In this document: piece by piece, positions 1-64,000 of the stretch
How the letters are laid out: each line of letters starts with the position of its first letter
How positions within the stretch are numbered: the stretch's first letter is position 1
Assembly: GCA_032622095.1 (NCBI GenBank)
Contig: CP136061.1
Location: 135,617,587-135,681,586 of the forward strand
From: Siphonodentalium dalli
Lineage: Eukaryota > Mollusca > Scaphopoda > Gadilida > Siphonodentaliidae
Direction of reading: 5' to 3'
DNA length: 64,000 nt
Notes under the pieces: model-generated
The model's database searches: none
What the model was told of the DNA's origin: nothing
Seen by the model: the letters and a program-made list of their open reading frames with translations, nothing else
Made by a program: the position numbers and the translations under genes

Positions 1-76
1 TGAGATGAAGAATAAAACACAAACACTTAAAATTGCGTTATTTGTCAAAAACAAAATTGATTCACCAACTAAAATT

Positions 77-149
77 TGTTCCCGCTGGGGCTCGAACCCA
101 GGACCTCTCGCGTGTGAAGCGAGCGTGATAACCACTACACTACGGAAAC
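77..149 (-). tRNA. tRNA-Val (CAC)
   Basis: Decodes GUG. The acceptor stem is GTTTCCG/CGGGAAC with one U-G pair, and the encoded discriminator base is A. The D-stem pairs G10-C25, U11-A24 and G12-C23. Anticodon stem CTCGC/GCGAG encloses loop TTCACAC, giving anticodon CAC. The T-arm is CTGGG-TTCGAGC-CCCAG, a good B box. No intron. A TTTT run lies 3 nt past the 3' end (plus-strand AAAA at 71-74), as expected for Pol III termination. It is divergent from tRNA-Met, 257 bp away. Confidence 0.97.
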
Positions 150-406
150 TTCGCATACTGTCACAATTTTAAATGCGCTCGGGATGATTCGACTAGATCA
201 AAACTTACTTCGGTCTGAGAAAATGTTATGACGGTTAGATAGCTTCCTAATTCCCGCGCAGTACGGCCTGATCACGATGGACAAACTGAGGTTGCACAAA
301 TTAATGCCCCGGGCATAGCATCAATCAACATGAAGACAACATTTTGTTCAAAGTTATACCGGTACACTATAATATAGTACCCAAACTGTTAGGAAAATCC
401 CCATGT

Positions 407-498
407 GCCTCGGTAGCGCAGTAGGCAGCGCGTCAGTCTCATAATCACAAAATGACAGAGCAATCTGAAGGTCGTGAGTTCGATCCTCACTCGGGGCA
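407..498 (+). tRNA. tRNA-Met (CAT), elongator type, 19-nt intron
   Basis: The exons match the elongator tRNA-Met pattern: acceptor GCCTCGG/TCGGGGC, D-arm starting TAGCGCAG, anticodon loop C-T-CAT-A-A, T-arm GTGAG-TTCGATC-CTCAC, discriminator A. A 19-nt intron (444-462) sits at the canonical site after base 37; without it the anticodon arm TCAGT/TCTGA closes normally. In this unit the flank reads aatctatt, so the proximal TTTT present in most units is missing and termination would rely on TTTTT about 20 nt downstream. It converges on tRNA-Leu. Confidence 0.96.
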
Positions 499-727
499 GA
501 AATCTATTGCCTGTGATTTTTAATGTTACCCTTCGGAGCAGATCCATTTTGACAGCCAAGTTGAAAGAAAAAGAAAACCATCAAAATGTTCTTTTCTGTC
601 TGGATTTTGGTTGGCAGAAACAGCAAACAAGCTATGTGAAATATCAAACTCATAGAGATGGTGCCAAGAAGTTCACAGGTCAACTGTCGCTTCCATGTGA
701 GCAAGCAAAATGCAAACAAAAAAGTAT

Positions 728-842
728 TGTCAGAAGTGGGGTTCGAACCCACGCCCACATTCGTGGACCAGAACTCCCATAACCTCGAACGAGGAAGGCA
801 GTACCTTGAGTCTGGCGCCTTAGACCACTCGGCCATCCTGAC
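728..842 (-). tRNA. tRNA-Leu (CAA), 31-nt intron
   Basis: Class II tRNA with acceptor GTCAGGA/TTCTGAC and discriminator A, D-arm GCCGAGTGGTCTAAGGC, anticodon CAA at plus 806-808 (reverse), a long variable arm and T-arm GTGGG-TTCGAAC-CCCAC. A 31-nt intron (plus 774-804) follows G37; removing it joins CTCAAG to TTCTGG and closes the anticodon arm CCAGA/TCTGG. Introns in tRNA-Leu(CAA) are usual in animals. A T6 terminator lies just downstream (AAAAAA at 718-723). This is the gene hit by all three retroelements of the window. Confidence 0.97.
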
Positions 843-1098
843 TTATGAAATGAAGACCAAAACTGTTGCAGTCCCGCGCGCACGTCACGTGGTTACAGCT
901 GAAGAGCAAGTTCTCTGTAATTTCGGCATACTAATTAATATTCACGTATTTTGTCAACAGATTTGCTGAAACGTCGCACAAACTTGTAGTGAACATGGAT
1001 TCGGGTGACGTCACATGTAGTTTTTAGACCGATTTTTTGTTATAAGAAATTTTCAAATGCACGTTTTACAGTTTATAAGAGCTTATTCCAACACCGAA

Positions 1099-1171
1099 GT
1101 TTCCGTAGTGTAGTGGTTATCACGCTCGCCTAACACGCGAGAGGTCCTGAGTTCGAGCCTCAGCGGAAACA
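1099..1171 (+). tRNA. tRNA-Val (AAC)
   Basis: Decodes GUU and, with inosine at 34, GUC and GUA. The acceptor GTTTCCG/CGGAAAC is fully paired. Anticodon stem CTCGC/GCGAG encloses loop CTAACAC, giving AAC. T-arm CTGAG-TTCGAGC-CTCAG, discriminator A, no intron. TTTT runs at 1182-1185 and 1193-1196 serve as terminators. Its 5' half is identical to tRNA-Val(CAC), which faces it 230 bp downstream, so the two Val genes form an inverted pair. A TGACGTCA palindrome (1006-1013) lies 86 bp upstream. Confidence 0.97.
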
Positions 1172-1401
1172 ACCGGAAAAGTTTTGCTGAGTTTTGCCTA
1201 CAGACAAATAATGTTTCGTGTTGCCCGTGGCCAAAGTACTCACACTAAACTGAAACTTGATTGCCAAAATACATTTTTGTATGATTGAAAGCCCCTCAAT
1301 TTACTGACCGTCGATCATTTTTGCTTGAGATGAAGAATAAAACACAAACACTTAAAATTGCGTTATTTGTCAAAAACAAAATTGATTCACCAACTAAAAT
1401 T

Positions 1402-1474
1402 TGTTCCCGCTGGGGCTCGAACCCAGGACCTCTCGCGTGTGAAGCGAGCGTAATAACCACTACACTACGGAAAC
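1402..1474 (-). tRNA. tRNA-Val (CAC)
   Basis: Block 1 unit 2. C23 to U in the D-stem (plus strand gcgtaataacc), leaving a G12-U23 wobble. Confidence 0.96.
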
Positions 1475-1731
1475 TTCGCATACTGTCACAATTTTAAATG
1501 CGCTCGGGATGATTCGACTAGATCAAAACTTACTTCGGTCTGAGAAAATGTTATGACGGTTAGATAGCTTCCTAATTCCCGCGCAGTACGGCCTGATCAC
1601 GATGGACAAACTGAGGTTGCACAAATTAATGCCCCGGGCATAGCATCAATCAACATGAAGACAACATTTTGTTCAAAGTTATACCGGTACACTATAATAT
1701 AGTACCCAAACTGTTAGGAAAATCCCCATGT

Positions 1732-1823
1732 GCCTCGGTAGCGCAGTAGGCAGCGCGTCAGTCTCATAATCACAAAATGACAGAGCAATCTGAAGGTCGT
1801 GAGTTCGATCCTCACTCGGGGCA
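1732..1823 (+). tRNA. tRNA-Met (CAT), 19-nt intron
   Basis: Block 1 unit 2. The flank aatctttt restores a TTTT terminator close to the 3' end. Confidence 0.96.
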
Positions 1824-2052
1824 GAAATCTTTTGCCTGTGATTTTTAATGTTACCCTTCGGAGCAGATCCATTTTGACAGCCAAGTTGAAAGAAAAAGAA
1901 AACCATCAAAATGTTCTTTTCTGTCTGGATTTTGGTTGGCAGAAACAGCAAACAAGCTATGTGAAATATCAAACTCATAGAGATGGTGCCAAGAAGTTCA
2001 CAGGTCAACTGTCGCTTCCATGTGAGCAAGCAAAATGCAAACAAAAAAGTAT

Positions 2053-2167
2053 TGTCAGAAGTGGGGTTCGAACCCACGCCCACATTCGTGGACCAGAACT
2101 CCCATAACCTCGAACGAGGAAGGCAGTACCTTGAGTCTGGCGCCTTAGACCACTCGGCCATCCTGAC
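2053..2167 (-). tRNA. tRNA-Leu (CAA), 31-nt intron
   Basis: Block 1 unit 2; as at 728. Confidence 0.97.
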
Positions 2168-2423
2168 TTATGAAATGAAGACCAAAACTGTTGCAGTCCC
2201 GCGCGCACGTCACGTGGTTACAGCTGAAGAGCAAGTTCTCTGTAATTTCGGCATACTAATTAATATTCACGTATTTTGTCAACAGATTTGCTGAAACGTC
2301 GCACAAACTTTTAGTGAACATGGATTCGGGTGACGTCACATGTAGTTTTTAGACCGATTTTTTGTTATAAGAAATTTTCAAATGCACGTTTTACAGTTTA
2401 TAAGAGCTTATTCCAACACCGAA

Positions 2424-2496
2424 GTTTCCGTAGTGTAGTGGTTATCACGCTCGCCTAACACGCGAGAGGTCCTGAGTTCGAGCCTCAGCGGAAACA
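2424..2496 (+). tRNA. tRNA-Val (AAC)
   Basis: Block 1 unit 2; as at 1099. Confidence 0.97.
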
Positions 2497-2726
2497 ACCG
2501 GAAAAGTTTTGCTGAGTTTTGCCTACAGACAAATAATGTTTCGTGTTGCCCGTGGCCAAAGTACTCACACTAAACTGAAACTTGATTGCCAAAATACATT
2601 TTTGTATGATTGAAAGCCCCTCAATTTACTGACCGTCGATCATTTTTGCTTGAGATGAAGAATAAAACACAAACACTTAAAATTGCGTTATTTGTCAAAA
2701 ACAAAATTGATTCACCAACTAAAATT

Positions 2727-2799
2727 TGTTCCCGCTGGGGCTCGAACCCAGGACCTCTCGCGTGTGAAGCGAGCGTGATAACCACTACACTACGGAAAC
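2727..2799 (-). tRNA. tRNA-Val (CAC)
   Basis: Block 1 unit 3; as at 77. Confidence 0.97.
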
Positions 2800-3056
2800 T
2801 TCGCATACTGTCACAATTTTAAATGCGCTCGGGATGATTCGACTAGATCAAAACTTACTTCGGTCTGAGAAAATGTTATGACGGTTAGATAGCTTCCTAA
2901 TTCCCGCGCAGTACGGCCTGATCACGATGGACAAACTGAGGTTGCACAAATTAATGCCCCGGGCATAGCATCAATCAACATGAAGACAACATTTTGTTCA
3001 AAGTTATACCGGTACACTATAATATAGTACCCAAACTGTTAGGAAAATCCCCATGT

Positions 3057-3148
3057 GCCTCGGTAGCGCAGTAGGCAGCGCGTCAGTCTCATAATCACAA
3101 AATGACAGAGCAATCTGAAGGTCGTGAGTTCGATCCTCACTCGGGGCA
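3057..3148 (+). tRNA. tRNA-Met (CAT), 19-nt intron
   Basis: Block 1 unit 3. Shares with unit 1 the aatctatt flank that lacks the proximal TTTT. Confidence 0.96.
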
Positions 3149-3377
3149 GAAATCTATTGCCTGTGATTTTTAATGTTACCCTTCGGAGCAGATCCATTTT
3201 GACAGCCAAGTTGAAAGAAAAAGAAAACCATCAAAATGTTCTTTTCTGTCTGGATTTTGGTTGGCAGAAACAGCAAACAAGCTATGTGAAATATCAAACT
3301 CATAGAGATGGTGCCAAGAAGTTCACAGGTCAACTGTCGCTTCCATGTGAGCAAGCAAAATGCAAACAAAAAAGTAT

Positions 3378-3492
3378 TGTCAGAAGTGGGGTTCGAACCC
3401 ACGCCCACATTCGTGGACCAGAACTCCCATAACCTCGAACGAGGAAGGCAGTACCTTGAGTCTGGCGCCTTAGACCACTCGGCCATCCTGAC
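3378..3492 (-). tRNA. tRNA-Leu (CAA), 31-nt intron
   Basis: Block 1 unit 3; as at 728. Confidence 0.97.
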
Positions 3493-3748
3493 TTATGAAA
3501 TGAAGACCAAAACTGTTGCAGTCCCGCGCGCACGTCACGTGGTTACAGCTGAAGAGCAAGTTCTCTGTAATTTCGGCATACTAATTAATATTCACGTATT
3601 TTGTCAACAGATTTGCTGAAACGTCGCACAAACTTGTAGTGAACATGGATTCGGGTGACGTCACATGTAGTTTTTAGACCGATTTTTTGTTATAAGAAAT
3701 TTTCAAATGCACGTTTTACAGTTTATAAGAGCTTATTCCAACACCGAA

Positions 3749-3821
3749 GTTTCCGTAGTGTAGTGGTTATCACGCTCGCCTAACACGCGAGAGGTCCTGA
3801 GTTCGAGCCTCAGCGGAAACA
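3749..3821 (+). tRNA. tRNA-Val (AAC)
   Basis: Block 1 unit 3; as at 1099. Confidence 0.97.
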
Positions 3822-4051
3822 ACCGGAAAAGTTTTGCTGAGTTTTGCCTACAGACAAATAATGTTTCGTGTTGCCCGTGGCCAAAGTACTCACACTAAAC
3901 TGAAACTTGATTGCCAAAATACATTTTTGTATGATTGAAAGCCCCTCAATTTACTGACCGTCGATCATTTTTGCTTGAGATGAAGAATAAAACACAAACA
4001 CTTAAAATTGCGTTATTTGTCAAAAACAAAATTGATTCACCAACTAAAATT

Positions 4052-4124
4052 TGTTCCCGCTGGGGCTCGAACCCAGGACCTCTCGCGTGTGAAGCGAGCG
4101 TAATAACCACTACACTACGGAAAC
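4052..4124 (-). tRNA. tRNA-Val (CAC)
   Basis: Block 1 unit 4. Carries the same C23 to U change as the copy at 1402. Confidence 0.96.
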
Positions 4125-4381
4125 TTCGCATACTGTCACAATTTTAAATGCGCTCGGGATGATTCGACTAGATCAAAACTTACTTCGGTCTGAGAAAATG
4201 TTATGACGGTTAGATAGCTTCCTAATTCCCGCGCAGTACGGCCTGATCACGATGGACAAACTGAGGTTGCACAAATTAATGCCCCGGGCATAGCATCAAT
4301 CAACATGAAGACAACATTTTGTTCAAAGTTATACCGGTACACTATAATATAGTACCCAAACTGTTAGGAAAATCCCCATGT

Positions 4382-4473
4382 GCCTCGGTAGCGCAGTAGG
4401 CAGCGCGTCAGTCTCATAATCACAAAATGACAGAGCAATCTGAAGGTCGTGAGTTCGATCCTCACTCGGGGCA
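4382..4473 (+). tRNA. tRNA-Met (CAT), 19-nt intron
   Basis: Block 1 unit 4; as at 1732. Confidence 0.96.
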
Positions 4474-4702
4474 GAAATCTTTTGCCTGTGATTTTTAATG
4501 TTACCCTTCGGAGCAGATCCATTTTGACAGCCAAGTTGAAAGAAAAAGAAAACCATCAAAATGTTCTTTTCTGTCTGGATTTTGGTTGGCAGAAACAGCA
4601 AACAAGCTATGTGAAATATCAAACTCATAGAGATGGTGCCAAGAAGTTCACAGGTCAACTGTCGCTTCCATGTGAGCAAGCAAAATGCAAACAAAAAAGT
4701 AT

Positions 4703-4817
4703 TGTCAGAAGTGGAGTTCGAACCCACGCCCACATTCGTGGACCAGAACTCCCATAACCTCGAACGAGGAAGGCAGTACCTTGAGTCTGGCGCCTTAGAC
4801 CACTCGGCCATCCTGAC
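4703..4817 (-). tRNA. tRNA-Leu (CAA), B-box variant
   Basis: Block 1 unit 4. The plus strand reads gtggagttcgaa instead of gtggggttcgaa. This turns the conserved C61 of the T-arm into U, leaving a G53-U61 pair and altering the TFIIIC B box. Expression may be reduced. Confidence 0.9.
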
Positions 4818-5073
4818 TTATGAAATGAAGACCAAAACTGTTGCAGTCCCGCGCGCACGTCACGTGGTTACAGCTGAAGAGCAAGTTCTCTGTAATTTCG
4901 GCATACTAATTACTATTCACGTATTTTGTCAACAGATTTGCTGAAACGTCGCACAAACTTTTAGTGAACATGGATTCGGGTGACGTCACATGTAGTTTTT
5001 AGACCGATTTTTTGTTATAAGAAATTTTCAAATGCACGTTTTACAGTTTATAAGAGCTTATTCCAACACCGAA

Positions 5074-5146
5074 GTTTCCGTAGTGTAGTGGTTATCACGC
5101 TCGCCTAACACGCGAGAGGTCCTGAGTTCGAGCCTCAGCGGAAACA
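5074..5146 (+). tRNA. tRNA-Val (AAC)
   Basis: Block 1 unit 4; as at 1099. Confidence 0.97.
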
Positions 5147-5376
5147 ACCGGAAAAGTTTTGCTGAGTTTTGCCTACAGACAAATAATGTTTCGTGTTGCC
5201 CGTGGCCAAAGTACTCACACTAAACTGAAACTTGATTGCCAAAATACATTTTTGTATGATTGAAAGCCCCTCAATTTACTGACCGTCGATCATTTTTGCT
5301 TGAGATGAAGAATAAAACACAAACACTTAAAATTGCGTTATTTGTCAAAAACAAAATTGATTCACCAACTAAAATT

Positions 5377-5449
5377 TGTTCCCGCTGGGGCTCGAACCCA
5401 GGACCTCTCGCGTGTGAAGCGAGCGTGATAACCACTACACTACGGAAAC
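5377..5449 (-). tRNA. tRNA-Val (CAC)
   Basis: Block 1 unit 5; as at 77. Confidence 0.97.
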
Positions 5450-5706
5450 TTCGCATACTGTCACAATTTTAAATGCGCTCGGGATGATTCGACTAGATCA
5501 AAACTTACTTCGGTCTGAGAAAATGTTATGACGGTTAGATAGCTTCCTAATTCCCGCGCAGTACGGCCTGATCACGATGGACAAACTGAGGTTGCACAAA
5601 TTAATGCCCCGGGCATAGCATCAATCAACATGAAGACAACATTTTGTTCAAAGTTATACCGGTACACTATAATATAGTACCCAAACTGTTAGGAAAATCC
5701 CCATGT

Positions 5707-5798
5707 GCCTCGGTAGCGCAGTAGGCAGCGCGTCAGTCTCATAATCACAAAATGACAGAGCAATCTGAAGGTCGTGAGTTCGATCCTCACTCGGGGCA
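5707..5798 (+). tRNA. tRNA-Met (CAT), 19-nt intron
   Basis: Block 1 unit 5; as at 1732. Confidence 0.96.
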
Positions 5799-6027
5799 GA
5801 AATCTTTTGCCTGTGATTTTTAATGTTACCCTTCGGAGCAGATCCATTTTGACAGCCAAGTTGAAAGAAAAAGAAAACCATCAAAATGTTCTTTTCTGTC
5901 TGGATTTTGGTTGGCAGAAACAGCAAACAAGCTATGTGAAATATCAAACTCATAGAGATGGTGCCAAGAAGTTCACAGGTCAACTGTCGCTTCCATGTGA
6001 GCAAGCAAAATGCAAACAAAAAAGTAT

Positions 6028-6118
6028 TGTCAGAAGTGGGGTTCGAACCCACGCCCACATTCGTGGACCAGAACTCCCATAACCTCGAACGAGGAAGGCA
6101 GTACCTTGAATAGGCGCC
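6028..6118 (-). pseudogene. tRNA-Leu (CAA), 3' fragment split by LINE insertion
   Basis: The 3' part of the gene with its intron and anticodon, up to the target duplication GGCGCC (6113-6118). Next to the insertion the bases AGAC of the anticodon stem are replaced by TAT (plus strand ttgaataggcgcc instead of ttgagtctggcgcc). The 5' part of the same gene is at 8282-8310. Confidence 0.93.
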
Positions 6119-6991
6119 TTTTTTTTTTCTTTTTTTTTTATAAAATCGACTCAGTTCTGGTTTTCGAGCCCACGGGACCACAACCCAGAACTTGAGCCAG
6201 TCCTGGTGTATTACGCATTTCGTGGTCTACGGGTATACAAAACCGGTTCATCACGGTCGAAACGATGTAACTTTATTCAATTGAAAAACACAATAATTAT
6301 ACATTACAAAATTTCAAAATTACAAAAATTCATGGAAAATAGGAAGATAAAAACGAACTTAAAGCAAAGAGAAGGATACCTAGTAGAAGTGGAGCCATTA
6401 TAGAAAATAACACCACAAATAAGGTGATCATTGTAGCTAGAGAACAATGAAATAGGACAAGTCAGAGGAATAGAAAGAAAGAGCTGAATTCAAGAGAAGT
6501 GGAGATCAAGACACACAGGAGAGGAGCATCACAGAAAGATAATAATGTTGAAGGTAAGTATAATTCTGATGATTGCAATGAGCATGAGAACACTTAACAT
6601 TGGAGCGCGGTAAGTATTAGTGAACATAATTTTGGAAGATAACTGTTCAGTATGTTTAATATTGAAAACTAAAGAGGAAAAATAATATAATTCGGCAGTG
6701 ATGCTAATAATAGTATAGGTTATTTAAATTGTATAAAAAAAATAATAATAATAATAATAATTTAAATAAATAAATTCATAATAATATTAATAATGTATTT
6801 ATGGATAATATATATATATATATATATATTTAGACACTATCTTGCTCGAAAGTCGTTGGACAAAATGCTAAGTTCGATACCGTATTATACATATACTATG
6901 TATTCATGGTTGATGTTACAAATCTCTCTTTTGGATCGATTGTCATAGCAGGGTCATTAACATTATTACATCACAAATTCCAGTCCTATCA
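6119..6991 (-). other. 3' region of the ORF1-only LINE
   Basis: No gene is seen. The minus strand has an AATAAA at 6272-6277, a tRNA-Leu-like stretch (6150-6203) and the poly(A) end. It also holds a (TAA)n tract around 6737-6761 and a (TA)n tract around 6808-6828. No remnant of an ORF2 was recognised. Confidence 0.7.
6150..6203 (-). other. Degenerate tRNA-Leu-like, intron-less sequence near LINE 3' end
   Basis: On the minus strand this reads CTCAAGTTCTGG, an exact 12-nt match to the spliced anticodon arm of tRNA-Leu(CAA). After an 11-nt stretch in place of the variable arm comes GTGGGCTCGAAAACC, close to the T-arm GTGGGTTCGAACC. The acceptor end is poorly conserved. In the array genes the 12-mer is split by the 31-nt intron, so the source would have been spliced or intron-less. 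Similarity is by eye; chance is not excluded. Confidence 0.5.
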
Positions 6992-8131
6992 TTAACCATT
7001 TTGAATGTCATCTGGATCAATCATTTTCACTCCTGGTTGCCGTTCATACCAGTGAATATACAAAATTGCTCTCTTTTCCAATTTCTCTCCACGATACCCT
7101 ATATTTACAGCATCCAGATACAACGCATACAGTTTATTCATATCTTCATTGGAATGCCTTTTATCTAATGTCAATAAAGAACTCATTGGAATCTTTTGCG
7201 TTTCTGAGTCGTAATATGCACTAGACCTATAGCTTTTTGGAATAGTGTCCAAATGAGACCTGTCCACTCTAGCAGTGGACGGAGTCAAATAAAATTTGTC
7301 TCCAGCAGAAGAATCTTCACCAGCTTTCCCGGTCTGATCACCTACAACTGTCCCTATGTCATCTGATTTCTGATCCATATCTGTGGGTTTCTGTGGCAGA
7401 GGTACCACGGTGGGGTCCGTCTGGGTGGAGGCAGCCGCCGTAGTACATTCACCAGTCGTCTGAGAGGACGCGGTTACCATCGTAGTATCACGAGTCGTCT
7501 GGGAGGACGCGGTTAACATTATAGTATCGTCAGTCGTCTGTGTCGATTTGCATATAACACCACGGTTAGCTGACATCAGCCTAATAGGGCAAGTGTTAAT
7601 TTTATGCTGAGGCGACAGACAGCACACGCACACCTGTGCGCGCCCCTGCATGGTAATAATTGCCCGTCCTGTCCCATAGTCCAATGCGTAAGGCACTGTC
7701 TTTCCGTTATCCACTCGGATCACTAACTCACGCACGCCGTCATGAATTAGTACGCCTTCATACACTGTACCTAAATACCGATGTTCAATCACTGTCCCAA
7801 AATCCGCACATAACGAAGCCAATTCAGCTGCCGATATAAAGTAGGGCAATCGATGTACTTTTATAGTGCAGATAGCCGAACCCTCGTCGCAGAAGTAAAG
7901 CGAATAATCACCCGTGGAGAATGGCGATTGTCTAACAACACCCAATGCAGCGTCATGGTCCGCGAACACCACTGTCCACAAGCCCGGCTGGCTATCGCGA
8001 CACACAGCTGTAATCCCATTGAGATCAATACAATGGCTGATTAACTTTAACACAGATCCATGGTCACGTACGACCGTTCCACGTATCAATAATTTCACAC
8101 TTTTGGCCAGAATATCAGCACATAATTCCAT
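6992..8131 (-). CDS. LINE ORF1 (Gag-like, one CCHC zinc knuckle)
   Basis: 379 residues. Residues 1-165 form a region without a named motif that aligns by eye with ORF1 of the LINE at 46314-47612. Shared points are the pattern hxLPxaIs..El...DFG near residues 93-112 and the G.R...R....vPY.L.......R block at 132-165. A zinc knuckle C-X2-C-X4-H-X4-C lies at 168-181. It is followed by three to four copies of a 13-residue Ser/Thr repeat (SSQTTRDTTMVTA type, about 196-240, a 39-bp DNA repeat) and a hydrophilic tail. In known LINEs ORF1 binds the element RNA and forms the RNP. The frame is open and unbroken. The C-terminal 90 residues have no counterpart in the other ORF1. Confidence 0.85.
   Translation of the reverse strand: MELCADILAKSVKLLIRGTVVRDHGSVLKLISHCIDLNGITAVCRDSQPGLWTVVFADHDAALGVVRQSPFSTGDYSLYFCDEGSAICTIKVHRLPYFISAAELASLCADFGTVIEHRYLGTVYEGVLIHDGVRELVIRVDNGKTVPYALDYGTGRAIITMQGRAQVCVCCLSPQHKINTCPIRLMSANRGVICKSTQTTDDTIMLTASSQTTRDTTMVTASSQTTGECTTAAASTQTDPTVVPLPQKPTDMDQKSDDIGTVVGDQTGKAGEDSSAGDKFYLTPSTARVDRSHLDTIPKSYRSSAYYDSETQKIPMSSLLTLDKRHSNEDMNKLYALYLDAVNIGYRGEKLEKRAILYIHWYERQPGVKMIDPDDIQNG
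7416..7550 (-). repeat. 39-bp coding minisatellite inside ORF1
   Basis: GTCGTCTG recurs at 7455, 7494 and 7533, exactly 39 bp apart, encoding the 13-residue Ser/Thr repeat of the ORF1 protein. A more degenerate unit flanks each side. Confidence 0.85.
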
Positions 8132-8281
8132 TTCTTCTATTCATTAACATTCAGAATAAACTAACCAAATGTCACAACCACAATTTAGCAACGGATGCAC
8201 ATTAAATTCACACAATTAACGTAGATTACATCGGACACAAATAAACACGACCTCCGTCATCAACAGCCCAACCGGATCCCA

Positions 8282-8310
8282 GGCGCCTTAGACCACTCGG
8301 CCATCCTGAC
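8282..8310 (-). pseudogene. tRNA-Leu (CAA), 5' fragment
   Basis: First 29 nt of the tRNA-Leu gene split by the LINE derivative; ends with the second target-duplication copy GGCGCC. Confidence 0.93.
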
Positions 8311-8566
8311 TTATGAAATGAAGACCAAAACTGTTGCAGTCCCGCGCGCACGTCACGTGGTTACAGCTGAAGAGCAAGTTCTCTGTAATTTCGGCATACT
8401 AATTACTATTCACGTATTTTGTCAACAGATTTGCTGAAACGTCGCACAAACTTTTAGTGAACATGGATTCGGGTGACGTCACATGTAGTTTTTAGACCGA
8501 TTTTTTGTTATAAGAAATTTTCAAATGCACGTTTTACAGTTTATAAGAGCTTATTCCAACACCGAA

Positions 8567-8639
8567 GTTTCCGTAGTGTAGTGGTTATCACGCTCGCCTA
8601 ACACGCGAGAGGTCCTGAGTTCGAGCCTCAGCGGAAACA
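8567..8639 (+). tRNA. tRNA-Val (AAC)
   Basis: Block 2, first gene after the LINE insertion; as at 1099. Confidence 0.97.
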
Positions 8640-8869
8640 ACCGGAAAAGTTTTGCTGAGTTTTGCCTACAGACAAATAATGTTTCGTGTTGCCCGTGGCC
8701 AAAGTACTCACACTAAACTGAAACTTGATTGCCAAAATACATTTTTGTATGATTGAAAGCCCCTCAATTTACTGACCGTCGATCATTTTTGCTTGAGATG
8801 AAGAATAAAACACAAACACTTAAAATTGCGTTATTTGTCAAAAACAAAATTGATTCACCAACTAAAATT

Positions 8870-8942
8870 TGTTCCCGCTGGGGCTCGAACCCAGGACCTC
8901 TCGCGTGTGAAGCGAGCGTGATAACCACTACACTACGGAAAC
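8870..8942 (-). tRNA. tRNA-Val (CAC)
   Basis: Block 2 unit 1; as at 77. Confidence 0.97.
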
Positions 8943-9199
8943 TTCGCATACTGTCACAATTTTAAATGCGCTCGGGATGATTCGACTAGATCAAAACTTA
9001 CTTCGGTCTGAGAAAATGTTATGACGGTTAGATAGCTTCCTAATTCCCGCGCAGTACGGCCTGATCACGATGGACAAACTGAGGTTGCACAAATTAATGC
9101 CCCGGGCATAGCATCAATCAACATGAAGACAACATTTTGTTCAAAGTTATACCGGTACACTATAATATAGTACCCAAACTGTTAGGAAAATCCCCATGT

Positions 9200-9291
9200 G
9201 CCTCGGTAGCGCAGTAGGCAGCGCGTCAGTCTCATAATCACAAAATGACAGAGCAATCTGAAGGTCGTGAGTTCGATCCTCACTCGGGGCA
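9200..9291 (+). tRNA. tRNA-Met (CAT), 19-nt intron
   Basis: Block 2 unit 1; as at 1732. Confidence 0.96.
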
Positions 9292-9520
9292 GAAATCTTT
9301 TGCCTGTGATTTTTAATGTTACCCTTCGGAGCAGATCCATTTTGACAGCCAAGTTGAAAGAAAAAGAAAACCATCAAAATGTTCTTTTCTGTCTGGATTT
9401 TGGTTGGCAGAAACAGCAAACAAGCTATGTGAAATATCAAACTCATAGAGATGGTGCCAAGAACTTCACAGGTCAACTGTCGCTTCCATGTGAGCAAGCA
9501 AAATGCAAACAAAAAAGTAT

Positions 9521-9635
9521 TGTCAGAAGTGGGGTTCGAACCCACGCCCACATTCGTGGACCAGAACTCCCATAACCTCGAACGAGGAAGGCAGTACCTT
9601 GAGTCTGGCGCCTTAGACCACTCGGCCATCCTGAC
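9521..9635 (-). tRNA. tRNA-Leu (CAA), 31-nt intron
   Basis: Block 2 unit 1; as at 728. Confidence 0.97.
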
Positions 9636-9891
9636 TTATGAAATGAAGACCAAAACTGTTGCAGTCCCGCGCGCACGTCACGTGGTTACAGCTGAAGAGC
9701 AAGTTCTCTGTAATTTCGGCATACTAATTACTATTCACGTATTTTGTCAACAGATTTGCTGAAACGTCGCACAAACTTTTAGTGAACATGGATTCGGGTG
9801 ACGTCACATGTAGTTTTTAGACCGATTTTTTGTTATAAGAAATTTTCAAATGCACGTTTTACAGTTTATAAGAGCTTATTCCAACACCGAA

Positions 9892-9964
9892 GTTTCCGTA
9901 GTGTAGTGGTTATCACGCTCGCCTAACACGCGAGAGGTCCTGAGTTCGAGCCTCAGCGGAAACA
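9892..9964 (+). tRNA. tRNA-Val (AAC)
   Basis: Block 2 unit 1; as at 1099. Confidence 0.97.
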
Positions 9965-10194
9965 ACCGGAAAAGTTTTGCTGAGTTTTGCCTACAGACAA
10001 ATAATGTTTCGTGTTGCCCGTGGCCAAAGTACTCACACTAAACTGAAACTTGATTGCCAAAATACATTTTTGTATGATTGAAAGCCCCTCAATTTACTGA
10101 CCGTCGATCATTTTTGCTTGAGATGAAGAATAAAACACAAACACTTAAAATTGCGTTATTTGTCAAAAACAAAATTGATTCACCAACTAAAATT

Positions 10195-10267
10195 TGTTCC
10201 CGCTGGGGCTCGAACCCAGGACCTCTCGCGTGTGAAGCGAGCGTGATAACCACTACACTACGGAAAC
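10195..10267 (-). tRNA. tRNA-Val (CAC)
   Basis: Block 2 unit 2; as at 77. Confidence 0.97.
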
Positions 10268-10524
10268 TTCGCATACTGTCACAATTTTAAATGCGCTCGG
10301 GATGATTCGACTAGATCAAAACTTACTTCGGTCTGAGAAAATGTTATGACGGTTAGATAGCTTCCTAATTCCCGCGCAGTACGGCCTGATCACGATGGAC
10401 AAACTGAGGTTGCACAAATTAATGCCCCGGGCATAGCATCAATCAACATGAAGACAACATTTTGTTCAAAGTTATACCGGTACACTATAATATAGTACCC
10501 AAACTGTTAGGAAAATCCCCATGT

Positions 10525-10616
10525 GCCTCGGTAGCGCAGTAGGCAGCGCGTCAGTCTCATAATCACAAAATGACAGAGCAATCTGAAGGTCGTGAGTTCG
10601 ATCCTCACTCGGGGCA
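10525..10616 (+). tRNA. tRNA-Met (CAT), 19-nt intron
   Basis: Block 2 unit 2; as at 1732. Confidence 0.96.
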
Positions 10617-10845
10617 GAAATCTTTTGCCTGTGATTTTTAATGTTACCCTTCGGAGCAGATCCATTTTGACAGCCAAGTTGAAAGAAAAAGAAAACCATC
10701 AAAATGTTCTTTTCTGTCTGGATTTTGGTTGGCAGAAACAGCAAACAAGCTATGTGAAATATCAAACTCATAGAGATGGTGCCAAGAAGTTCACAGGTCA
10801 ACTGTCGCTTCCATGTGAGCAAGCAAAATGCAAACAAAAAAGTAT

Positions 10846-10960
10846 TGTCAGAAGTGGGGTTCGAACCCACGCCCACATTCGTGGACCAGAACTCCCATAA
10901 CCTCGAACGAGGAAGGCAGTACCTTGAGTCTGGCGCCTTAGACCACTCGGCCATCCTGAC
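10846..10960 (-). tRNA. tRNA-Leu (CAA), 31-nt intron
   Basis: Block 2 unit 2; as at 728. Confidence 0.97.
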
Positions 10961-11216
10961 TTATGAAATGAAGACCAAAACTGTTGCAGTCCCGCGCGCA
11001 CGTCACGTGGTTACAGCTGAAGAGCAAGTTCTCTGTAATTTCGGCATACTAATTAATATTCACGTATTTTGTCAACAGATTTGCTGAAACGTCGCACAAA
11101 CTTTTAGTGAACATGGATTCGGGTGACGTCACATGTAGTTTTTAGACCGATTTTTTGTTATAAGAAATTTTCAAATGCACGTTTTACAGTTTATAAGAGC
11201 TTATTCCAACACCGAA

Positions 11217-11289
11217 GTTTCCGTAGTGTAGTGGTTATCACGCTCGCCTAACACGCGAGAGGTCCTGAGTTCGAGCCTCAGCGGAAACA
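11217..11289 (+). tRNA. tRNA-Val (AAC)
   Basis: Block 2 unit 2; as at 1099. Confidence 0.97.
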
Positions 11290-11519
11290 ACCGGAAAAGT
11301 TTTGCTGAGTTTTGCCTACAGACAAATAATGTTTCGTGTTGCCCGTGGCCAAAGTACTCACACTAAACTGAAACTTGATTGCCAAAATACATTTTTGTAT
11401 GATTGAAAGCCCCTCAATTTACTGACCGTCGATCATTTTTGCTTGAGATGAAGAATAAAACACAAACACTTAAAATTGCGTTATTTGTCAAAAACAAAAT
11501 TGATTCACCAACTAAAATT

Positions 11520-11592
11520 TGTTCCCGCTGGGGCTCGAACCCAGGACCTCTCGCGTGTGAAGCGAGCGTGATAACCACTACACTACGGAAAC
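11520..11592 (-). tRNA. tRNA-Val (CAC)
   Basis: Block 2 unit 3; as at 77. Confidence 0.97.
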
Positions 11593-11849
11593 TTCGCATA
11601 CTGTCACAATTTTAAATGCGCTCGGGATGATTCGACTAGATCAAAACTTACTTCGGTCTGAGAAAATGTTATGACGGTTAGATAGCTTCCTAATTCCCGC
11701 GCAGTACGGCCTGATCACGATGGACAAACTGAGGTTGCACAAATTAATGCCCCGGGCATAGCATCAATCAACATGAAGACAACATTTTGTTCAAAGTTAT
11801 ACCGGTACACTATAATATAGTACCCAAACTGTTAGGAAAATCCCCATGT

Positions 11850-11941
11850 GCCTCGGTAGCGCAGTAGGCAGCGCGTCAGTCTCATAATCACAAAATGACA
11901 GAGCAATCTGAAGGTCGTGAGTTCGATCCTCACTCGGGGCA
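11850..11941 (+). tRNA. tRNA-Met (CAT), 19-nt intron
   Basis: Block 2 unit 3; as at 1732. Confidence 0.96.
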
Positions 11942-12170
11942 GAAATCTTTTGCCTGTGATTTTTAATGTTACCCTTCGGAGCAGATCCATTTTGACAGCC
12001 AAGTTGAAAGAAAAAGAAAACCATCAAAATGTTCTTTTCTGTCTGGATTTTGGTTGGCAGAAACAGCAAACAAGCTATGTGAAATATCAAACTCATAGAG
12101 ATGGTGCCAAGAAGTTCACAGGTCAACTGTCGCTTCCATGTGAGCAAGCAAAATGCAAACAAAAAAGTAT

Positions 12171-12285
12171 TGTCAGAAGTGGGGTTCGAACCCACGCCCA
12201 CATTCGTGGACCAGAACTCCCATAACCTCGAACGAGGAAGGCAGTACCTTGAGTCTGGCGCCTTAGACCACTCGGCCATCCTGAC
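12171..12285 (-). tRNA. tRNA-Leu (CAA), 31-nt intron
   Basis: Block 2 unit 3; as at 728. Confidence 0.97.
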
Positions 12286-12541
12286 TTATGAAATGAAGAC
12301 CAAAACTGTTGCAGTCCCGCGCGCACGTCACGTGGTTACAGCTGAAGAGCAAGTTCTCTGTAATTTCGGCATACTAATTACTATTCACGTATTTTGTCAA
12401 CAGATTTGCTGAAACGTCGCACAAACTTTTAGTGAACATGGATTCGGGTGACGTCACATGTAGTTTTTAGACCGATTTTTTGTTATAAGAAATTTTCAAA
12501 TGCACGTTTTACAGTTTATAAGAGCTTATTCCAACACCGAA

Positions 12542-12614
12542 GTTTCCGTAGTGTAGTGGTTATCACGCTCGCCTAACACGCGAGAGGTCCTGAGTTCGAG
12601 CCTCAGCGGAAACA
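12542..12614 (+). tRNA. tRNA-Val (AAC)
   Basis: Block 2 unit 3; as at 1099. Confidence 0.97.
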
Positions 12615-12844
12615 ACCGGAAAAGTTTTGCTGAGTTTTGCCTACAGACAAATAATGTTTCGTGTTGCCCGTGGCCAAAGTACTCACACTAAACTGAAACT
12701 TGATTGCCAAAATACATTTTTGTATGATTGAAAGCCCCTCAATTTACTGACCGTCGATCATTTTTGCTTGAGATGAAGAATAAAACACAAACACTTAAAA
12801 TTGCGTTATTTGTCAAAAACAAAATTGATTCACCAACTAAAATT

Positions 12845-12917
12845 TGTTCCCGCTGGGGCTCGAACCCAGGACCTCTCGCGTGTGAAGCGAGCGTGATAAC
12901 CACTACACTACGGAAAC
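12845..12917 (-). tRNA. tRNA-Val (CAC)
   Basis: Block 2 unit 4; as at 77. Confidence 0.97.
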
Positions 12918-13174
12918 TTCGCATACTGTCACAATTTTAAATGCGCTCGGGATGATTCGACTAGATCAAAACTTACTTCGGTCTGAGAAAATGTTATGAC
13001 GGTTAGATAGCTTCCTAATTCCCGCGCAGTACGGCCTGATCACGATGGACAAACTGAGGTTGCACAAATTAATGCCCCGGGCATAGCATCAATCAACATG
13101 AAGACAACATTTTGTTCAAAGTTATACCGGTACACTATAATATAGTACCCAAACTGTTAGGAAAATCCCCATGT

Positions 13175-13266
13175 GCCTCGGTAGCGCAGTAGGCAGCGCG
13201 TCAGTCTCATAATCACAAAATGACAGAGCAATCTGAAGGTCGTGAGTTCGATCCTCACTCGGGGCA
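13175..13266 (+). tRNA. tRNA-Met (CAT), 19-nt intron
   Basis: Block 2 unit 4; 3' flank variant aatatttt, TTTT kept. Confidence 0.96.
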
Positions 13267-13495
13267 GAAATATTTTGCCTGTGATTTTTAATGTTACCCT
13301 TCGGAGCAGATCCATTTTGACAGCCAAGTTGAAAGAAAAAGAAAACCATCAAAATGTTCTTTTCTGTCTGGATTTTGGTTGGCAGAAACAGCAAACAAGC
13401 TATGTGAAATATCAAACTCATAGAGATGGTGCCAAGAAGTTCACAGGTCAACTGTCGCTTCCATGTGAGCAAGCAAAATGCAAACAAAAAAGTAT

Positions 13496-13610
13496 TGTCA
13501 GAAGTGGGGTTCGAACCCACGCCCACATTCGTGGACCAGAACTCCCATAACCTCGAACGAGGAAGGCAGTACCTTGAGTCTGGCGCCTTAGACCACTCGG
13601 CCATCCTGAC
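13496..13610 (-). tRNA. tRNA-Leu (CAA), 31-nt intron
   Basis: Block 2 unit 4; as at 728. Confidence 0.97.
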
Positions 13611-13866
13611 TTATGAAATGAAGACCAAAACTGTTGCAGTCCCGCGCGCACGTCACGTGGTTACAGCTGAAGAGCAAGTTCTCTGTAATTTCGGCATACT
13701 AATTACTATTCACGTATTTTGTCAACAGATTTGCTGAAACGTCGCACAAACTTTTAGTGAACATGGATTCGGGTGACGTCACATGTAGTTTTTAGACCGA
13801 TTTTTTGTTATAAGAAATTTTCAAATGCACGTTTTACAGTTTATAAGAGCTTATTCCAACACCGAA

Positions 13867-13939
13867 GTTTCCGTAGTGTAGTGGTTATCACGCTCGCCTA
13901 ACACGCGAGAGGTCCTGAGTTCGAGCCTCAGCGGAAACA
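13867..13939 (+). tRNA. tRNA-Val (AAC)
   Basis: Block 2 unit 4; as at 1099. Confidence 0.97.
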
Positions 13940-14169
13940 ACCGGAAAAGTTTTGCTGAGTTTTGCCTACAGACAAATAATGTTTCGTGTTGCCCGTGGCC
14001 AAAGTACTCACACTAAACTGAAACTTGATTGCCAAAATACATTTTTGTATGATTGAAAGCCCCTCAATTTACTGACCGTCGATCATTTTTGCTTGAGATG
14101 AAGAATAAAACACAAACACTTAAAATTGCGTTATTTGTCAAAAACAAAATTGATTCACCAACTAAAATT

Positions 14170-14242
14170 TGTTCCCGCTGGGGCTCGAACCCAGGACCTC
14201 TCGCGTGTGAAGCGAGCGTGATAACCACTACACTACGGAAAC
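14170..14242 (-). tRNA. tRNA-Val (CAC)
   Basis: Block 2 unit 5; as at 77. Confidence 0.97.
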
Positions 14243-14499
14243 TTCGCATACTGTCACAATTTTAAATGCGCTCGGGATGATTCGACTAGATCAAAACTTA
14301 CTTCGGTCTGAGAAAATGTTATGACGGTTAGATAGCTTCCTAATTCCCGCGCAGTACGGCCTGATCACGATGGACAAATTGAGGTTGCACAAATTAATGC
14401 CCCGGGCATAGCATCAATCAACATGAAGACAACATTTTGTTCAAAGTTATACCGGTACACTATAATATAGTACCCAAACTGTTAGGAAAATCCCCATGT

Positions 14500-14591
14500 G
14501 CCTCGGTAGCGCAGTAGGCAGCGCGTCAGTCTCATAATCACAAAATGACAGAGCAATCTGAAGGTCGTGAGTTCGATCCTCACTCGGGGCA
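14500..14591 (+). tRNA. tRNA-Met (CAT), 19-nt intron
   Basis: Block 2 unit 5; as at 1732. Confidence 0.96.
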
Positions 14592-14820
14592 GAAATCTTT
14601 TGCCTGTGATTTTTAATGTTACCCTTCGGAGCAGATCCATTTTGACAGCCAAGTTGAAAGAAAAAGAAAACCATCAAAATGTTCTTTTCTGTCTGGATTT
14701 TGGTTGGCAGAAACAGCAAACAAGCTATGTGAAATATCAAACTCATAGAGATGGTGCCAAGAAGTTCACAGGTCAACTGTCGCTTCCATGTGAACAAGCA
14801 AAATGCAAACAAAAAAGTAT

Positions 14821-14935
14821 TGTCAGAAGTGGGGTTCGAACCCACGCCCACATTCGTGGACCAGAACTCCCATAACCTCGAACGAGGAAGGCAGTACCTT
14901 GAGTCTGGCGCCTTAGACCACTCGGCCATCCTGAC
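14821..14935 (-). tRNA. tRNA-Leu (CAA), 31-nt intron
   Basis: Block 2 unit 5; 3' flank variant gtgaacaagc. Confidence 0.97.
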
Positions 14936-15191
14936 TTATGAAATGAAGACCAAAACTGTTGCAGTCCCGCGCGCACGTCACGTGGTTACAGCTGAAGAGC
15001 AAGTTCTCTGTAATTTCGGCATACTAATTAATATTCACGTATTTTGTCAACAGATTTGCTGAAACGTCGCACAAACTTTTAGTGAACATGGATTCGGGTG
15101 ACGTCACATGTAGTTTTTAGACCGATTTTTTGTTATAAGAAATTTTCAAATGCACGTTTTACAGTTTATAAGAGCTTATTCCAACACCGAA

Positions 15192-15264
15192 GTTTCCGTA
15201 GTGTAGTGGTTATCACGCTCGCCTAACACGCGAGAGGTCCTGAGTTCGAGCCTCAGCGGAAACA
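15192..15264 (+). tRNA. tRNA-Val (AAC)
   Basis: Block 2 unit 5; as at 1099. Confidence 0.97.
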
Positions 15265-15494
15265 ACCGGAAAAGTTTTGCTGAGTTTTGCCTACAGACAA
15301 ATAATGTTTCGTGTTGCCCGTGGCCAAAGTACTCACACTAAACTGAAACTTGATTGCCAAAATACATTTTTGTATGATTGAAAGCCCCTCAATTTACTGA
15401 CCGTCGATCATTTTTGCTTGAGATGAAGAATAAAACACAAACACTTAAAATTGCGTTATTTGTCAAAAACAAAATTGATTCACCAACTAAAATT

Positions 15495-15567
15495 TGTTCC
15501 CGCTGGGGCTCGAACCCAGGACCTCTCGCGTGTGAAGCGAGCGTGATAACCACTACACTACGGAAAC
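15495..15567 (-). tRNA. tRNA-Val (CAC)
   Basis: Block 2 unit 6; as at 77. Confidence 0.97.
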
Positions 15568-15824
15568 TTCGCATACTGTCACAATTTTAAATGCGCTCGG
15601 GATGATTCGACTAGATCAAAACTTACTTCGGTCTGAGAAAATGTTATGACGGTTAGATAGCTTCCTAATTCCCGCGCAGTACGGCCTGATCACGATGGAC
15701 AAACTGAGGTTGCACAAATTAATGCCCCGGGCATAGCATCAATCAACATGAAGACAACATTTTGTTCAAAGTTATACCGGTACACTATAATATAGTACCC
15801 AAACTGTTAGGAAAATCCCCATGT

Positions 15825-15916
15825 GCCTCGGTAGCGCAGTAGGCAGCGCGTCAGTCTCATAATCACAAAATGACAGAGCAATCTGAAGGTCGTGAGTTCG
15901 ATCCTCACTCGGGGCA
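15825..15916 (+). tRNA. tRNA-Met (CAT), 19-nt intron
   Basis: Block 2 unit 6; flank aatatttt as at 13175. Confidence 0.96.
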
Positions 15917-16145
15917 GAAATATTTTGCCTGTGATTTTTAATGTTACCCTTCGGAGCAGATCCATTTTGACAGCCAAGTTGAAAGAAAAAGAAAACCATC
16001 AAAATGTTCTTTTCTGTCTGGATTTTGGTTGGCAGAAACAGCAAACAAGCTATGTGAAATATCAAACTCATAGAGATGGTGCCAAGAAGTTCACAGGTCA
16101 ACTGTCGCTTCCATGTGAGCAAGCAAAATGCAAACAAAAAAGTAT

Positions 16146-16260
16146 TGTCAGAAGTGGGGTTCGAACCCACGCCCACATTCGTGGACCAGAACTCCCATAA
16201 CCTCGAACGAGGAAGGCAGTACCTTGAGTCTGGCGCCTTAGACCACTCGGCCATCCTGAC
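16146..16260 (-). tRNA. tRNA-Leu (CAA), 31-nt intron
   Basis: Block 2 unit 6; as at 728. Confidence 0.97.
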
Positions 16261-16517
16261 TTATGAAATGAAGACCAAAACTGTTGCAGTCCCGCGCGCA
16301 CGTCACGTGGTTACAGCTGAAGAGCAAGTTCTCTGTAATTTCGGCATACTAATTACTATTCACGTATTTTGTCAACAGATTTGCTGAAACGTCGCACAAA
16401 CTTTTAGTGAACATGGATTCGGGGTGACGTCACATGTAGTTTTTAGACCGATTTTTTGTTATAAGAAATTTTCAAATGCACGTTTTACAGTTTATAAGAG
16501 CTTATTCCAACACCGAA

Positions 16518-16590
16518 GTTTCCGTAGTGTAGTGGTTATCACGCTCGCCTAACACGCGAGAGGTCCTGAGTTCGAGCCTCAGCGGAAACA
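16518..16590 (+). tRNA. tRNA-Val (AAC)
   Basis: Block 2 unit 6; one extra G in the upstream spacer. Confidence 0.97.
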
Positions 16591-16820
16591 ACCGGAAAAG
16601 TTTTGCTGAGTTTTGCCTACAGACAAATAATGTTTCGTGTTGCCCGTGGCCAAAGTACTCACACTAAACTGAAACTTGATTGCCAAAATACATTTTTGTA
16701 TGATTGAAAGCCCCTCAATTTACTGACCGTCGATCATTTTTGCTTGAGATGAAGAATAAAACACAAACACTTAAAATTGCGTTATTTGTCAAAAACAAAA
16801 TTGATTCACCAACTAAAATT

Positions 16821-16893
16821 TGTTCCCGCTGGGGCTCGAACCCAGGACCTCTCGCGTGTGAAGCGAGCGTGATAACCACTACACTACGGAAAC
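16821..16893 (-). tRNA. tRNA-Val (CAC)
   Basis: Block 2 unit 7; as at 77. Confidence 0.97.
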
Positions 16894-17150
16894 TTCGCAT
16901 ACTGTCACAATTTTAAATGCGCTCGGGATGATTCGACTAGATCAAAACTTACTTCGGTCTGAGAAAATGTTATGACGGTTAGATAGCTTCCTAATTCCCG
17001 CGCAGTACGGCCTGATCACGATGGACAAATTGAGGTTGCACAAATTAATGCCCCGGGCATAGCATCAATCAACATGAAGACAACATTTTGTTCAAAGTTA
17101 TACCGGTACACTATAATATAGTACCCAAACTGTTAGGAAAATCCCCATGT

Positions 17151-17242
17151 GCCTCGGTAGCGCAGTAGGCAGCGCGTCAGTCTCATAATCACAAAATGAC
17201 AGAGCAATCTGAAGGTCGTGAGTTCGATCCTCACTCGGGGCA
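17151..17242 (+). tRNA. tRNA-Met (CAT), 19-nt intron
   Basis: Block 2 unit 7; as at 1732. Confidence 0.96.
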
Positions 17243-17471
17243 GAAATCTTTTGCCTGTGATTTTTAATGTTACCCTTCGGAGCAGATCCATTTTGACAGC
17301 CAAGTTGAAAGAAAAAGAAAACCATCAAAATGTTCTTTTCTGTCTGGATTTTGGTTGGCAGAAACAGCAAACAAGCTATGTGAAATATCAAACTCATAGA
17401 GATGGTGCCAAGAAGTTCACAGGTCAACTGTCGCTTCCATGTGAACAAGCAAAATGCAAACAAAAAAGTAT

Positions 17472-17548
17472 TGTCAGAAGTGGGGTTCGAACCCACGCCC
17501 ACATTCGTGGACCAGAACTCCCATAACCTCGAACGAGGAAGGCAGTAG
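17472..17548 (-). pseudogene. tRNA-Leu (CAA), 3' fragment split by LTR element
   Basis: The 3' exon and almost the whole intron remain. The break is at the intron's first bases (GTAC), so the anticodon-containing 5' exon lies beyond the LTR element at 22906-22947. Confidence 0.94.
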
Positions 17549-17776
17549 TGTAGTGATCGCCGATATCCGGACATTGCCGAAGTATGAATCGGAGCACCGA
17601 TCGTGACGTCATGTTCTAGATTACCCGGATGAAGAAGGCTCTCTCGTCAGACCAAGAACGGAATCCTAGCAAACCAGCAGCCATGTTGACTTACTGTCTA
17701 TTGTATATCTATTGTGACCATGTTAGACCATATAAAGATGTGTAACCATAGTGAATAGTCCTTCGTTTTCACTATA
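17549..17776 (+). repeat. 5' LTR (228 bp)
   Basis: Identical by eye to 22678-22905. It contains a TGACGTCA palindrome at 17604-17611 and TATAAA at 17731-17736, possible promoter elements. Confidence 0.92.
17731..17736 (+). promoter_or_regulatory. Possible TATA box in 5' LTR
   Basis: TATAAA about 40 bp before the LTR end; the usual place for an LTR promoter. No transcript evidence. Confidence 0.4.
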
Positions 17777-18250
17777 ATGACGACGTTGTAGTGTCGAACC
17801 ACGCGGGGAGACGAAAATGTGTATTTTGATGTCATAACTTTTGTGAAAATGACTTTGTCAATTTGGTGTAATTTTCCGTTCCTGAAGACTATACTTTCAG
17901 AGTTCGGTCGTGTTTGAACCATGATAATGTTGCTGAATATATATATTTAATAATACAATTGATGATTTCTACTGTCCACATGTTTCAATGTGTAAAATTG
18001 ACATTTGCTCTGCCGTTTCTGCACAAAATTCCAATGTGCCGCTCTGTTCTAAAAATAGCATGTAAACACCGGGAAATACAGTTTCCGGGCAAGAACTTCT
18101 ACCGCCACAGCTATCCGGTTTCTGACGACAGGGGAGATTGGATTCGACAACTTCATTGCCCAGTTCCTCCAGATTCACGGTCAGATAAACTTTACTGTTC
18201 ATAATTTACGAGATAAATGTCAATGACAATGCAGCTCATTTTGCCATATG

Positions 18251-18790
18251 TTTATCAACAACCGATTGAACAACCAAATCAATCTACATTCTGCCAGTTT
18301 GATTTATGTGATTTTTTATCACATTGATTCCTGCCCAGGGTTTATTTATTAGCCAGGGAACACCCCTTCCTTCTAATACATAATGCCATGGGTAACAATT
18401 CACATTTTGATTAACTGGTACCTGAATATCACAGTACATGCATAATTCAACATCAAGAGAATACACAATAATATAGTTTACAGTTCACAGAACTCGGAAA
18501 GAATACAGATTTTCTAGTCAGCTTTATTCATCAACCAATCAACTGAGTTTTCAACCAAATCAATCAACAGTCTGCACAATTGATTCAGTTTCTGAGAATT
18601 TTGACCAATTGATTCCTGCCCACGGGTTATATATTAGCAAGGGAATACCCCTCCATTCTAATACATAGCGCCTAGGGTAAAAATCAGTACTAGTATACTT
18701 CAGCCTTCTAGAGAATATTCAGTACAGACGGTATATCCAAGACCACAGAACTCTGATACAGTACGCAGTGTTCTGGTCAGCTTTTCTAGT
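18251..18790 (+). repeat. Diverged tandem duplication, about 270 bp period
   Basis: Both copies run from a TTTAT..CAACC start through CAACCAAATCAATC, ATTGATTCCTGCCCA, TATTAGC and TTCTAATACATA to a CTAGTCAGCTT or CTGGTCAGCTT end. Many substitutions and small gaps separate them. Confidence 0.75.
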
Positions 18791-19020
18791 GGAAAAACAA
18801 AACACTTCAGAAGCTAATATGTTTTTGTATTTTTGCATTTATTTATATATTTTCATGCCATTGTGATCAGTTTCTCTATATGAGTATATTTACTTTTGAA
18901 TCAACTGATTTATTATATTTCTAATGTCACTGTGATCAGTTTCTCGGCATAAGTTGATTAACTTATGAGACCCTGATTTATTCTCCAATAACTGATACAC
19001 ATCTTTGATATATGCATATT

Positions 19021-19161
19021 TTTTCATTAATATTTTGTATGTGTTTCTTTTTGGTAAATGAATTAATTATTTGTGTGTATCAGATAAAGTATTTTCATTA
19101 ATATTTTGTATGTGTTTATTTTTGATAAATGAATTAATTATTTGTGGGTATCAGATAAAGT
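19021..19161 (+). repeat. 71-bp tandem duplication
   Basis: TTTTCATTAATATTTTGTAT starts at 19021 and again at 19092; the copies differ at only a few positions and end in CAGATAAAGT. Confidence 0.88.
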
Positions 19162-19613
19162 TATATTTGTTCATTCAATGGGGAATATTTCATGAGTATT
19201 TTGAGTAGGCATTTTTCGTATAGATATGATGTTGTTGTGAATGATTTTTGGAACCTAGGTTTAGGTTCAGTCATTCATACTGACATTGCTACTTATTATT
19301 GTTGTTAAATTGATCGCATAACTACTCAGATTGCTTTGTGCGATATTCATTTTTGATTGTGTATTTCTAGTTATATGTATCAAGATACATGTACCATATA
19401 TATAATTTGAATTCTTAGTGGTACCAGAAGGAATAGAACACTTGCCACTTTGAAACTGCTTGATTTATATATCAGGTATCAAATATATTGAGCGACAAAT
19501 CAGAATGAAAATGATATCTGTATGCCTGAGTTATTAGGTAAACGCGGGTTCATTTAATCATTCTTCACCAAATTTGACAAACTTTCTCAAGACATTAAGA
19601 TCAAGATCAAGAC

Positions 19614-21788
19614 ATGGCCAGCTTTGGATATATCAATTCATACAATTGTGCACCAACTTTGGTTCAATATGGATCGAGTGTGTATCAACCGTATGTTTAT
19701 CAACAACTGCCACCAATCCAGCCATATGTGCAAAATCAATGGCCAACAACCAATTATAACAATTACCCACCTGGTTTGCCATACCCAGTCCAACCAATGT
19801 ATCGACCGCCGCATGCTTCTCAACAACTGCCACCAATTCAGCCATATGTGCAAAATCAGGGGCCAACAACCAATTATAACCAACGCCCACCTGGTTTGCC
19901 ATACCCACCTGGTTTGCCATACCCAGTTCAACAGACCAAGGCTACACAAATACCCGATCCAACTGAGTCAAATCAACAGGCTGTTAGCTTTAAAATGCCG
20001 CAGCCAGAAGATCAGTCAAACCATGCTGAGACAACTCACGAACTGAGGACCGATCCTCCTGAGTCGGGCAAGCATTATGTCTGGAATAGGATTTCATCTC
20101 GGTTAGAGAAAGAGGCACACGAAATGACCCAGTGGATGGAAGGTCATAAGTTTGTGTTCCATCAAGGCGTGGATTTACTGAAGAAATTTCCGAAATACCA
20201 TCCTATATCTATCAAGGTCAGGTCCTATCTAGAGACGCTAATGAGAGAATTGGAATATAGGTTGGAAATGAGGACTGAAGAGAAGCACAAACGCGACGAT
20301 ATGATTCTCAACTGCTGTGCGTACAAGCCGGGGACGACGAAGAATGAGTGGGGAAATATCTCGTTCAGCGAGCTGATAAGCAAATTAATGCGATGGGAGT
20401 TGAGTAAAGACCAAGAAAGCGCAGCTCGGAAGAAATCTCATTCTCGACTACTCGAATTTGCCAGCCAGATTGGAAATTATATAGTTAATCGGAAGGATGA
20501 ATTGGTTCAATCGACGACTGCTATATACAATAAGGACGCTGATTTCTCAAAGAAAATGGGCCGAGTAAATGTGACTGACCTTTATCCCAATGACCGCATC
20601 CCGGTTAGGAAATCAACTGCTGCGCTCACAAGATGCGCCGGTTTTTCCACTGGATCCAGTCCAATGCTCGAACCAATCCCAGAAAATGAGTTATCAGAGA
20701 AGATGGCAGTCAAAATGGGCCGAGTAAATGTGACTGACCTTGATCCCAATGACCGCATCCCGGTTAGGAAATCAACTGCTGCGCTCACAAGATGCGCCGG
20801 TTTTTCCACTGGATCCAGTTCAATGCTCGAACCAATCCCAGAACAGGTGTTACCAGAGAGGATGGCAGTCAAAATGGTCGCCGAAGATCAGCTATCGGGA
20901 AAAGCCTCCATCCAAGACTCCAAGACTCAAGTGGTTGAAAAATTACCAGGGTTAAATGACTATGTCATGAGATTTGATGTTGAGGAAAATAACCGACCAC
21001 ATTCCATTGACCAGAAGCAGATTATATCACTGGGGGGAATAGTGGAGAAGGCGGATCGTCTTTCCAACTCTCTGAAGAACTTGCAGTCGGAAATAGACGA
21101 CATGCAACTAATAACACCAGAAGAGTATACCTTCTACACAAGAAATCCAATTCAGCATGATAAACCTGACGAGCCAGCTATCAACACACTTATGGACAAT
21201 GAACAAGACGAGGAGCCAGTCCATGATATCAGTCTCGAGTGGGACGACAGATTTTCCCTGGCATCTGCCATATCCCAATTGGAATATGGTAACTCATCAT
21301 TCAGTGGACTCTGCCCGTCATGTTCGTATTTTCCGGACAGCTCACTATCATCAGATGCTCAGCCAACCACGTGTTCATATGATACAGGCTACCAGTCTCC
21401 ATCAGAAGAGATCGTTAGCACTGATGGTAAAACTACCGGTATTCAACAGCACATAGATGTCCAGATCACCGACGACATACATGTATCCCAGGATGATACT
21501 GCGTCGGCGTCTGAGTCACCACACAGACAAGAAGCTCAAGATGCCGGAGCGGCGAAATCTGCAGACAAACCAGATACCGGTACTGCAACAGAAGCTGTAG
21601 CGAACATGAGCCAGACTGAGGACCGTTCAAATGAGTTGCAAACAGCCGAACCGAGGTGCACATGGTCTCAGACTGAATTAGAGGGCCCAGATCAGTGGCC
21701 ATGGGATCCGGGTGGAGATCAGTGGCCATGGGATCCTGGTGGGAATAATCATCCCTCAAATTCTGCAGTGGTATCCAATGCCTCATAG
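19614..21788 (+). CDS. Gag-position protein of the LTR element, family not recognised
   Basis: 724 residues. The start is chosen at an ATG in good context (A at -3, G at +4). Residues 1-110 are Pro/Tyr/Gln-rich with a 40-residue tandem repeat (QQLPPIQPYVQNQ... twice). Residues 155-310 are charged and probably helical, a candidate for a capsid-like core. Residues 314-366 and 367-419 are a near-perfect 53-residue duplication. The rest is acidic and Ser/Thr-rich, ending with DQWPWDPGG twice (693-710) and a short tail. No zinc knuckle, protease, RT or integrase motif is visible. The position between identical LTRs argues for Gag; a captured host gene is the alternative. Confidence 0.7.
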   Translation: MASFGYINSYNCAPTLVQYGSSVYQPYVYQQLPPIQPYVQNQWPTTNYNNYPPGLPYPVQPMYRPPHASQQLPPIQPYVQNQGPTTNYNQRPPGLPYPPGLPYPVQQTKATQIPDPTESNQQAVSFKMPQPEDQSNHAETTHELRTDPPESGKHYVWNRISSRLEKEAHEMTQWMEGHKFVFHQGVDLLKKFPKYHPISIKVRSYLETLMRELEYRLEMRTEEKHKRDDMILNCCAYKPGTTKNEWGNISFSELISKLMRWELSKDQESAARKKSHSRLLEFASQIGNYIVNRKDELVQSTTAIYNKDADFSKKMGRVNVTDLYPNDRIPVRKSTAALTRCAGFSTGSSPMLEPIPENELSEKMAVKMGRVNVTDLDPNDRIPVRKSTAALTRCAGFSTGSSSMLEPIPEQVLPERMAVKMVAEDQLSGKASIQDSKTQVVEKLPGLNDYVMRFDVEENNRPHSIDQKQIISLGGIVEKADRLSNSLKNLQSEIDDMQLITPEEYTFYTRNPIQHDKPDEPAINTLMDNEQDEEPVHDISLEWDDRFSLASAISQLEYGNSSFSGLCPSCSYFPDSSLSSDAQPTTCSYDTGYQSPSEEIVSTDGKTTGIQQHIDVQITDDIHVSQDDTASASESPHRQEAQDAGAAKSADKPDTGTATEAVANMSQTEDRSNELQTAEPRCTWSQTELEGPDQWPWDPGGDQWPWDPGGNNHPSNSAVVSNAS
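19701..19940 (+). repeat. 120-bp coding tandem repeat
   Basis: CAACAACTGCCACCAAT occurs at 19701 and 19821, 120 bp apart. The second copy also has CCACCTGGTTTGCCATACC doubled in tandem. Confidence 0.85.
20553..20870 (+). repeat. 159-bp coding tandem duplication
   Basis: AAAATGGGCCGAGTAAATG starts at 20553 and 20712; the copies are nearly identical and in frame (53 codons). A third start AAAATGG at 20871 then diverges. Confidence 0.93.
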
Positions 21789-22677
21789 AGGTTTGGAAAA
21801 TATGATAGTTGCCGTCAACTGAATCAACCCTGCCACTGCTATACAAGAGAATTCAACAACTACATGTATTAAAGAAAATGACACGATCACTGGATATGAT
21901 TATGGTTTAGATTTATAATATCATTAAGTCATACATGAACCATGCACATGTATCAGGTAGATCTAAGATAATGCTTAGGGCTTGTTTATATCCTAAACAA
22001 ATGCACTGGGTAGATCTTGTGATAATGCTCTGATGCTTCATGGTTCAGTCCAGAAAATGATGCTAGAACAGTGCATACAAGCATCAATACACAACCCGGT
22101 TAAGTTTGCACGTACGTTTTGACATTTGCTAGTTCATATATATTTAGCTTCAATAAAGCGTTGTGTTGATTTTCGATATGCGATATGTTGAGGTCGATAT
22201 GATATGAAACCCGGTGAAATGCATATATAAAACGTCGTGTAGCTTCAGGGAAATTTGTGCGAGTCATAAAGTGACATACCTCATTTATTACGAAATGGTC
22301 GACACCAGTCTCACCAACAGTTGCCAAGGTTAATGGGCGAATATCCAGACATGTGGGCGAATATGGAACTTACGGCACCAACAGCATGTGTTTCTGATCC
22401 GGATGTTTGCCATTGAGCCATTCATCAGCCATTGACTAATTAACAATACTGGACAGATCATACCATATACCAAGAGACCACACTGGTGAGACACGTTACC
22501 AAAGAGCACTTCTGACATGGCAGCTAGCGGGGTTATAGGCCGAATATCCATCTCATTGACCCAGGGATATGACGGTGTCTCATATCGGTATCCAGATTCA
22601 GGACCTGTGATCCTACACACCATCCACCCTGCGAGGTCCAACATACCCAGGGCTGTATTCTATAAAGCTTGGGGGAG
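21789..22677 (+). other. 3' untranslated region of the LTR element, ending in a purine tract
   Basis: 889 bp without a supported ORF. It ends in GGGGGAG directly before the 3' LTR, the likely plus-strand primer. Confidence 0.7.
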
Positions 22678-22905
22678 TGTAGTGATCGCCGATATCCGGA
22701 CATTGCCGAAGTATGAATCGGAGCACCGATCGTGACGTCATGTTCTAGATTACCCGGATGAAGAAGGCTCTCTCGTCAGACCAAGAACGGAATCCTAGCA
22801 AACCAGCAGCCATGTTGACTTACTGTCTATTGTATATCTATTGTGACCATGTTAGACCATATAAAGATGTGTAACCATAGTGAATAGTCCTTCGTTTTCA
22901 CTATA
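22678..22905 (+). repeat. 3' LTR (228 bp)
   Basis: No difference from the 5' LTR was seen, which indicates a recent insertion or recent gene conversion. Confidence 0.92.
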
Positions 22906-22947
22906 GTACCTTGAGTCTGGCGCCTTAGACCACTCGGCCATCCTGAC
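22906..22947 (-). pseudogene. tRNA-Leu (CAA), 5' exon fragment
   Basis: The complete 5' exon including anticodon CAA and G37, plus the first intron bases GTAC (plus 22906-22909), directly against the 3' LTR. Confidence 0.94.
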
Positions 22948-23203
22948 TTATGAAATGAAGACCAAAACTGTTGCAGTCCCGCGCGCACGTCACGTGGTTA
23001 CAGCTGAAGAGCAAGTTCTCTGTAATTTCGGCATACTAATTAATATTCACGTATTTTGTCAACAGATTTGCTGAAACGTCGCACAAACTTTTAGTGAACA
23101 TGGATTCGGGTGACGTCACATGTAGTTTTTAGACCGATTTTTTGTTATAAGAAATTTTCAAATGCACGTTTTACAGTTTATAAGAGCTTATTCCAACACC
23201 GAA

Positions 23204-23276
23204 GTTTCCGTAGTGTAGTGGTTATCACGCTCGCCTAACACGCGAGAGGTCCTGAGTTCGAGCCTCAGCGGAAACA
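23204..23276 (+). tRNA. tRNA-Val (AAC)
   Basis: Block 3, first gene after the LTR element. Confidence 0.97.
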
Positions 23277-23506
23277 ACCGGAAAAGTTTTGCTGAGTTTT
23301 GCCTACAGACAAATAATGTTTCGTGTTGCCCGTGGCCAAAGTACTCACACTAAACTGAAACTTGATTGCCAAAATACATTTTTGTATGACTGAAAGCCCC
23401 TCAATTTACTGACCGTCGATCATTTTTGCTTGAGATGAAGAATAAAACACAAACACTTAAAATTGCGTTATTTGTCAAAAACAAAATTGATTCACCAACT
23501 AAAATT

Positions 23507-23579
23507 TGTTCCCGCTGGGGCTCGAACCCAGGACCTCTCGCGTGTGAAGCGAGCGTGATAACCACTACACTACGGAAAC
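23507..23579 (-). tRNA. tRNA-Val (CAC)
   Basis: Block 3 unit 1; as at 77. Confidence 0.97.
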
Positions 23580-23836
23580 TTCGCATACTGTCACAATTTT
23601 AAATGCGCTCGGGATGATTCGACTAGATCAAAACTTACTTCGGTCTGAGAAAATGTTATGACGGTTAGATAGCTTCCTAATTCCCGCGCAGTACGGCCTG
23701 ATCACGATGGACAAACTGAGGTTGCACAAATTAATGCCCCGGGCATAGCATCAATCAACATGAAGACAACATTTTGTTCAAAGTTATACCGGTACACTAT
23801 AATATAGTACCCAAACTGTTAGGAAAATCCCCATGT

Positions 23837-23928
23837 GCCTCGGTAGCGCAGTAGGCAGCGCGTCAGTCTCATAATCACAAAATGACAGAGCAATCTGAAG
23901 GTCGTGAGTTCGATCCTCACTCGGGGCA
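23837..23928 (+). tRNA. tRNA-Met (CAT), 19-nt intron
   Basis: Block 3 unit 1; as at 1732. Confidence 0.96.
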
Positions 23929-24157
23929 GAAATCTTTTGCCTGTGATTTTTAATGTTACCCTTCGGAGCAGATCCATTTTGACAGCCAAGTTGAAAGAAA
24001 AAGAAAACCATCAAAATGTTCTTTTCTGTCTGGATTTTGGTTGGCAGAAACAGCAAACAAGCTATGTGAAATATCAAACTCATAGAGATGGTGCCAAGAA
24101 GTTCACAGGTCAACTGTCGCTTCCATGTGAGCAAGCAAAATGCAAACAAAAAAGTAT

Positions 24158-24272
24158 TGTCAGAAGTGGGGTTCGAACCCACGCCCACATTCGTGGACCA
24201 GAACTCCCATAACCTCGAACGAGGAAGGCAGTACCTTGAGTCTGGCGCCTTAGACCACTCGGCCATCCTGAC
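24158..24272 (-). tRNA. tRNA-Leu (CAA), 31-nt intron
   Basis: Block 3 unit 1; as at 728. Confidence 0.97.
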
Positions 24273-24528
24273 TTATGAAATGAAGACCAAAACTGTTGCA
24301 GTCCCGCGCGCACGTCACGTGGTTACAGCTGAAGAGCAAGTTCTCTGTAATTTCGGCATACTAATTAATATTCACGTATTTTGTCAACAGATTTGCTGAA
24401 ACGTCGCACAAACTTTTAGTGAACATGGATTCGGGTGACGTCACATGTAGTTTTTAGACCGATTTTTTGTTATAAGAAATTTTCAAATGCACGTTTTACA
24501 GTTTATAAGAGCTTATTCCAACACCGAA

Positions 24529-24601
24529 GTTTCCGTAGTGTAGTGGTTATCACGCTCGCCTAACACGCGAGAGGTCCTGAGTTCGAGCCTCAGCGGAAAC
24601 A
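24529..24601 (+). tRNA. tRNA-Val (AAC)
   Basis: Block 3 unit 1; as at 1099. Confidence 0.97.
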
Positions 24602-24831
24602 ACCGGAAAAGTTTTGCTGAGTTTTGCCTACAGACAAATAATGTTTCGTGTTGCCCGTGGCCAAAGTACTCACACTAAACTGAAACTTGATTGCCAAAAT
24701 ACATTTTTGTATGACTGAAAGCCCCTCAATTTACTGACCGTCGAACATTTTTGCTTGAGATGAAGAATAAAACACAAACACTTAAAATTGCGTTATTTGT
24801 CAAAAACAAAATTGATTCACCAACTAAAATT

Positions 24832-24904
24832 TGTTCCCGCTGGGGCTCGAACCCAGGACCTCTCGCGTGTGAAGCGAGCGTGATAACCACTACACTACGG
24901 AAAC
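24832..24904 (-). tRNA. tRNA-Val (CAC)
   Basis: Block 3 unit 2; as at 77. Confidence 0.97.
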
Positions 24905-25161
24905 TTCGCATACTGTCACAATTTTAAATGCGCTCGGGATGATTCGACTAGATCAAAACTTACTTCGGTCTGAGAAAATGTTATGACGGTTAGATAGCTT
25001 CCTAATTCCCGCGCAGTACGGCCTGATCACGATGGACAAACTGAGGTTGCACAAATTAATGCCCCGGGCATAGCATCAATCAACATGAAGACAACATTTT
25101 GTTCAAAGTTATACCGGTACACTATAATATAGTACCCAAACTGTTAGGAAAATCCCCATGT

Positions 25162-25253
25162 GCCTCGGTAGCGCAGTAGGCAGCGCGTCAGTCTCATAAT
25201 CACAAAATGACAGAGCAATCTGAAGGTCGTGAGTTCGATCCTCACTCGGGGCA
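25162..25253 (+). tRNA. tRNA-Met (CAT), 19-nt intron
   Basis: Block 3 unit 2; as at 1732. Confidence 0.96.
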
Positions 25254-25482
25254 GAAATCTTTTGCCTGTGATTTTTAATGTTACCCTTCGGAGCAGATCC
25301 ATTTTGACAGCCAAGTTGAAAGAAAAAGAAAACCATCAAAATGTTCTTTTCTGTCTGGATTTTGGTTGGCAGAAACAGCAAACAAGCTATGTGAAATATC
25401 AAACTCATAGAGATGGTGCCAAGAAGTTCACAGGTCAACTGTCGCTTCCATGTGAGCAAGCAAAATGCAAACAAAAAAGTAT

Positions 25483-25597
25483 TGTCAGAAGTGGGGTTCG
25501 AACCCACGCCCACATTCGTGGACCAGAACTCCCATAACCTCGAACGAGGAAGGCAGTACCTTGAGTCTGGCGCCTTAGACCACTCGGCCATCCTGAC
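25483..25597 (-). tRNA. tRNA-Leu (CAA), 31-nt intron
   Basis: Block 3 unit 2; as at 728. Confidence 0.97.
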
Positions 25598-25853
25598 TTA
25601 TGAAATGAAGACCAAAACTGTTGCAGTCCCGCGCGCACGTCACGTGGTTACAGCTGAAGAGCAAGTTCTCTGTAATTTCGGCATACTAATTAATATTCAC
25701 GTATTTTGTCAACAGATTTGCTGAAACGTCGCACAAACTTTTAGTGAACATGGATTCGGGTGACGTCACATGTAGTTTTTAGACCGATTTTTTGTTATAA
25801 GAAATTTTCAAATGCACGTTTTACAGTTTATAAGAGCTTATTCCAACACCGAA

Positions 25854-25926
25854 GTTTCCGTAGTGTAGTGGTTATCACGCTCGCCTAACACGCGAGAGGT
25901 CCTGAGTTCGAGCCTCAGCGGAAACA
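25854..25926 (+). tRNA. tRNA-Val (AAC)
   Basis: Block 3 unit 2; as at 1099. Confidence 0.97.
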
Positions 25927-26156
25927 ACCGGAAAAGTTTTGCTGAGTTTTGCCTACAGACAAATAATGTTTCGTGTTGCCCGTGGCCAAAGTACTCACAC
26001 TAAACTGAAACTTGATTGCCAAAATACATTTTTGTATGACTGAAAGCCCCTCAATTTACTGACCGTCGATCATTTTTGCTTGAGATGAAGAATAAAACAC
26101 AAACACTTAAAATTGCGTTATTTGTCAAAAACAAAATTGATTCACCAACTAAAATT

Positions 26157-26229
26157 TGTTCCCGCTGGGGCTCGAACCCAGGACCTCTCGCGTGTGAAGC
26201 GAGCGTGATAACCACTACACTACGGAAAC
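26157..26229 (-). tRNA. tRNA-Val (CAC)
   Basis: Block 3 unit 3; as at 77. Confidence 0.97.
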
Positions 26230-26486
26230 TTCGCATACTGTCACAATTTTAAATGCGCTCGGGATGATTCGACTAGATCAAAACTTACTTCGGTCTGAGA
26301 AAATGTTATGACGGTTAGATAGCTTCCTAATTCCCGCGCAGTACGGCCTGATCACGATGGACAAACTGAGGTTGCACAAATTAATGCCCCGGGCATAGCA
26401 TCAATCAACATGAAGACAACATTTTGTTCAAAGTTATACCGGTACACTATAATATAGTACCCAAACTGTTAGGAAAATCCCCATGT

Positions 26487-26578
26487 GCCTCGGTAGCGCA
26501 GTAGGCAGCGCGTCAGTCTCATAATCACAAAATGACAGAGCAATCTGAAGGTCGTGAGTTCGATCCTCACTCGGGGCA
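26487..26578 (+). tRNA. tRNA-Met (CAT), 19-nt intron
   Basis: Block 3 unit 3; as at 1732. Confidence 0.96.
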
Positions 26579-26807
26579 GAAATCTTTTGCCTGTGATTTT
26601 TAATGTTACCCTTCGGAGCAGATCCATTTTGACAGCCAAGTTGAAAGAAAAAGAAAACCATCAAAATGTTCTTTTCTGTCTGGATTTTGGTTGGCAGAAG
26701 CAGCAAACAAGCTATGTGAAATATCAAACTCATAGAGATGGTGCCAAGAAGTTCACAGGTCAACTGTCGCTTCCATGTGAGCAAGCAAAATGCAAACAAA
26801 AAAGTAT

Positions 26808-26922
26808 TGTCAGAAGTGGGGTTCGAACCCACGCCCACATTCGTGGACCAGAACTCCCATAACCTCGAACGAGGAAGGCAGTACCTTGAGTCTGGCGCCT
26901 TAGACCACTCGGCCATCCTGAC
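26808..26922 (-). tRNA. tRNA-Leu (CAA), 31-nt intron
   Basis: Block 3 unit 3; as at 728. Confidence 0.97.
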
Positions 26923-27178
26923 TTATGAAATGAAGACCAAAACTGTTGCAGTCCCGCGCGCACGTCACGTGGTTACAGCTGAAGAGCAAGTTCTCTGTAA
27001 TTTCGGCATACTAATTAATATTCACGTATTTTGTCAACAGATTTGCTGAAACGTCGCACAAACTTTTAGTGAACATGGATTCGGGTGACGTCACATGTAG
27101 TTTTTAGACCGATTTTTTGTTATAAGAAATTTTCAAATGCACGTTTTACAGTTTATAAGAGCTTATTCCAACACCGAA

Positions 27179-27251
27179 GTTTCCGTAGTGTAGTGGTTAT
27201 CACGCTCGCCTAACACGCGAGAGGTCCTGAGTTCGAGCCTCAGCGGAAACA
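27179..27251 (+). tRNA. tRNA-Val (AAC)
   Basis: Block 3 unit 3; as at 1099. Confidence 0.97.
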
Positions 27252-27481
27252 ACCGGAAAAGTTTTGCTGAGTTTTGCCTACAGACAAATAATGTTTCGTG
27301 TTGCCCGTGGCCAAAGTACTCACACTAAACTGAAACTTGATTGCCAAAATACATTTTTGTATGACTGAAAGCCCCTCAATTTACTGACCGTCGATCATTT
27401 TTGCTTGAGATGAAGAATAAAACACAAACACTTAAAATTGCGTTATTTGTCAAAAACAAAATTGATTCACCAACTAAAATT

Positions 27482-27554
27482 TGTTCCCGCTGGGGCTCGA
27501 ACCCAGGACCTCTCGCGTGTGAAGCGAGCGTGATAACCACTACACTACGGAAAC
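27482..27554 (-). tRNA. tRNA-Val (CAC)
   Basis: Block 3 unit 4; as at 77. Confidence 0.97.
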
Positions 27555-27811
27555 TTCGCATACTGTCACAATTTTAAATGCGCTCGGGATGATTCGACTA
27601 GATCAAAACTTACTTCGGTCTGAGAAAATGTTATGACGGTTAGATAGCTTCCTAATTCCCGCGCAGTACGGCCTGATCACGATGGACAAACTGAGGTTGC
27701 ACAAATTAATGCCCCGGGCATAGCATCAATCAACATGAAGACAACATTTTGTTCAAAGTTATACCGGTACACTATAATATAGTACCCAAACTGTTAGGAA
27801 AATCCCCATGT

Positions 27812-27903
27812 GCCTCGGTAGCGCAGTAGGCAGCGCGTCAGTCTCATAATCACAAAATGACAGAGCAATCTGAAGGTCGTGAGTTCGATCCTCACTCGGG
27901 GCA
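27812..27903 (+). tRNA. tRNA-Met (CAT), 19-nt intron
   Basis: Block 3 unit 4; as at 1732. Confidence 0.96.
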
Positions 27904-28132
27904 GAAATCTTTTGCCTGTGATTTTTAATGTTACCCTTCGGAGCAGATCCATTTTGACAGCCAAGTTGAAAGAAAAAGAAAACCATCAAAATGTTCTTTT
28001 CTGTCTGGATTTTGGTTGGCAGAAACAGCAAACAAGCTATGTGAAATATCAAACTCATAGAGATGGTGCCAAGAAGTTCACAGGTCAACTGTCGCTTCCA
28101 TGTGAGCAAGCAAAATGCAAACAAAAAAGTAT

Positions 28133-28247
28133 TGTCAGAAGTGGGGTTCGAACCCACGCCCACATTCGTGGACCAGAACTCCCATAACCTCGAACGAGGA
28201 AGGCAGTACCTTGAGTCTGGCGCCTTAGACCACTCGGCCATCCTGAC
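28133..28247 (-). tRNA. tRNA-Leu (CAA), 31-nt intron
   Basis: Block 3 unit 4; as at 728. Confidence 0.97.
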
Positions 28248-28503
28248 TTATGAAATGAAGACCAAAACTGTTGCAGTCCCGCGCGCACGTCACGTGGTTA
28301 CAGCTGAAGAGCAAGTTCTCTGTAATTTCGGCATACTAATTAATATTCACGTATTTTGTCAACAGATTTGCTGAAACGTCGCACAAACTTTTAGTGAACA
28401 TGGATTCGGGTGACGTCACATGTAGTTTTTAGACCGATTTTTTGTTATAAGAAATTTTCAAATGCACGTTTTACAGTTTATAAGAGCTTATTCCAACACC
28501 GAA

Positions 28504-28576
28504 GTTTCCGTAGTGTAGTGGTTATCACGCTCGCCTAACACGCGAGAGGTCCTGAGTTCGAGCCTCAGCGGAAACA
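28504..28576 (+). tRNA. tRNA-Val (AAC)
   Basis: Block 3 unit 4; as at 1099. Confidence 0.97.
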
Positions 28577-28806
28577 ACCGGAAAAGTTTTGCTGAGTTTT
28601 GCCTACAGACAAATAATGTTTCGTGTTGCCCGTGGCCAAAGTACTCACACTAAACTGAAACTTGATTGCCAAAATACATTTTTGTATGACTGAAAGCCCC
28701 TCAATTTACTGACCGTCGAACATTTTTGCTTGAGATGAAGAATAAAACACAAACACTTAAAATTGCGTTATTTGTCAAAAACAAAATTGATTCACCAACT
28801 AAAATT

Positions 28807-28879
28807 TGTTCCCGCTGGGGCTCGAACCCAGGACCTCTCGCGTGTGAAGCGAGCGTGATAACCACTACACTACGGAAAC
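28807..28879 (-). tRNA. tRNA-Val (CAC)
   Basis: Block 3 unit 5; as at 77. Confidence 0.97.
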
Positions 28880-29136
28880 TTCGCATACTGTCACAATTTT
28901 AAATGCGCTCGGGATGATTCGACTAGATCAAAACTTACTTCGGTCTGAGAAAATGTTATGACGGTTAGATAGCTTCCTAATTCCCGCGCAGTACGGCCTG
29001 ATCACGATGGACAAACTGAGGTTGCACAAATTAATGCCCCGGGCATAGCATCAATCAACATGAAGACAACATTTTGTTCAAAGTTATACCGGTACACTAT
29101 AATATAGTACCCAAACTGTTAGGAAAATCCCCATGT

Positions 29137-29228
29137 GCCTCGGTAGCGCAGTAGGCAGCGCGTCAGTCTCATAATCACAAAATGACAGAGCAATCTGAAG
29201 GTCGTGAGTTCGATCCTCACTCGGGGCA
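29137..29228 (+). tRNA. tRNA-Met (CAT), 19-nt intron
   Basis: Block 3 unit 5; as at 1732. Confidence 0.96.
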
Positions 29229-29457
29229 GAAATCTTTTGCCTGTGATTTTTAATGTTACCCTTCGGAGCAGATCCATTTTGACAGCCAAGTTGAAAGAAA
29301 AAGAAAACCATCAAAATGTTCTTTTCTGTCTGGATTTTGGTTGGCAGAAACAGCAAACAAGCTATGTGAAATATCAAACTCATAGAGATGGTGCCAAGAA
29401 GTTCACAGGTCAACTGTCGCTTCCATGTGAGCAAGCAAAATGCAAACAAAAAAGTAT

Positions 29458-29572
29458 TGTCAGAAGTGGGGTTCGAACCCACGCCCACATTCGTGGACCA
29501 GAACTCCCATAACCTCGAACGAGGAAGGCAGTACCTTGAGTCTGGCGCCTTAGACCACTCGGCCATCCTGAC
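29458..29572 (-). tRNA. tRNA-Leu (CAA), 31-nt intron
   Basis: Block 3 unit 5; as at 728. Confidence 0.97.
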
Positions 29573-29828
29573 TTATGAAATGAAGACCAAAACTGCTGCA
29601 GTCCCGCGCGCACGTCACGTGGTTACAGCTGAAGAGCAAGTTCTCTGTAATTTCGGCATACTAATTAATATTCACGTATTTTGTCAACAGATTTGCTGAA
29701 ACGTCGCACAAACTTTTAGTGAACATGGATTCGGGTGACGTCACATGTAGTTTTTAGACCGATTTTTTGTTATAAGAAATTTTCAAATGCACGTTTTACA
29801 GTTTATAAGAGCTTATTCCAACACCGAA

Positions 29829-29901
29829 GTTTCCGTAGTGTAGTGGTTATCACGCTCGCCTAACACGCGAGAGGTCCTGAGTTCGAGCCTCAGCGGAAAC
29901 A
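29829..29901 (+). tRNA. tRNA-Val (AAC)
   Basis: Block 3 unit 5; as at 1099. Confidence 0.97.
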
Positions 29902-30131
29902 ACCGGAAAAGTTTTGCTGAGTTTTGCCTACAGACAAATAATGTTTCGTGTTGCCCGTGGCCAAAGTACTCACACTAAACTGAAACTTGATTGCCAAAAT
30001 ACATTTTTGTATGACTGAAAGCCCCTCAATTTACTGACCGTCGATCATTTTTGCTTGAGATGAAGAATAAAACACAAACACTTAAAATTGCGTTATTTGT
30101 CAAAAACAAAATTGATTCACCAACTAAAATT

Positions 30132-30204
30132 TGTTCCCGCTGGGGCTCGAACCCAGGACCTCTCGCGTGTGAAGCGAGCGTGATAACCACTACACTACGG
30201 AAAC
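30132..30204 (-). tRNA. tRNA-Val (CAC)
   Basis: Block 3 unit 6; as at 77. Confidence 0.97.
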
Positions 30205-30461
30205 TTCGCATACTGTCACAATTTTAAATGCGCTCGGGATGATTCGACTAGATCAAAACTTACTTCGGTCTGAGAAAATGTTATGACGGTTAGATAGCTT
30301 CCTAATTCCCGCGCAGTACGGCCTGATCACGATGGACAAACTGAGGTTGCACAAATTAATGCCCCGGGCATAGCATCAATCAACATGAAGACAACATTTT
30401 GTTCAAAGTTATACCGGTACACTATAATATAGTACCCAAACTGTTAGGAAAATCCCCATGT

Positions 30462-30553
30462 GCCTCGGTAGCGCAGTAGGCAGCGCGTCAGTCTCATAAT
30501 CACAAAATGACAGAGCAATCTGAAGGTCGTGAGTTCGATCCTCACTCGGGGCA
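30462..30553 (+). tRNA. tRNA-Met (CAT), 19-nt intron
   Basis: Block 3 unit 6; as at 1732. Confidence 0.96.
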
Positions 30554-30782
30554 GAAATCTTTTGCCTGTGATTTTTAATGTTACCCTTCGGAGCAGATCC
30601 ATTTTGACAGCCAAGTTGAAAGAAAAAGAAAACCATCAAAATGTTCTTTTCTGTCTGGATTTTGGTTGGCAGAAACAGCAAACAAGCTATGTGAAATATC
30701 AAACTCATAGAGATGGTGCCAAGAAGTTCACAGGTCAACTGTCGCTTCCATGTGAGCAAGCAAAATGCAAACAAAAAAGTAT

Positions 30783-30897
30783 TGTCAGAAGTGGGGTTCG
30801 AACCCACGCCCACATTCGTGGACCAGAACTCCCATAACCTCGAACGAGGAAGGCAGTACCTTGAGTCTGGCGCCTTAGACCACTCGGCCATCCTGAC
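30783..30897 (-). tRNA. tRNA-Leu (CAA), 31-nt intron
   Basis: Block 3 unit 6; as at 728. Confidence 0.97.
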
Positions 30898-31153
30898 TTA
30901 TGAAATGAAGACCAAAACTGTTGCAGTCCCGCGCGCACGTCACGTGGTTACAGCTGAAGAGCAAGTTCTCTGTAATTTCGGCATACTAATTAATATTCAC
31001 GTATTTTGTCAACAGATTTGCTGAAACGTCGCACAAACTTTTAGTGAACATGGATTCGGGTGACGTCACATGTAGTTTTTAGACCGATTTTTTGTTATAA
31101 GAAATTTTCAAATGCACGTTTTACAGTTTATAAGAGCTTATTCCAACACCGAA

Positions 31154-31226
31154 GTTTCCGTAGTGTAGTGGTTATCACGCTCGCCTAACACGCGAGAGGT
31201 CCTGAGTTCGAGCCTCAGCGGAAACA
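31154..31226 (+). tRNA. tRNA-Val (AAC)
   Basis: Block 3 unit 6; as at 1099. Confidence 0.97.
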
Positions 31227-31456
31227 ACCGGAAAAGTTTTGCTGAGTTTTGCCTACAGACAAATAATGTTTCGTGTTGCCCGTGGCCAAAGTACTCACAC
31301 TAAACTGAAACTTGATTGCCAAAATACATTTTTGTATGACTGAAAGCCCCTCAATTTACTGACCGTCGAACATTTTTGCTTGAGATGAAGAATAAAACAC
31401 AAACACTTAAAATTGCGTTATTTGTCAAAAACAAAATTGATTCACCAACTAAAATT

Positions 31457-31529
31457 TGTTCCCGCTGGGGCTCGAACCCAGGACCTCTCGCGTGTGAAGC
31501 GAGCGTGATAACCACTACACTACGGAAAC
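31457..31529 (-). tRNA. tRNA-Val (CAC)
   Basis: Block 3 unit 7; as at 77. Confidence 0.97.
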
Positions 31530-31786
31530 TTCGCATACTGTCACAATTTTAAATGCGCTCGGGATGATTCGACTAGATCAAAACTTACTTCGGTCTGAGA
31601 AAATGTTATGACGGTTAGATAGCTTCCTAATTCCCGCGCAGTACGGCCTGATCACGATGGACAAACTGAGGTTGCACAAATTAATGCCCCGGGCATAGCA
31701 TCAATCAACATGAAGACAACATTTTGTTCAAAGTTATACCGGTACACTATAATATAGTACCCAAACTGTTAGGAAAATCCCCATGT

Positions 31787-31878
31787 GCCTCGGTAGCGCA
31801 GTAGGCAGCGCGTCAGTCTCATAATCACAAAATGACAGAGCAATCTGAAGGTCGTGAGTTCGATCCTCACTCGGGGCA
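31787..31878 (+). tRNA. tRNA-Met (CAT), 19-nt intron
   Basis: Block 3 unit 7; as at 1732. Confidence 0.96.
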
Positions 31879-32107
31879 GAAATCTTTTGCCTGTGATTTT
31901 TAATGTTACCCTTCGGAGCAGATCCATTTTGACAGCCAAGTTGAAAGAAAAAGAAAACCATCAAAATGTTCTTTTCTGTCTGGATTTTGGTTGGCAGAAA
32001 CAGCAAACAAGCTATGTGAAATATCAAACTCATAGAGATGGTGCCAAGAAGTTCACAGGTCAACTGTCGCTTCCATGTGAGCAAGCAAAATGCAAACAAA
32101 AAAGTAT

Positions 32108-32222
32108 TGTCAGAAGTGGGGTTCGAACCCACGCCCACATTCGTGGACCAGAACTCCCATAACCTCGAACGAGGAAGGCAGTACCTTGAGTCTGGCGCCT
32201 TAGACCACTCGGCCATCCTGAC
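32108..32222 (-). tRNA. tRNA-Leu (CAA), 31-nt intron
   Basis: Block 3 unit 7; as at 728. Confidence 0.97.
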
Positions 32223-32478
32223 TTATGAAATGAAGACCAAAACTGTTGCAGTCCCGCGCGCACGTCACGTGGTTACAGCTGAAGAGCAAGTTCTCTGTAA
32301 TTTCGGCATACTAATTAATATTCACGTATTTTGTCAACAGATTTGCTGAAACGTCGCACAAACTTTTAGTGAACATGGATTCGGGTGACGTCACATGTAG
32401 TTTTTAGACCGATTTTTTGTTATAAGAAATTTTCAAATGCACGTTTTACAGTTTATAAGAGCTTATTCCAACACCGAA

Positions 32479-32551
32479 GTTTCCGTAGTGTAGTGGTTAT
32501 CACGCTCGCCTAACACGCGAGAGGTCCTGAGTTCGAGCCTCAGCGGAAACA
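32479..32551 (+). tRNA. tRNA-Val (AAC)
   Basis: Block 3 unit 7; as at 1099. Confidence 0.97.
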
Positions 32552-32781
32552 ACCGGAAAAGTTTTGCTGAGTTTTGCCTACAGACAAATAATGTTTCGTG
32601 TTGCCCGTGGCCAAAGTACTCACACTAAACTGAAACTTGATTGCCAAAATACATTTTTGTATGACTGAAAGCCCCTCAATTTACTGACCGTCGAACATTT
32701 TTGCTTGAGATGAAGAATAAAACACAAACACTTAAAATTGCGTTATTTGTCAAAAACAAAATTGATTCACCAACTAAAATT

Positions 32782-32854
32782 TGTTCCCGCTGGGGCTCGA
32801 ACCCAGGACCTCTCGCGTGTGAAGCGAGCGTGATAACCACTACACTACGGAAAC
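32782..32854 (-). tRNA. tRNA-Val (CAC)
   Basis: Block 3 unit 8; as at 77. Confidence 0.97.
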
Positions 32855-33111
32855 TTCGCATACTGTCACAATTTTAAATGCGCTCGGGATGATTCGACTA
32901 GATCAAAACTTACTTCGGTCTGAGAAAATGTTATGACGGTTAGATAGCTTCCTAATTCCCGCGCAGTACGGCCTGATCACGATGGACAAACTGAGGTTGC
33001 ACAAATTAATGCCCCGGGCATAGCATCAATCAACATGAAGACAACATTTTGTTCAAAGTTATACCGGTACACTATAATATAGTACCCAAACTGTTAGGAA
33101 AATCCCCATGT

Positions 33112-33203
33112 GCCTCGGTAGCGCAGTAGGCAGCGCGTCAGTCTCATAATCACAAAATGACAGAGCAATCTGAAGGTCGTGAGTTCGATCCTCACTCGGG
33201 GCA
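33112..33203 (+). tRNA. tRNA-Met (CAT), 19-nt intron
   Basis: Block 3 unit 8; as at 1732. Confidence 0.96.
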
Positions 33204-33432
33204 GAAATCTTTTGCCTGTGATTTTTAATGTTACCCTTCGGAGCAGATCCATTTTGACAGCCAAGTTGAAAGAAAAAGAAAACCATCAAAATGTTCTTTT
33301 CTGTCTGGATTTTGGTTGGCAGAAACAGCAAACAAGCTATGTGAAATATCAAACTCATAGAGATGGTGCCAAGAAGTTCACAGGTCAACTGTCGCTTCCA
33401 TGTGAGCAAGCAAAATGCAAACAAAAAAGTAT

Positions 33433-33547
33433 TGTCAGAAGTGGGGTTCGAACCCACGCCCACATTCGTGGACCAGAACTCCCATAACCTCGAACGAGGA
33501 AGGCAGTACCTTGAGTCTGGCGCCTTAGACCACTCGGCCATCCTGAC
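33433..33547 (-). tRNA. tRNA-Leu (CAA), 31-nt intron
   Basis: Block 3 unit 8; as at 728. Confidence 0.97.
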
Positions 33548-33803
33548 TTATGAAATGAAGACCAAAACTGTTGCAGTCCCGCGCGCACGTCACGTGGTTA
33601 CAGCTGAAGAGCAAGTTCTCTGTAATTTCGGCATACTAATTAATATTCACGTATTTTGTCAACAGATTTGCTGAAACGTCGCACAAACTTTTAGTGAACA
33701 TGGATTCGGGTGACGTCACATGTAGTTTTTAGACCGATTTTTTGTTATAAGAAATTTTCAAATGCACGTTTTACAGTTTATAAGAGCTTATTCCAACACC
33801 GAA

Positions 33804-33876
33804 GTTTCCGTAGTGTAGTGGTTATCACGCTCGCCTAACACGCGAGAGGTCCTGAGTTCGAGCCTCAGCGGAAACA
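33804..33876 (+). tRNA. tRNA-Val (AAC)
   Basis: Block 3 unit 8; as at 1099. Confidence 0.97.
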
Positions 33877-34106
33877 ACCGGAAAAGTTTTGCTGAGTTTT
33901 GCCTACAGACAAATAATGTTTCGTGTTGCCCGTGGCCAAAGTACTCACACTAAACTGAAACTTGATTGCCAAAATACATTTTTGTATGACTGAAAGCCCC
34001 TCAATTTACTGACCGTCGAACATTTTTGCTTGAGATGAAGAATAAAACACAAACACTTAAAATTGCGTTATTTGTCAAAAACAAAATTGATTCACCAACT
34101 AAAATT

Positions 34107-34179
34107 TGTTCCCGCTGGGGCTCGAACCCAGGACCTCTCGCGTGTGAAGCGAGCGTGATAACCACTACACTACGGAAAC
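34107..34179 (-). tRNA. tRNA-Val (CAC)
   Basis: Block 3 unit 9; as at 77. Confidence 0.97.
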
Positions 34180-34436
34180 TTCGCATACTGTCACAATTTT
34201 AAATGCGCTCGGGATGATTCGACTAGATCAAAACTTACTTCGGTCTGAGAAAATGTTATGACGGTTAGATAGCTTCCTAATTCCCGCGCAGTACGGCCTG
34301 ATCACGATGGACAAACTGAGGTTGCACAAATTAATGCCCCGGGCATAGCATCAATCAACATGAAGACAACATTTTGTTCAAAGTTATACCGGTACACTAT
34401 AATATAGTACCCAAACTGTTAGGAAAATCCCCATGT

Positions 34437-34528
34437 GCCTCGGTAGCGCAGTAGGCAGCGCGTCAGTCTCATAATCACAAAATGACAGAGCAATCTGAAG
34501 GTCGTGAGTTCGATCCTCACTCGGGGCA
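34437..34528 (+). tRNA. tRNA-Met (CAT), 19-nt intron
   Basis: Block 3 unit 9; as at 1732. Confidence 0.96.
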
Positions 34529-34757
34529 GAAATCTTTTGCCTGTGATTTTTAATGTTACCCTTCGGAGCAGATCCATTTTGACAGCCAAGTTGAAAGAAA
34601 AAGAAAACCATCAAAATGTTCTTTTCTGTCTGGATTTTGGTTGGCAGAAACAGCAAACAAGCTATGTGAAATATCAAACTCATAGAGATGGTGCCAAGAA
34701 GTTCACAGGTCAACTGTCGCTTCCATGTGAGCAAGCAAAATGCAAACAAAAAAGTAT

Positions 34758-34872
34758 TGTCAGAAGTGGGGTTCGAACCCACGCCCACATTCGTGGACCA
34801 GAACTCCCATAACCTCGAACGAGGAAGGCAGTACCTTGAGTCTGGCGCCTTAGACCACTCGGCCATCCTGAC
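34758..34872 (-). tRNA. tRNA-Leu (CAA), 31-nt intron
   Basis: Block 3 unit 9; as at 728. Confidence 0.97.
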
Positions 34873-35128
34873 TTATGAAATGAAGACCAAAACTGTTGCA
34901 GTCCCGCGCGCACGTCACGTGGTTACAGCTGAAGAGCAAGTTCTCTGTAATTTCGGCATACTAATTAATATTCACGTATTTTGTCAACAGATTTGCTGAA
35001 ACGTCGCACAAACTTTTAGTGAACATGGATTCGGGTGACGTCACATGTAGTTTTTAGACCGATTTTTTGTTATAAGAAATTTTCAAATGCACGTTTTACA
35101 GTTTATAAGAGCTTATTCCAACACCGAA

Positions 35129-35201
35129 GTTTCCGTAGTGTAGTGGTTATCACGCTCGCCTAACACGCGAGAGGTCCTGAGTTCGAGCCTCAGCGGAAAC
35201 A
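35129..35201 (+). tRNA. tRNA-Val (AAC)
   Basis: Block 3 unit 9; as at 1099. Confidence 0.97.
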
Positions 35202-35431
35202 ACCGGAAAAGTTTTGCTGAGTTTTGCCTACAGACAAATAATGTTTCGTGTTGCCCGTGGCCAAAGTACTCACACTAAACTGAAACTTGATTGCCAAAAT
35301 ACATTTTTGTATGACTGAAAGCCCCTCAATTTACTGACCGTCGATCATTTTTGCTTGAGATGAAGAATAAAACACAAACACTTAAAATTGCGTTATTTGT
35401 CAAAAACAAAATTGATTCACCAACTAAAATT

Positions 35432-35504
35432 TGTTCCCGCTGGGGCTCGAACCCAGGACCTCTCGCGTGTGAAGCGAGCGTGATAACCACTACACTACGG
35501 AAAC
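35432..35504 (-). tRNA. tRNA-Val (CAC)
   Basis: Block 3 unit 10; as at 77. Confidence 0.97.
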
Positions 35505-35761
35505 TTCGCATACTGTCACAATTTTAAATGCGCTCGGGATGATTCGACTAGATCAAAACTTACTTCGGTCTGAGAAAATGTTATGACGGTTAGATAGCTT
35601 CCTAATTCCCGCGCAGTACGGCCTGATCACGATGGACAAACTGAGGTTGCACAAATTAATGCCCCGGGCATAGCATCAATCAACATGAAGACAACATTTT
35701 GTTCAAAGTTATACCGGTACACTATAATATAGTACCCAAACTGTTAGGAAAATCCCCATGT

Positions 35762-35853
35762 GCCTCGGTAGCGCAGTAGGCAGCGCGTCAGTCTCATAAT
35801 CACAAAATGACAGAGCAATCTGAAGGTCGTGAGTTCGATCCTCACTCGGGGCA
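35762..35853 (+). tRNA. tRNA-Met (CAT), 19-nt intron
   Basis: Block 3 unit 10; as at 1732. Confidence 0.96.
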
Positions 35854-36082
35854 GAAATCTTTTGCCTGTGATTTTTAATGTTACCCTTCGGAGCAGATCC
35901 ATTTTGACAGCCAAGTTGAAAGAAAAAGAAAACCATCAAAATGTTCTTTTCTGTCTGGATTTTGGTTGGCAGAAACAGCAAACAAGCTATGTGAAATATC
36001 AAACTCATAGAGATGGTGCCAAGAAGTTCACAGGTCAACTGTCGCTTCCATGTGAACAAGCAAAATGCAAACAAAAAAGTAT

Positions 36083-36197
36083 TGTCAGAAGTGGGGTTCG
36101 AACCCACGCCCACATTCGTGGACCAGAACTCCCATAACCTCGAACGAGGAAGGCAGTACCTTGAGTCTGGCGCCTTAGACCACTCGGCCATCCTGAC
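36083..36197 (-). tRNA. tRNA-Leu (CAA), 31-nt intron
   Basis: Block 3 unit 10; 3' flank variant gtgaacaagc, shared with block 2 unit 5. Confidence 0.97.
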
Positions 36198-36453
36198 TTA
36201 TGAAATGAAGACCAAAACTGTTGCAGTCCCGCGCGCACGTCACGTGGTTACAGCTGAAGAGCAAGTTCTCTGTAATTTCGGCATACTAATTAATATTCAC
36301 GTATTTTGTCAACAGATTTGCTGAAACGTCGCACAAACTTTTAGTGAACATGGATTCGGGTGACGTCACATGTAGTTTTTAGACCGATTTTTTGTTATAA
36401 GAAATTTTCAAATGCACGTTTTACAGTTTATAAGAGCTTATTCCAACAACGAA

Positions 36454-36526
36454 GTTTCCGTAGTGTAGTGGTTATCACGCTCGCCTAACACGCGAGAGGT
36501 CCTGAGTTCGAGCCTCAGCGGAAACA
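36454..36526 (+). tRNA. tRNA-Val (AAC)
   Basis: Block 3 unit 10; C to A four bases before the gene. Confidence 0.97.
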
Positions 36527-36756
36527 ACCGGAAAAGTTTTGCTGAGTTTTGCCTACAGACAAATAATGTTTCGTGTTGCCCGTGGCCAAAGTACTCACAC
36601 TAAACTGAAACTTGATTGCCAAAATACATTTTTGTATGACTGAAAGCCCCTCAATTTACTGACCGTCGATCATTTTTGCTTGAGATGAAGAATAAAACAC
36701 AAACACTTAAAATTGCGTTATTTGTCAAAAACAAAATTGATTCACCAACTAAAATT

Positions 36757-36829
36757 TGTTCCCGCTGGGGCTCGAACCCAGGACCTCTCGCGTGTGAAGC
36801 GAGCGTGATAACCACTACACTACGGAAAC
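36757..36829 (-). tRNA. tRNA-Val (CAC)
   Basis: Block 3 unit 11; as at 77. Confidence 0.97.
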
Positions 36830-37086
36830 TTCGCATACTGTCACAATTTTAAATGCGCTCGGGATGATTCGACTAGATCAAAACTTACTTCGGTCTGAGA
36901 AAATGTTATGACGGTTAGATAGCTTCCTAATTCCCGCGCAGTACGGCCTGATCACGATGGACAAACTGAGGTTGCACAAATTAATGCCCCGGGCATAGCA
37001 TCAATCAACATGAAGACAACATTTTGTTCAAAGTTATACCGGTACACTATAATATAGTACCCAAACTGTTAGGAAAATCCCCATGT

Positions 37087-37178
37087 GCCTCGGTAGCGCA
37101 GTAGGCAGCGCGTCAGTCTCATAATCACAAAATGACAGAGCAATCTGAAGGTCGTGAGTTCGATCCTCACTCGGGGCA
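37087..37178 (+). tRNA. tRNA-Met (CAT), 19-nt intron
   Basis: Block 3 unit 11; as at 1732. Confidence 0.96.
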
Positions 37179-37407
37179 GAAATCTTTTGCCTGTGATTTT
37201 TAATGTTACCCTTCGGAGCAGATCCATTTTGACAGCCAAGTTGAAAGAAAAAGAAAACCATCAAAATGTTCTTTTCTGTCTGGATTTTGGTTGGCAGAAA
37301 CAGCAAACAAGCTATGTGAAATATCAAACTCATAGAGATGGTGCCAAGAAGTTCACAGGTCAACTGTCGCTTCCATGTGAGCAAGCAAAATGCAAACAAA
37401 AAAGTAT

Positions 37408-37522
37408 TGTCAGAAGTGGGGTTCGAACCCACGCCCACATTCGTGGACCAGAACTCCCATAACCTCGAACGAGGAAGGCAGTACCTTGAGTCTGGCGCCT
37501 TAGACCACTCGGCCATCCTGAC
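37408..37522 (-). tRNA. tRNA-Leu (CAA), 31-nt intron
   Basis: Block 3 unit 11; as at 728. Confidence 0.97.
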
Positions 37523-37778
37523 TTATGAAATGAAGACCAAAACTGTTGCAGTCCCGCGCGCACGTCACGTGGTTACAGCTGAAGAGCAAGTTCTCTGTAA
37601 TTTCGGCATACTAATTAATATTCACGTATTTTGTCAACAGATTTGCTGAAACGTCGCACAAACTTTTAGTGAACATGGATTCGGGTGACGTCACATGTAG
37701 TTTTTAGACCGATTTTTTGTTATAAGAAATTTTCAAATGCACGTTTTACAGTTTATAAGAGCTTATTCCAACACCGAA

Positions 37779-37851
37779 GTTTCCGTAGTGTAGTGGTTAT
37801 CACGCTCGCCTAACACGCGAGAGGTCCTGAGTTCGAGCCTCAGCGGAAACA
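37779..37851 (+). tRNA. tRNA-Val (AAC)
   Basis: Block 3 unit 11; as at 1099. Confidence 0.97.
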
Positions 37852-38081
37852 ACCGGAAAAGTTTTGCTGAGTTTTGCCTACAGACAAATAATGTTTCGTG
37901 TTGCCCGTGGCCAAAGTACTCACACTAAACTGAAACTTGATTGCCAAAATACATTTTTGTATGACTGAAAGCCCCTCAATTTACTGACCGTCGAACATTT
38001 TTGCTTGAGATGAAGAATAAAACACAAACACTTAAAATTGCGTTATTTGTCAAAAACAAAATTGATTCACCAACTAAAATT

Positions 38082-38154
38082 TGTTCCCGCTGGGGCTCGA
38101 ACCCAGGACCTCTCGCGTGTGAAGCGAGCGTGATAACCACTACACTACGGAAAC
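38082..38154 (-). tRNA. tRNA-Val (CAC)
   Basis: Block 3 unit 12; as at 77. Confidence 0.97.
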
Positions 38155-38411
38155 TTCGCATACTGTCACAATTTTAAATGCGCTCGGGATGATTCGACTA
38201 GATCAAAACTTACTTCGGTCTGAGAAAATGTTATGACGGTTAGATAGCTTCCTAATTCCCGCGCAGTACGGCCTGATCACGATGGACAAACTGAGGTTGC
38301 ACAAATTAATGCCCCGGGCATAGCATCAATCAACATGAAGACAACATTTTGTTCAAAGTTATACCGGTACACTATAATATAGTACCCAAACTGTTAGGAA
38401 AATCCCCATGT

Positions 38412-38503
38412 GCCTCGGTAGCGCAGTAGGCAGCGCGTCAGTCTCATAATCACAAAATGACAGAGCAATCTGAAGGTCGTGAGTTCGATCCTCACTCGGG
38501 GCA
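38412..38503 (+). tRNA. tRNA-Met (CAT), 19-nt intron
   Basis: Block 3 unit 12; as at 1732. Confidence 0.96.
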
Positions 38504-38732
38504 GAAATCTTTTGCCTGTGATTTTTAATGTTACCCTTCGGAGCAGATCCATTTTGACAGCCAAGTTGAAAGAAAAAGAAAACCATCAAAATGTTCTTTT
38601 CTGTCTGGATTTTGGTTGGCAGAAACAGCAAACAAGCTATGTGAAATATCAAACTCATAGAGATGGTGCCAAGAAGTTCACAGGTCAACTGTCGCTTCCA
38701 TGTGAGCAAGCAAAATGCAAACAAAAAAGTAT

Positions 38733-38847
38733 TGTCAGAAGTGGGGTTCGAACCCACGCCCACATTCGTGGACCAGAACTCCCATAACCTCGAACGAGGA
38801 AGGCAGTACCTTGAGTCTGGCGCCTTAGACCACTCGGCCATCCTGAC
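38733..38847 (-). tRNA. tRNA-Leu (CAA), 31-nt intron
   Basis: Block 3 unit 12; as at 728. Confidence 0.97.
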
Positions 38848-39103
38848 TTATGAAATGAAGACCAAAACTGTTGCAGTCCCGCGCGCACGTCACGTGGTTA
38901 CAGCTGAAGAGCAAGTTCTCTGTAATTTCGGCATACTAATTAATATTCACGTATTTTGTCAACAGATTTGCTGAAACGTCGCACAAACTTTTAGTGAACA
39001 TGGATTCGGGTGACGTCACATGTAGTTTTTAGACCGATTTTTTGTTATAAGAAATTTTCAAATGCACGTTTTACAGTTTATAAGAGCTTATTCCAACACC
39101 GAA

Positions 39104-39176
39104 GTTTCCGTAGTGTAGTGGTTATCACGCTCGCCTAACACGCGAGAGGTCCTGAGTTCGAGCCTCAGCGGAAACA
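39104..39176 (+). tRNA. tRNA-Val (AAC)
   Basis: Block 3 unit 12; as at 1099. Confidence 0.97.
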
Positions 39177-39406
39177 ACCGGAAAAGTTTTGCTGAGTTTT
39201 GCCTACAGACAAATAATGTTTCGTGTTGCCCGTGGCCAAAGTACTCACACTAAACTGAAACTTGATTGCCAAAATACATTTTTGTATGACTGAAAGCCCC
39301 TCAATTTACTGACCGTCGATCATTTTTGCTTGAGATGAAGAATAAAACACAAACACTTAAAATTGCGTTATTTGTCAAAAACAAAATTGATTCACCAACT
39401 AAAATT

Positions 39407-39479
39407 TGTTCCCGCTGGGGCTCGAACCCAGGACCTCTCGCGTGTGAAGCGAGCGTGATAACCACTACACTACGGAAAC
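39407..39479 (-). tRNA. tRNA-Val (CAC)
   Basis: Block 3 unit 13; as at 77. Confidence 0.97.
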
Positions 39480-39736
39480 TTCGCATACTGTCACAATTTT
39501 AAATGCGCTCGGGATGATTCGACTAGATCAAAACTTACTTCGGTCTGAGAAAATGTTATGACGGTTAGATAGCTTCCTAATTCCCGCGCAGTACGGCCTG
39601 ATCACGATGGACAAACTGAGGTTGCACAAATTAATGCCCCGGGCATAGCATCAATCAACATGAAGACAACATTTTGTTCAAAGTTATACCGGTACACTAT
39701 AATATAGTACCCAAACTGTTAGGAAAATCCCCATGT

Positions 39737-39828
39737 GCCTCGGTAGCGCAGTAGGCAGCGCGTCAGTCTCATAATCACAAAATGACAGAGCAATCTGAAG
39801 GTCGTGAGTTCGATCCTCACTCGGGGCA
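39737..39828 (+). tRNA. tRNA-Met (CAT), 19-nt intron
   Basis: Block 3 unit 13; as at 1732. Confidence 0.96.
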
Positions 39829-40057
39829 GAAATCTTTTGCCTGTGATTTTTAATGTTACCCTTCGGAGCAGATCCATTTTGACAGCCAAGTTGAAAGAAA
39901 AAGAAAACCATCAAAATGTTCTTTTCTGTCTGGATTTTGGTTGGCAGAAACAGCAAACAAGCTATGTGAAATATCAAACTCATAGAGATGGTGCCAAGAA
40001 GTTCACAGGTCAACTGTCGCTTCCATGTGAGCAAGCAAAATGCAAACAAAAAAGTAT

Positions 40058-40172
40058 TGTCAGAAGTGGGGTTCGAACCCACGCCCACATTCGTGGACCA
40101 GAACTCCCATAACCTCGAACGAGGAAGGCAGTACCTTGAGTCTGGCGCCTTAGACCACTCGGCCATCCTGAC
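40058..40172 (-). tRNA. tRNA-Leu (CAA), 31-nt intron
   Basis: Block 3 unit 13; as at 728. Confidence 0.97.
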
Positions 40173-40428
40173 TTATGAAATGAAGACCAAAACTGTTGCA
40201 GTCCCGCGCGCACGTCACGTGGTTACAGCTGAAGAGCAAGTTCTCTGTAATTTCGGCATACTAATTAATATTCACGTATTTTGTCAACAGATTTGCTGAA
40301 ACGTCGCACAAACTTTTAGTGAACATGGATTCGGGTGACGTCACATGTAGTTTTTAGACCGATTTTTTGTTATAAGAAATTTTCAAATGCACGTTTTACA
40401 GTTTATAAGAGCTTATTCCAACACCGAA

Positions 40429-40501
40429 GTTTCCGTAGTGTAGTGGTTATCACGCTCGCCTAACACGCGAGAGGTCCTGAGTTCGAGCCTCAGCGGAAAC
40501 A
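40429..40501 (+). tRNA. tRNA-Val (AAC)
   Basis: Block 3 unit 13; as at 1099. Confidence 0.97.
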
Positions 40502-40731
40502 ACCGGAAAAGTTTTGCTGAGTTTTGCCTACAGACAAATAATGTTTCGTGTTGCCCGTGGCCAAAGTACTCACACTAAACTGAAACTTGATTGCCAAAAT
40601 ACATTTTTGTATGACTGAAAGCCCCTCAATTTACTGACCGTCGATCATTTTTGCTTGAGATGAAGAATAAAACACAAACACTTAAAATTGCGTTATTTGT
40701 CAAAAACAAAATTGATTCACCAACTAAAATT

Positions 40732-40804
40732 TGTTCCCGCTGGGGCTCGAACCCAGGACCTCTCGCGTGTGAAGCGAGCGTGATAACCACTACACTACGG
40801 AAAC
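40732..40804 (-). tRNA. tRNA-Val (CAC)
   Basis: Block 3 unit 14; as at 77. Confidence 0.97.
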
Positions 40805-41061
40805 TTCGCATACTGTCACAATTTTAAATGCGCTCGGGATGATTCGACTAGATCAAAACTTACTTCGGTCTGAGAAAATGTTATGACGGTTAGATAGCTT
40901 CCTAATTCCCGCGCAGTACGGCCTGATCACGATGGACAAACTGAGGTTGCACAAATTAATGCCCCGGGCATAGCATCAATCAACATGAAGACAACATTTT
41001 GTTCAAAGTTATACCGGTACACTATAATATAGTACCCAAACTGTTAGGAAAATCCCCATGT

Positions 41062-41139
41062 GCCTCGGTAGCGCAGTAGGCAGCGCGTCAGTCTCATAAT
41101 CACAAAATGACAGAGCAATCTGAAGGTCGTGAGTTCGAT
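41062..41139 (+). tRNA. tRNA-Met (CAT), 3' end lost in the assembly gap
   Basis: Block 3 unit 14. The sequence stops in the T-loop (gagttcgat) at the first N; probably a complete gene in reality. Confidence 0.9.
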
Positions 41140-41239
41140 NNNNNNNNNNNNNNNNNNNNNNNNNNNNNNNNNNNNNNNNNNNNNNNNNNNNNNNNNNNNN
41201 NNNNNNNNNNNNNNNNNNNNNNNNNNNNNNNNNNNNNNN
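41140..41239. other. Assembly gap (100 N)
   Basis: Exactly 100 N, a conventional length for a gap of unknown size. It hides the junction between the array and the 3' side of the second LINE. Confidence 0.98.
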
Positions 41240-42450
41240 CGATCAAGTGACCACTCTGTTTATTATATTTCCCTATAGGCGTCTGTTTTACCAGTAATAA
41301 GAATAATACCGACTATATTCATGACTCATAAATTTCGATAGCTCCTATGAATACATAACTGACTGGTGACATAATTCACTAGTGAAATTATCATTTCTAA
41401 TTTATAGAGAAATCAAGATAAATCACACATACATGTAGGAATGTCATTTTTTTTCCTTTTCACCAAATCGCGTCCTGTTGATTAAAAAATACGATGGTAA
41501 ATCTATACAAAAACAATAAATTCTTAATCGGAACCTGATGTTGAGATTATGCTGACTGAATCAAGTTATTATATTCTTGAAGTTTAACATTCGGAAAAGA
41601 ACATAAAAATTATTTTTGCATGAATATAATTCCATCAAAGCCAACACAAATTTCTATATCTTGCATATATTACTGTTATACTGGAATATAGAACTAGAGA
41701 TTTTATAACACGATGAAAAGTGGGGGGGGGGTGATGAAAAAATAAATAAATAAATACAAAAATTGGTAGGGGGGGGGGGGGGGGGGAGGGGGGTAAAAAA
41801 AAAAAAAAAAAAAAACCCAGCGGTTTGTTTCCCATCTACTATGGGAGGTTTAATGTGCCTTAATGTAATTTCTTACTGGCAGAATGTTTAATTCTAATTT
41901 TGTTGTCTTATTTCGTTTCAGCTCAAGATTACTTCGTCTTTGGACCAGGAAGTTAATCATCACTGCGTATACACTGTTTGATTATTTCTTTTTTTGTGAA
42001 TGTGAAAAATGGATTGGGATCGGATATGTTTCTGGATTGTTCTTGGAAATTAAAATCCTGAATGGAATTGCTGACATCAGTTCTCTACATTACATCTTAT
42101 ATTGGAATTCTCGTCAACATGTTTCGGATATACCTTTGTCTTAAAACTACATATAGTGATTAAAGAATTCATACTCTATTTTCTGAACAGAGAGGACACC
42201 CAGGATCTAAATTCTAGAAGTACTATGCATTCCTCATGTGCTACTAAAATTTCCCTTATATTTATAACTAAATTAAAGTTGGATTCTGTAATATATTCTT
42301 AGATTTTTGCATTACCAACACTATTCAAATAAAATTCACCACTCAACACAGCATTTTATAATAATCTCAGTCACATTATTAGGAAGACTCTCTTCTTTTC
42401 ATAAACCAACATCAATTTTCATACATTGTTACAATTAACATGAATATTTA
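41240..42450. other. Non-coding stretch, possibly partly LINE 3' region
   Basis: AT-rich sequence between the gap and the LINE ORF2 stop. No array sequence, poly(A) end or target duplication was found, so the LINE 3' boundary is unresolved. It contains G runs at about 41721-41731 and 41769-41793 and an A run at about 41796-41815. An AATAAA on the minus strand (42447-42452) overlaps the ORF2 stop codon. Confidence 0.7.
41721..41815. repeat. Low-complexity poly(G)/poly(A) tracts
   Basis: Long G homopolymers followed by about 20 A. Such runs are error-prone in sequencing; lengths should not be trusted. Confidence 0.85.
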
Positions 42451-45400
42451 TTAAAAGCTGAAAAGAATCTTCCCATTTTTGTGGCTTAGAATATTATTGT
42501 TTTCCAAAACATGTTTTTCAAAATATTCCATTTTGTTTCGTGACTCACAGTAATTCTTCAAAATCTCAACATGGTTTCTCAAAACAGGTTTGAATAATCT
42601 GTCTGCTGGTAGTATCTTACCATCATAGAAAAATAAATTTCTGGATCTATATACTGCAATCCTATAAGCACTCAGAACAATATTAACAAATACATTATTA
42701 ACACCTATCAATTTTATATGTGAACCAAACATCAACATTTTTTCAAAATCTCCTTCTTTAACTGCCTCCTGTTTCACATGGAGCATATCAATAAAATATC
42801 GACATTCCGCGATAATTCTCTGAATTGAATAACAAGCAATAAATATATGTGGAATGTCTTCTACCTCAGTCAGGCAGAATGGACACTTATCCGTGTCAGA
42901 TTGACCTACCAAGTACTGCTTTCTCCTTGTAAATAAAATATTATGATAAATTTTCAAGTCTAGTTCAATCATTTCAGTTGATTTTGCAGAAAGATAGATT
43001 AATTTCCAATTCAATTTGAAATCCAGACCAAAATATTTCTGCCAAAAGGTCACACTTGTTGCTTCCTCAAAATGCTTATTAATGATTTGACAATATGCAA
43101 TCTTGGTAGTTAAATTTGACACTGGAGTTAATTGTCCATTCAAAACAAAGAATATACCACTTGAATTTTGACTGCTTGATCCATCTGAGAGTTTCTGGGC
43201 CCCATTGTCATTAATGCCTTCTATCCAGTTAGCAGGTAGGGCATTTTTGATGATGCTATATATAGCAGGTACAATTTTACAACTACAAAGTGAATCACCA
43301 CAAACTATTTCTTGGATTGCCTGCACTGGAAGGAAGCCGGGTACATATTCATAAATTATATCTTTTATGCAAACTATCCCAGTTTTAACAAAGGATTCAC
43401 AATACAAAACGTTTTTGTTATTAGTCACCATATGATTGTCAAACAGAGGCTGTTGTTTTACCTCTAAAGCGGAATTTATTAAAGTGACATGGTCACTGGC
43501 AATATATTTCCATGACCTCAACACATCTGCATAAAACTGTGGAATTTTTTTTAATTCTTTTTCCTGCAAGGTGCAAAATAAAGTACTTATGCCTAAATCC
43601 ATTTCATAGTACTTATTAAAATAGTGTATCATAAAGTATTTCCATGGGAATTTGCTCTGTTGCATCTTTCTAATCCACTTACACCGTAATGACATTTTTT
43701 TCAAAAAAATATCGGGCAATTTAAGTCCTCCTTTATCCAGTTCCCCAATGAGTGTTGTGTATTTGATCTTGTGTATCGTGTGATCCCATATGAAATTTAA
43801 TACTACAGATTTAAATTTTTGTTCATATAATTTTGGTAAATCAATTACATTGAGTAAATACCACAATGATGAAAAATATAAAGACTGTAAAACAGTTATT
43901 TTCCCTTTCAATGTTAATTTTCTCTGTCCCCAGGTATGTAAGATAAAGGAAATCTTTTGTATCTTTTGTGACCAATTTAACTCAATTGTATCTTTTTCAT
44001 TTGGCCCTAAATGCACCCCCAATATTTCAATGGTGCTTGAGGTCAGTTTTAATGGTAAATTAGGTTCTAATAATATGGAACCTAAAGGCATTATTTCAGA
44101 TTTATCGTAATTGATACGGCTACCTGTCCCTTTAGCAAAAGTTTCAAAATCATGCAGAGCTGATCTTACTGATCTATTGTCTCTTAAAATTAGTTTATTG
44201 TCATCTGCATGTTGGAAAATCTTAACATTATTGTCACATCCTGGAATGGGAATACCTTTGATGTCAACATTATTGTTTATCAACTGGGCTATCGGCTCAG
44301 AACAAATAATATACAAAAGTGGCGATAAAGGACAACCCTGCCTTACTGATGATTCGATTTTTATCCATGATGAAAGATGTCCATTAATTTTAACGCTGCT
44401 CCTTGAATTTCTATACAAAATCTTCACCCACGAAATGAAATTTTTTCCCATTCCTACTTTTTCTAGTATATTAAATAAATATTCATGATCTATTCTATCA
44501 AAAGCTTTATTTAAATCAATTTTCATCAAAACTGCATCCATGTTTTCTTCTTTGATATATTTTATGCTATCTTTAATACTCAGTACTGTCTCACTTAGAT
44601 CTCTCCCGGGTACTGAACAAGTTTGAAAATCTGAAATTATTTTTGATATTACATTTTTTAACCTGTTTGCTAAAATCTTGGCAATTATCTTACGGTCAAC
44701 CCCCAGCAATGATATGGGTCTCCAGTTGGAGAGTTGTTCCTTATCGCCATTTTTCTTGAACATCAAAGTGATTAACCCTTGTTCCATTGATGGTGACAAT
44801 CTCTGGTGATTAATTGACTCTTTCACTAATCTCAATAACAGTGGTTCAAATATATGATAAAATTTCTGATAAAAGGTAACAGTTAGGCCATCAAGACCGG
44901 GGGATTTACCCTTTGTCATAGAAAACAGTGCATCATGTATTTCCTCAGGACTTATATCAGTGTCACACAACTCCGTAGATTCAGCAGGTAATTGTCTGCT
45001 GATTGATTCTAATAAAATTTGTTGGCAATGCTGATCAGTTTCTTTCTTTGCGTACAATGAACTATAGAAAGAATGAGCAACTTTTAGCATGTCAAAAGTA
45101 TTTTCTGTTATTCTGCCTTCGTGGTCGCTCATTTTAGAAAAAATATTAGAATTTTGCCTATGTTTTTCAAGTCCTAGGAAATACTTGGTGCATCTGTCTT
45201 CTTCTAATGCATGCTTACACTTGCTACGTATGATCGCCCCCTGACATCTATATTTCTCAATTTCTTCTAACTGAAACTTTAAGTTATTAACTTTTTCTAC
45301 ATTTATGAATTTATCTGTTCTGCCGCATTCAATTGAGAGTTGCCTCTGTAACTGATACTCTTTTTCCTTTTGTTGTTTTGAAGCTTTTTGGGCAAATAAA

Positions 45401-46314
45401 ATTGAAGACTTTTTTAACTTATACTTTAAATTATCCCACCATACAAGGTATTCTCTATCATACAAAGGACACTGTTTTTCTTTTGAAATCAACTTAGTTA
45501 TTATTTCTAAAAAGTCTTGATTTTCTAAATGAAGAGAGTTAAAAATCCAAATTCCTGGTCCTCTCTCGACTTTGTATAAATTGAATTTTGCAATGACTAA
45601 AGAGTGATCACTGTAGCAAGTGTAATTCATAAAACTATAATTATTCAAACTGATGAGTGACTTCGAACAGAGAATATAATCTATTCTGCTTTGTTGTAAG
45701 TTATTGTTTACTACTCTAAGCCAACTGTATTGTTTCTTGCATGGGTTTCTATAACGCCATACATCTATCAGACTATTCGAAGTGATGAATCTCTGAAAAT
45801 CTTCTGTTGTGCCATCGGTGGCACCACTAAATCTATCAATCCGCTGAGTTACACTATTTAGATCTCCAAGAAAAATACATTCTGAACATGCCTTGCATTG
45901 TATGTCTAATTTCTTAAGAAATTCTTTTCTAATCTTATAATTATTTGGTGAATATATGCAGAATAGGGAAATATTCCTCCCTTCAAATTTAAAATCAATT
46001 GCTATGATTCTGCCTTCATTGTCTTTGTATTTTTGAGAACAAAATCTCTTAAAATCTGAACTTATCAAAAATGCTACTCCTCTGGAATTATCTTTGTAAT
46101 TAGAATAGAATATATCCCCTTTCCACAGATGTTTTATACTACCAACAAATTCATTATCCCACAAGGTTTCCTGGATTGCAATTATGCCGAACCTGCGTTC
46201 TTCGAACAAATTGAAAACATTCTTAATCTTATTCATATTGCGCAAACCATTTACGTTTAAAGAACACAGAGTCGCCATGACTACAGCCCAGGAAATTATT
46301 AGTTTGATATCCAT
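42451..46314 (-). CDS. LINE ORF2: APE endonuclease plus reverse transcriptase
   Basis: 1287 residues. The endonuclease domain (about 15-245) has N20 (SLNVNG), E49 (QET), Y121 (YSPN), D151/N153 (GDLN), D212 (RIDYI) and D236-H237 (SDHS), the full catalytic set. A linker follows, then the reverse transcriptase (about 465-780): GKSPGLDG, NWRPISLL, catalytic D600 in KIDLNKAFD, RQGCPLSP, and the DD pair at 704-705 in QHADD, where His replaces the usual Tyr/Phe. A C-terminal zinc knuckle CPFC-X8-H-X4-C starts at 1144. It would nick target DNA and copy the element RNA in the nucleus. Its ATG shares one base with the ORF1 stop; a second ATG at codon 13, just before the endonuclease, is an alternative start. 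Confidence 0.95.
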   Translation of the reverse strand: MDIKLIISWAVVMATLCSLNVNGLRNMNKIKNVFNLFEERRFGIIAIQETLWDNEFVGSIKHLWKGDIFYSNYKDNSRGVAFLISSDFKRFCSQKYKDNEGRIIAIDFKFEGRNISLFCIYSPNNYKIRKEFLKKLDIQCKACSECIFLGDLNSVTQRIDRFSGATDGTTEDFQRFITSNSLIDVWRYRNPCKKQYSWLRVVNNNLQQSRIDYILCSKSLISLNNYSFMNYTCYSDHSLVIAKFNLYKVERGPGIWIFNSLHLENQDFLEIITKLISKEKQCPLYDREYLVWWDNLKYKLKKSSILFAQKASKQQKEKEYQLQRQLSIECGRTDKFINVEKVNNLKFQLEEIEKYRCQGAIIRSKCKHALEEDRCTKYFLGLEKHRQNSNIFSKMSDHEGRITENTFDMLKVAHSFYSSLYAKKETDQHCQQILLESISRQLPAESTELCDTDISPEEIHDALFSMTKGKSPGLDGLTVTFYQKFYHIFEPLLLRLVKESINHQRLSPSMEQGLITLMFKKNGDKEQLSNWRPISLLGVDRKIIAKILANRLKNVISKIISDFQTCSVPGRDLSETVLSIKDSIKYIKEENMDAVLMKIDLNKAFDRIDHEYLFNILEKVGMGKNFISWVKILYRNSRSSVKINGHLSSWIKIESSVRQGCPLSPLLYIICSEPIAQLINNNVDIKGIPIPGCDNNVKIFQHADDNKLILRDNRSVRSALHDFETFAKGTGSRINYDKSEIMPLGSILLEPNLPLKLTSSTIEILGVHLGPNEKDTIELNWSQKIQKISFILHTWGQRKLTLKGKITVLQSLYFSSLWYLLNVIDLPKLYEQKFKSVVLNFIWDHTIHKIKYTTLIGELDKGGLKLPDIFLKKMSLRCKWIRKMQQSKFPWKYFMIHYFNKYYEMDLGISTLFCTLQEKELKKIPQFYADVLRSWKYIASDHVTLINSALEVKQQPLFDNHMVTNNKNVLYCESFVKTGIVCIKDIIYEYVPGFLPVQAIQEIVCGDSLCSCKIVPAIYSIIKNALPANWIEGINDNGAQKLSDGSSSQNSSGIFFVLNGQLTPVSNLTTKIAYCQIINKHFEEATSVTFWQKYFGLDFKLNWKLIYLSAKSTEMIELDLKIYHNILFTRRKQYLVGQSDTDKCPFCLTEVEDIPHIFIACYSIQRIIAECRYFIDMLHVKQEAVKEGDFEKMLMFGSHIKLIGVNNVFVNIVLSAYRIAVYRSRNLFFYDGKILPADRLFKPVLRNHVEILKNYCESRNKMEYFEKHVLENNNILSHKNGKILFSF

Positions 46315-46316
46315 TA
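46312..46316 (-). promoter_or_regulatory. TAATG stop-start junction between ORF1 and ORF2
   Basis: On the minus strand the ORF1 stop TAA and the ORF2 ATG share an A. In the silkworm LINE SART1 a UAAUG junction couples termination to reinitiation, so the same is likely here. Confidence 0.75.
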
Positions 46317-47612
46317 TGACAAATTTTCTGAAATTTTCTTCATTCGCGTCGAAGAATTATTAACATTAGGTATAACTTTTATTGTTCGCCGTCTCGGCAA
46401 CTTCTTTTCTTTGGTGGAACCATCATTAACTTCAGCTTTGTCCTCCATTTTCCTCTTATTCTTTCTACTTTTACATGTAGACCACTCCGATGAATGTTCC
46501 ATTCTTGTATCCGAATGTTCCTCATCTAAGTCCGACATAACATCCTCGAAATTTTCCTCACTGTCCTCATTTTCAGACATATCGCCTTCCTCATTCATAT
46601 TATCCTTTACTGTACTATTTTGATTTGTTTCTGTGCTCTCTTCATTGTTCTTACCATCGCTTGACATCAGCTCGGATTGAGCCGTGGAACTTTGATTAGC
46701 ATCAACTTTGTCAGATTTATTTTCAATGTTGGAAGTTTTCTCAGAATTTTCCTCCGCATCCCAATTTTCTTTCGAATGCTCAAATCCATCAGATTTATTA
46801 GTGTTAACTTCATTCACTGGGCCCCAATCTTCTGTTGTGGCCTTTTCCCAATCTTTTTTACTTTCATTTTCTTTTCCAACTTCACCAGATTCGACATTTT
46901 CACCCTCTTGAGATCTCATATCTTCAACAACAACTTCATCTTCTTCAACACATATACAATCGTACAAATGACATTGTTGGCATTTCCGCTTGACACACAT
47001 GCGAGATACATGACCGTAAGACTTACACCGAAAACATTTGGTCTTCGAGCAAGTTACATATCCATGTTCATCCGAACCACATTCCGAACAAACACGTACT
47101 TGGTTATCATGCAGAACTCTGAAGTATCTCATGCCCATTGCAGTAGAAAATTTAAGCGAATATGGAAGCGCTTTCACTTCCGGAGGAAATTCTACCCTCA
47201 TAAATCTTGTTCCATCGGCAACACTGGTCTTCGGATAACAGCGCCTTTTGATCGCTGAAACTAATTGAACACCAAAATCTAACTTGAGTTTTGCTTCAAT
47301 TTCCTCATCAGTAATGTAAGCAGGGAGATGAAGAATCGACACCACTACTTGCTTTGCGAATACTCTGTTTGCTGAAAACTTCTTATCGTTTACTGTTATG
47401 CCACCCGCCAAAATATCTGTAGCTTCTCTGTCGCATACCGTAATCTCAAAACTATCTGAACCGACTGGCACACATGCAAGAATTGCATCTGGCCCACAAA
47501 AACTGTTAGTAGCTTCAATCACATCTAATGCTTTTACATTTTTGTTGTCAAAAACAAACAGTCTGACTGTATGTTCTTTTTCATGACCACCCAGTGATTT
47601 ATCCTCACCCAT
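46314..47612 (-). CDS. LINE ORF1 with three zinc knuckles
   Basis: 432 residues. Residues 1-170 are a folded-looking region homologous by eye to the ORF1 at 6992-8131, with shared LPxxI, DFG and PY-S/A-L points. Zinc knuckles C-X2-C-X4-H-X4-C lie at 175-188 and 193-206; a third Cys cluster (CQQCHLYDCIC) is at 211-221. Residues 222-380 are strongly acidic with many Ser and Asn, and 380-432 are basic (KNKRKMED, PRRRTIK), a likely nucleic-acid-binding or nuclear-import tail. The expected role is binding and packaging the element RNA with ORF2 protein. It ends in TAA overlapping the ORF2 start. Confidence 0.92.
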   Translation of the reverse strand: MGEDKSLGGHEKEHTVRLFVFDNKNVKALDVIEATNSFCGPDAILACVPVGSDSFEITVCDREATDILAGGITVNDKKFSANRVFAKQVVVSILHLPAYITDEEIEAKLKLDFGVQLVSAIKRRCYPKTSVADGTRFMRVEFPPEVKALPYSLKFSTAMGMRYFRVLHDNQVRVCSECGSDEHGYVTCSKTKCFRCKSYGHVSRMCVKRKCQQCHLYDCICVEEDEVVVEDMRSQEGENVESGEVGKENESKKDWEKATTEDWGPVNEVNTNKSDGFEHSKENWDAEENSEKTSNIENKSDKVDANQSSTAQSELMSSDGKNNEESTETNQNSTVKDNMNEEGDMSENEDSEENFEDVMSDLDEEHSDTRMEHSSEWSTCKSRKNKRKMEDKAEVNDGSTKEKKLPRRRTIKVIPNVNNSSTRMKKISENLS

Positions 47613-47814
47613 TTTCGATGTATGGTGAGGAGAAAAACAGTTTCTTCCCCAAGACTTCTAATCAGGAAGTCCTGATATTTGGTCCTAAATGTTCACTTAC
47701 ATGATTAACGATCTCAGTACATATGAAATATTCAAAAACAATGCATCATCCGCCAGATTAAAGTGAATTAAAGCTGGAGAAAATTTCAGATCAGTTCAGC
47801 CATTAAATACCAAA
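47613..47814 (-). other. 5' UTR of the LINE
   Basis: About 200 bp between the tRNA-Leu junction and the ORF1 ATG. No promoter element was recognised; transcription could also read through from the tRNA gene or an upstream promoter. Confidence 0.65.
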
Positions 47815-47848
47815 AGTCTGGCGCCTTAGACCACTCGGCCATCCTGAC
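47815..47848 (-). pseudogene. tRNA-Leu (CAA), 5' fragment at LINE junction
   Basis: The first 34 nt of tRNA-Leu, through GGCGCCAGACT at the edge of the anticodon loop, abut the LINE 5' end. The rest of the gene would be beyond the LINE 3' end, in or near the gap. Confidence 0.93.
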
Positions 47849-48103
47849 TTATGAAATGAAGACCAAAACTGTTGGAGTCCCGCGCGCACGCACGTGGTTA
47901 CAGCTGAAGAGCAAGTTCTCTGTAATTTCGGCATACTAATTAATATTCACGTATTTTGTCAACAGATTTGCTGAAACGTCGCACAAACTTTTAGTGAACA
48001 TGGATTCGGGTGACGTCACATGTAGTTTTTAGACCGATTTTTTGTTATAAGAAATTTTCAAATGCACGTTTTACAGTTTATAAGAGCTTATTCCAACACC
48101 GAA

Positions 48104-48176
48104 GTTTCCGTAGTGTAGTGGTTATCACGCTCGCCTAACACGCGAGAGGTCCTGAGTTCGAGCCTCAGCGGAAACA
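48104..48176 (+). tRNA. tRNA-Val (AAC)
   Basis: Block 4, first gene after the LINE. Confidence 0.97.
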
Positions 48177-48406
48177 ACCGGAAAAGTTTTGCTGAGTTTT
48201 GCCTACAGACAAATAATGTTTCGTGTTGCCCGTGGCCAAAGTACTCACACTAAACTGAAACTTGATTGCCAAAATACATTTTTGTATGACTGAAAGCCCC
48301 TCAATTTACTGACCGTCGATCAGTTTTGCTTGAGATGAAGAATAAAACACAAACACTTAAAATTGCGTTATTTGTCAAAAACAAAATTGATTCACCAACT
48401 AAAATT

Positions 48407-48479
48407 TGTTCCCGCTGGGGCTCGAACCCAGGACCTCTCGCGTGTGAAGCGAGCGTGATAACCACTACACTACGGAAAC
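48407..48479 (-). tRNA. tRNA-Val (CAC)
   Basis: Block 4 unit 1 (subtype A); as at 77. Confidence 0.97.
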
Positions 48480-48736
48480 TTCGCATACTGTCACAATTTT
48501 AAATGCGCTCGGGATGATTCGACTAGATCAAAACTTACTTCGGTCTGAGAAAATGTTATGACGGTTAGATAGCTTCCTAATTCCCGCGCAGTACGGCCTG
48601 ATCACGATGGACAAACTGAGGTTGCACAAATTAATGCCCCGGGCATAGCATCAATCAACATGAAGACAACATTTTGTTCAAAGTTATACCGGTACAATAT
48701 AATATAGTACCCAAACTGTTAGGAAAATCCCCATGT

Positions 48737-48828
48737 GCCTCGGTAGCGCAGTAGGCAGCGCGTCAGTCTCATAATCACAAAATGACAGAGCAATCTGAAG
48801 GTCGTGAGTTCGATCCTCACTCGGGGCA
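48737..48828 (+). tRNA. tRNA-Met (CAT), 19-nt intron
   Basis: Block 4 unit 1; as at 1732. Confidence 0.96.
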
Positions 48829-49057
48829 GAAATCTTTTGCCTGTGATTTTTAATGTTACCCTTCGGAGCAGATCCATTTTGACAGCCAAGTTGAAAGAAA
48901 AAGAAAACCATCAAAATGTTCTTTTCTGTCTGGATTTTGGTTGGCAGAAACAGCAAACAAGCTATGTGAAATATCAAACTCATAGAGATGGTGCCAAGAA
49001 GTTCACAGGTCAACTGTCGCTTCCATGTGAGCAAGCAAAATGCAAACAAAAAAGTAT

Positions 49058-49172
49058 TGTCAGAAGTGGGGTTCGAACCCACGCCCACATTCGTGGACCA
49101 GAACTCCCATAACCTCGAACGAGGAAGGCAGTACCTTGAGTCTGGCGCCTTAGACCACTCGGCCATCCTGAC
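49058..49172 (-). tRNA. tRNA-Leu (CAA), 31-nt intron
   Basis: Block 4 unit 1; as at 728. Confidence 0.97.
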
Positions 49173-49427
49173 TTATGAAATGAAGACCAAAACTGTTGGA
49201 GTCCCGCGCGCACGCACGTGGTTACAGCTGAAGAGCAAGTTCTCTGTAATTTCGGCATACTAATTAATATTCACGTATTTTGTCAACAGATTTGCTGAAA
49301 CGTCGCACAAACTTTTAGTGAACATGGATTCGGGTGACGTCACATGTAGTTTTTAGACCGATTTTTTTTTATAAGAAATTTTCAAATGCACGTTTTACAG
49401 TTTATAAGAGCTTATTCCAACACCGAA

Positions 49428-49500
49428 GTTTCCGTAGTGTAGTGGTTATCACGCTCGCCTAACACGCGAGAGGTCCTGAGTTCGAGCCTCAGCGGAAACA
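49428..49500 (+). tRNA. tRNA-Val (AAC)
   Basis: Block 4 unit 1; as at 1099. Confidence 0.97.
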
Positions 49501-49730
49501 ACCGGAAAAGTTTTGCTGAGTTTTGCCTACAGACAAATAATGTTTCGTGTTGCCCGTGGCCAAAGTACTCACACCAAACTGAAACTTGATTGCCAAAATA
49601 CATTTTTGTATGACTGAAAGCCCCTCAATTTACTGACCGTCGATCATTTTTGCTTGAGATGAAGAATAAAACACAAACACTTAAAATTGCGTTATTTGTC
49701 AAAAACAAAATTGATTCACCAACTAAAATT

Positions 49731-49803
49731 TGTTCCCGCTGGGGCTCGAACCCAGGACCTCTCGCGTGTGAAGCGAGCGTGATAACCACTACACTACGGA
49801 AAC
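49731..49803 (-). tRNA. tRNA-Val (CAC)
   Basis: Block 4 unit 2 (subtype B); as at 77. Confidence 0.97.
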
Positions 49804-50060
49804 TTCGCATACTGTTACAATTTTAAATGCGCTCGGGATGATTCGACTAGATCAAAACTTACTTCGGTCTGAGAAAATGTTATGACGGTTAGATAGCTTC
49901 CTAATTCCCGCGCAGTACGACCTGATCACGATGGACAAACTGAGGTTGCACAAATTAATGCCCCGGGCATAGCATCAATCAACATGAAGACAACATTTTG
50001 TTCAAAGTTATACCGGTACACTATAATATAGTACCCAAACTGTTAGGAAAATCCCCATGT

Positions 50061-50152
50061 GCCTCGGTAGCGCAGTAGGCAGCGCGTCAGTCTCATAATC
50101 ACAAAATGACAGAGCAATCTGAAGGTCGTGAGTTCGATCCTCACTCGGGGCA
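50061..50152 (+). tRNA. tRNA-Met (CAT), 19-nt intron
   Basis: Block 4 unit 2; as at 1732. Confidence 0.96.
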
Positions 50153-50381
50153 GAAATCTTTTGCCTGTGATTTTTAATGTTACCCTTCGGAGCAGATCCA
50201 TTTTGACAGCCAAGTTGAAAGAAAAAGAAAACCATCAAAATGTTCTTTTCTGTCTGGATTTTGGTTGGCAGAAACAGCAAACAAGCTATGTGAAATATCA
50301 AACTCATAGAGATGGTGCCAAGAAGTTCACAGGTCAACTGTCGCTTCCATGTGAGCAAGCAAAATGCAAACAAAAAAGTAT

Positions 50382-50496
50382 TGTCAGAAGTGGGGTTCGA
50401 ACCCACGCCCACATTCGTGGACCAGAACTCCCATAACCTCGAACGAGGAAGGCAGTACCTTGAGTCTGGCGCCTTAGACCACTCGGCCATCCTGAC
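50382..50496 (-). tRNA. tRNA-Leu (CAA), 31-nt intron
   Basis: Block 4 unit 2; as at 728. Confidence 0.97.
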
Positions 50497-50751
50497 TTAT
50501 GAAATGAAGACCAAAACTGTTGGAGTCCCGCGCGCACGCACGTGGTTACAGCTGAAGAGCAAGTTCTCTGTAATTTCGGCATACTAATTAATATTCACGT
50601 ATTTTGTCAACAGATTTGCTGAAACGTCGCACAAACTTTTAGTGAACATGGATTCGGGTGACGTCACATGTAGTTTTTAGACCGATTTTTTGTTATAAGA
50701 AATTTTCAAATGCACGTTTTACAGTTTATAAGAGCTTATTCCAACACCGAA

Positions 50752-50824
50752 GTTTCCGTAGTGTAGTGGTTATCACGCTCGCCTAACACGCGAGAGGTCC
50801 TGAGTTCGAGCCTCAGCGGAAACA
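50752..50824 (+). tRNA. tRNA-Val (AAC)
   Basis: Block 4 unit 2; as at 1099. Confidence 0.97.
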
Positions 50825-51054
50825 ACCGGAAAAGTTTTGCTGAGTTTTGCCTACAGACAAATAATGTTTCGTGTTGCCCGTGGCCAAAGTACTCACACTA
50901 AACTGAAACTTGATTGCCAAAATACATTTTTGTATGACTGAAAGCCCCTCAATTTACTGACCGTCGATCAGTTTTGCTTGAGATGAAGAATAAAACACAA
51001 ACACTTAAAATTGCGTTATTTGTCAAAAACAAAATTGATTCACCAACTAAAATT

Positions 51055-51127
51055 TGTTCCCGCTGGGGCTCGAACCCAGGACCTCTCGCGTGTGAAGCGA
51101 GCGTGATAACCACTACACTACGGAAAC
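51055..51127 (-). tRNA. tRNA-Val (CAC)
   Basis: Block 4 unit 3 (subtype A); as at 77. Confidence 0.97.
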
Positions 51128-51384
51128 TTCGCATACTGTCACAATTTTAAATGCGCTCGGGATGATTCGACTAGATCAAAACTTACTTCGGTCTGAGAAA
51201 ATGTTATGACGGTTAGATAGCTTCCTAATTCCCGCGCAGTACGGCCTGATCACGATGGACAAACTGAGGTTGCACAAATTAATGCCCCGGGCATAGCATC
51301 AATCAACATGAAGACAACATTTTGTTCAAAGTTATACCGGTACAATATAATATAGTACCCAAACTGTTAGGAAAATCCCCATGT

Positions 51385-51476
51385 GCCTCGGTAGCGCAGT
51401 AGGCAGCGCGTCAGTCTCATAATCACAAAATGACAGAGCAATCTGAAGGTCGTGAGTTCGATCCTCACTCGGGGCA
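51385..51476 (+). tRNA. tRNA-Met (CAT), 19-nt intron
   Basis: Block 4 unit 3; as at 1732. Confidence 0.96.
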
Positions 51477-51705
51477 GAAATCTTTTGCCTGTGATTTTTA
51501 ATGTTACCCTTCGGAGCAGATCCATTTTGACAGCCAAGTTGAAAGAAAAAGAAAACCATCAAAATGTTCTTTTCTGTCTGGATTTTGGTTGGCAGAAACA
51601 GCAAACAAGCTATGTGAAATATCAAACTCATAGAGATGGTGCCAAGAAGTTCACAGGTCAACTGTCGCTTCCATGTGAGCAAGCAAAATGCAAACAAAAA
51701 AGTAT

Positions 51706-51820
51706 TGTCAGAAGTGGGGTTCGAACCCACGCCCACATTCGTGGACCAGAACTCCCATAACCTCGAACGAGGAAGGCAGTACCTTGAGTCTGGCGCCTTA
51801 GACCACTCGGCCATCCTGAC
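51706..51820 (-). tRNA. tRNA-Leu (CAA), 31-nt intron
   Basis: Block 4 unit 3; as at 728. Confidence 0.97.
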
Positions 51821-52075
51821 TTATGAAATGAAGACCAAAACTGTTGGAGTCCCGCGCGCACGCACGTGGTTACAGCTGAAGAGCAAGTTCTCTGTAATTT
51901 CGGCATACTAATTAATATTCACGTATTTTGTCAACAGATTTGCTGAAACGTCGCACAAACTTTTAGTGAACATGGATTCGGGTGACGTCACATGTAGTTT
52001 TTAGACCGATTTTTTGTTATAAGAAATTTTCAAATGCACGTTTTACAGTTTATAAGAGCTTATTCCAACACCGAA

Positions 52076-52148
52076 GTTTCCGTAGTGTAGTGGTTATCAC
52101 GCTCGCCTAACACGCGAGAGGTCCTGAGTTCGAGCCTCAGCGGAAACA
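52076..52148 (+). tRNA. tRNA-Val (AAC)
   Basis: Block 4 unit 3; as at 1099. Confidence 0.97.
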
Positions 52149-52378
52149 ACCGGAAAAGTTTTGCTGAGTTTTGCCTACAGACAAATAATGTTTCGTGTTG
52201 CCCGTGGCCAAAGTACTCACACCAAACTGAAACTTGATTGCCAAAATACATTTTTGTATGACTGAAAGCCCCTCAATTTACTGACCGTCGATCATTTTTG
52301 CTTGAGATGAAGAATAAAACACAAACACTTAAAATTGCGTTATTTGTCAAAAACAAAATTGATTCACCAACTAAAATT

Positions 52379-52451
52379 TGTTCCCGCTGGGGCTCGAACC
52401 CAGGACCTCTCGCGTGTGAAGCGAGCGTGATAACCACTACACTACGGAAAC
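52379..52451 (-). tRNA. tRNA-Val (CAC)
   Basis: Block 4 unit 4 (subtype B); as at 77. Confidence 0.97.
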
Positions 52452-52708
52452 TTCGCATACTGTTACAATTTTAAATGCGCTCGGGATGATTCGACTAGAT
52501 CAAAACTTACTTCGGTCTGAGAAAATGTTATGACGGTTAGATAGCTTCCTAATTCCCGCGCAGTACGACCTGATCACGATGGACAAACTGAGGTTGCACA
52601 AATTAATGCCCCGGGCATAGCATCAATCAACATGAAGACAACATTTTGTTCAAAGTTATACCGGTACACTATAATATAGTACCCAAACTGTTAGGAAAAT
52701 CCCCATGT

Positions 52709-52800
52709 GCCTCGGTAGCGCAGTAGGCAGCGCGTCAGTCTCATAATCACAAAATGACAGAGCAATCTGAAGGTCGTGAGTTCGATCCTCACTCGGGGCA
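52709..52800 (+). tRNA. tRNA-Met (CAT), 19-nt intron
   Basis: Block 4 unit 4; as at 1732. Confidence 0.96.
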
Positions 52801-53029
52801 GAAATCTTTTGCCTGTGATTTTTAATGTTACCCTTCGGAGCAGATCCATTTTGACAGCCAAGTTGAAAGAAAAAGAAAACCATCAAAATGTTCTTTTCTG
52901 TCTGGATTTTGGTTGGCAGAAACAGCAAACAAGCTATGTGAAATATCAAACTCATAGAGATGGTGCCAAGAAGTTCACAGGTCAACTGTCGCTTCCATGT
53001 GAGCAAGCAAAATGCAAACAAAAAAGTAT

Positions 53030-53144
53030 TGTCAGAAGTGGGGTTCGAACCCACGCCCACATTCGTGGACCAGAACTCCCATAACCTCGAACGAGGAAGG
53101 CAGTACCTTGAGTCTGGCGCCTTAGACCACTCGGCCATCCTGAC
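53030..53144 (-). tRNA. tRNA-Leu (CAA), 31-nt intron
   Basis: Block 4 unit 4; as at 728. Confidence 0.97.
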
Positions 53145-53399
53145 TTATGAAATGAAGACCAAAACTGTTGGAGTCCCGCGCGCACGCACGTGGTTACAGC
53201 TGAAGAGCAAGTTCTCTGTAATTTCGGCATACTAATTAATATTCACGTATTTTGTCAACAGATTTGCTGAAACGTCGCACAAACTTTTAGTGAACATGGA
53301 TTCGGGTGACGTCACATGTAGTTTTTAGACCGATTTTTTGTTATAAGAAATTTTCAAATGCACGTTTTACAGTTTATAAGAGCTTATTCCAACACCGAA

Positions 53400-53472
53400 G
53401 TTTCCGTAGTGTAGTGGTTATCACGCTCGCCTAACACGCGAGAGGTCCTGAGTTCGAGCCTCAGCGGAAACA
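53400..53472 (+). tRNA. tRNA-Val (AAC)
   Basis: Block 4 unit 4; as at 1099. Confidence 0.97.
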
Positions 53473-53702
53473 ACCGGAAAAGTTTTGCTGAGTTTTGCCT
53501 ACAGACAAATAATGTTTCGTGTTGCCCGTGGCCAAAGTACTCACACTAAACTGAAACTTGATTGCCAAAATACATTTTTGTATGACTGAAAGCCCCTCAA
53601 TTTACTGACCGTCGATCAGTTTTGCTTGAGATGAAGAATAAAACACAAACACTTAAAATTGCGTTATTTGTCAAAAACAAAATTGATTCACCAACTAAAA
53701 TT

Positions 53703-53775
53703 TGTTCCCGCTGGGGCTCGAACCCAGGACCTCTCGCGTGTGAAGCGAGCGTGATAACCACTACACTACGGAAAC
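53703..53775 (-). tRNA. tRNA-Val (CAC)
   Basis: Block 4 unit 5; lies at the switch point of the chimeric A/B unit. Confidence 0.97.
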
Positions 53776-54032
53776 TTCGCATACTGTTACAATTTTAAAT
53801 GCGCTCGGGATGATTCGACTAGATCAAAACTTACTTCGGTCTGAGAAAATGTTATGACGGTTAGATAGCTTCCTAATTCCCGCGCAGTACGACCTGATCA
53901 CGATGGACAAACTGAGGTTGCACAAATTAATGCCCCGGGCATAGCATCAATCAACATGAAGACAACATTTTGTTCAAAGTTATACCGGTACACTATAATA
54001 TAGTACCCAAACTGTTAGGAAAATCCCCATGT

Positions 54033-54124
54033 GCCTCGGTAGCGCAGTAGGCAGCGCGTCAGTCTCATAATCACAAAATGACAGAGCAATCTGAAGGTCG
54101 TGAGTTCGATCCTCACTCGGGGCA
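54033..54124 (+). tRNA. tRNA-Met (CAT), 19-nt intron
   Basis: Block 4 unit 5; as at 1732. Confidence 0.96.
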
Positions 54125-54353
54125 GAAATCTTTTGCCTGTGATTTTTAATGTTACCCTTCGGAGCAGATCCATTTTGACAGCCAAGTTGAAAGAAAAAGA
54201 AAACCATCAAAATGTTCTTTTCTGTCTGGATTTTGGTTGGCAGAAACAGCAAACAAGCTATGTGAAATATCAAACTCATAGAGATGGTGCCAAGAAGTTC
54301 ACAGTTCAACTGTCGCTTCCATGTGAGCAAGCAAAATGCAAACAAAAAAGTAT

Positions 54354-54468
54354 TGTCAGAAGTGGGGTTCGAACCCACGCCCACATTCGTGGACCAGAAC
54401 TCCCATAACCTCGAACGAGGAAGGCAGTACCTTGAGTCTGGCGCCTTAGACCACTCGGCCATCCTGAC
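54354..54468 (-). tRNA. tRNA-Leu (CAA), 31-nt intron
   Basis: Block 4 unit 5; as at 728. Confidence 0.97.
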
Positions 54469-54723
54469 TTATGAAATGAAGACCAAAACTGTTGGAGTCC
54501 CGCGCGCACGCACGTGGTTACAGCTGAAGAGCAAGTTCTCTGTAATTTCGGCATACTAATTAATATTCACGTATTTTGTCAACAGATTTGCTGAAACGTC
54601 GCACAAACTTTTAGTGAACATGGATTCGGGTGACGTCACATGTAGTTTTTAGACCGATTTTTTGTTATAAGAAATTTTCAAATGCACGTTTTACAGTTTA
54701 TAAGAGCTTATTCCAACACCGAA

Positions 54724-54796
54724 GTTTCCGTAGTGTAGTGGTTATCACGCTCGCCTAACACGCGAGAGGTCCTGAGTTCGAGCCTCAGCGGAAACA
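54724..54796 (+). tRNA. tRNA-Val (AAC)
   Basis: Block 4 unit 5; as at 1099. Confidence 0.97.
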
Positions 54797-55026
54797 ACCG
54801 GAAAAGTTTTGCTGAGTTTTGCCTACAGACAAATAATGTTTCGTGTTGCCCGTGGCCAAAGTACTCACACTAAACTGAAACTTGATTGCCAAAATACATT
54901 TTTGTATGACTGAAAGCCCCTCAATTTACTGACCGTCGATCAGTTTTGCTTGAGATGAAGAATAAAACACAAACACTTAAAATTGCGTTATTTGTCAAAA
55001 ACAAAATTGATTCACCAACTAAAATT

Positions 55027-55099
55027 TGTTCCCGCTGGGGCTCGAACCCAGGACCTCTCGCGTGTGAAGCGAGCGTGATAACCACTACACTACGGAAAC
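55027..55099 (-). tRNA. tRNA-Val (CAC)
   Basis: Block 4 unit 6 (subtype A); as at 77. Confidence 0.97.
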
Positions 55100-55356
55100 T
55101 TCGCATACTGTCACAATTTTAAATGCGCTCGGGATGATTCGACTAGATCAAAACTTACTTCGGTCTGAGAAAATGTTATGACGGTTAGATAGCTTCCTAA
55201 TTCCCGCGCAGTACGGCCTGATCACGATGGACAAACTGAGGTTGCACAAATTAATGCCCCGGGCATAGCATCAATCAACATGAAGACAACATTTTGTTCA
55301 AAGTTATACCGGTACAATATAATATAGTACCCAAACTGTTAGGAAAATCCCCATGT

Positions 55357-55448
55357 GCCTCGGTAGCGCAGTAGGCAGCGCGTCAGTCTCATAATCACAA
55401 AATGACAGAGCAATCTGAAGGTCGTGAGTTCGATCCTCACTCGGGGCA
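55357..55448 (+). tRNA. tRNA-Met (CAT), 19-nt intron
   Basis: Block 4 unit 6; as at 1732. Confidence 0.96.
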
Positions 55449-55677
55449 GAAATCTTTTGCCTGTGATTTTTAATGTTACCCTTCGGAGCAGATCCATTTT
55501 GACAGCCAAGTTGAAAGAAAAAGAAAACCATCAAAATGTTCTTTTCTGTCTGGATTTTGGTTGGCAGAAACAGCAAACAAGCTATGTGAAATATCAAACT
55601 CATAGAGATGGTGCCAAGAAGTTCACAGGTCAACTGTCGCTTCCATGTGAGCAAGCAAAATGCAAACAAAAAAGTAT

Positions 55678-55792
55678 TGTCAGAAGTGGGGTTCGAACCC
55701 ACGCCCACATTCGTGGACCAGAACTCCCATAACCTCGAACGAGGAAGGCAGTACCTTGAGTCTGGCGCCTTAGACCACTCGGCCATCCTGAC
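55678..55792 (-). tRNA. tRNA-Leu (CAA), 31-nt intron
   Basis: Block 4 unit 6; as at 728. Confidence 0.97.
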
Positions 55793-56047
55793 TTATGAAA
55801 TGAAGACCAAAACTGTTGGAGTCCCGCGCGCACGCACGTGGTTACAGCTGAAGAGCAAGTTCTCTGTAATTTCGGCATACTAATTAATATTCACGTATTT
55901 TGTCAACAGATTTGCTGAAACGTCGCACAAACTTTTAGTGAACATGGATTCGGGTGACGTCACATGTAGTTTTTAGACCGATTTTTTGTTATAAGAAATT
56001 TTCAAATGCACGTTTTACAGTTTATAAGAGCTTATTCCAACACCGAA

Positions 56048-56120
56048 GTTTCCGTAGTGTAGTGGTTATCACGCTCGCCTAACACGCGAGAGGTCCTGAG
56101 TTCGAGCCTCAGCGGAAACA
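56048..56120 (+). tRNA. tRNA-Val (AAC)
   Basis: Block 4 unit 6; as at 1099. Confidence 0.97.
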
Positions 56121-56350
56121 ACCGGAAAAGTTTTGCTGAGTTTTGCCTACAGACAAATAATGTTTCGTGTTGCCCGTGGCCAAAGTACTCACACTAAACT
56201 GAAACTTGATTGCCAAAATACATTTTTGTATGACTGAAAGCCCCTCAATTTACTGACCGTCGATCATTTTTGCTTGAGATGAAGAATAAAACACAAACAC
56301 TTAAAATTGCGTTATTTGTCAAAAACAAAATTGATTCACCAACTAAAATT

Positions 56351-56423
56351 TGTTCCCGCTGGGGCTCGAACCCAGGACCTCTCGCGTGTGAAGCGAGCGT
56401 GATAACCACTACACTACGGAAAC
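56351..56423 (-). tRNA. tRNA-Val (CAC)
   Basis: Block 4 unit 7 (subtype B); as at 77. Confidence 0.97.
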
Positions 56424-56680
56424 TTCGCATACTGTCACAATTTTAAATGCGCTCGGGATGATTCGACTAGATCAAAACTTACTTCGGTCTGAGAAAATGT
56501 TATGACGGTTAGATAGCTTCCTAATTCCCGCGCAGTACGACCTGATCACGATGGACAAACTGAGGTTGCACAAATTAATGCCCCGGGCATAGCATCAATC
56601 AACATGAAGACAACATTTTGTTCAAAGTTATACCGGTACACTATAATATAGTACCCAAACTGTTAGGAAAATCCCCATGT

Positions 56681-56772
56681 GCCTCGGTAGCGCAGTAGGC
56701 AGCGCGTCAGTCTCATAATCACAAAATGACAGAGCAATCTGAAGGTCGTGAGTTCGATCCTCACTCGGGGCA
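56681..56772 (+). tRNA. tRNA-Met (CAT), 19-nt intron
   Basis: Block 4 unit 7; as at 1732. Confidence 0.96.
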
Positions 56773-57001
56773 GAAATCTTTTGCCTGTGATTTTTAATGT
56801 TACCCTTCGGAGCAGATCCATTTTGACAGCCAAGTTGAAAGAAAAAGAAAACCATCAAAATGTTCTTTTCTGTCTGGATTTTGGTTGGCAGAAACAGCAA
56901 ACAAGCTATGTGAAATATCAAACTCATAGAGATGGTGCCAAGAAGTTCACAGGTCAACTGTCGCTTCCATGTGAGCAAGCAAAATGCAAACAAAAAAGTA
57001 T

Positions 57002-57116
57002 TGTCAGAAGTGGGGTTCGAACCCACGCCCACATTCGTGGACCAGAACTCCCATAACCTCGAACGAGGAAGGCAGTACCTTGAGTCTGGCGCCTTAGACC
57101 ACTCGGCCATCCTGAC
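57002..57116 (-). tRNA. tRNA-Leu (CAA), 31-nt intron
   Basis: Block 4 unit 7; as at 728. Confidence 0.97.
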
Positions 57117-57371
57117 TTATGAAATGAAGACCAAAACTGTTGGAGTCCCGCGCGCACGCACGTGGTTACAGCTGAAGAGCAAGTTCTCTGTAATTTCGGC
57201 ATACTAATTAATATTCACGTATTTTGTCAACAGATTTGCTGAAACGTCGCACAAACTTTTAGTGAACATGGATTCGGGTGACGTCACATGTAGTTTTTAG
57301 ACCGATTTTTTGTTATAAGAAATTTTCAAATGCACGTTTTACAGTTTATAAGAGCTTATTCCAACACCGAA

Positions 57372-57444
57372 GTTTCCGTAGTGTAGTGGTTATCACGCTC
57401 GCCTAACACGCGAGAGGTCCTGAGTTCGAGCCTCAGCGGAAACA
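57372..57444 (+). tRNA. tRNA-Val (AAC)
   Basis: Block 4 unit 7; last Val-AAC of the array. Confidence 0.97.
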
Positions 57445-57674
57445 ACCGGAAAAGTTTTGCTGAGTTTTGCCTACAGACAAATAATGTTTCGTGTTGCCCG
57501 TGGCCAAAGTACTCACACTAAACTGAAACTTGATTGCCAAAATACATTTTTGTATGACTGAAAGCCCCTCAATTTACTGACCGTCGATCATTTTTGCTTG
57601 AGATGAAGAATAAAACACAAACACTTAAAATTGCGTTATTTGTCAAAAACAAAATTGATTCACCAACTAAAATT

Positions 57675-57747
57675 TGTTCCCGCTGGGGCTCGAACCCAGG
57701 ACCTCTCGCGTGTGAAGCGAGCGTGATAACCACTACATTACGGAAAC
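57675..57747 (-). tRNA. tRNA-Val (CAC), D-stem variant
   Basis: Last Val-CAC. The plus strand has cactacattacgg, which changes G10 to A and breaks the G10-C25 pair within the A box. Terminal copies of an array are expected to escape homogenisation; this one may be decaying. Confidence 0.88.
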
Positions 57748-58004
57748 TTCGCATACTATCACAATTTTAAATGCGCTCGGGATGATTCGACTAGATCAAA
57801 ACTTACTTCGGTCTGAGAAAATGTTATGACGGTTAGATAGCTTCCTAATTCCCGCGCAGTACGACCTGATCACGATGGACAAACTGAGGTTGCACAAATT
57901 AATGCCCCGGGCATAGCATCAATCAACATGAAGACAACATTTTGTTCAAAGTTATACCGGTACACTATAATATAGTACCCAAACTGTTAGGAAAATCCCC
58001 ATGT

Positions 58005-58054
58005 GCCTCGGTAGCGCAGTAGGCAGCGCGTCAGTCTCATAATCACAAAATGAC
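58005..58054 (+). pseudogene. tRNA-Met (CAT), truncated at the array end
   Basis: The 5' exon and the first 13 bases of the intron (to AATGACA) are intact. Unrelated sequence then begins (ctgtaacttag), so the 3' exon is absent. Confidence 0.93.
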
Positions 58055-58969
58055 ACTGTAACTTAGTGTAAGAGAGCAATATATCCACATTTTTTCTATA
58101 GTAAATTCTCATTGTGATTTGGCGAACCCCTTGAGGTACAGAGTTTGATTGACACAATGTGTACGTTGTTTACATCATCGTTCCTGTATCGTTTGGTGTC
58201 AAACCAAATCTACGGTCGATCAGGGCATGCCACACTTGATAGGAATCGACCTTTAAGAAATGAAAATCGGTTTCCAATTAACAGATGTGTACGTTTGTAT
58301 ATATTGACCTCTCAGAGAGTTTGAACTCTGCAACACTTAAGTCACGCCCACAGAGCACATCAATGTTCACCACCTGTATTCAGACGGCAGTATCTCCCAA
58401 ACGCCTCAACGTGCGGAGCTGCCTGATGCGTCATTTGAACGGAGACATGCTAGGCTTTTCCATGATGTACAAGTTGAATCTGCGCATGCGCGTATATACG
58501 GACCCCCCCCCCCGTTGAAAATTAAACAGACACTTCTCCCAAAATGTGACTTGTAGTTTGCAGGGTTCTAATCATGTGCAACCAGATTGAAAGTGTGAGT
58601 TTCGCTCAGAATGCAGCATGTTATAAACGTGGTGTGTTGGGCCTGGGTCTAGTATACTAGTCCCAGGTTGGGCGACGATTTATCTCGTGGCCGGCTCTCA
58701 GGTGGCGTTTTTCGGGCGACGAGATATTTCGTCACCGGCGCCGAATAAGTTAATGTACAGTGTTTGATTGACGTGATATGCACGTTGTCGAATATTATGA
58801 TCTCAAGCCGCGCCCACAAAGTACATAATTTCCCCCCACATATACCCAGAGGTCTCTATCTCCTGAACGCCTCAACGTGCGGAGCTGCCTAATACGTCGT
58901 TTGAACGGAGACCCCATGAAATGTCTCCCAAAAATGTGACTTGTAATCCCAAAATGTGACTTGTAATAT
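58055..58969. other. Right flank of the array, diverged duplications, no gene
   Basis: Two diverged copies of one sequence lie at 58129-58560 and 58752-58960. They share GTTTGATTGAC, CGCCTCAACGTGCGGAGCTG and CCCAAAATGTGACTTGTA. A C11-type homopolymer is near 58503. Two imperfect copies of GGGCGACGA..ATTT follow a 26-bp palindrome. No coding region is supported. Confidence 0.7.
58642..58667. repeat. 26-bp palindrome
   Basis: CCTGGG-T-CTAGTATACTAG-T-CCCAGG: self-complementary except for a single T/T mismatch in each arm. Confidence 0.85.
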
Positions 58970-58975
58970 AAAAAG

Positions 58976-59545
58976 AATTTATAATTTCACAAAATCTAAT
59001 TATTGATATCACTGAATGCTTTCTATTTTGTGATATCATATATTCGATTTTATGATATCATATTAAATACATTTTATAATATCTCTAATTCAAATTAAAG
59101 ATATCATATATGCATATTGTGATATCAATAAATACTAGTTATTTTACGATATCACATATTCGATTTTATGATATCACTAAATCACGGGCACCGTTCTTCT
59201 ATTTATTACATATTTAGTGATATCAATAATTCGTTTTATGATATCATTAATGAATATATTATATCACAAAATCGAATATATAATATCATTAAATATTTTA
59301 TGGTATCACAAAATCGAATTATTGATATCACAAAATAGATAAGTATTTAGGGATATCAATAATTCGATTTTGTGATATCACAAAATGTTGAGCAATTAGT
59401 GATATCACGAAACGATGTTAAGATATCACAATATGGAATTATTAATATAATAAATTAATTTTGTGATATCACAAAATCGAATATATGATAACACAAAATA
59501 TGTAAGCATTTATTGATATCAATAATTTGATTTTATGATATCACT
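58976..59545. repeat. AT-rich GATATC palindrome repeats
   Basis: About 17 GATATC sites in under 600 bp, mostly inside TTTTGTGATATCA or TGATATCACAAAAT, often separated by TCGATT or AATAAT. The spacing is irregular (about 20-50 bp), so this is not a simple satellite. Confidence 0.85.
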
Positions 59546-60400
59546 AGCTGGGGTACCCGGCGTTGCTCGGGTGAATGTGTATACTGTTCGTGGCCCTTCG
59601 AAGTCTTTTAAATAATTCATCTGGGGTAAATAGCACATATTGCATGACTCCAGCCCTCGAAATTAGGTAAAATGTCCCACAGTAAATTTATTGCTGTGGC
59701 CTGTTAGATTCCACATGTTGCCGTGGCATTGCTTATTGCAGTGATCAATTTGGAGGACTGTGACTCTCTATATAAAGTTACATCTATCTTTTAAGTTGAT
59801 CAGAAAATCTCTTTATTGCTAATTATTGGTGCCCCTTTAAGTCATTTGAGGTCAACAGCACCTAACCTATGACATTTCCAGCATCATTTTACTTTTATGC
59901 AGCAATTATCCCAAATATCTTATAGTAAACATTCTTTATTGATCATATCATTTATTAACACCTTTTAAATTCAGGGTGGAATGCACCTATCCGATGACAC
60001 TCCACAGGTCAATTTATCTCGAATGTTTCAATTTTCACCGACCATATTGCAACCATTTTTGATATATAAATATTTAATTAAATTACTTGTGCCCTTTTAA
60101 GACATTTGAGGTCAACAGGATCTATCTAACAAGATTCCCCCCCCCCCCCCAAGGTCAAATTACCCATATGTACAAATTTTCATCTCTGAGTGTCCAGCTG
60201 TTTGGTCGCCTATATCCAAATATATAAAAATAATTATTGGCACCCTTTTAAGACATCTGAGGTCAACGGGGCCTATCTATTAACACTCCCAGTGTCAAAT
60301 TACCCCTATATACAAATTTTCAGCTTGGATGGTCCTGCCGTTTGGTCGACTATATGCAGACAAACAAACAAAATTGAGTTTTATTAGTTTTATAAAGATA
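59545..60400. repeat. Repeat-like sequence nested in the GATATC element
   Basis: It begins TAGCTGGGGTACCCGGCGTT and ends near TTTTATAAAGAT, interrupting the GATATC repeats on both sides. Inside, a motif of the form gcaCCCTTTTAAG.CAT.TGAGGTCAAC recurs at about 59829, 60089 and 60240, with a weaker copy near 59960. No ORF. The family was not identified. Confidence 0.55.
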
Positions 60401-60404
60401 AAAT

Positions 60405-60610
60405 TATTTAATGATATCACAAAATGTTGAAGGAATAGTAGACCAGCTATGCCATTTTCTATTTTGATATCTTAAAATGAATTAGTGATATCAAACATTC
60501 AATTTTATGATATCACAAAATGAATTTATGATATCATAAAATCAAATTAGTGATATCACTAAATGCTTACTATTTTGCTATAGGAATAATTTGATTTTGT
60601 GATATCATAA
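60405..60610. repeat. GATATC palindrome repeats, second tract
   Basis: Six or more GATATC sites in TTTTATGATATCACAAAATG-type context; same family as 58976-59545. Confidence 0.8.
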
Positions 60611-60929
60611 GATATCTAATGTTATTATATCATCCTAAACTTTCTTCTAAAACTATGTCATATGGAAAAGGAGTTGATAAATAACGATATCTACCTTATT
60701 TTCTTATAAATAGGAATGATGGGTTAATAATAAGCCCACATGAGGTCGTGAGTTATTAATAGGAATTGTAGGTCGATATAAACCCCTGGGTTGAATTTTG
60801 ACTTGTTGAATCACATTGAACATTGTGCATTCAATGGAACCATGTACATTATATTCATGGGTCAGTAAGGTATTTCAGCCCTAAGGGGCATGATAACATT
60901 GGCAGATCATATAATAAAACACTTATTGA
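60611..60929. other. Non-coding AT-rich stretch
   Basis: No gene or clear repeat seen, apart from short GGGTTAATAATAAGCCC and TAATAGG motifs. Confidence 0.6.
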
Positions 60930-61051
60930 ATTGCTTCGAGGTTGAAGGAGGATTTATGAACCCTTGGAAGTTAATATTCACCTCGGCCTGCATCCTCGTT
61001 GAATATTAACTTCCTCGGGTTGATAAATCCTCAGGTCAACCTCGAAACAAT
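60930..61051. repeat. Long inverted repeat (hairpin, about 52-bp arms)
   Basis: The left arm 60930-60982 and right arm 60999-61051 are complementary over GTTTCGAGGTTGA, AGGATTTAT, AACCC and GGAAGTTAATATTCA with a few mismatches, around a 16-bp loop. Confidence 0.85.
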
Positions 61052-61161
61052 GCAAAAAATGTCTAATATCATATATTCGATTTTGTGACATCATGTATTC
61101 ATTTTGTGATATCGCAAAATGAATTATTGATATCACAAAATAGGTAATAAATAGAAGAACG

Positions 61162-64000
61162 TAGATCATTCCATAAATCTGTACTCTGGCCGTACGTTAG
61201 CCAGAGTAGAGATTCATGGCATGATTTAAGAAGAACGGCGCCCCATAGGTACTCTCCTAGTGAACCAGCATATTATCCTAGTACACCAATTTCCTACCCA
61301 CGTACAATGTACTTTACCGTGGTAATATCCGGTACTTTTCTGTCTCGTTTTGTGAGAAGAAAATATGAGCTTTCCGATGAATGGCAACAAGCCATATTTC
61401 CGACTAAATCATGAAAAATTACCCATAATTCCAATGTGGTTAAGGAGTCGATTATTTAGGGCATTACTGTAATACAATAATGAACATTATGATTCTTTTT
61501 AATCAGCATGATCAACTGTTTGGATCAAAGAAAAACTTTGCGAACAACTATTGAAATATTGAGGCAATTGCAATACACGGTATATATAAGAACGATAGTT
61601 TTAATTCATCTTCTACTGATGCAGTAGAGGATGAACCATTGACAGCATGGATCTAGTTAGTATCCAAAAGTTAGTATTAAAATGGCCAATGGCACTGCAT
61701 TGGTTGTATGTATGCATTGGAGCCCAGAATGGAATTAATCAAGTACTGTTGGAAAACAAATTCAAAATCAGTAAGGGACATAATTCTGCCAGAAATAGTC
61801 GGACGGGATCCAAATTTGAACTTGATCGGGACTTTCTCATATTAAGGCCATATACTGAGATTCATCAAATTCTGTGGAATGCTATTCAAGTTATCTTCCG
61901 GACAATCAATGTTTCGGATGGACACACAGATGGACACAGATGGATGGACAAAACTCATTTCTATAGTCTCCCAAAAATGTTTAGGGCCACAATAAGTCTT
62001 CATCACATGTCACGTGTGTGGCAGGGGGACATACGTTTAGAATTCATTTGAATATTAAAGCCACTTGGCAGTTTGCACTCTGAAATAACCTAATATTAGC
62101 TTTTGAATTTTTTCCGGTATCAAAATAGGTCAATAAATACTTGCACAACCTTTCTATGAGCATTATATGTCCCAGAAAGACGCATTGAAGTCATACAAAA
62201 TACAACTTTGGTCCCAAACAAAAAACAGCCATTTTCAGGTTGCACGGCATGGAACAGAAAAGAGCATTCTGTATTAGTCTATTCCCGATATGATAGAAAT
62301 TAAGAGCATTTGTGGAAAGTGACCATTGAAAGTATTTTTGCGAGCATATGAAGCTGGTACAAATGTATGTCAATATTTTGTGTATTTGACAACCTATCTT
62401 ATACCTTCTTTTAAATTACGTAGACATAATTTGGAAGCTCGAATGAACCATGTCCGTTAAAGGGTATGGATGTGTTGCAAATACTATCTCTGGCATTCAT
62501 TAAACCTGTCTGAGATCAGTGTTTGTGCTGCCAGTTGACATTCACCTTAAAATAAATGAAAGAACTCAAAAATGATCACCAGCGGCGCAAATAGTGGTCC
62601 ATGCGAACTAGGATAACCATTCCCCATTACAATGTCGAGAGGTGCAGATCATCCGGCAATGAACAAACAGCGCACGAATTAACTCTAGGAACAATTAACT
62701 CGCACTACGATTGCTGAAGGCTAGGTCATTTTCTCCATGTGGGTATCTAGGATTTCAAACGTCCAATAGCATTGACCTTTAGCAAATAAAAAATGCACAA
62801 ACAGCATGTTGTTTCAAATAAATGTGAGTTGTGTTTAACAGAAAAATAAAATAAAGATAAAGGCATTAAAGATATTAGAATTTTCATCTAAAATGGCTAA
62901 CTTTGGCCCAATGATGTTCTGGTCCAGCGCAAACACTAACTGAGATGCCTTTCAGAATGAAACCACTAAAAATAACACCTCAGATAAAAAGTGATTTCTG
63001 AGATTTCTCCTGAGTAGCAAGAAATAAATGGAGAGAAGTAAGATATAAGATTTCTATGATTAATGTTTAATAGCATTTACTCATATTCACTTGTATATAA
63101 AATTATACATAAAACATCTTTCCATCTCTGTCGCATCACTCTCTCGGTGAGGTCGTCAAGGATTTACCTGGAATGAAAATTAAGGAAATATCAGCAAAAA
63201 AAGTGTAATCCACTGAAAAACTAACTCCCCTTTTCTATGTCTGAAATTCTCGTGTTGTGGATAATGTAATGTGAGAGTATATTTTGGAAATCTATCAGGA
63301 GAAAAGCACAACATTGGACTCAATAATTCTTTTAGAATCAGATCGAACTGATTTTGATTTGTGTTCTCAGACTTGGATTCTATTCAGACTATAAACCATT
63401 TTGAGAAGTTTTTTTCACGGAAAAAATGACAATCCTGACAGATAGATGAGTGTAATCTACTATACCATAACAAGTTTCAACTTGGCCTAGTTGTTATGTG
63501 ACTTCGTAAGGACTGTGTCAAAGGTATTTTTGCACCGACAGCGACCATGTGCTCTTTTGCGTGCATTTTCCCGTATAAAAGTTTACCTTTTGCCTATTAT
63601 GTAGCCTTAGCGTAATGTCAAATCGCACTGAATGGGTGGGTGATGACTTCACTGTTTCTCACAGACAATAGTAGTAGCCATTTGTCCCCTATAGAAATAG
63701 GGGCAGCTATCTAGATGGTTCCAAAGAGGATCTAACAGGGATATATTATGGGGAAATCTTCTGGTGGTACAGCTGCATTGATTTGAAAAATGTCGCAGAA
63801 TTCCACCAAACTTGAATATAGATATCTCGATCTTCATGATCTTAAGGTGGTCAAAGTCAGGGCTCTGTGTCAGGGGATGGATGGATACTAGGTGGAATAC
63901 GAAAATCACTGATTGGACTAGGATGGTGCTGGTTACAGGATCAATTTTCAGACTTGATCTGATTTGAGGGGCATATGAATGTGCTATTCCCATCGTAGCA
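61162..64000. other. AT-rich non-coding sequence
   Basis: No gene is supported. Small items: GAAGAACGGCGCCCC near 61230, similar to the foldback terminus; a degenerate (GGAC)n/(GATGGACACA)n tract at 61915-61953; and a perfect 7-bp hairpin CCCCTAT-AGAA-ATAGGGG at 63686-63703. Open frames at 61647-62051 and 63649-63993 show no recognisable motif. Confidence 0.6.

Follow-up and report, generated by a model that had tools for sequence, protein, structure and literature searches.

What brings three retroelements of two classes into copies of the same tRNA gene within a single array? The window analysed here, a stretch of 64,000 nucleotides taken whole, is a tandem tRNA array with 33 Val-AAC anchors and a unit of 1325 bp, later 1324, of which the Leu gene occupies 115 of 1325 bp. 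It holds 30 intact tRNA-Leu(CAA) genes (29 identical, one with a single change) and three interrupted ones. The initial annotation ascribed the interruptions to two LINE-type elements, both in tRNA-Leu sense, and one LTR element, and the window sequence bears this out:

6028..6118, minus strand: 3' part of an interrupted tRNA-Leu gene, host of the short element, from GGCGCC on
6119..8281, minus strand: short LINE derivative, ORF1 only, in tRNA-Leu(CAA), with its A-tail at the 6119 side
6992..8131, minus strand: ORF1 of the short element, 379 aa
8282..8310, minus strand: 5' part of the short element's host tRNA-Leu gene, containing box A; GGCGCC is duplicated
~17549..22905, plus strand: dispersed LTR element interrupting another tRNA-Leu gene
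17550..17776, plus strand: 5' LTR, match length 227, true edge one base earlier
22679..22905, plus strand: 3' LTR
41140..41239, no strand: 100-N assembly gap concealing the LINE 3' junction
41240..47814, minus strand: autonomous LINE, visible part
42451..46314, minus strand: LINE ORF2, 1287 aa, APE-type endonuclease and L1-like reverse transcriptase
46314..47612, minus strand: LINE ORF1, 432 aa, weak CCHC match
47815..47848, minus strand: 5' part of the third interrupted tRNA-Leu gene, ending GGCGCCAGACT

The autonomous LINE combines an L1-like reverse transcriptase and an APE endonuclease in one ORF: ORF2 matches the Pfam families RVT_1 (1.1e-34) and Exo_endo_phos (8.1e-15), and aligns with human L1 ORF2p at 1.5e-73 and with R2 at 1.5e-15. 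Its 5' end adjoins GGCGCCAGACT at 47814/47815, the only visible junction of this element; its left edge is hidden by the gap, together with the remainder of that Leu gene. A poly(A) tail with a target-site duplication is found in the short derivative and in a further LINE, L027, while the 3' end of the window LINE lies out of sight. The A-tail of the short element adjoins GGCGCC, and no more than 9 bp can be read as the duplication of this element, because the 3' flank, GGCGCCTAT, differs from the GGCGCCAGAC of intact genes. Derivatives with ORF1 only, such as that at 6119-8281, are presumably mobilised by relatives bearing both ORF1 and ORF2.

The three sites had been placed within about 20 bp of one another. 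Both LINEs do occupy one site, with the A-tail after the D-loop A and the 5' side ending one duplication further on, but the LTR element, which sits between GGCAGTAG and GTACC, lies about 16 bp off at an unrelated position. Nor does the suggestion that three Leu insertions exceed chance hold for the LTR element, as a single insertion would fall in the Leu gene with p ~0.09 (115 of 1325 bp).

We surveyed the genome with a 33-mer from the 3' end of the short derivative, chosen without flank, which gave at least 40 matches and none with a reversed-pattern control; all 40 listed 3' flanks were read. Hits of another query, which included 119 bases of Leu flank and is biased to Leu, do not enter the counts. 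The LINE group has one exact target site genome-wide: among the matches listed, 38 of 40 have a tRNA gene in tRNA sense at the 3' flank (part of one only at L082), and in 34 of 40 the A-tail is joined directly after the conserved D-loop A, at about nt 21/22 and beside box A. Of these 34 junctions, 22 were mapped by script (L009, L011-L017, L019, L023, L024, L078, L080-L082, L085, L089, L091, L092, L095-L097) and 12 by eye. The hits listed cover 13 isoacceptors and seven of nine contigs: Leu-CAA (3), Leu-TAA (4), Leu-TAG (3, assigned by anticodon, the script label being Leu-AAG), Arg-ACG (3), Arg-TCG (2), Arg-TCT (1), Asn (5), Tyr (4), Thr (2), Glu-TTC (1), Glu-CTC (7), Lys (2) and Ala (1), with the Ala, Arg-TCT and Lys calls made by eye. 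The four Tyr copies, all on C6, have their junction 5 nt upstream of the D-loop A position and are probably one amplified insertion. As for the other two of the 40, the 3' flank read at L077 contained no tRNA, and L084 shows GGATT only, then a deletion, in an apparent Glu array. Copies within amplified arrays do not count as independent, and a safe lower bound is about one event per isoacceptor. Because Val genes, whose D-arm is similar, were hit in none of the 38 listed cases, the specificity is not fully described.

Of 11 copies put to an empty-site test, 10 gave back a tRNA gene once the element and one target duplication were removed (the window copy, L009, L011, L013, L015, L016, L017, L020 and, twice, L021); the eleventh, L012, has no duplication beside its head. 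The duplications in this test measure 9-15 bp and, once, 37. As a side observation, the surroundings of L011 and L022 contain one or two tRNA genes only.

Relatives bearing ORF2, with about 60% and 44% identity to the window LINE, occupy the same place in tRNA genes. Their 5' ends lie in Leu (L039, L094, L100), Ser (L031), Met (L041), Glu (L043, L093), His (L099) and Lys genes (Lys-like, L040), and their 3' ends in Leu, Arg (Arg-ACG, L071) and Asn (L070) genes; L027 has both ends in Leu-CAA. A search for 3' ends found no A-run in L072-L074, of the 44% subfamily, or in L069, a 60% copy. Twelve of 25 LINE 5' flanks fall inside a tRNA gene, 11 of the 25 near the expected place and the twelfth, L048, far 3' in an Ile-like gene identified by eye. 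Five of the 25 adjoin a SINE, and two (L030 and L044) lie about 30 and 74 bp beyond an intact tRNA gene. L036 is within an Asn array but lacks a clean junction; L034, truncated at its 5' end, lies in non-tRNA sequence; reading of the L037 flank found no head; and three flanks (L032, L045, L101) are without explanation.

The LTR element behaves otherwise. Its two 227-bp LTRs are identical in the window (0 differences), and the best 40 of 87 candidates scored with the LTR query are spread over many places. Copies elsewhere are dispersed, with unrelated 4-bp duplications. Our sample outside the window comprised 18 loci. These represent 11 or 12 distinct insertions for which an outer flank is seen, as it is not at L068. 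Half-gene matches, as well as empty-site joins, were compared with a library of 97 distinct tRNA genes from this genome. None of the 11-12 outer flanks matched any of the 97, although at one-sided flanks a tRNA type outside this library could be missed, and a tRNA gene was found at 0 of 6 two-sided empty sites. The window insertion served as positive control in both tests. A tRNA-targeted element of the Ty1/Ty3 kind, with most insertions at tRNA genes, was thus rejected (0 of 11-12 outside the window), and the element looks like an ordinary dispersed one that entered a tRNA-Leu gene by chance, a bystander.

Integration of LINEs inside the transcribed tRNA sequence, by contrast, is real, site-specific and recurrent throughout the genome. 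Copies at random sites had been named beforehand as the finding that would tell against the initial proposal; the LTR element has them, and the LINE claim survives because the LINEs do not. We read the window LINE-type insertions, with a probability of about 0.9, as L1-type (APE-endonuclease) non-LTR retrotransposons that target the tRNA gene itself, whatever its isotype.

Several other accounts of the locus can be weighed against these data. That LINE and LTR element have a tRNA-Leu(CAA) niche in common, as first proposed, was suggested by the three insertions lying within about 20 bp of one another here, and is now very improbable: the LINE derivative occurs in 13 isoacceptors in the 3'-end census, the LINE 5' flanks add others, and the LTR element, in the insertions sampled outside the window, has neither matches to the tRNA library in its outer flanks nor a tRNA gene at any of six two-sided empty sites. 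The LINE group is pan-tRNA and D-arm-specific rather than the occupant of a tRNA-Leu niche. Elements might instead insert anywhere and survive only in redundant tRNA arrays, so that retention would mimic targeting; most hit genes whose surroundings were examined do sit amid many tRNA genes. Such retention would leave unexplained the single nucleotide position in 34 of 40 and the single orientation in 38 of 38 matches listed, most retained insertions would be expected in the spacer, which is the bulk of each unit, and the LTR element is dispersed; as an account of the whole pattern we consider it highly unlikely and reject it. Rejected likewise, and least probable of all, is the idea that targeting was not repeated and that gene conversion and array amplification multiplied a single insertion. 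Some copies do appear amplified, for example the four Tyr on C6 and repeated Glu on C3, but insertions that share a nucleotide position yet differ in isotype, duplication, subfamily and 5' end cannot go back to a single event.

For the targeting reading, the DNA suggests the following course. The ORF2 endonuclease would nick the antisense strand at the T/A step that faces the conserved D-loop A, directly 3' of box A. The junctions show the poly(A) tail joined to the gene at this point, as target-primed reverse transcription predicts, with the inserts in tRNA sense. The second-strand cut usually falls 9-15 nt further on, and sometimes further (37 bp once), producing the duplications observed; a 151-base exact repeat spanning most of a Leu gene at one locus may reflect recombination instead of a long duplication. 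Upstream of the element the interrupted gene retains its start along with box A and roughly the first 27-35 nt, and box B lies on the far side, an arrangement visible in the copies. Whether the endonuclease finds the site by reading DNA or is brought there by a tether to TFIIIC or TFIIIB of the Pol III machinery bears on the first step. Tethering would suit the pan-isotype choice and box A as the common neighbour, and PMC5391098 supplies a precedent in TRE5-A, which needs a functional B box and whose ORF1 protein interacts with TBP in vitro. The same paper gives TRE5-A insertions over 23-181 bp, 80% of them within 47 +/- 3 bp, a scatter that contrasts with the near-single-position 3' junctions here. 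These junctions and the lack of Val hits suggest direct reading, although not decisively, and we regard tethering as a serious if rather unlikely alternative.

Exact insertion inside a multicopy RNA gene is likewise a property of the non-LTR retrotransposons R1/R2 and Utopia, each of which uses one rRNA or U2 snRNA site, R2 and Utopia with a restriction-like endonuclease, whereas the sites here are tRNA genes of many isotypes. Dewa, Mutsu and Keno belong to the Tx1 clade, and have in common with the present LINEs an L1-like reverse transcriptase, an APE endonuclease and multicopy small-RNA genes as targets. They differ in that the junction here is inside the gene, at the D-arm and across isotypes; our placement is at the level of the L1 group. 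The link between Tx1 and APE endonucleases is stated in PMC4640811, which also counts tRNA genes among known non-LTR targets, in a passage that does not name the element. Dewa is reported, in PMC3706591, from the zebrafish tRNA-Leu spacer; junctions here are within genes, and we rejected this identity. The dictyostelid TRE5, TRE3, NLTR-A and NLTR-B are likewise L1-group non-LTR elements aimed at tRNA genes, but PMC5911963 places TRE and NLTR insertions outside the mature tRNA sequence, upstream of it by 2-64 bp or downstream by 40-150 bp, whereas our junctions fall within it; they too were rejected. Dada DNA transposons do have their insertion points within tRNA genes, either at nt 8-13 (box A) or in the anticodon region (PMC8869645), and they have a DDE transposase, 6-7 bp duplications and families tied to particular tRNAs (PMC3706591). 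A Dada identity was discarded in view of the reverse transcriptase and endonuclease of ORF2, the poly(A), duplications of 9-37 bp (mostly 9-15) and the presence of one family in many tRNAs. Our searches of the open-licence PMC literature yielded, among the papers listed, no LINE inside animal tRNA genes.

Target-specific LINEs serve as models of how endonuclease and reverse transcriptase find a site, and they attract interest as tools for gene insertion. A single site that many tRNA genes have in common, beside box A of the promoter, would solve this problem in a new way, offering a conserved, many-copy target. The system also offers a natural means of telling DNA reading apart from tethering to Pol III factors, and of asking whether the start of a tRNA gene can serve a LINE as promoter. 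We tentatively entertain a broader possibility, a pan-tRNA guild in which L1-type LINEs would cut many tRNA genes at the D-loop beside box A, adopt the host start and box A as promoter, switch isotypes with the tRNA 5' end, draw in a 429-bp tRNA-derived SINE by template jumping of the reverse transcriptase, and sometimes rebuild the tRNA gene through a long duplication. If so, the long duplication would sometimes restore the tRNA gene, and the host would lose little.

Some copies bear a 5' part from a tRNA gene other than the one they occupy, and copies would thus pass from one isotype to another; judging from the DNA, one lineage or more was probably transcribed from the start of its host tRNA gene. 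A copy in an Arg/Cys/Leu-TAA array on C9 has a head made of the 9-nt leader and nt 1-27 of Leu-CAA; this chimeric head recurs at two places on C3, with none on C1 among the matches listed. Conversely, the head of a copy in Leu-CAA bears about 23 nt of a Thr gene.

Insertions like that of the LINE derivative, the shorter of two LINE-type insertions that lie in the window in tRNA-Leu sense, recur inside tRNA genes throughout the genome (2.23 Gb, 9 contigs). The 3' end of this derivative supplied a 33-base search pattern free of flank. With up to two mismatches allowed, the pattern gave at least 40 matches (17 forward, 23 reverse) against 0 for the control, and flanks were inspected for all 40 matches listed. 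In 38 of these 40 the 3' flank enters a tRNA gene of matching orientation, counting one locus (L082; L009 to L101 denote loci fetched elsewhere in the genome, each around one element copy) where the gene is only partial; another flank, at L077, holds no tRNA. The junction lies directly after the conserved D-loop A in 34 of the 40 matches listed, 22 being mapped by script and 12 by eye (the window, L010, L018, L022, L075, L076, L083, L086, L087, L088, L090 and L098) where the script's library lacked a close gene or a local mismatch intervened. These 34 include L011 and L012, whose own gene has GGTTATCGCG. Four Tyr copies on contig C6 have their junction 5 nt earlier, and L084 retains GGATT followed by a deletion. 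The LINE derivative is tRNA-targeted. The initial annotation had placed it in a tRNA-Leu(CAA) niche: insertion inside tRNA genes is borne out genome-wide, while the restriction to Leu-CAA gives way to 13 isoacceptors on seven contigs among the matches listed. Of these, the Ala, Arg-TCT and Lys isoacceptors were identified by eye. The anticodon is TAG in three Leu copies to which the script gives the label AAG. Copies within tRNA arrays are partly amplified.

The target can be reconstructed from individual copies. Eleven were submitted to an empty-site test, in which duplications were located by script, flanks were joined with a single duplication and the joins were run through ARAGORN. One tRNA gene was recovered at each of 10 joins, with duplications of 14 bp in Arg-ACG, 15 in Asn, 13 in Arg-TCG, 11, 11 and 37 in Leu-TAA, 12, 12 and 12 in Tyr and 9 in the window Leu gene; the eleventh copy, L012, has no duplication adjoining a head. 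Three Leu-CAA copies (L024, L025 and L027) carry GGCGCCAGACTC on both flanks. At L023, the 151 bases following the 3' junction recur exactly in the 5' flank, where they stop 14 nt short of the head, and they span most of a Leu gene; this repeat is either an exceptionally long duplication or the outcome of recombination. At L014 the same 5'-flank test returned 83 bases at a distance of 135 nt from the head, and at L022 it returned 5 bases; a long duplication is established at neither.

The two LINE-type insertions of the window are organized as follows.

6119-8281, tRNA-Leu sense: LINE derivative, single ORF at 6992-8131 (379 aa)
41240-47814 (visible part), tRNA-Leu sense: LINE, ORF1 at 46314-47612 and ORF2 at 42451-46314 (1287 aa)

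The 379-aa ORF resembles LINE ORF1 (27% over 100 aa, E 3e-06 in a single comparison) and matches no family in a Pfam search. ORF1 itself shows a weak CCHC match under the Pfam cut-off, and ORF2 combines endonuclease and reverse transcriptase domains, its closest solved structure being human L1 ORF2p. Among the best 36 of 25820 candidates scored in an ORF2 search (38 matches), a few relatives have 93-100% identity, one group lies near 60% and one near 44%; many have open frames, and many share regions with tRNA arrays, as judged by coordinates. Element 3' ends resembling the 60% group are located in Leu-CAA genes (L027, L023, L028), in an Arg-ACG gene (L071) and in an Asn gene (L070). The majority of LINE heads seen are close to CTTCCGGTT, and 25 LINE 5' flanks were examined.

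Position of 25 LINE 5' flanks
Inside a tRNA gene near the expected place, 11/25: window, L027, L031, L039, L040, L041, L043, L093, L094, L099, L100
Farther 3', in a gene judged Ile-like by eye: L048
Against a SINE, 5/25: L035, L038, L042, L046, L047
Shortly past an intact tRNA gene, 2/25: L030 (about 30 bp), L044 (74 bp)
Within an Asn array: L036
Unexplained, 5'-truncated or headless, 5/25: L032, L034, L037, L045, L101

The SINE in question is tRNA-derived, 429 bp long with a T-run at its end, and directly precedes LINE heads, singly or in tandem, at L018 (3002-3861), L009, L010, L035, L038, L042, L046 and L047. In the Leu-TAG gene of L018, one duplication of 13-15 bp brackets the whole SINE-SINE-element series. 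The SINE head has 19 matches (at most one mismatch), which by their coordinates fall within about 0.2 Mb of listed LINE or tRNA places. Jumps of the LINE reverse transcriptase from one template to another would account for this adjacency.

Other heads carry pieces of tRNA genes. In L009, a copy in an Arg/Cys/Leu-TAA array of contig C9, the head (about 9476-9520) consists of a 9-nt leader and nucleotides 1-27 of Leu-CAA, a gene of the C1 array. Searched with two mismatches allowed, this chimeric head has three matches: one on C9, two on C3 (C3:126057601 and C3:126063592) and none on C1. The two on C3 sit roughly 2 kb upstream of the Glu-CTC 3' ends L082 and L083, sharing their strand, and are linked to them by position only. 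In another copy, located in Leu-CAA (L025, C1:135483400-135493200), the 5' end is formed by about 23 nt from a Thr tRNA gene. With heads from one isotype found in genes of another, copies therefore seem, from their sequences, to move between isotypes. The simplest source of chimeric heads would be an RNA beginning at the start of a tRNA gene; nicking, transcription and mobilisation of a tRNA-targeted LINE group are steps that we infer.

The third insertion, an LTR element at about 17549-22905 in another tRNA-Leu(CAA) gene, had been taken to share this niche, a claim that its other copies contradict. Its two LTRs of 227 bp are identical, so the element is probably young, and it looks non-autonomous because the ORF searched (724 aa, 19614-21788), which has no match in Pfam, shows no recognised pol. 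The LTR query gave 40 scored matches among 87 candidates. Besides the two LTRs of the window, 18 loci (L051-L068) were examined, which group by flank into 11 or 12 insertions whose outer flank is visible, depending on whether L051 and L052 are two ends of one, plus L068, where none is seen. Whole-gene searches found no tRNA in L051-L056 (1.5 kb flanks) or L057-L068 (150 bp). Since such searches overlook interrupted genes, flanks were also joined and compared with half-genes: none of six two-ended insertions yielded a tRNA gene when joined, and no outer flank outside the window matched any of the 97 distinct tRNA genes found in this analysis. The window insertion, serving as control, was positive in both tests. 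Target duplications are unrelated 4-mers (GACC, GTGC, GTAT, GCAC, TCAA), inexact at C3:60.5 and in the window (GTAG vs GTAC). The chance of one LTR insertion landing in Leu is p about 115/1325, and the LTR element is a bystander.

Insertion at the D-loop sets the LINE group beside several known systems. The dictyostelid tRNA-targeted non-LTR elements are described as inserted outside the mature sequence (PMC5911963, PMC5391098, PMC5006619). Dada DNA transposons, as described, enter tRNA genes as the LINE group does, whereas they do so family by family and with a different chemistry (PMC3706591, PMC8869645); Dewa is named for a tRNA-Leu spacer (PMC3706591). A paper on gastropod non-LTR elements includes Tx1 sequences, the word 'tRNA' being absent from its main text (PMC11203168). 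Searches of the open-access literature yielded no report of an animal LINE with a D-loop target in tRNA genes.

The window itself, C1:135617587-135681586, is a tandem array whose unit, of 1325 bp and later 1324 bp, contains Val-CAC, an intron-bearing Met gene, an intron-bearing Leu-CAA gene and Val-AAC. The Met gene was labelled SeC in the bacterial-code run, and the Leu-CAA gene, labelled Ser in the intron run, had its anticodon assigned by eye. Thirty Leu genes are intact and 3 interrupted. A gap of 100 N (41140-41239) breaks a Met gene on its left and the LINE on its right, the LINE 3' end lying inside or beyond it; unit length is mostly 1325 bp before this gap and 1324 bp after. In the last part of the window (about 57750-64000) the array breaks off within a Met gene, beyond which GATATCA-like motifs are abundant.
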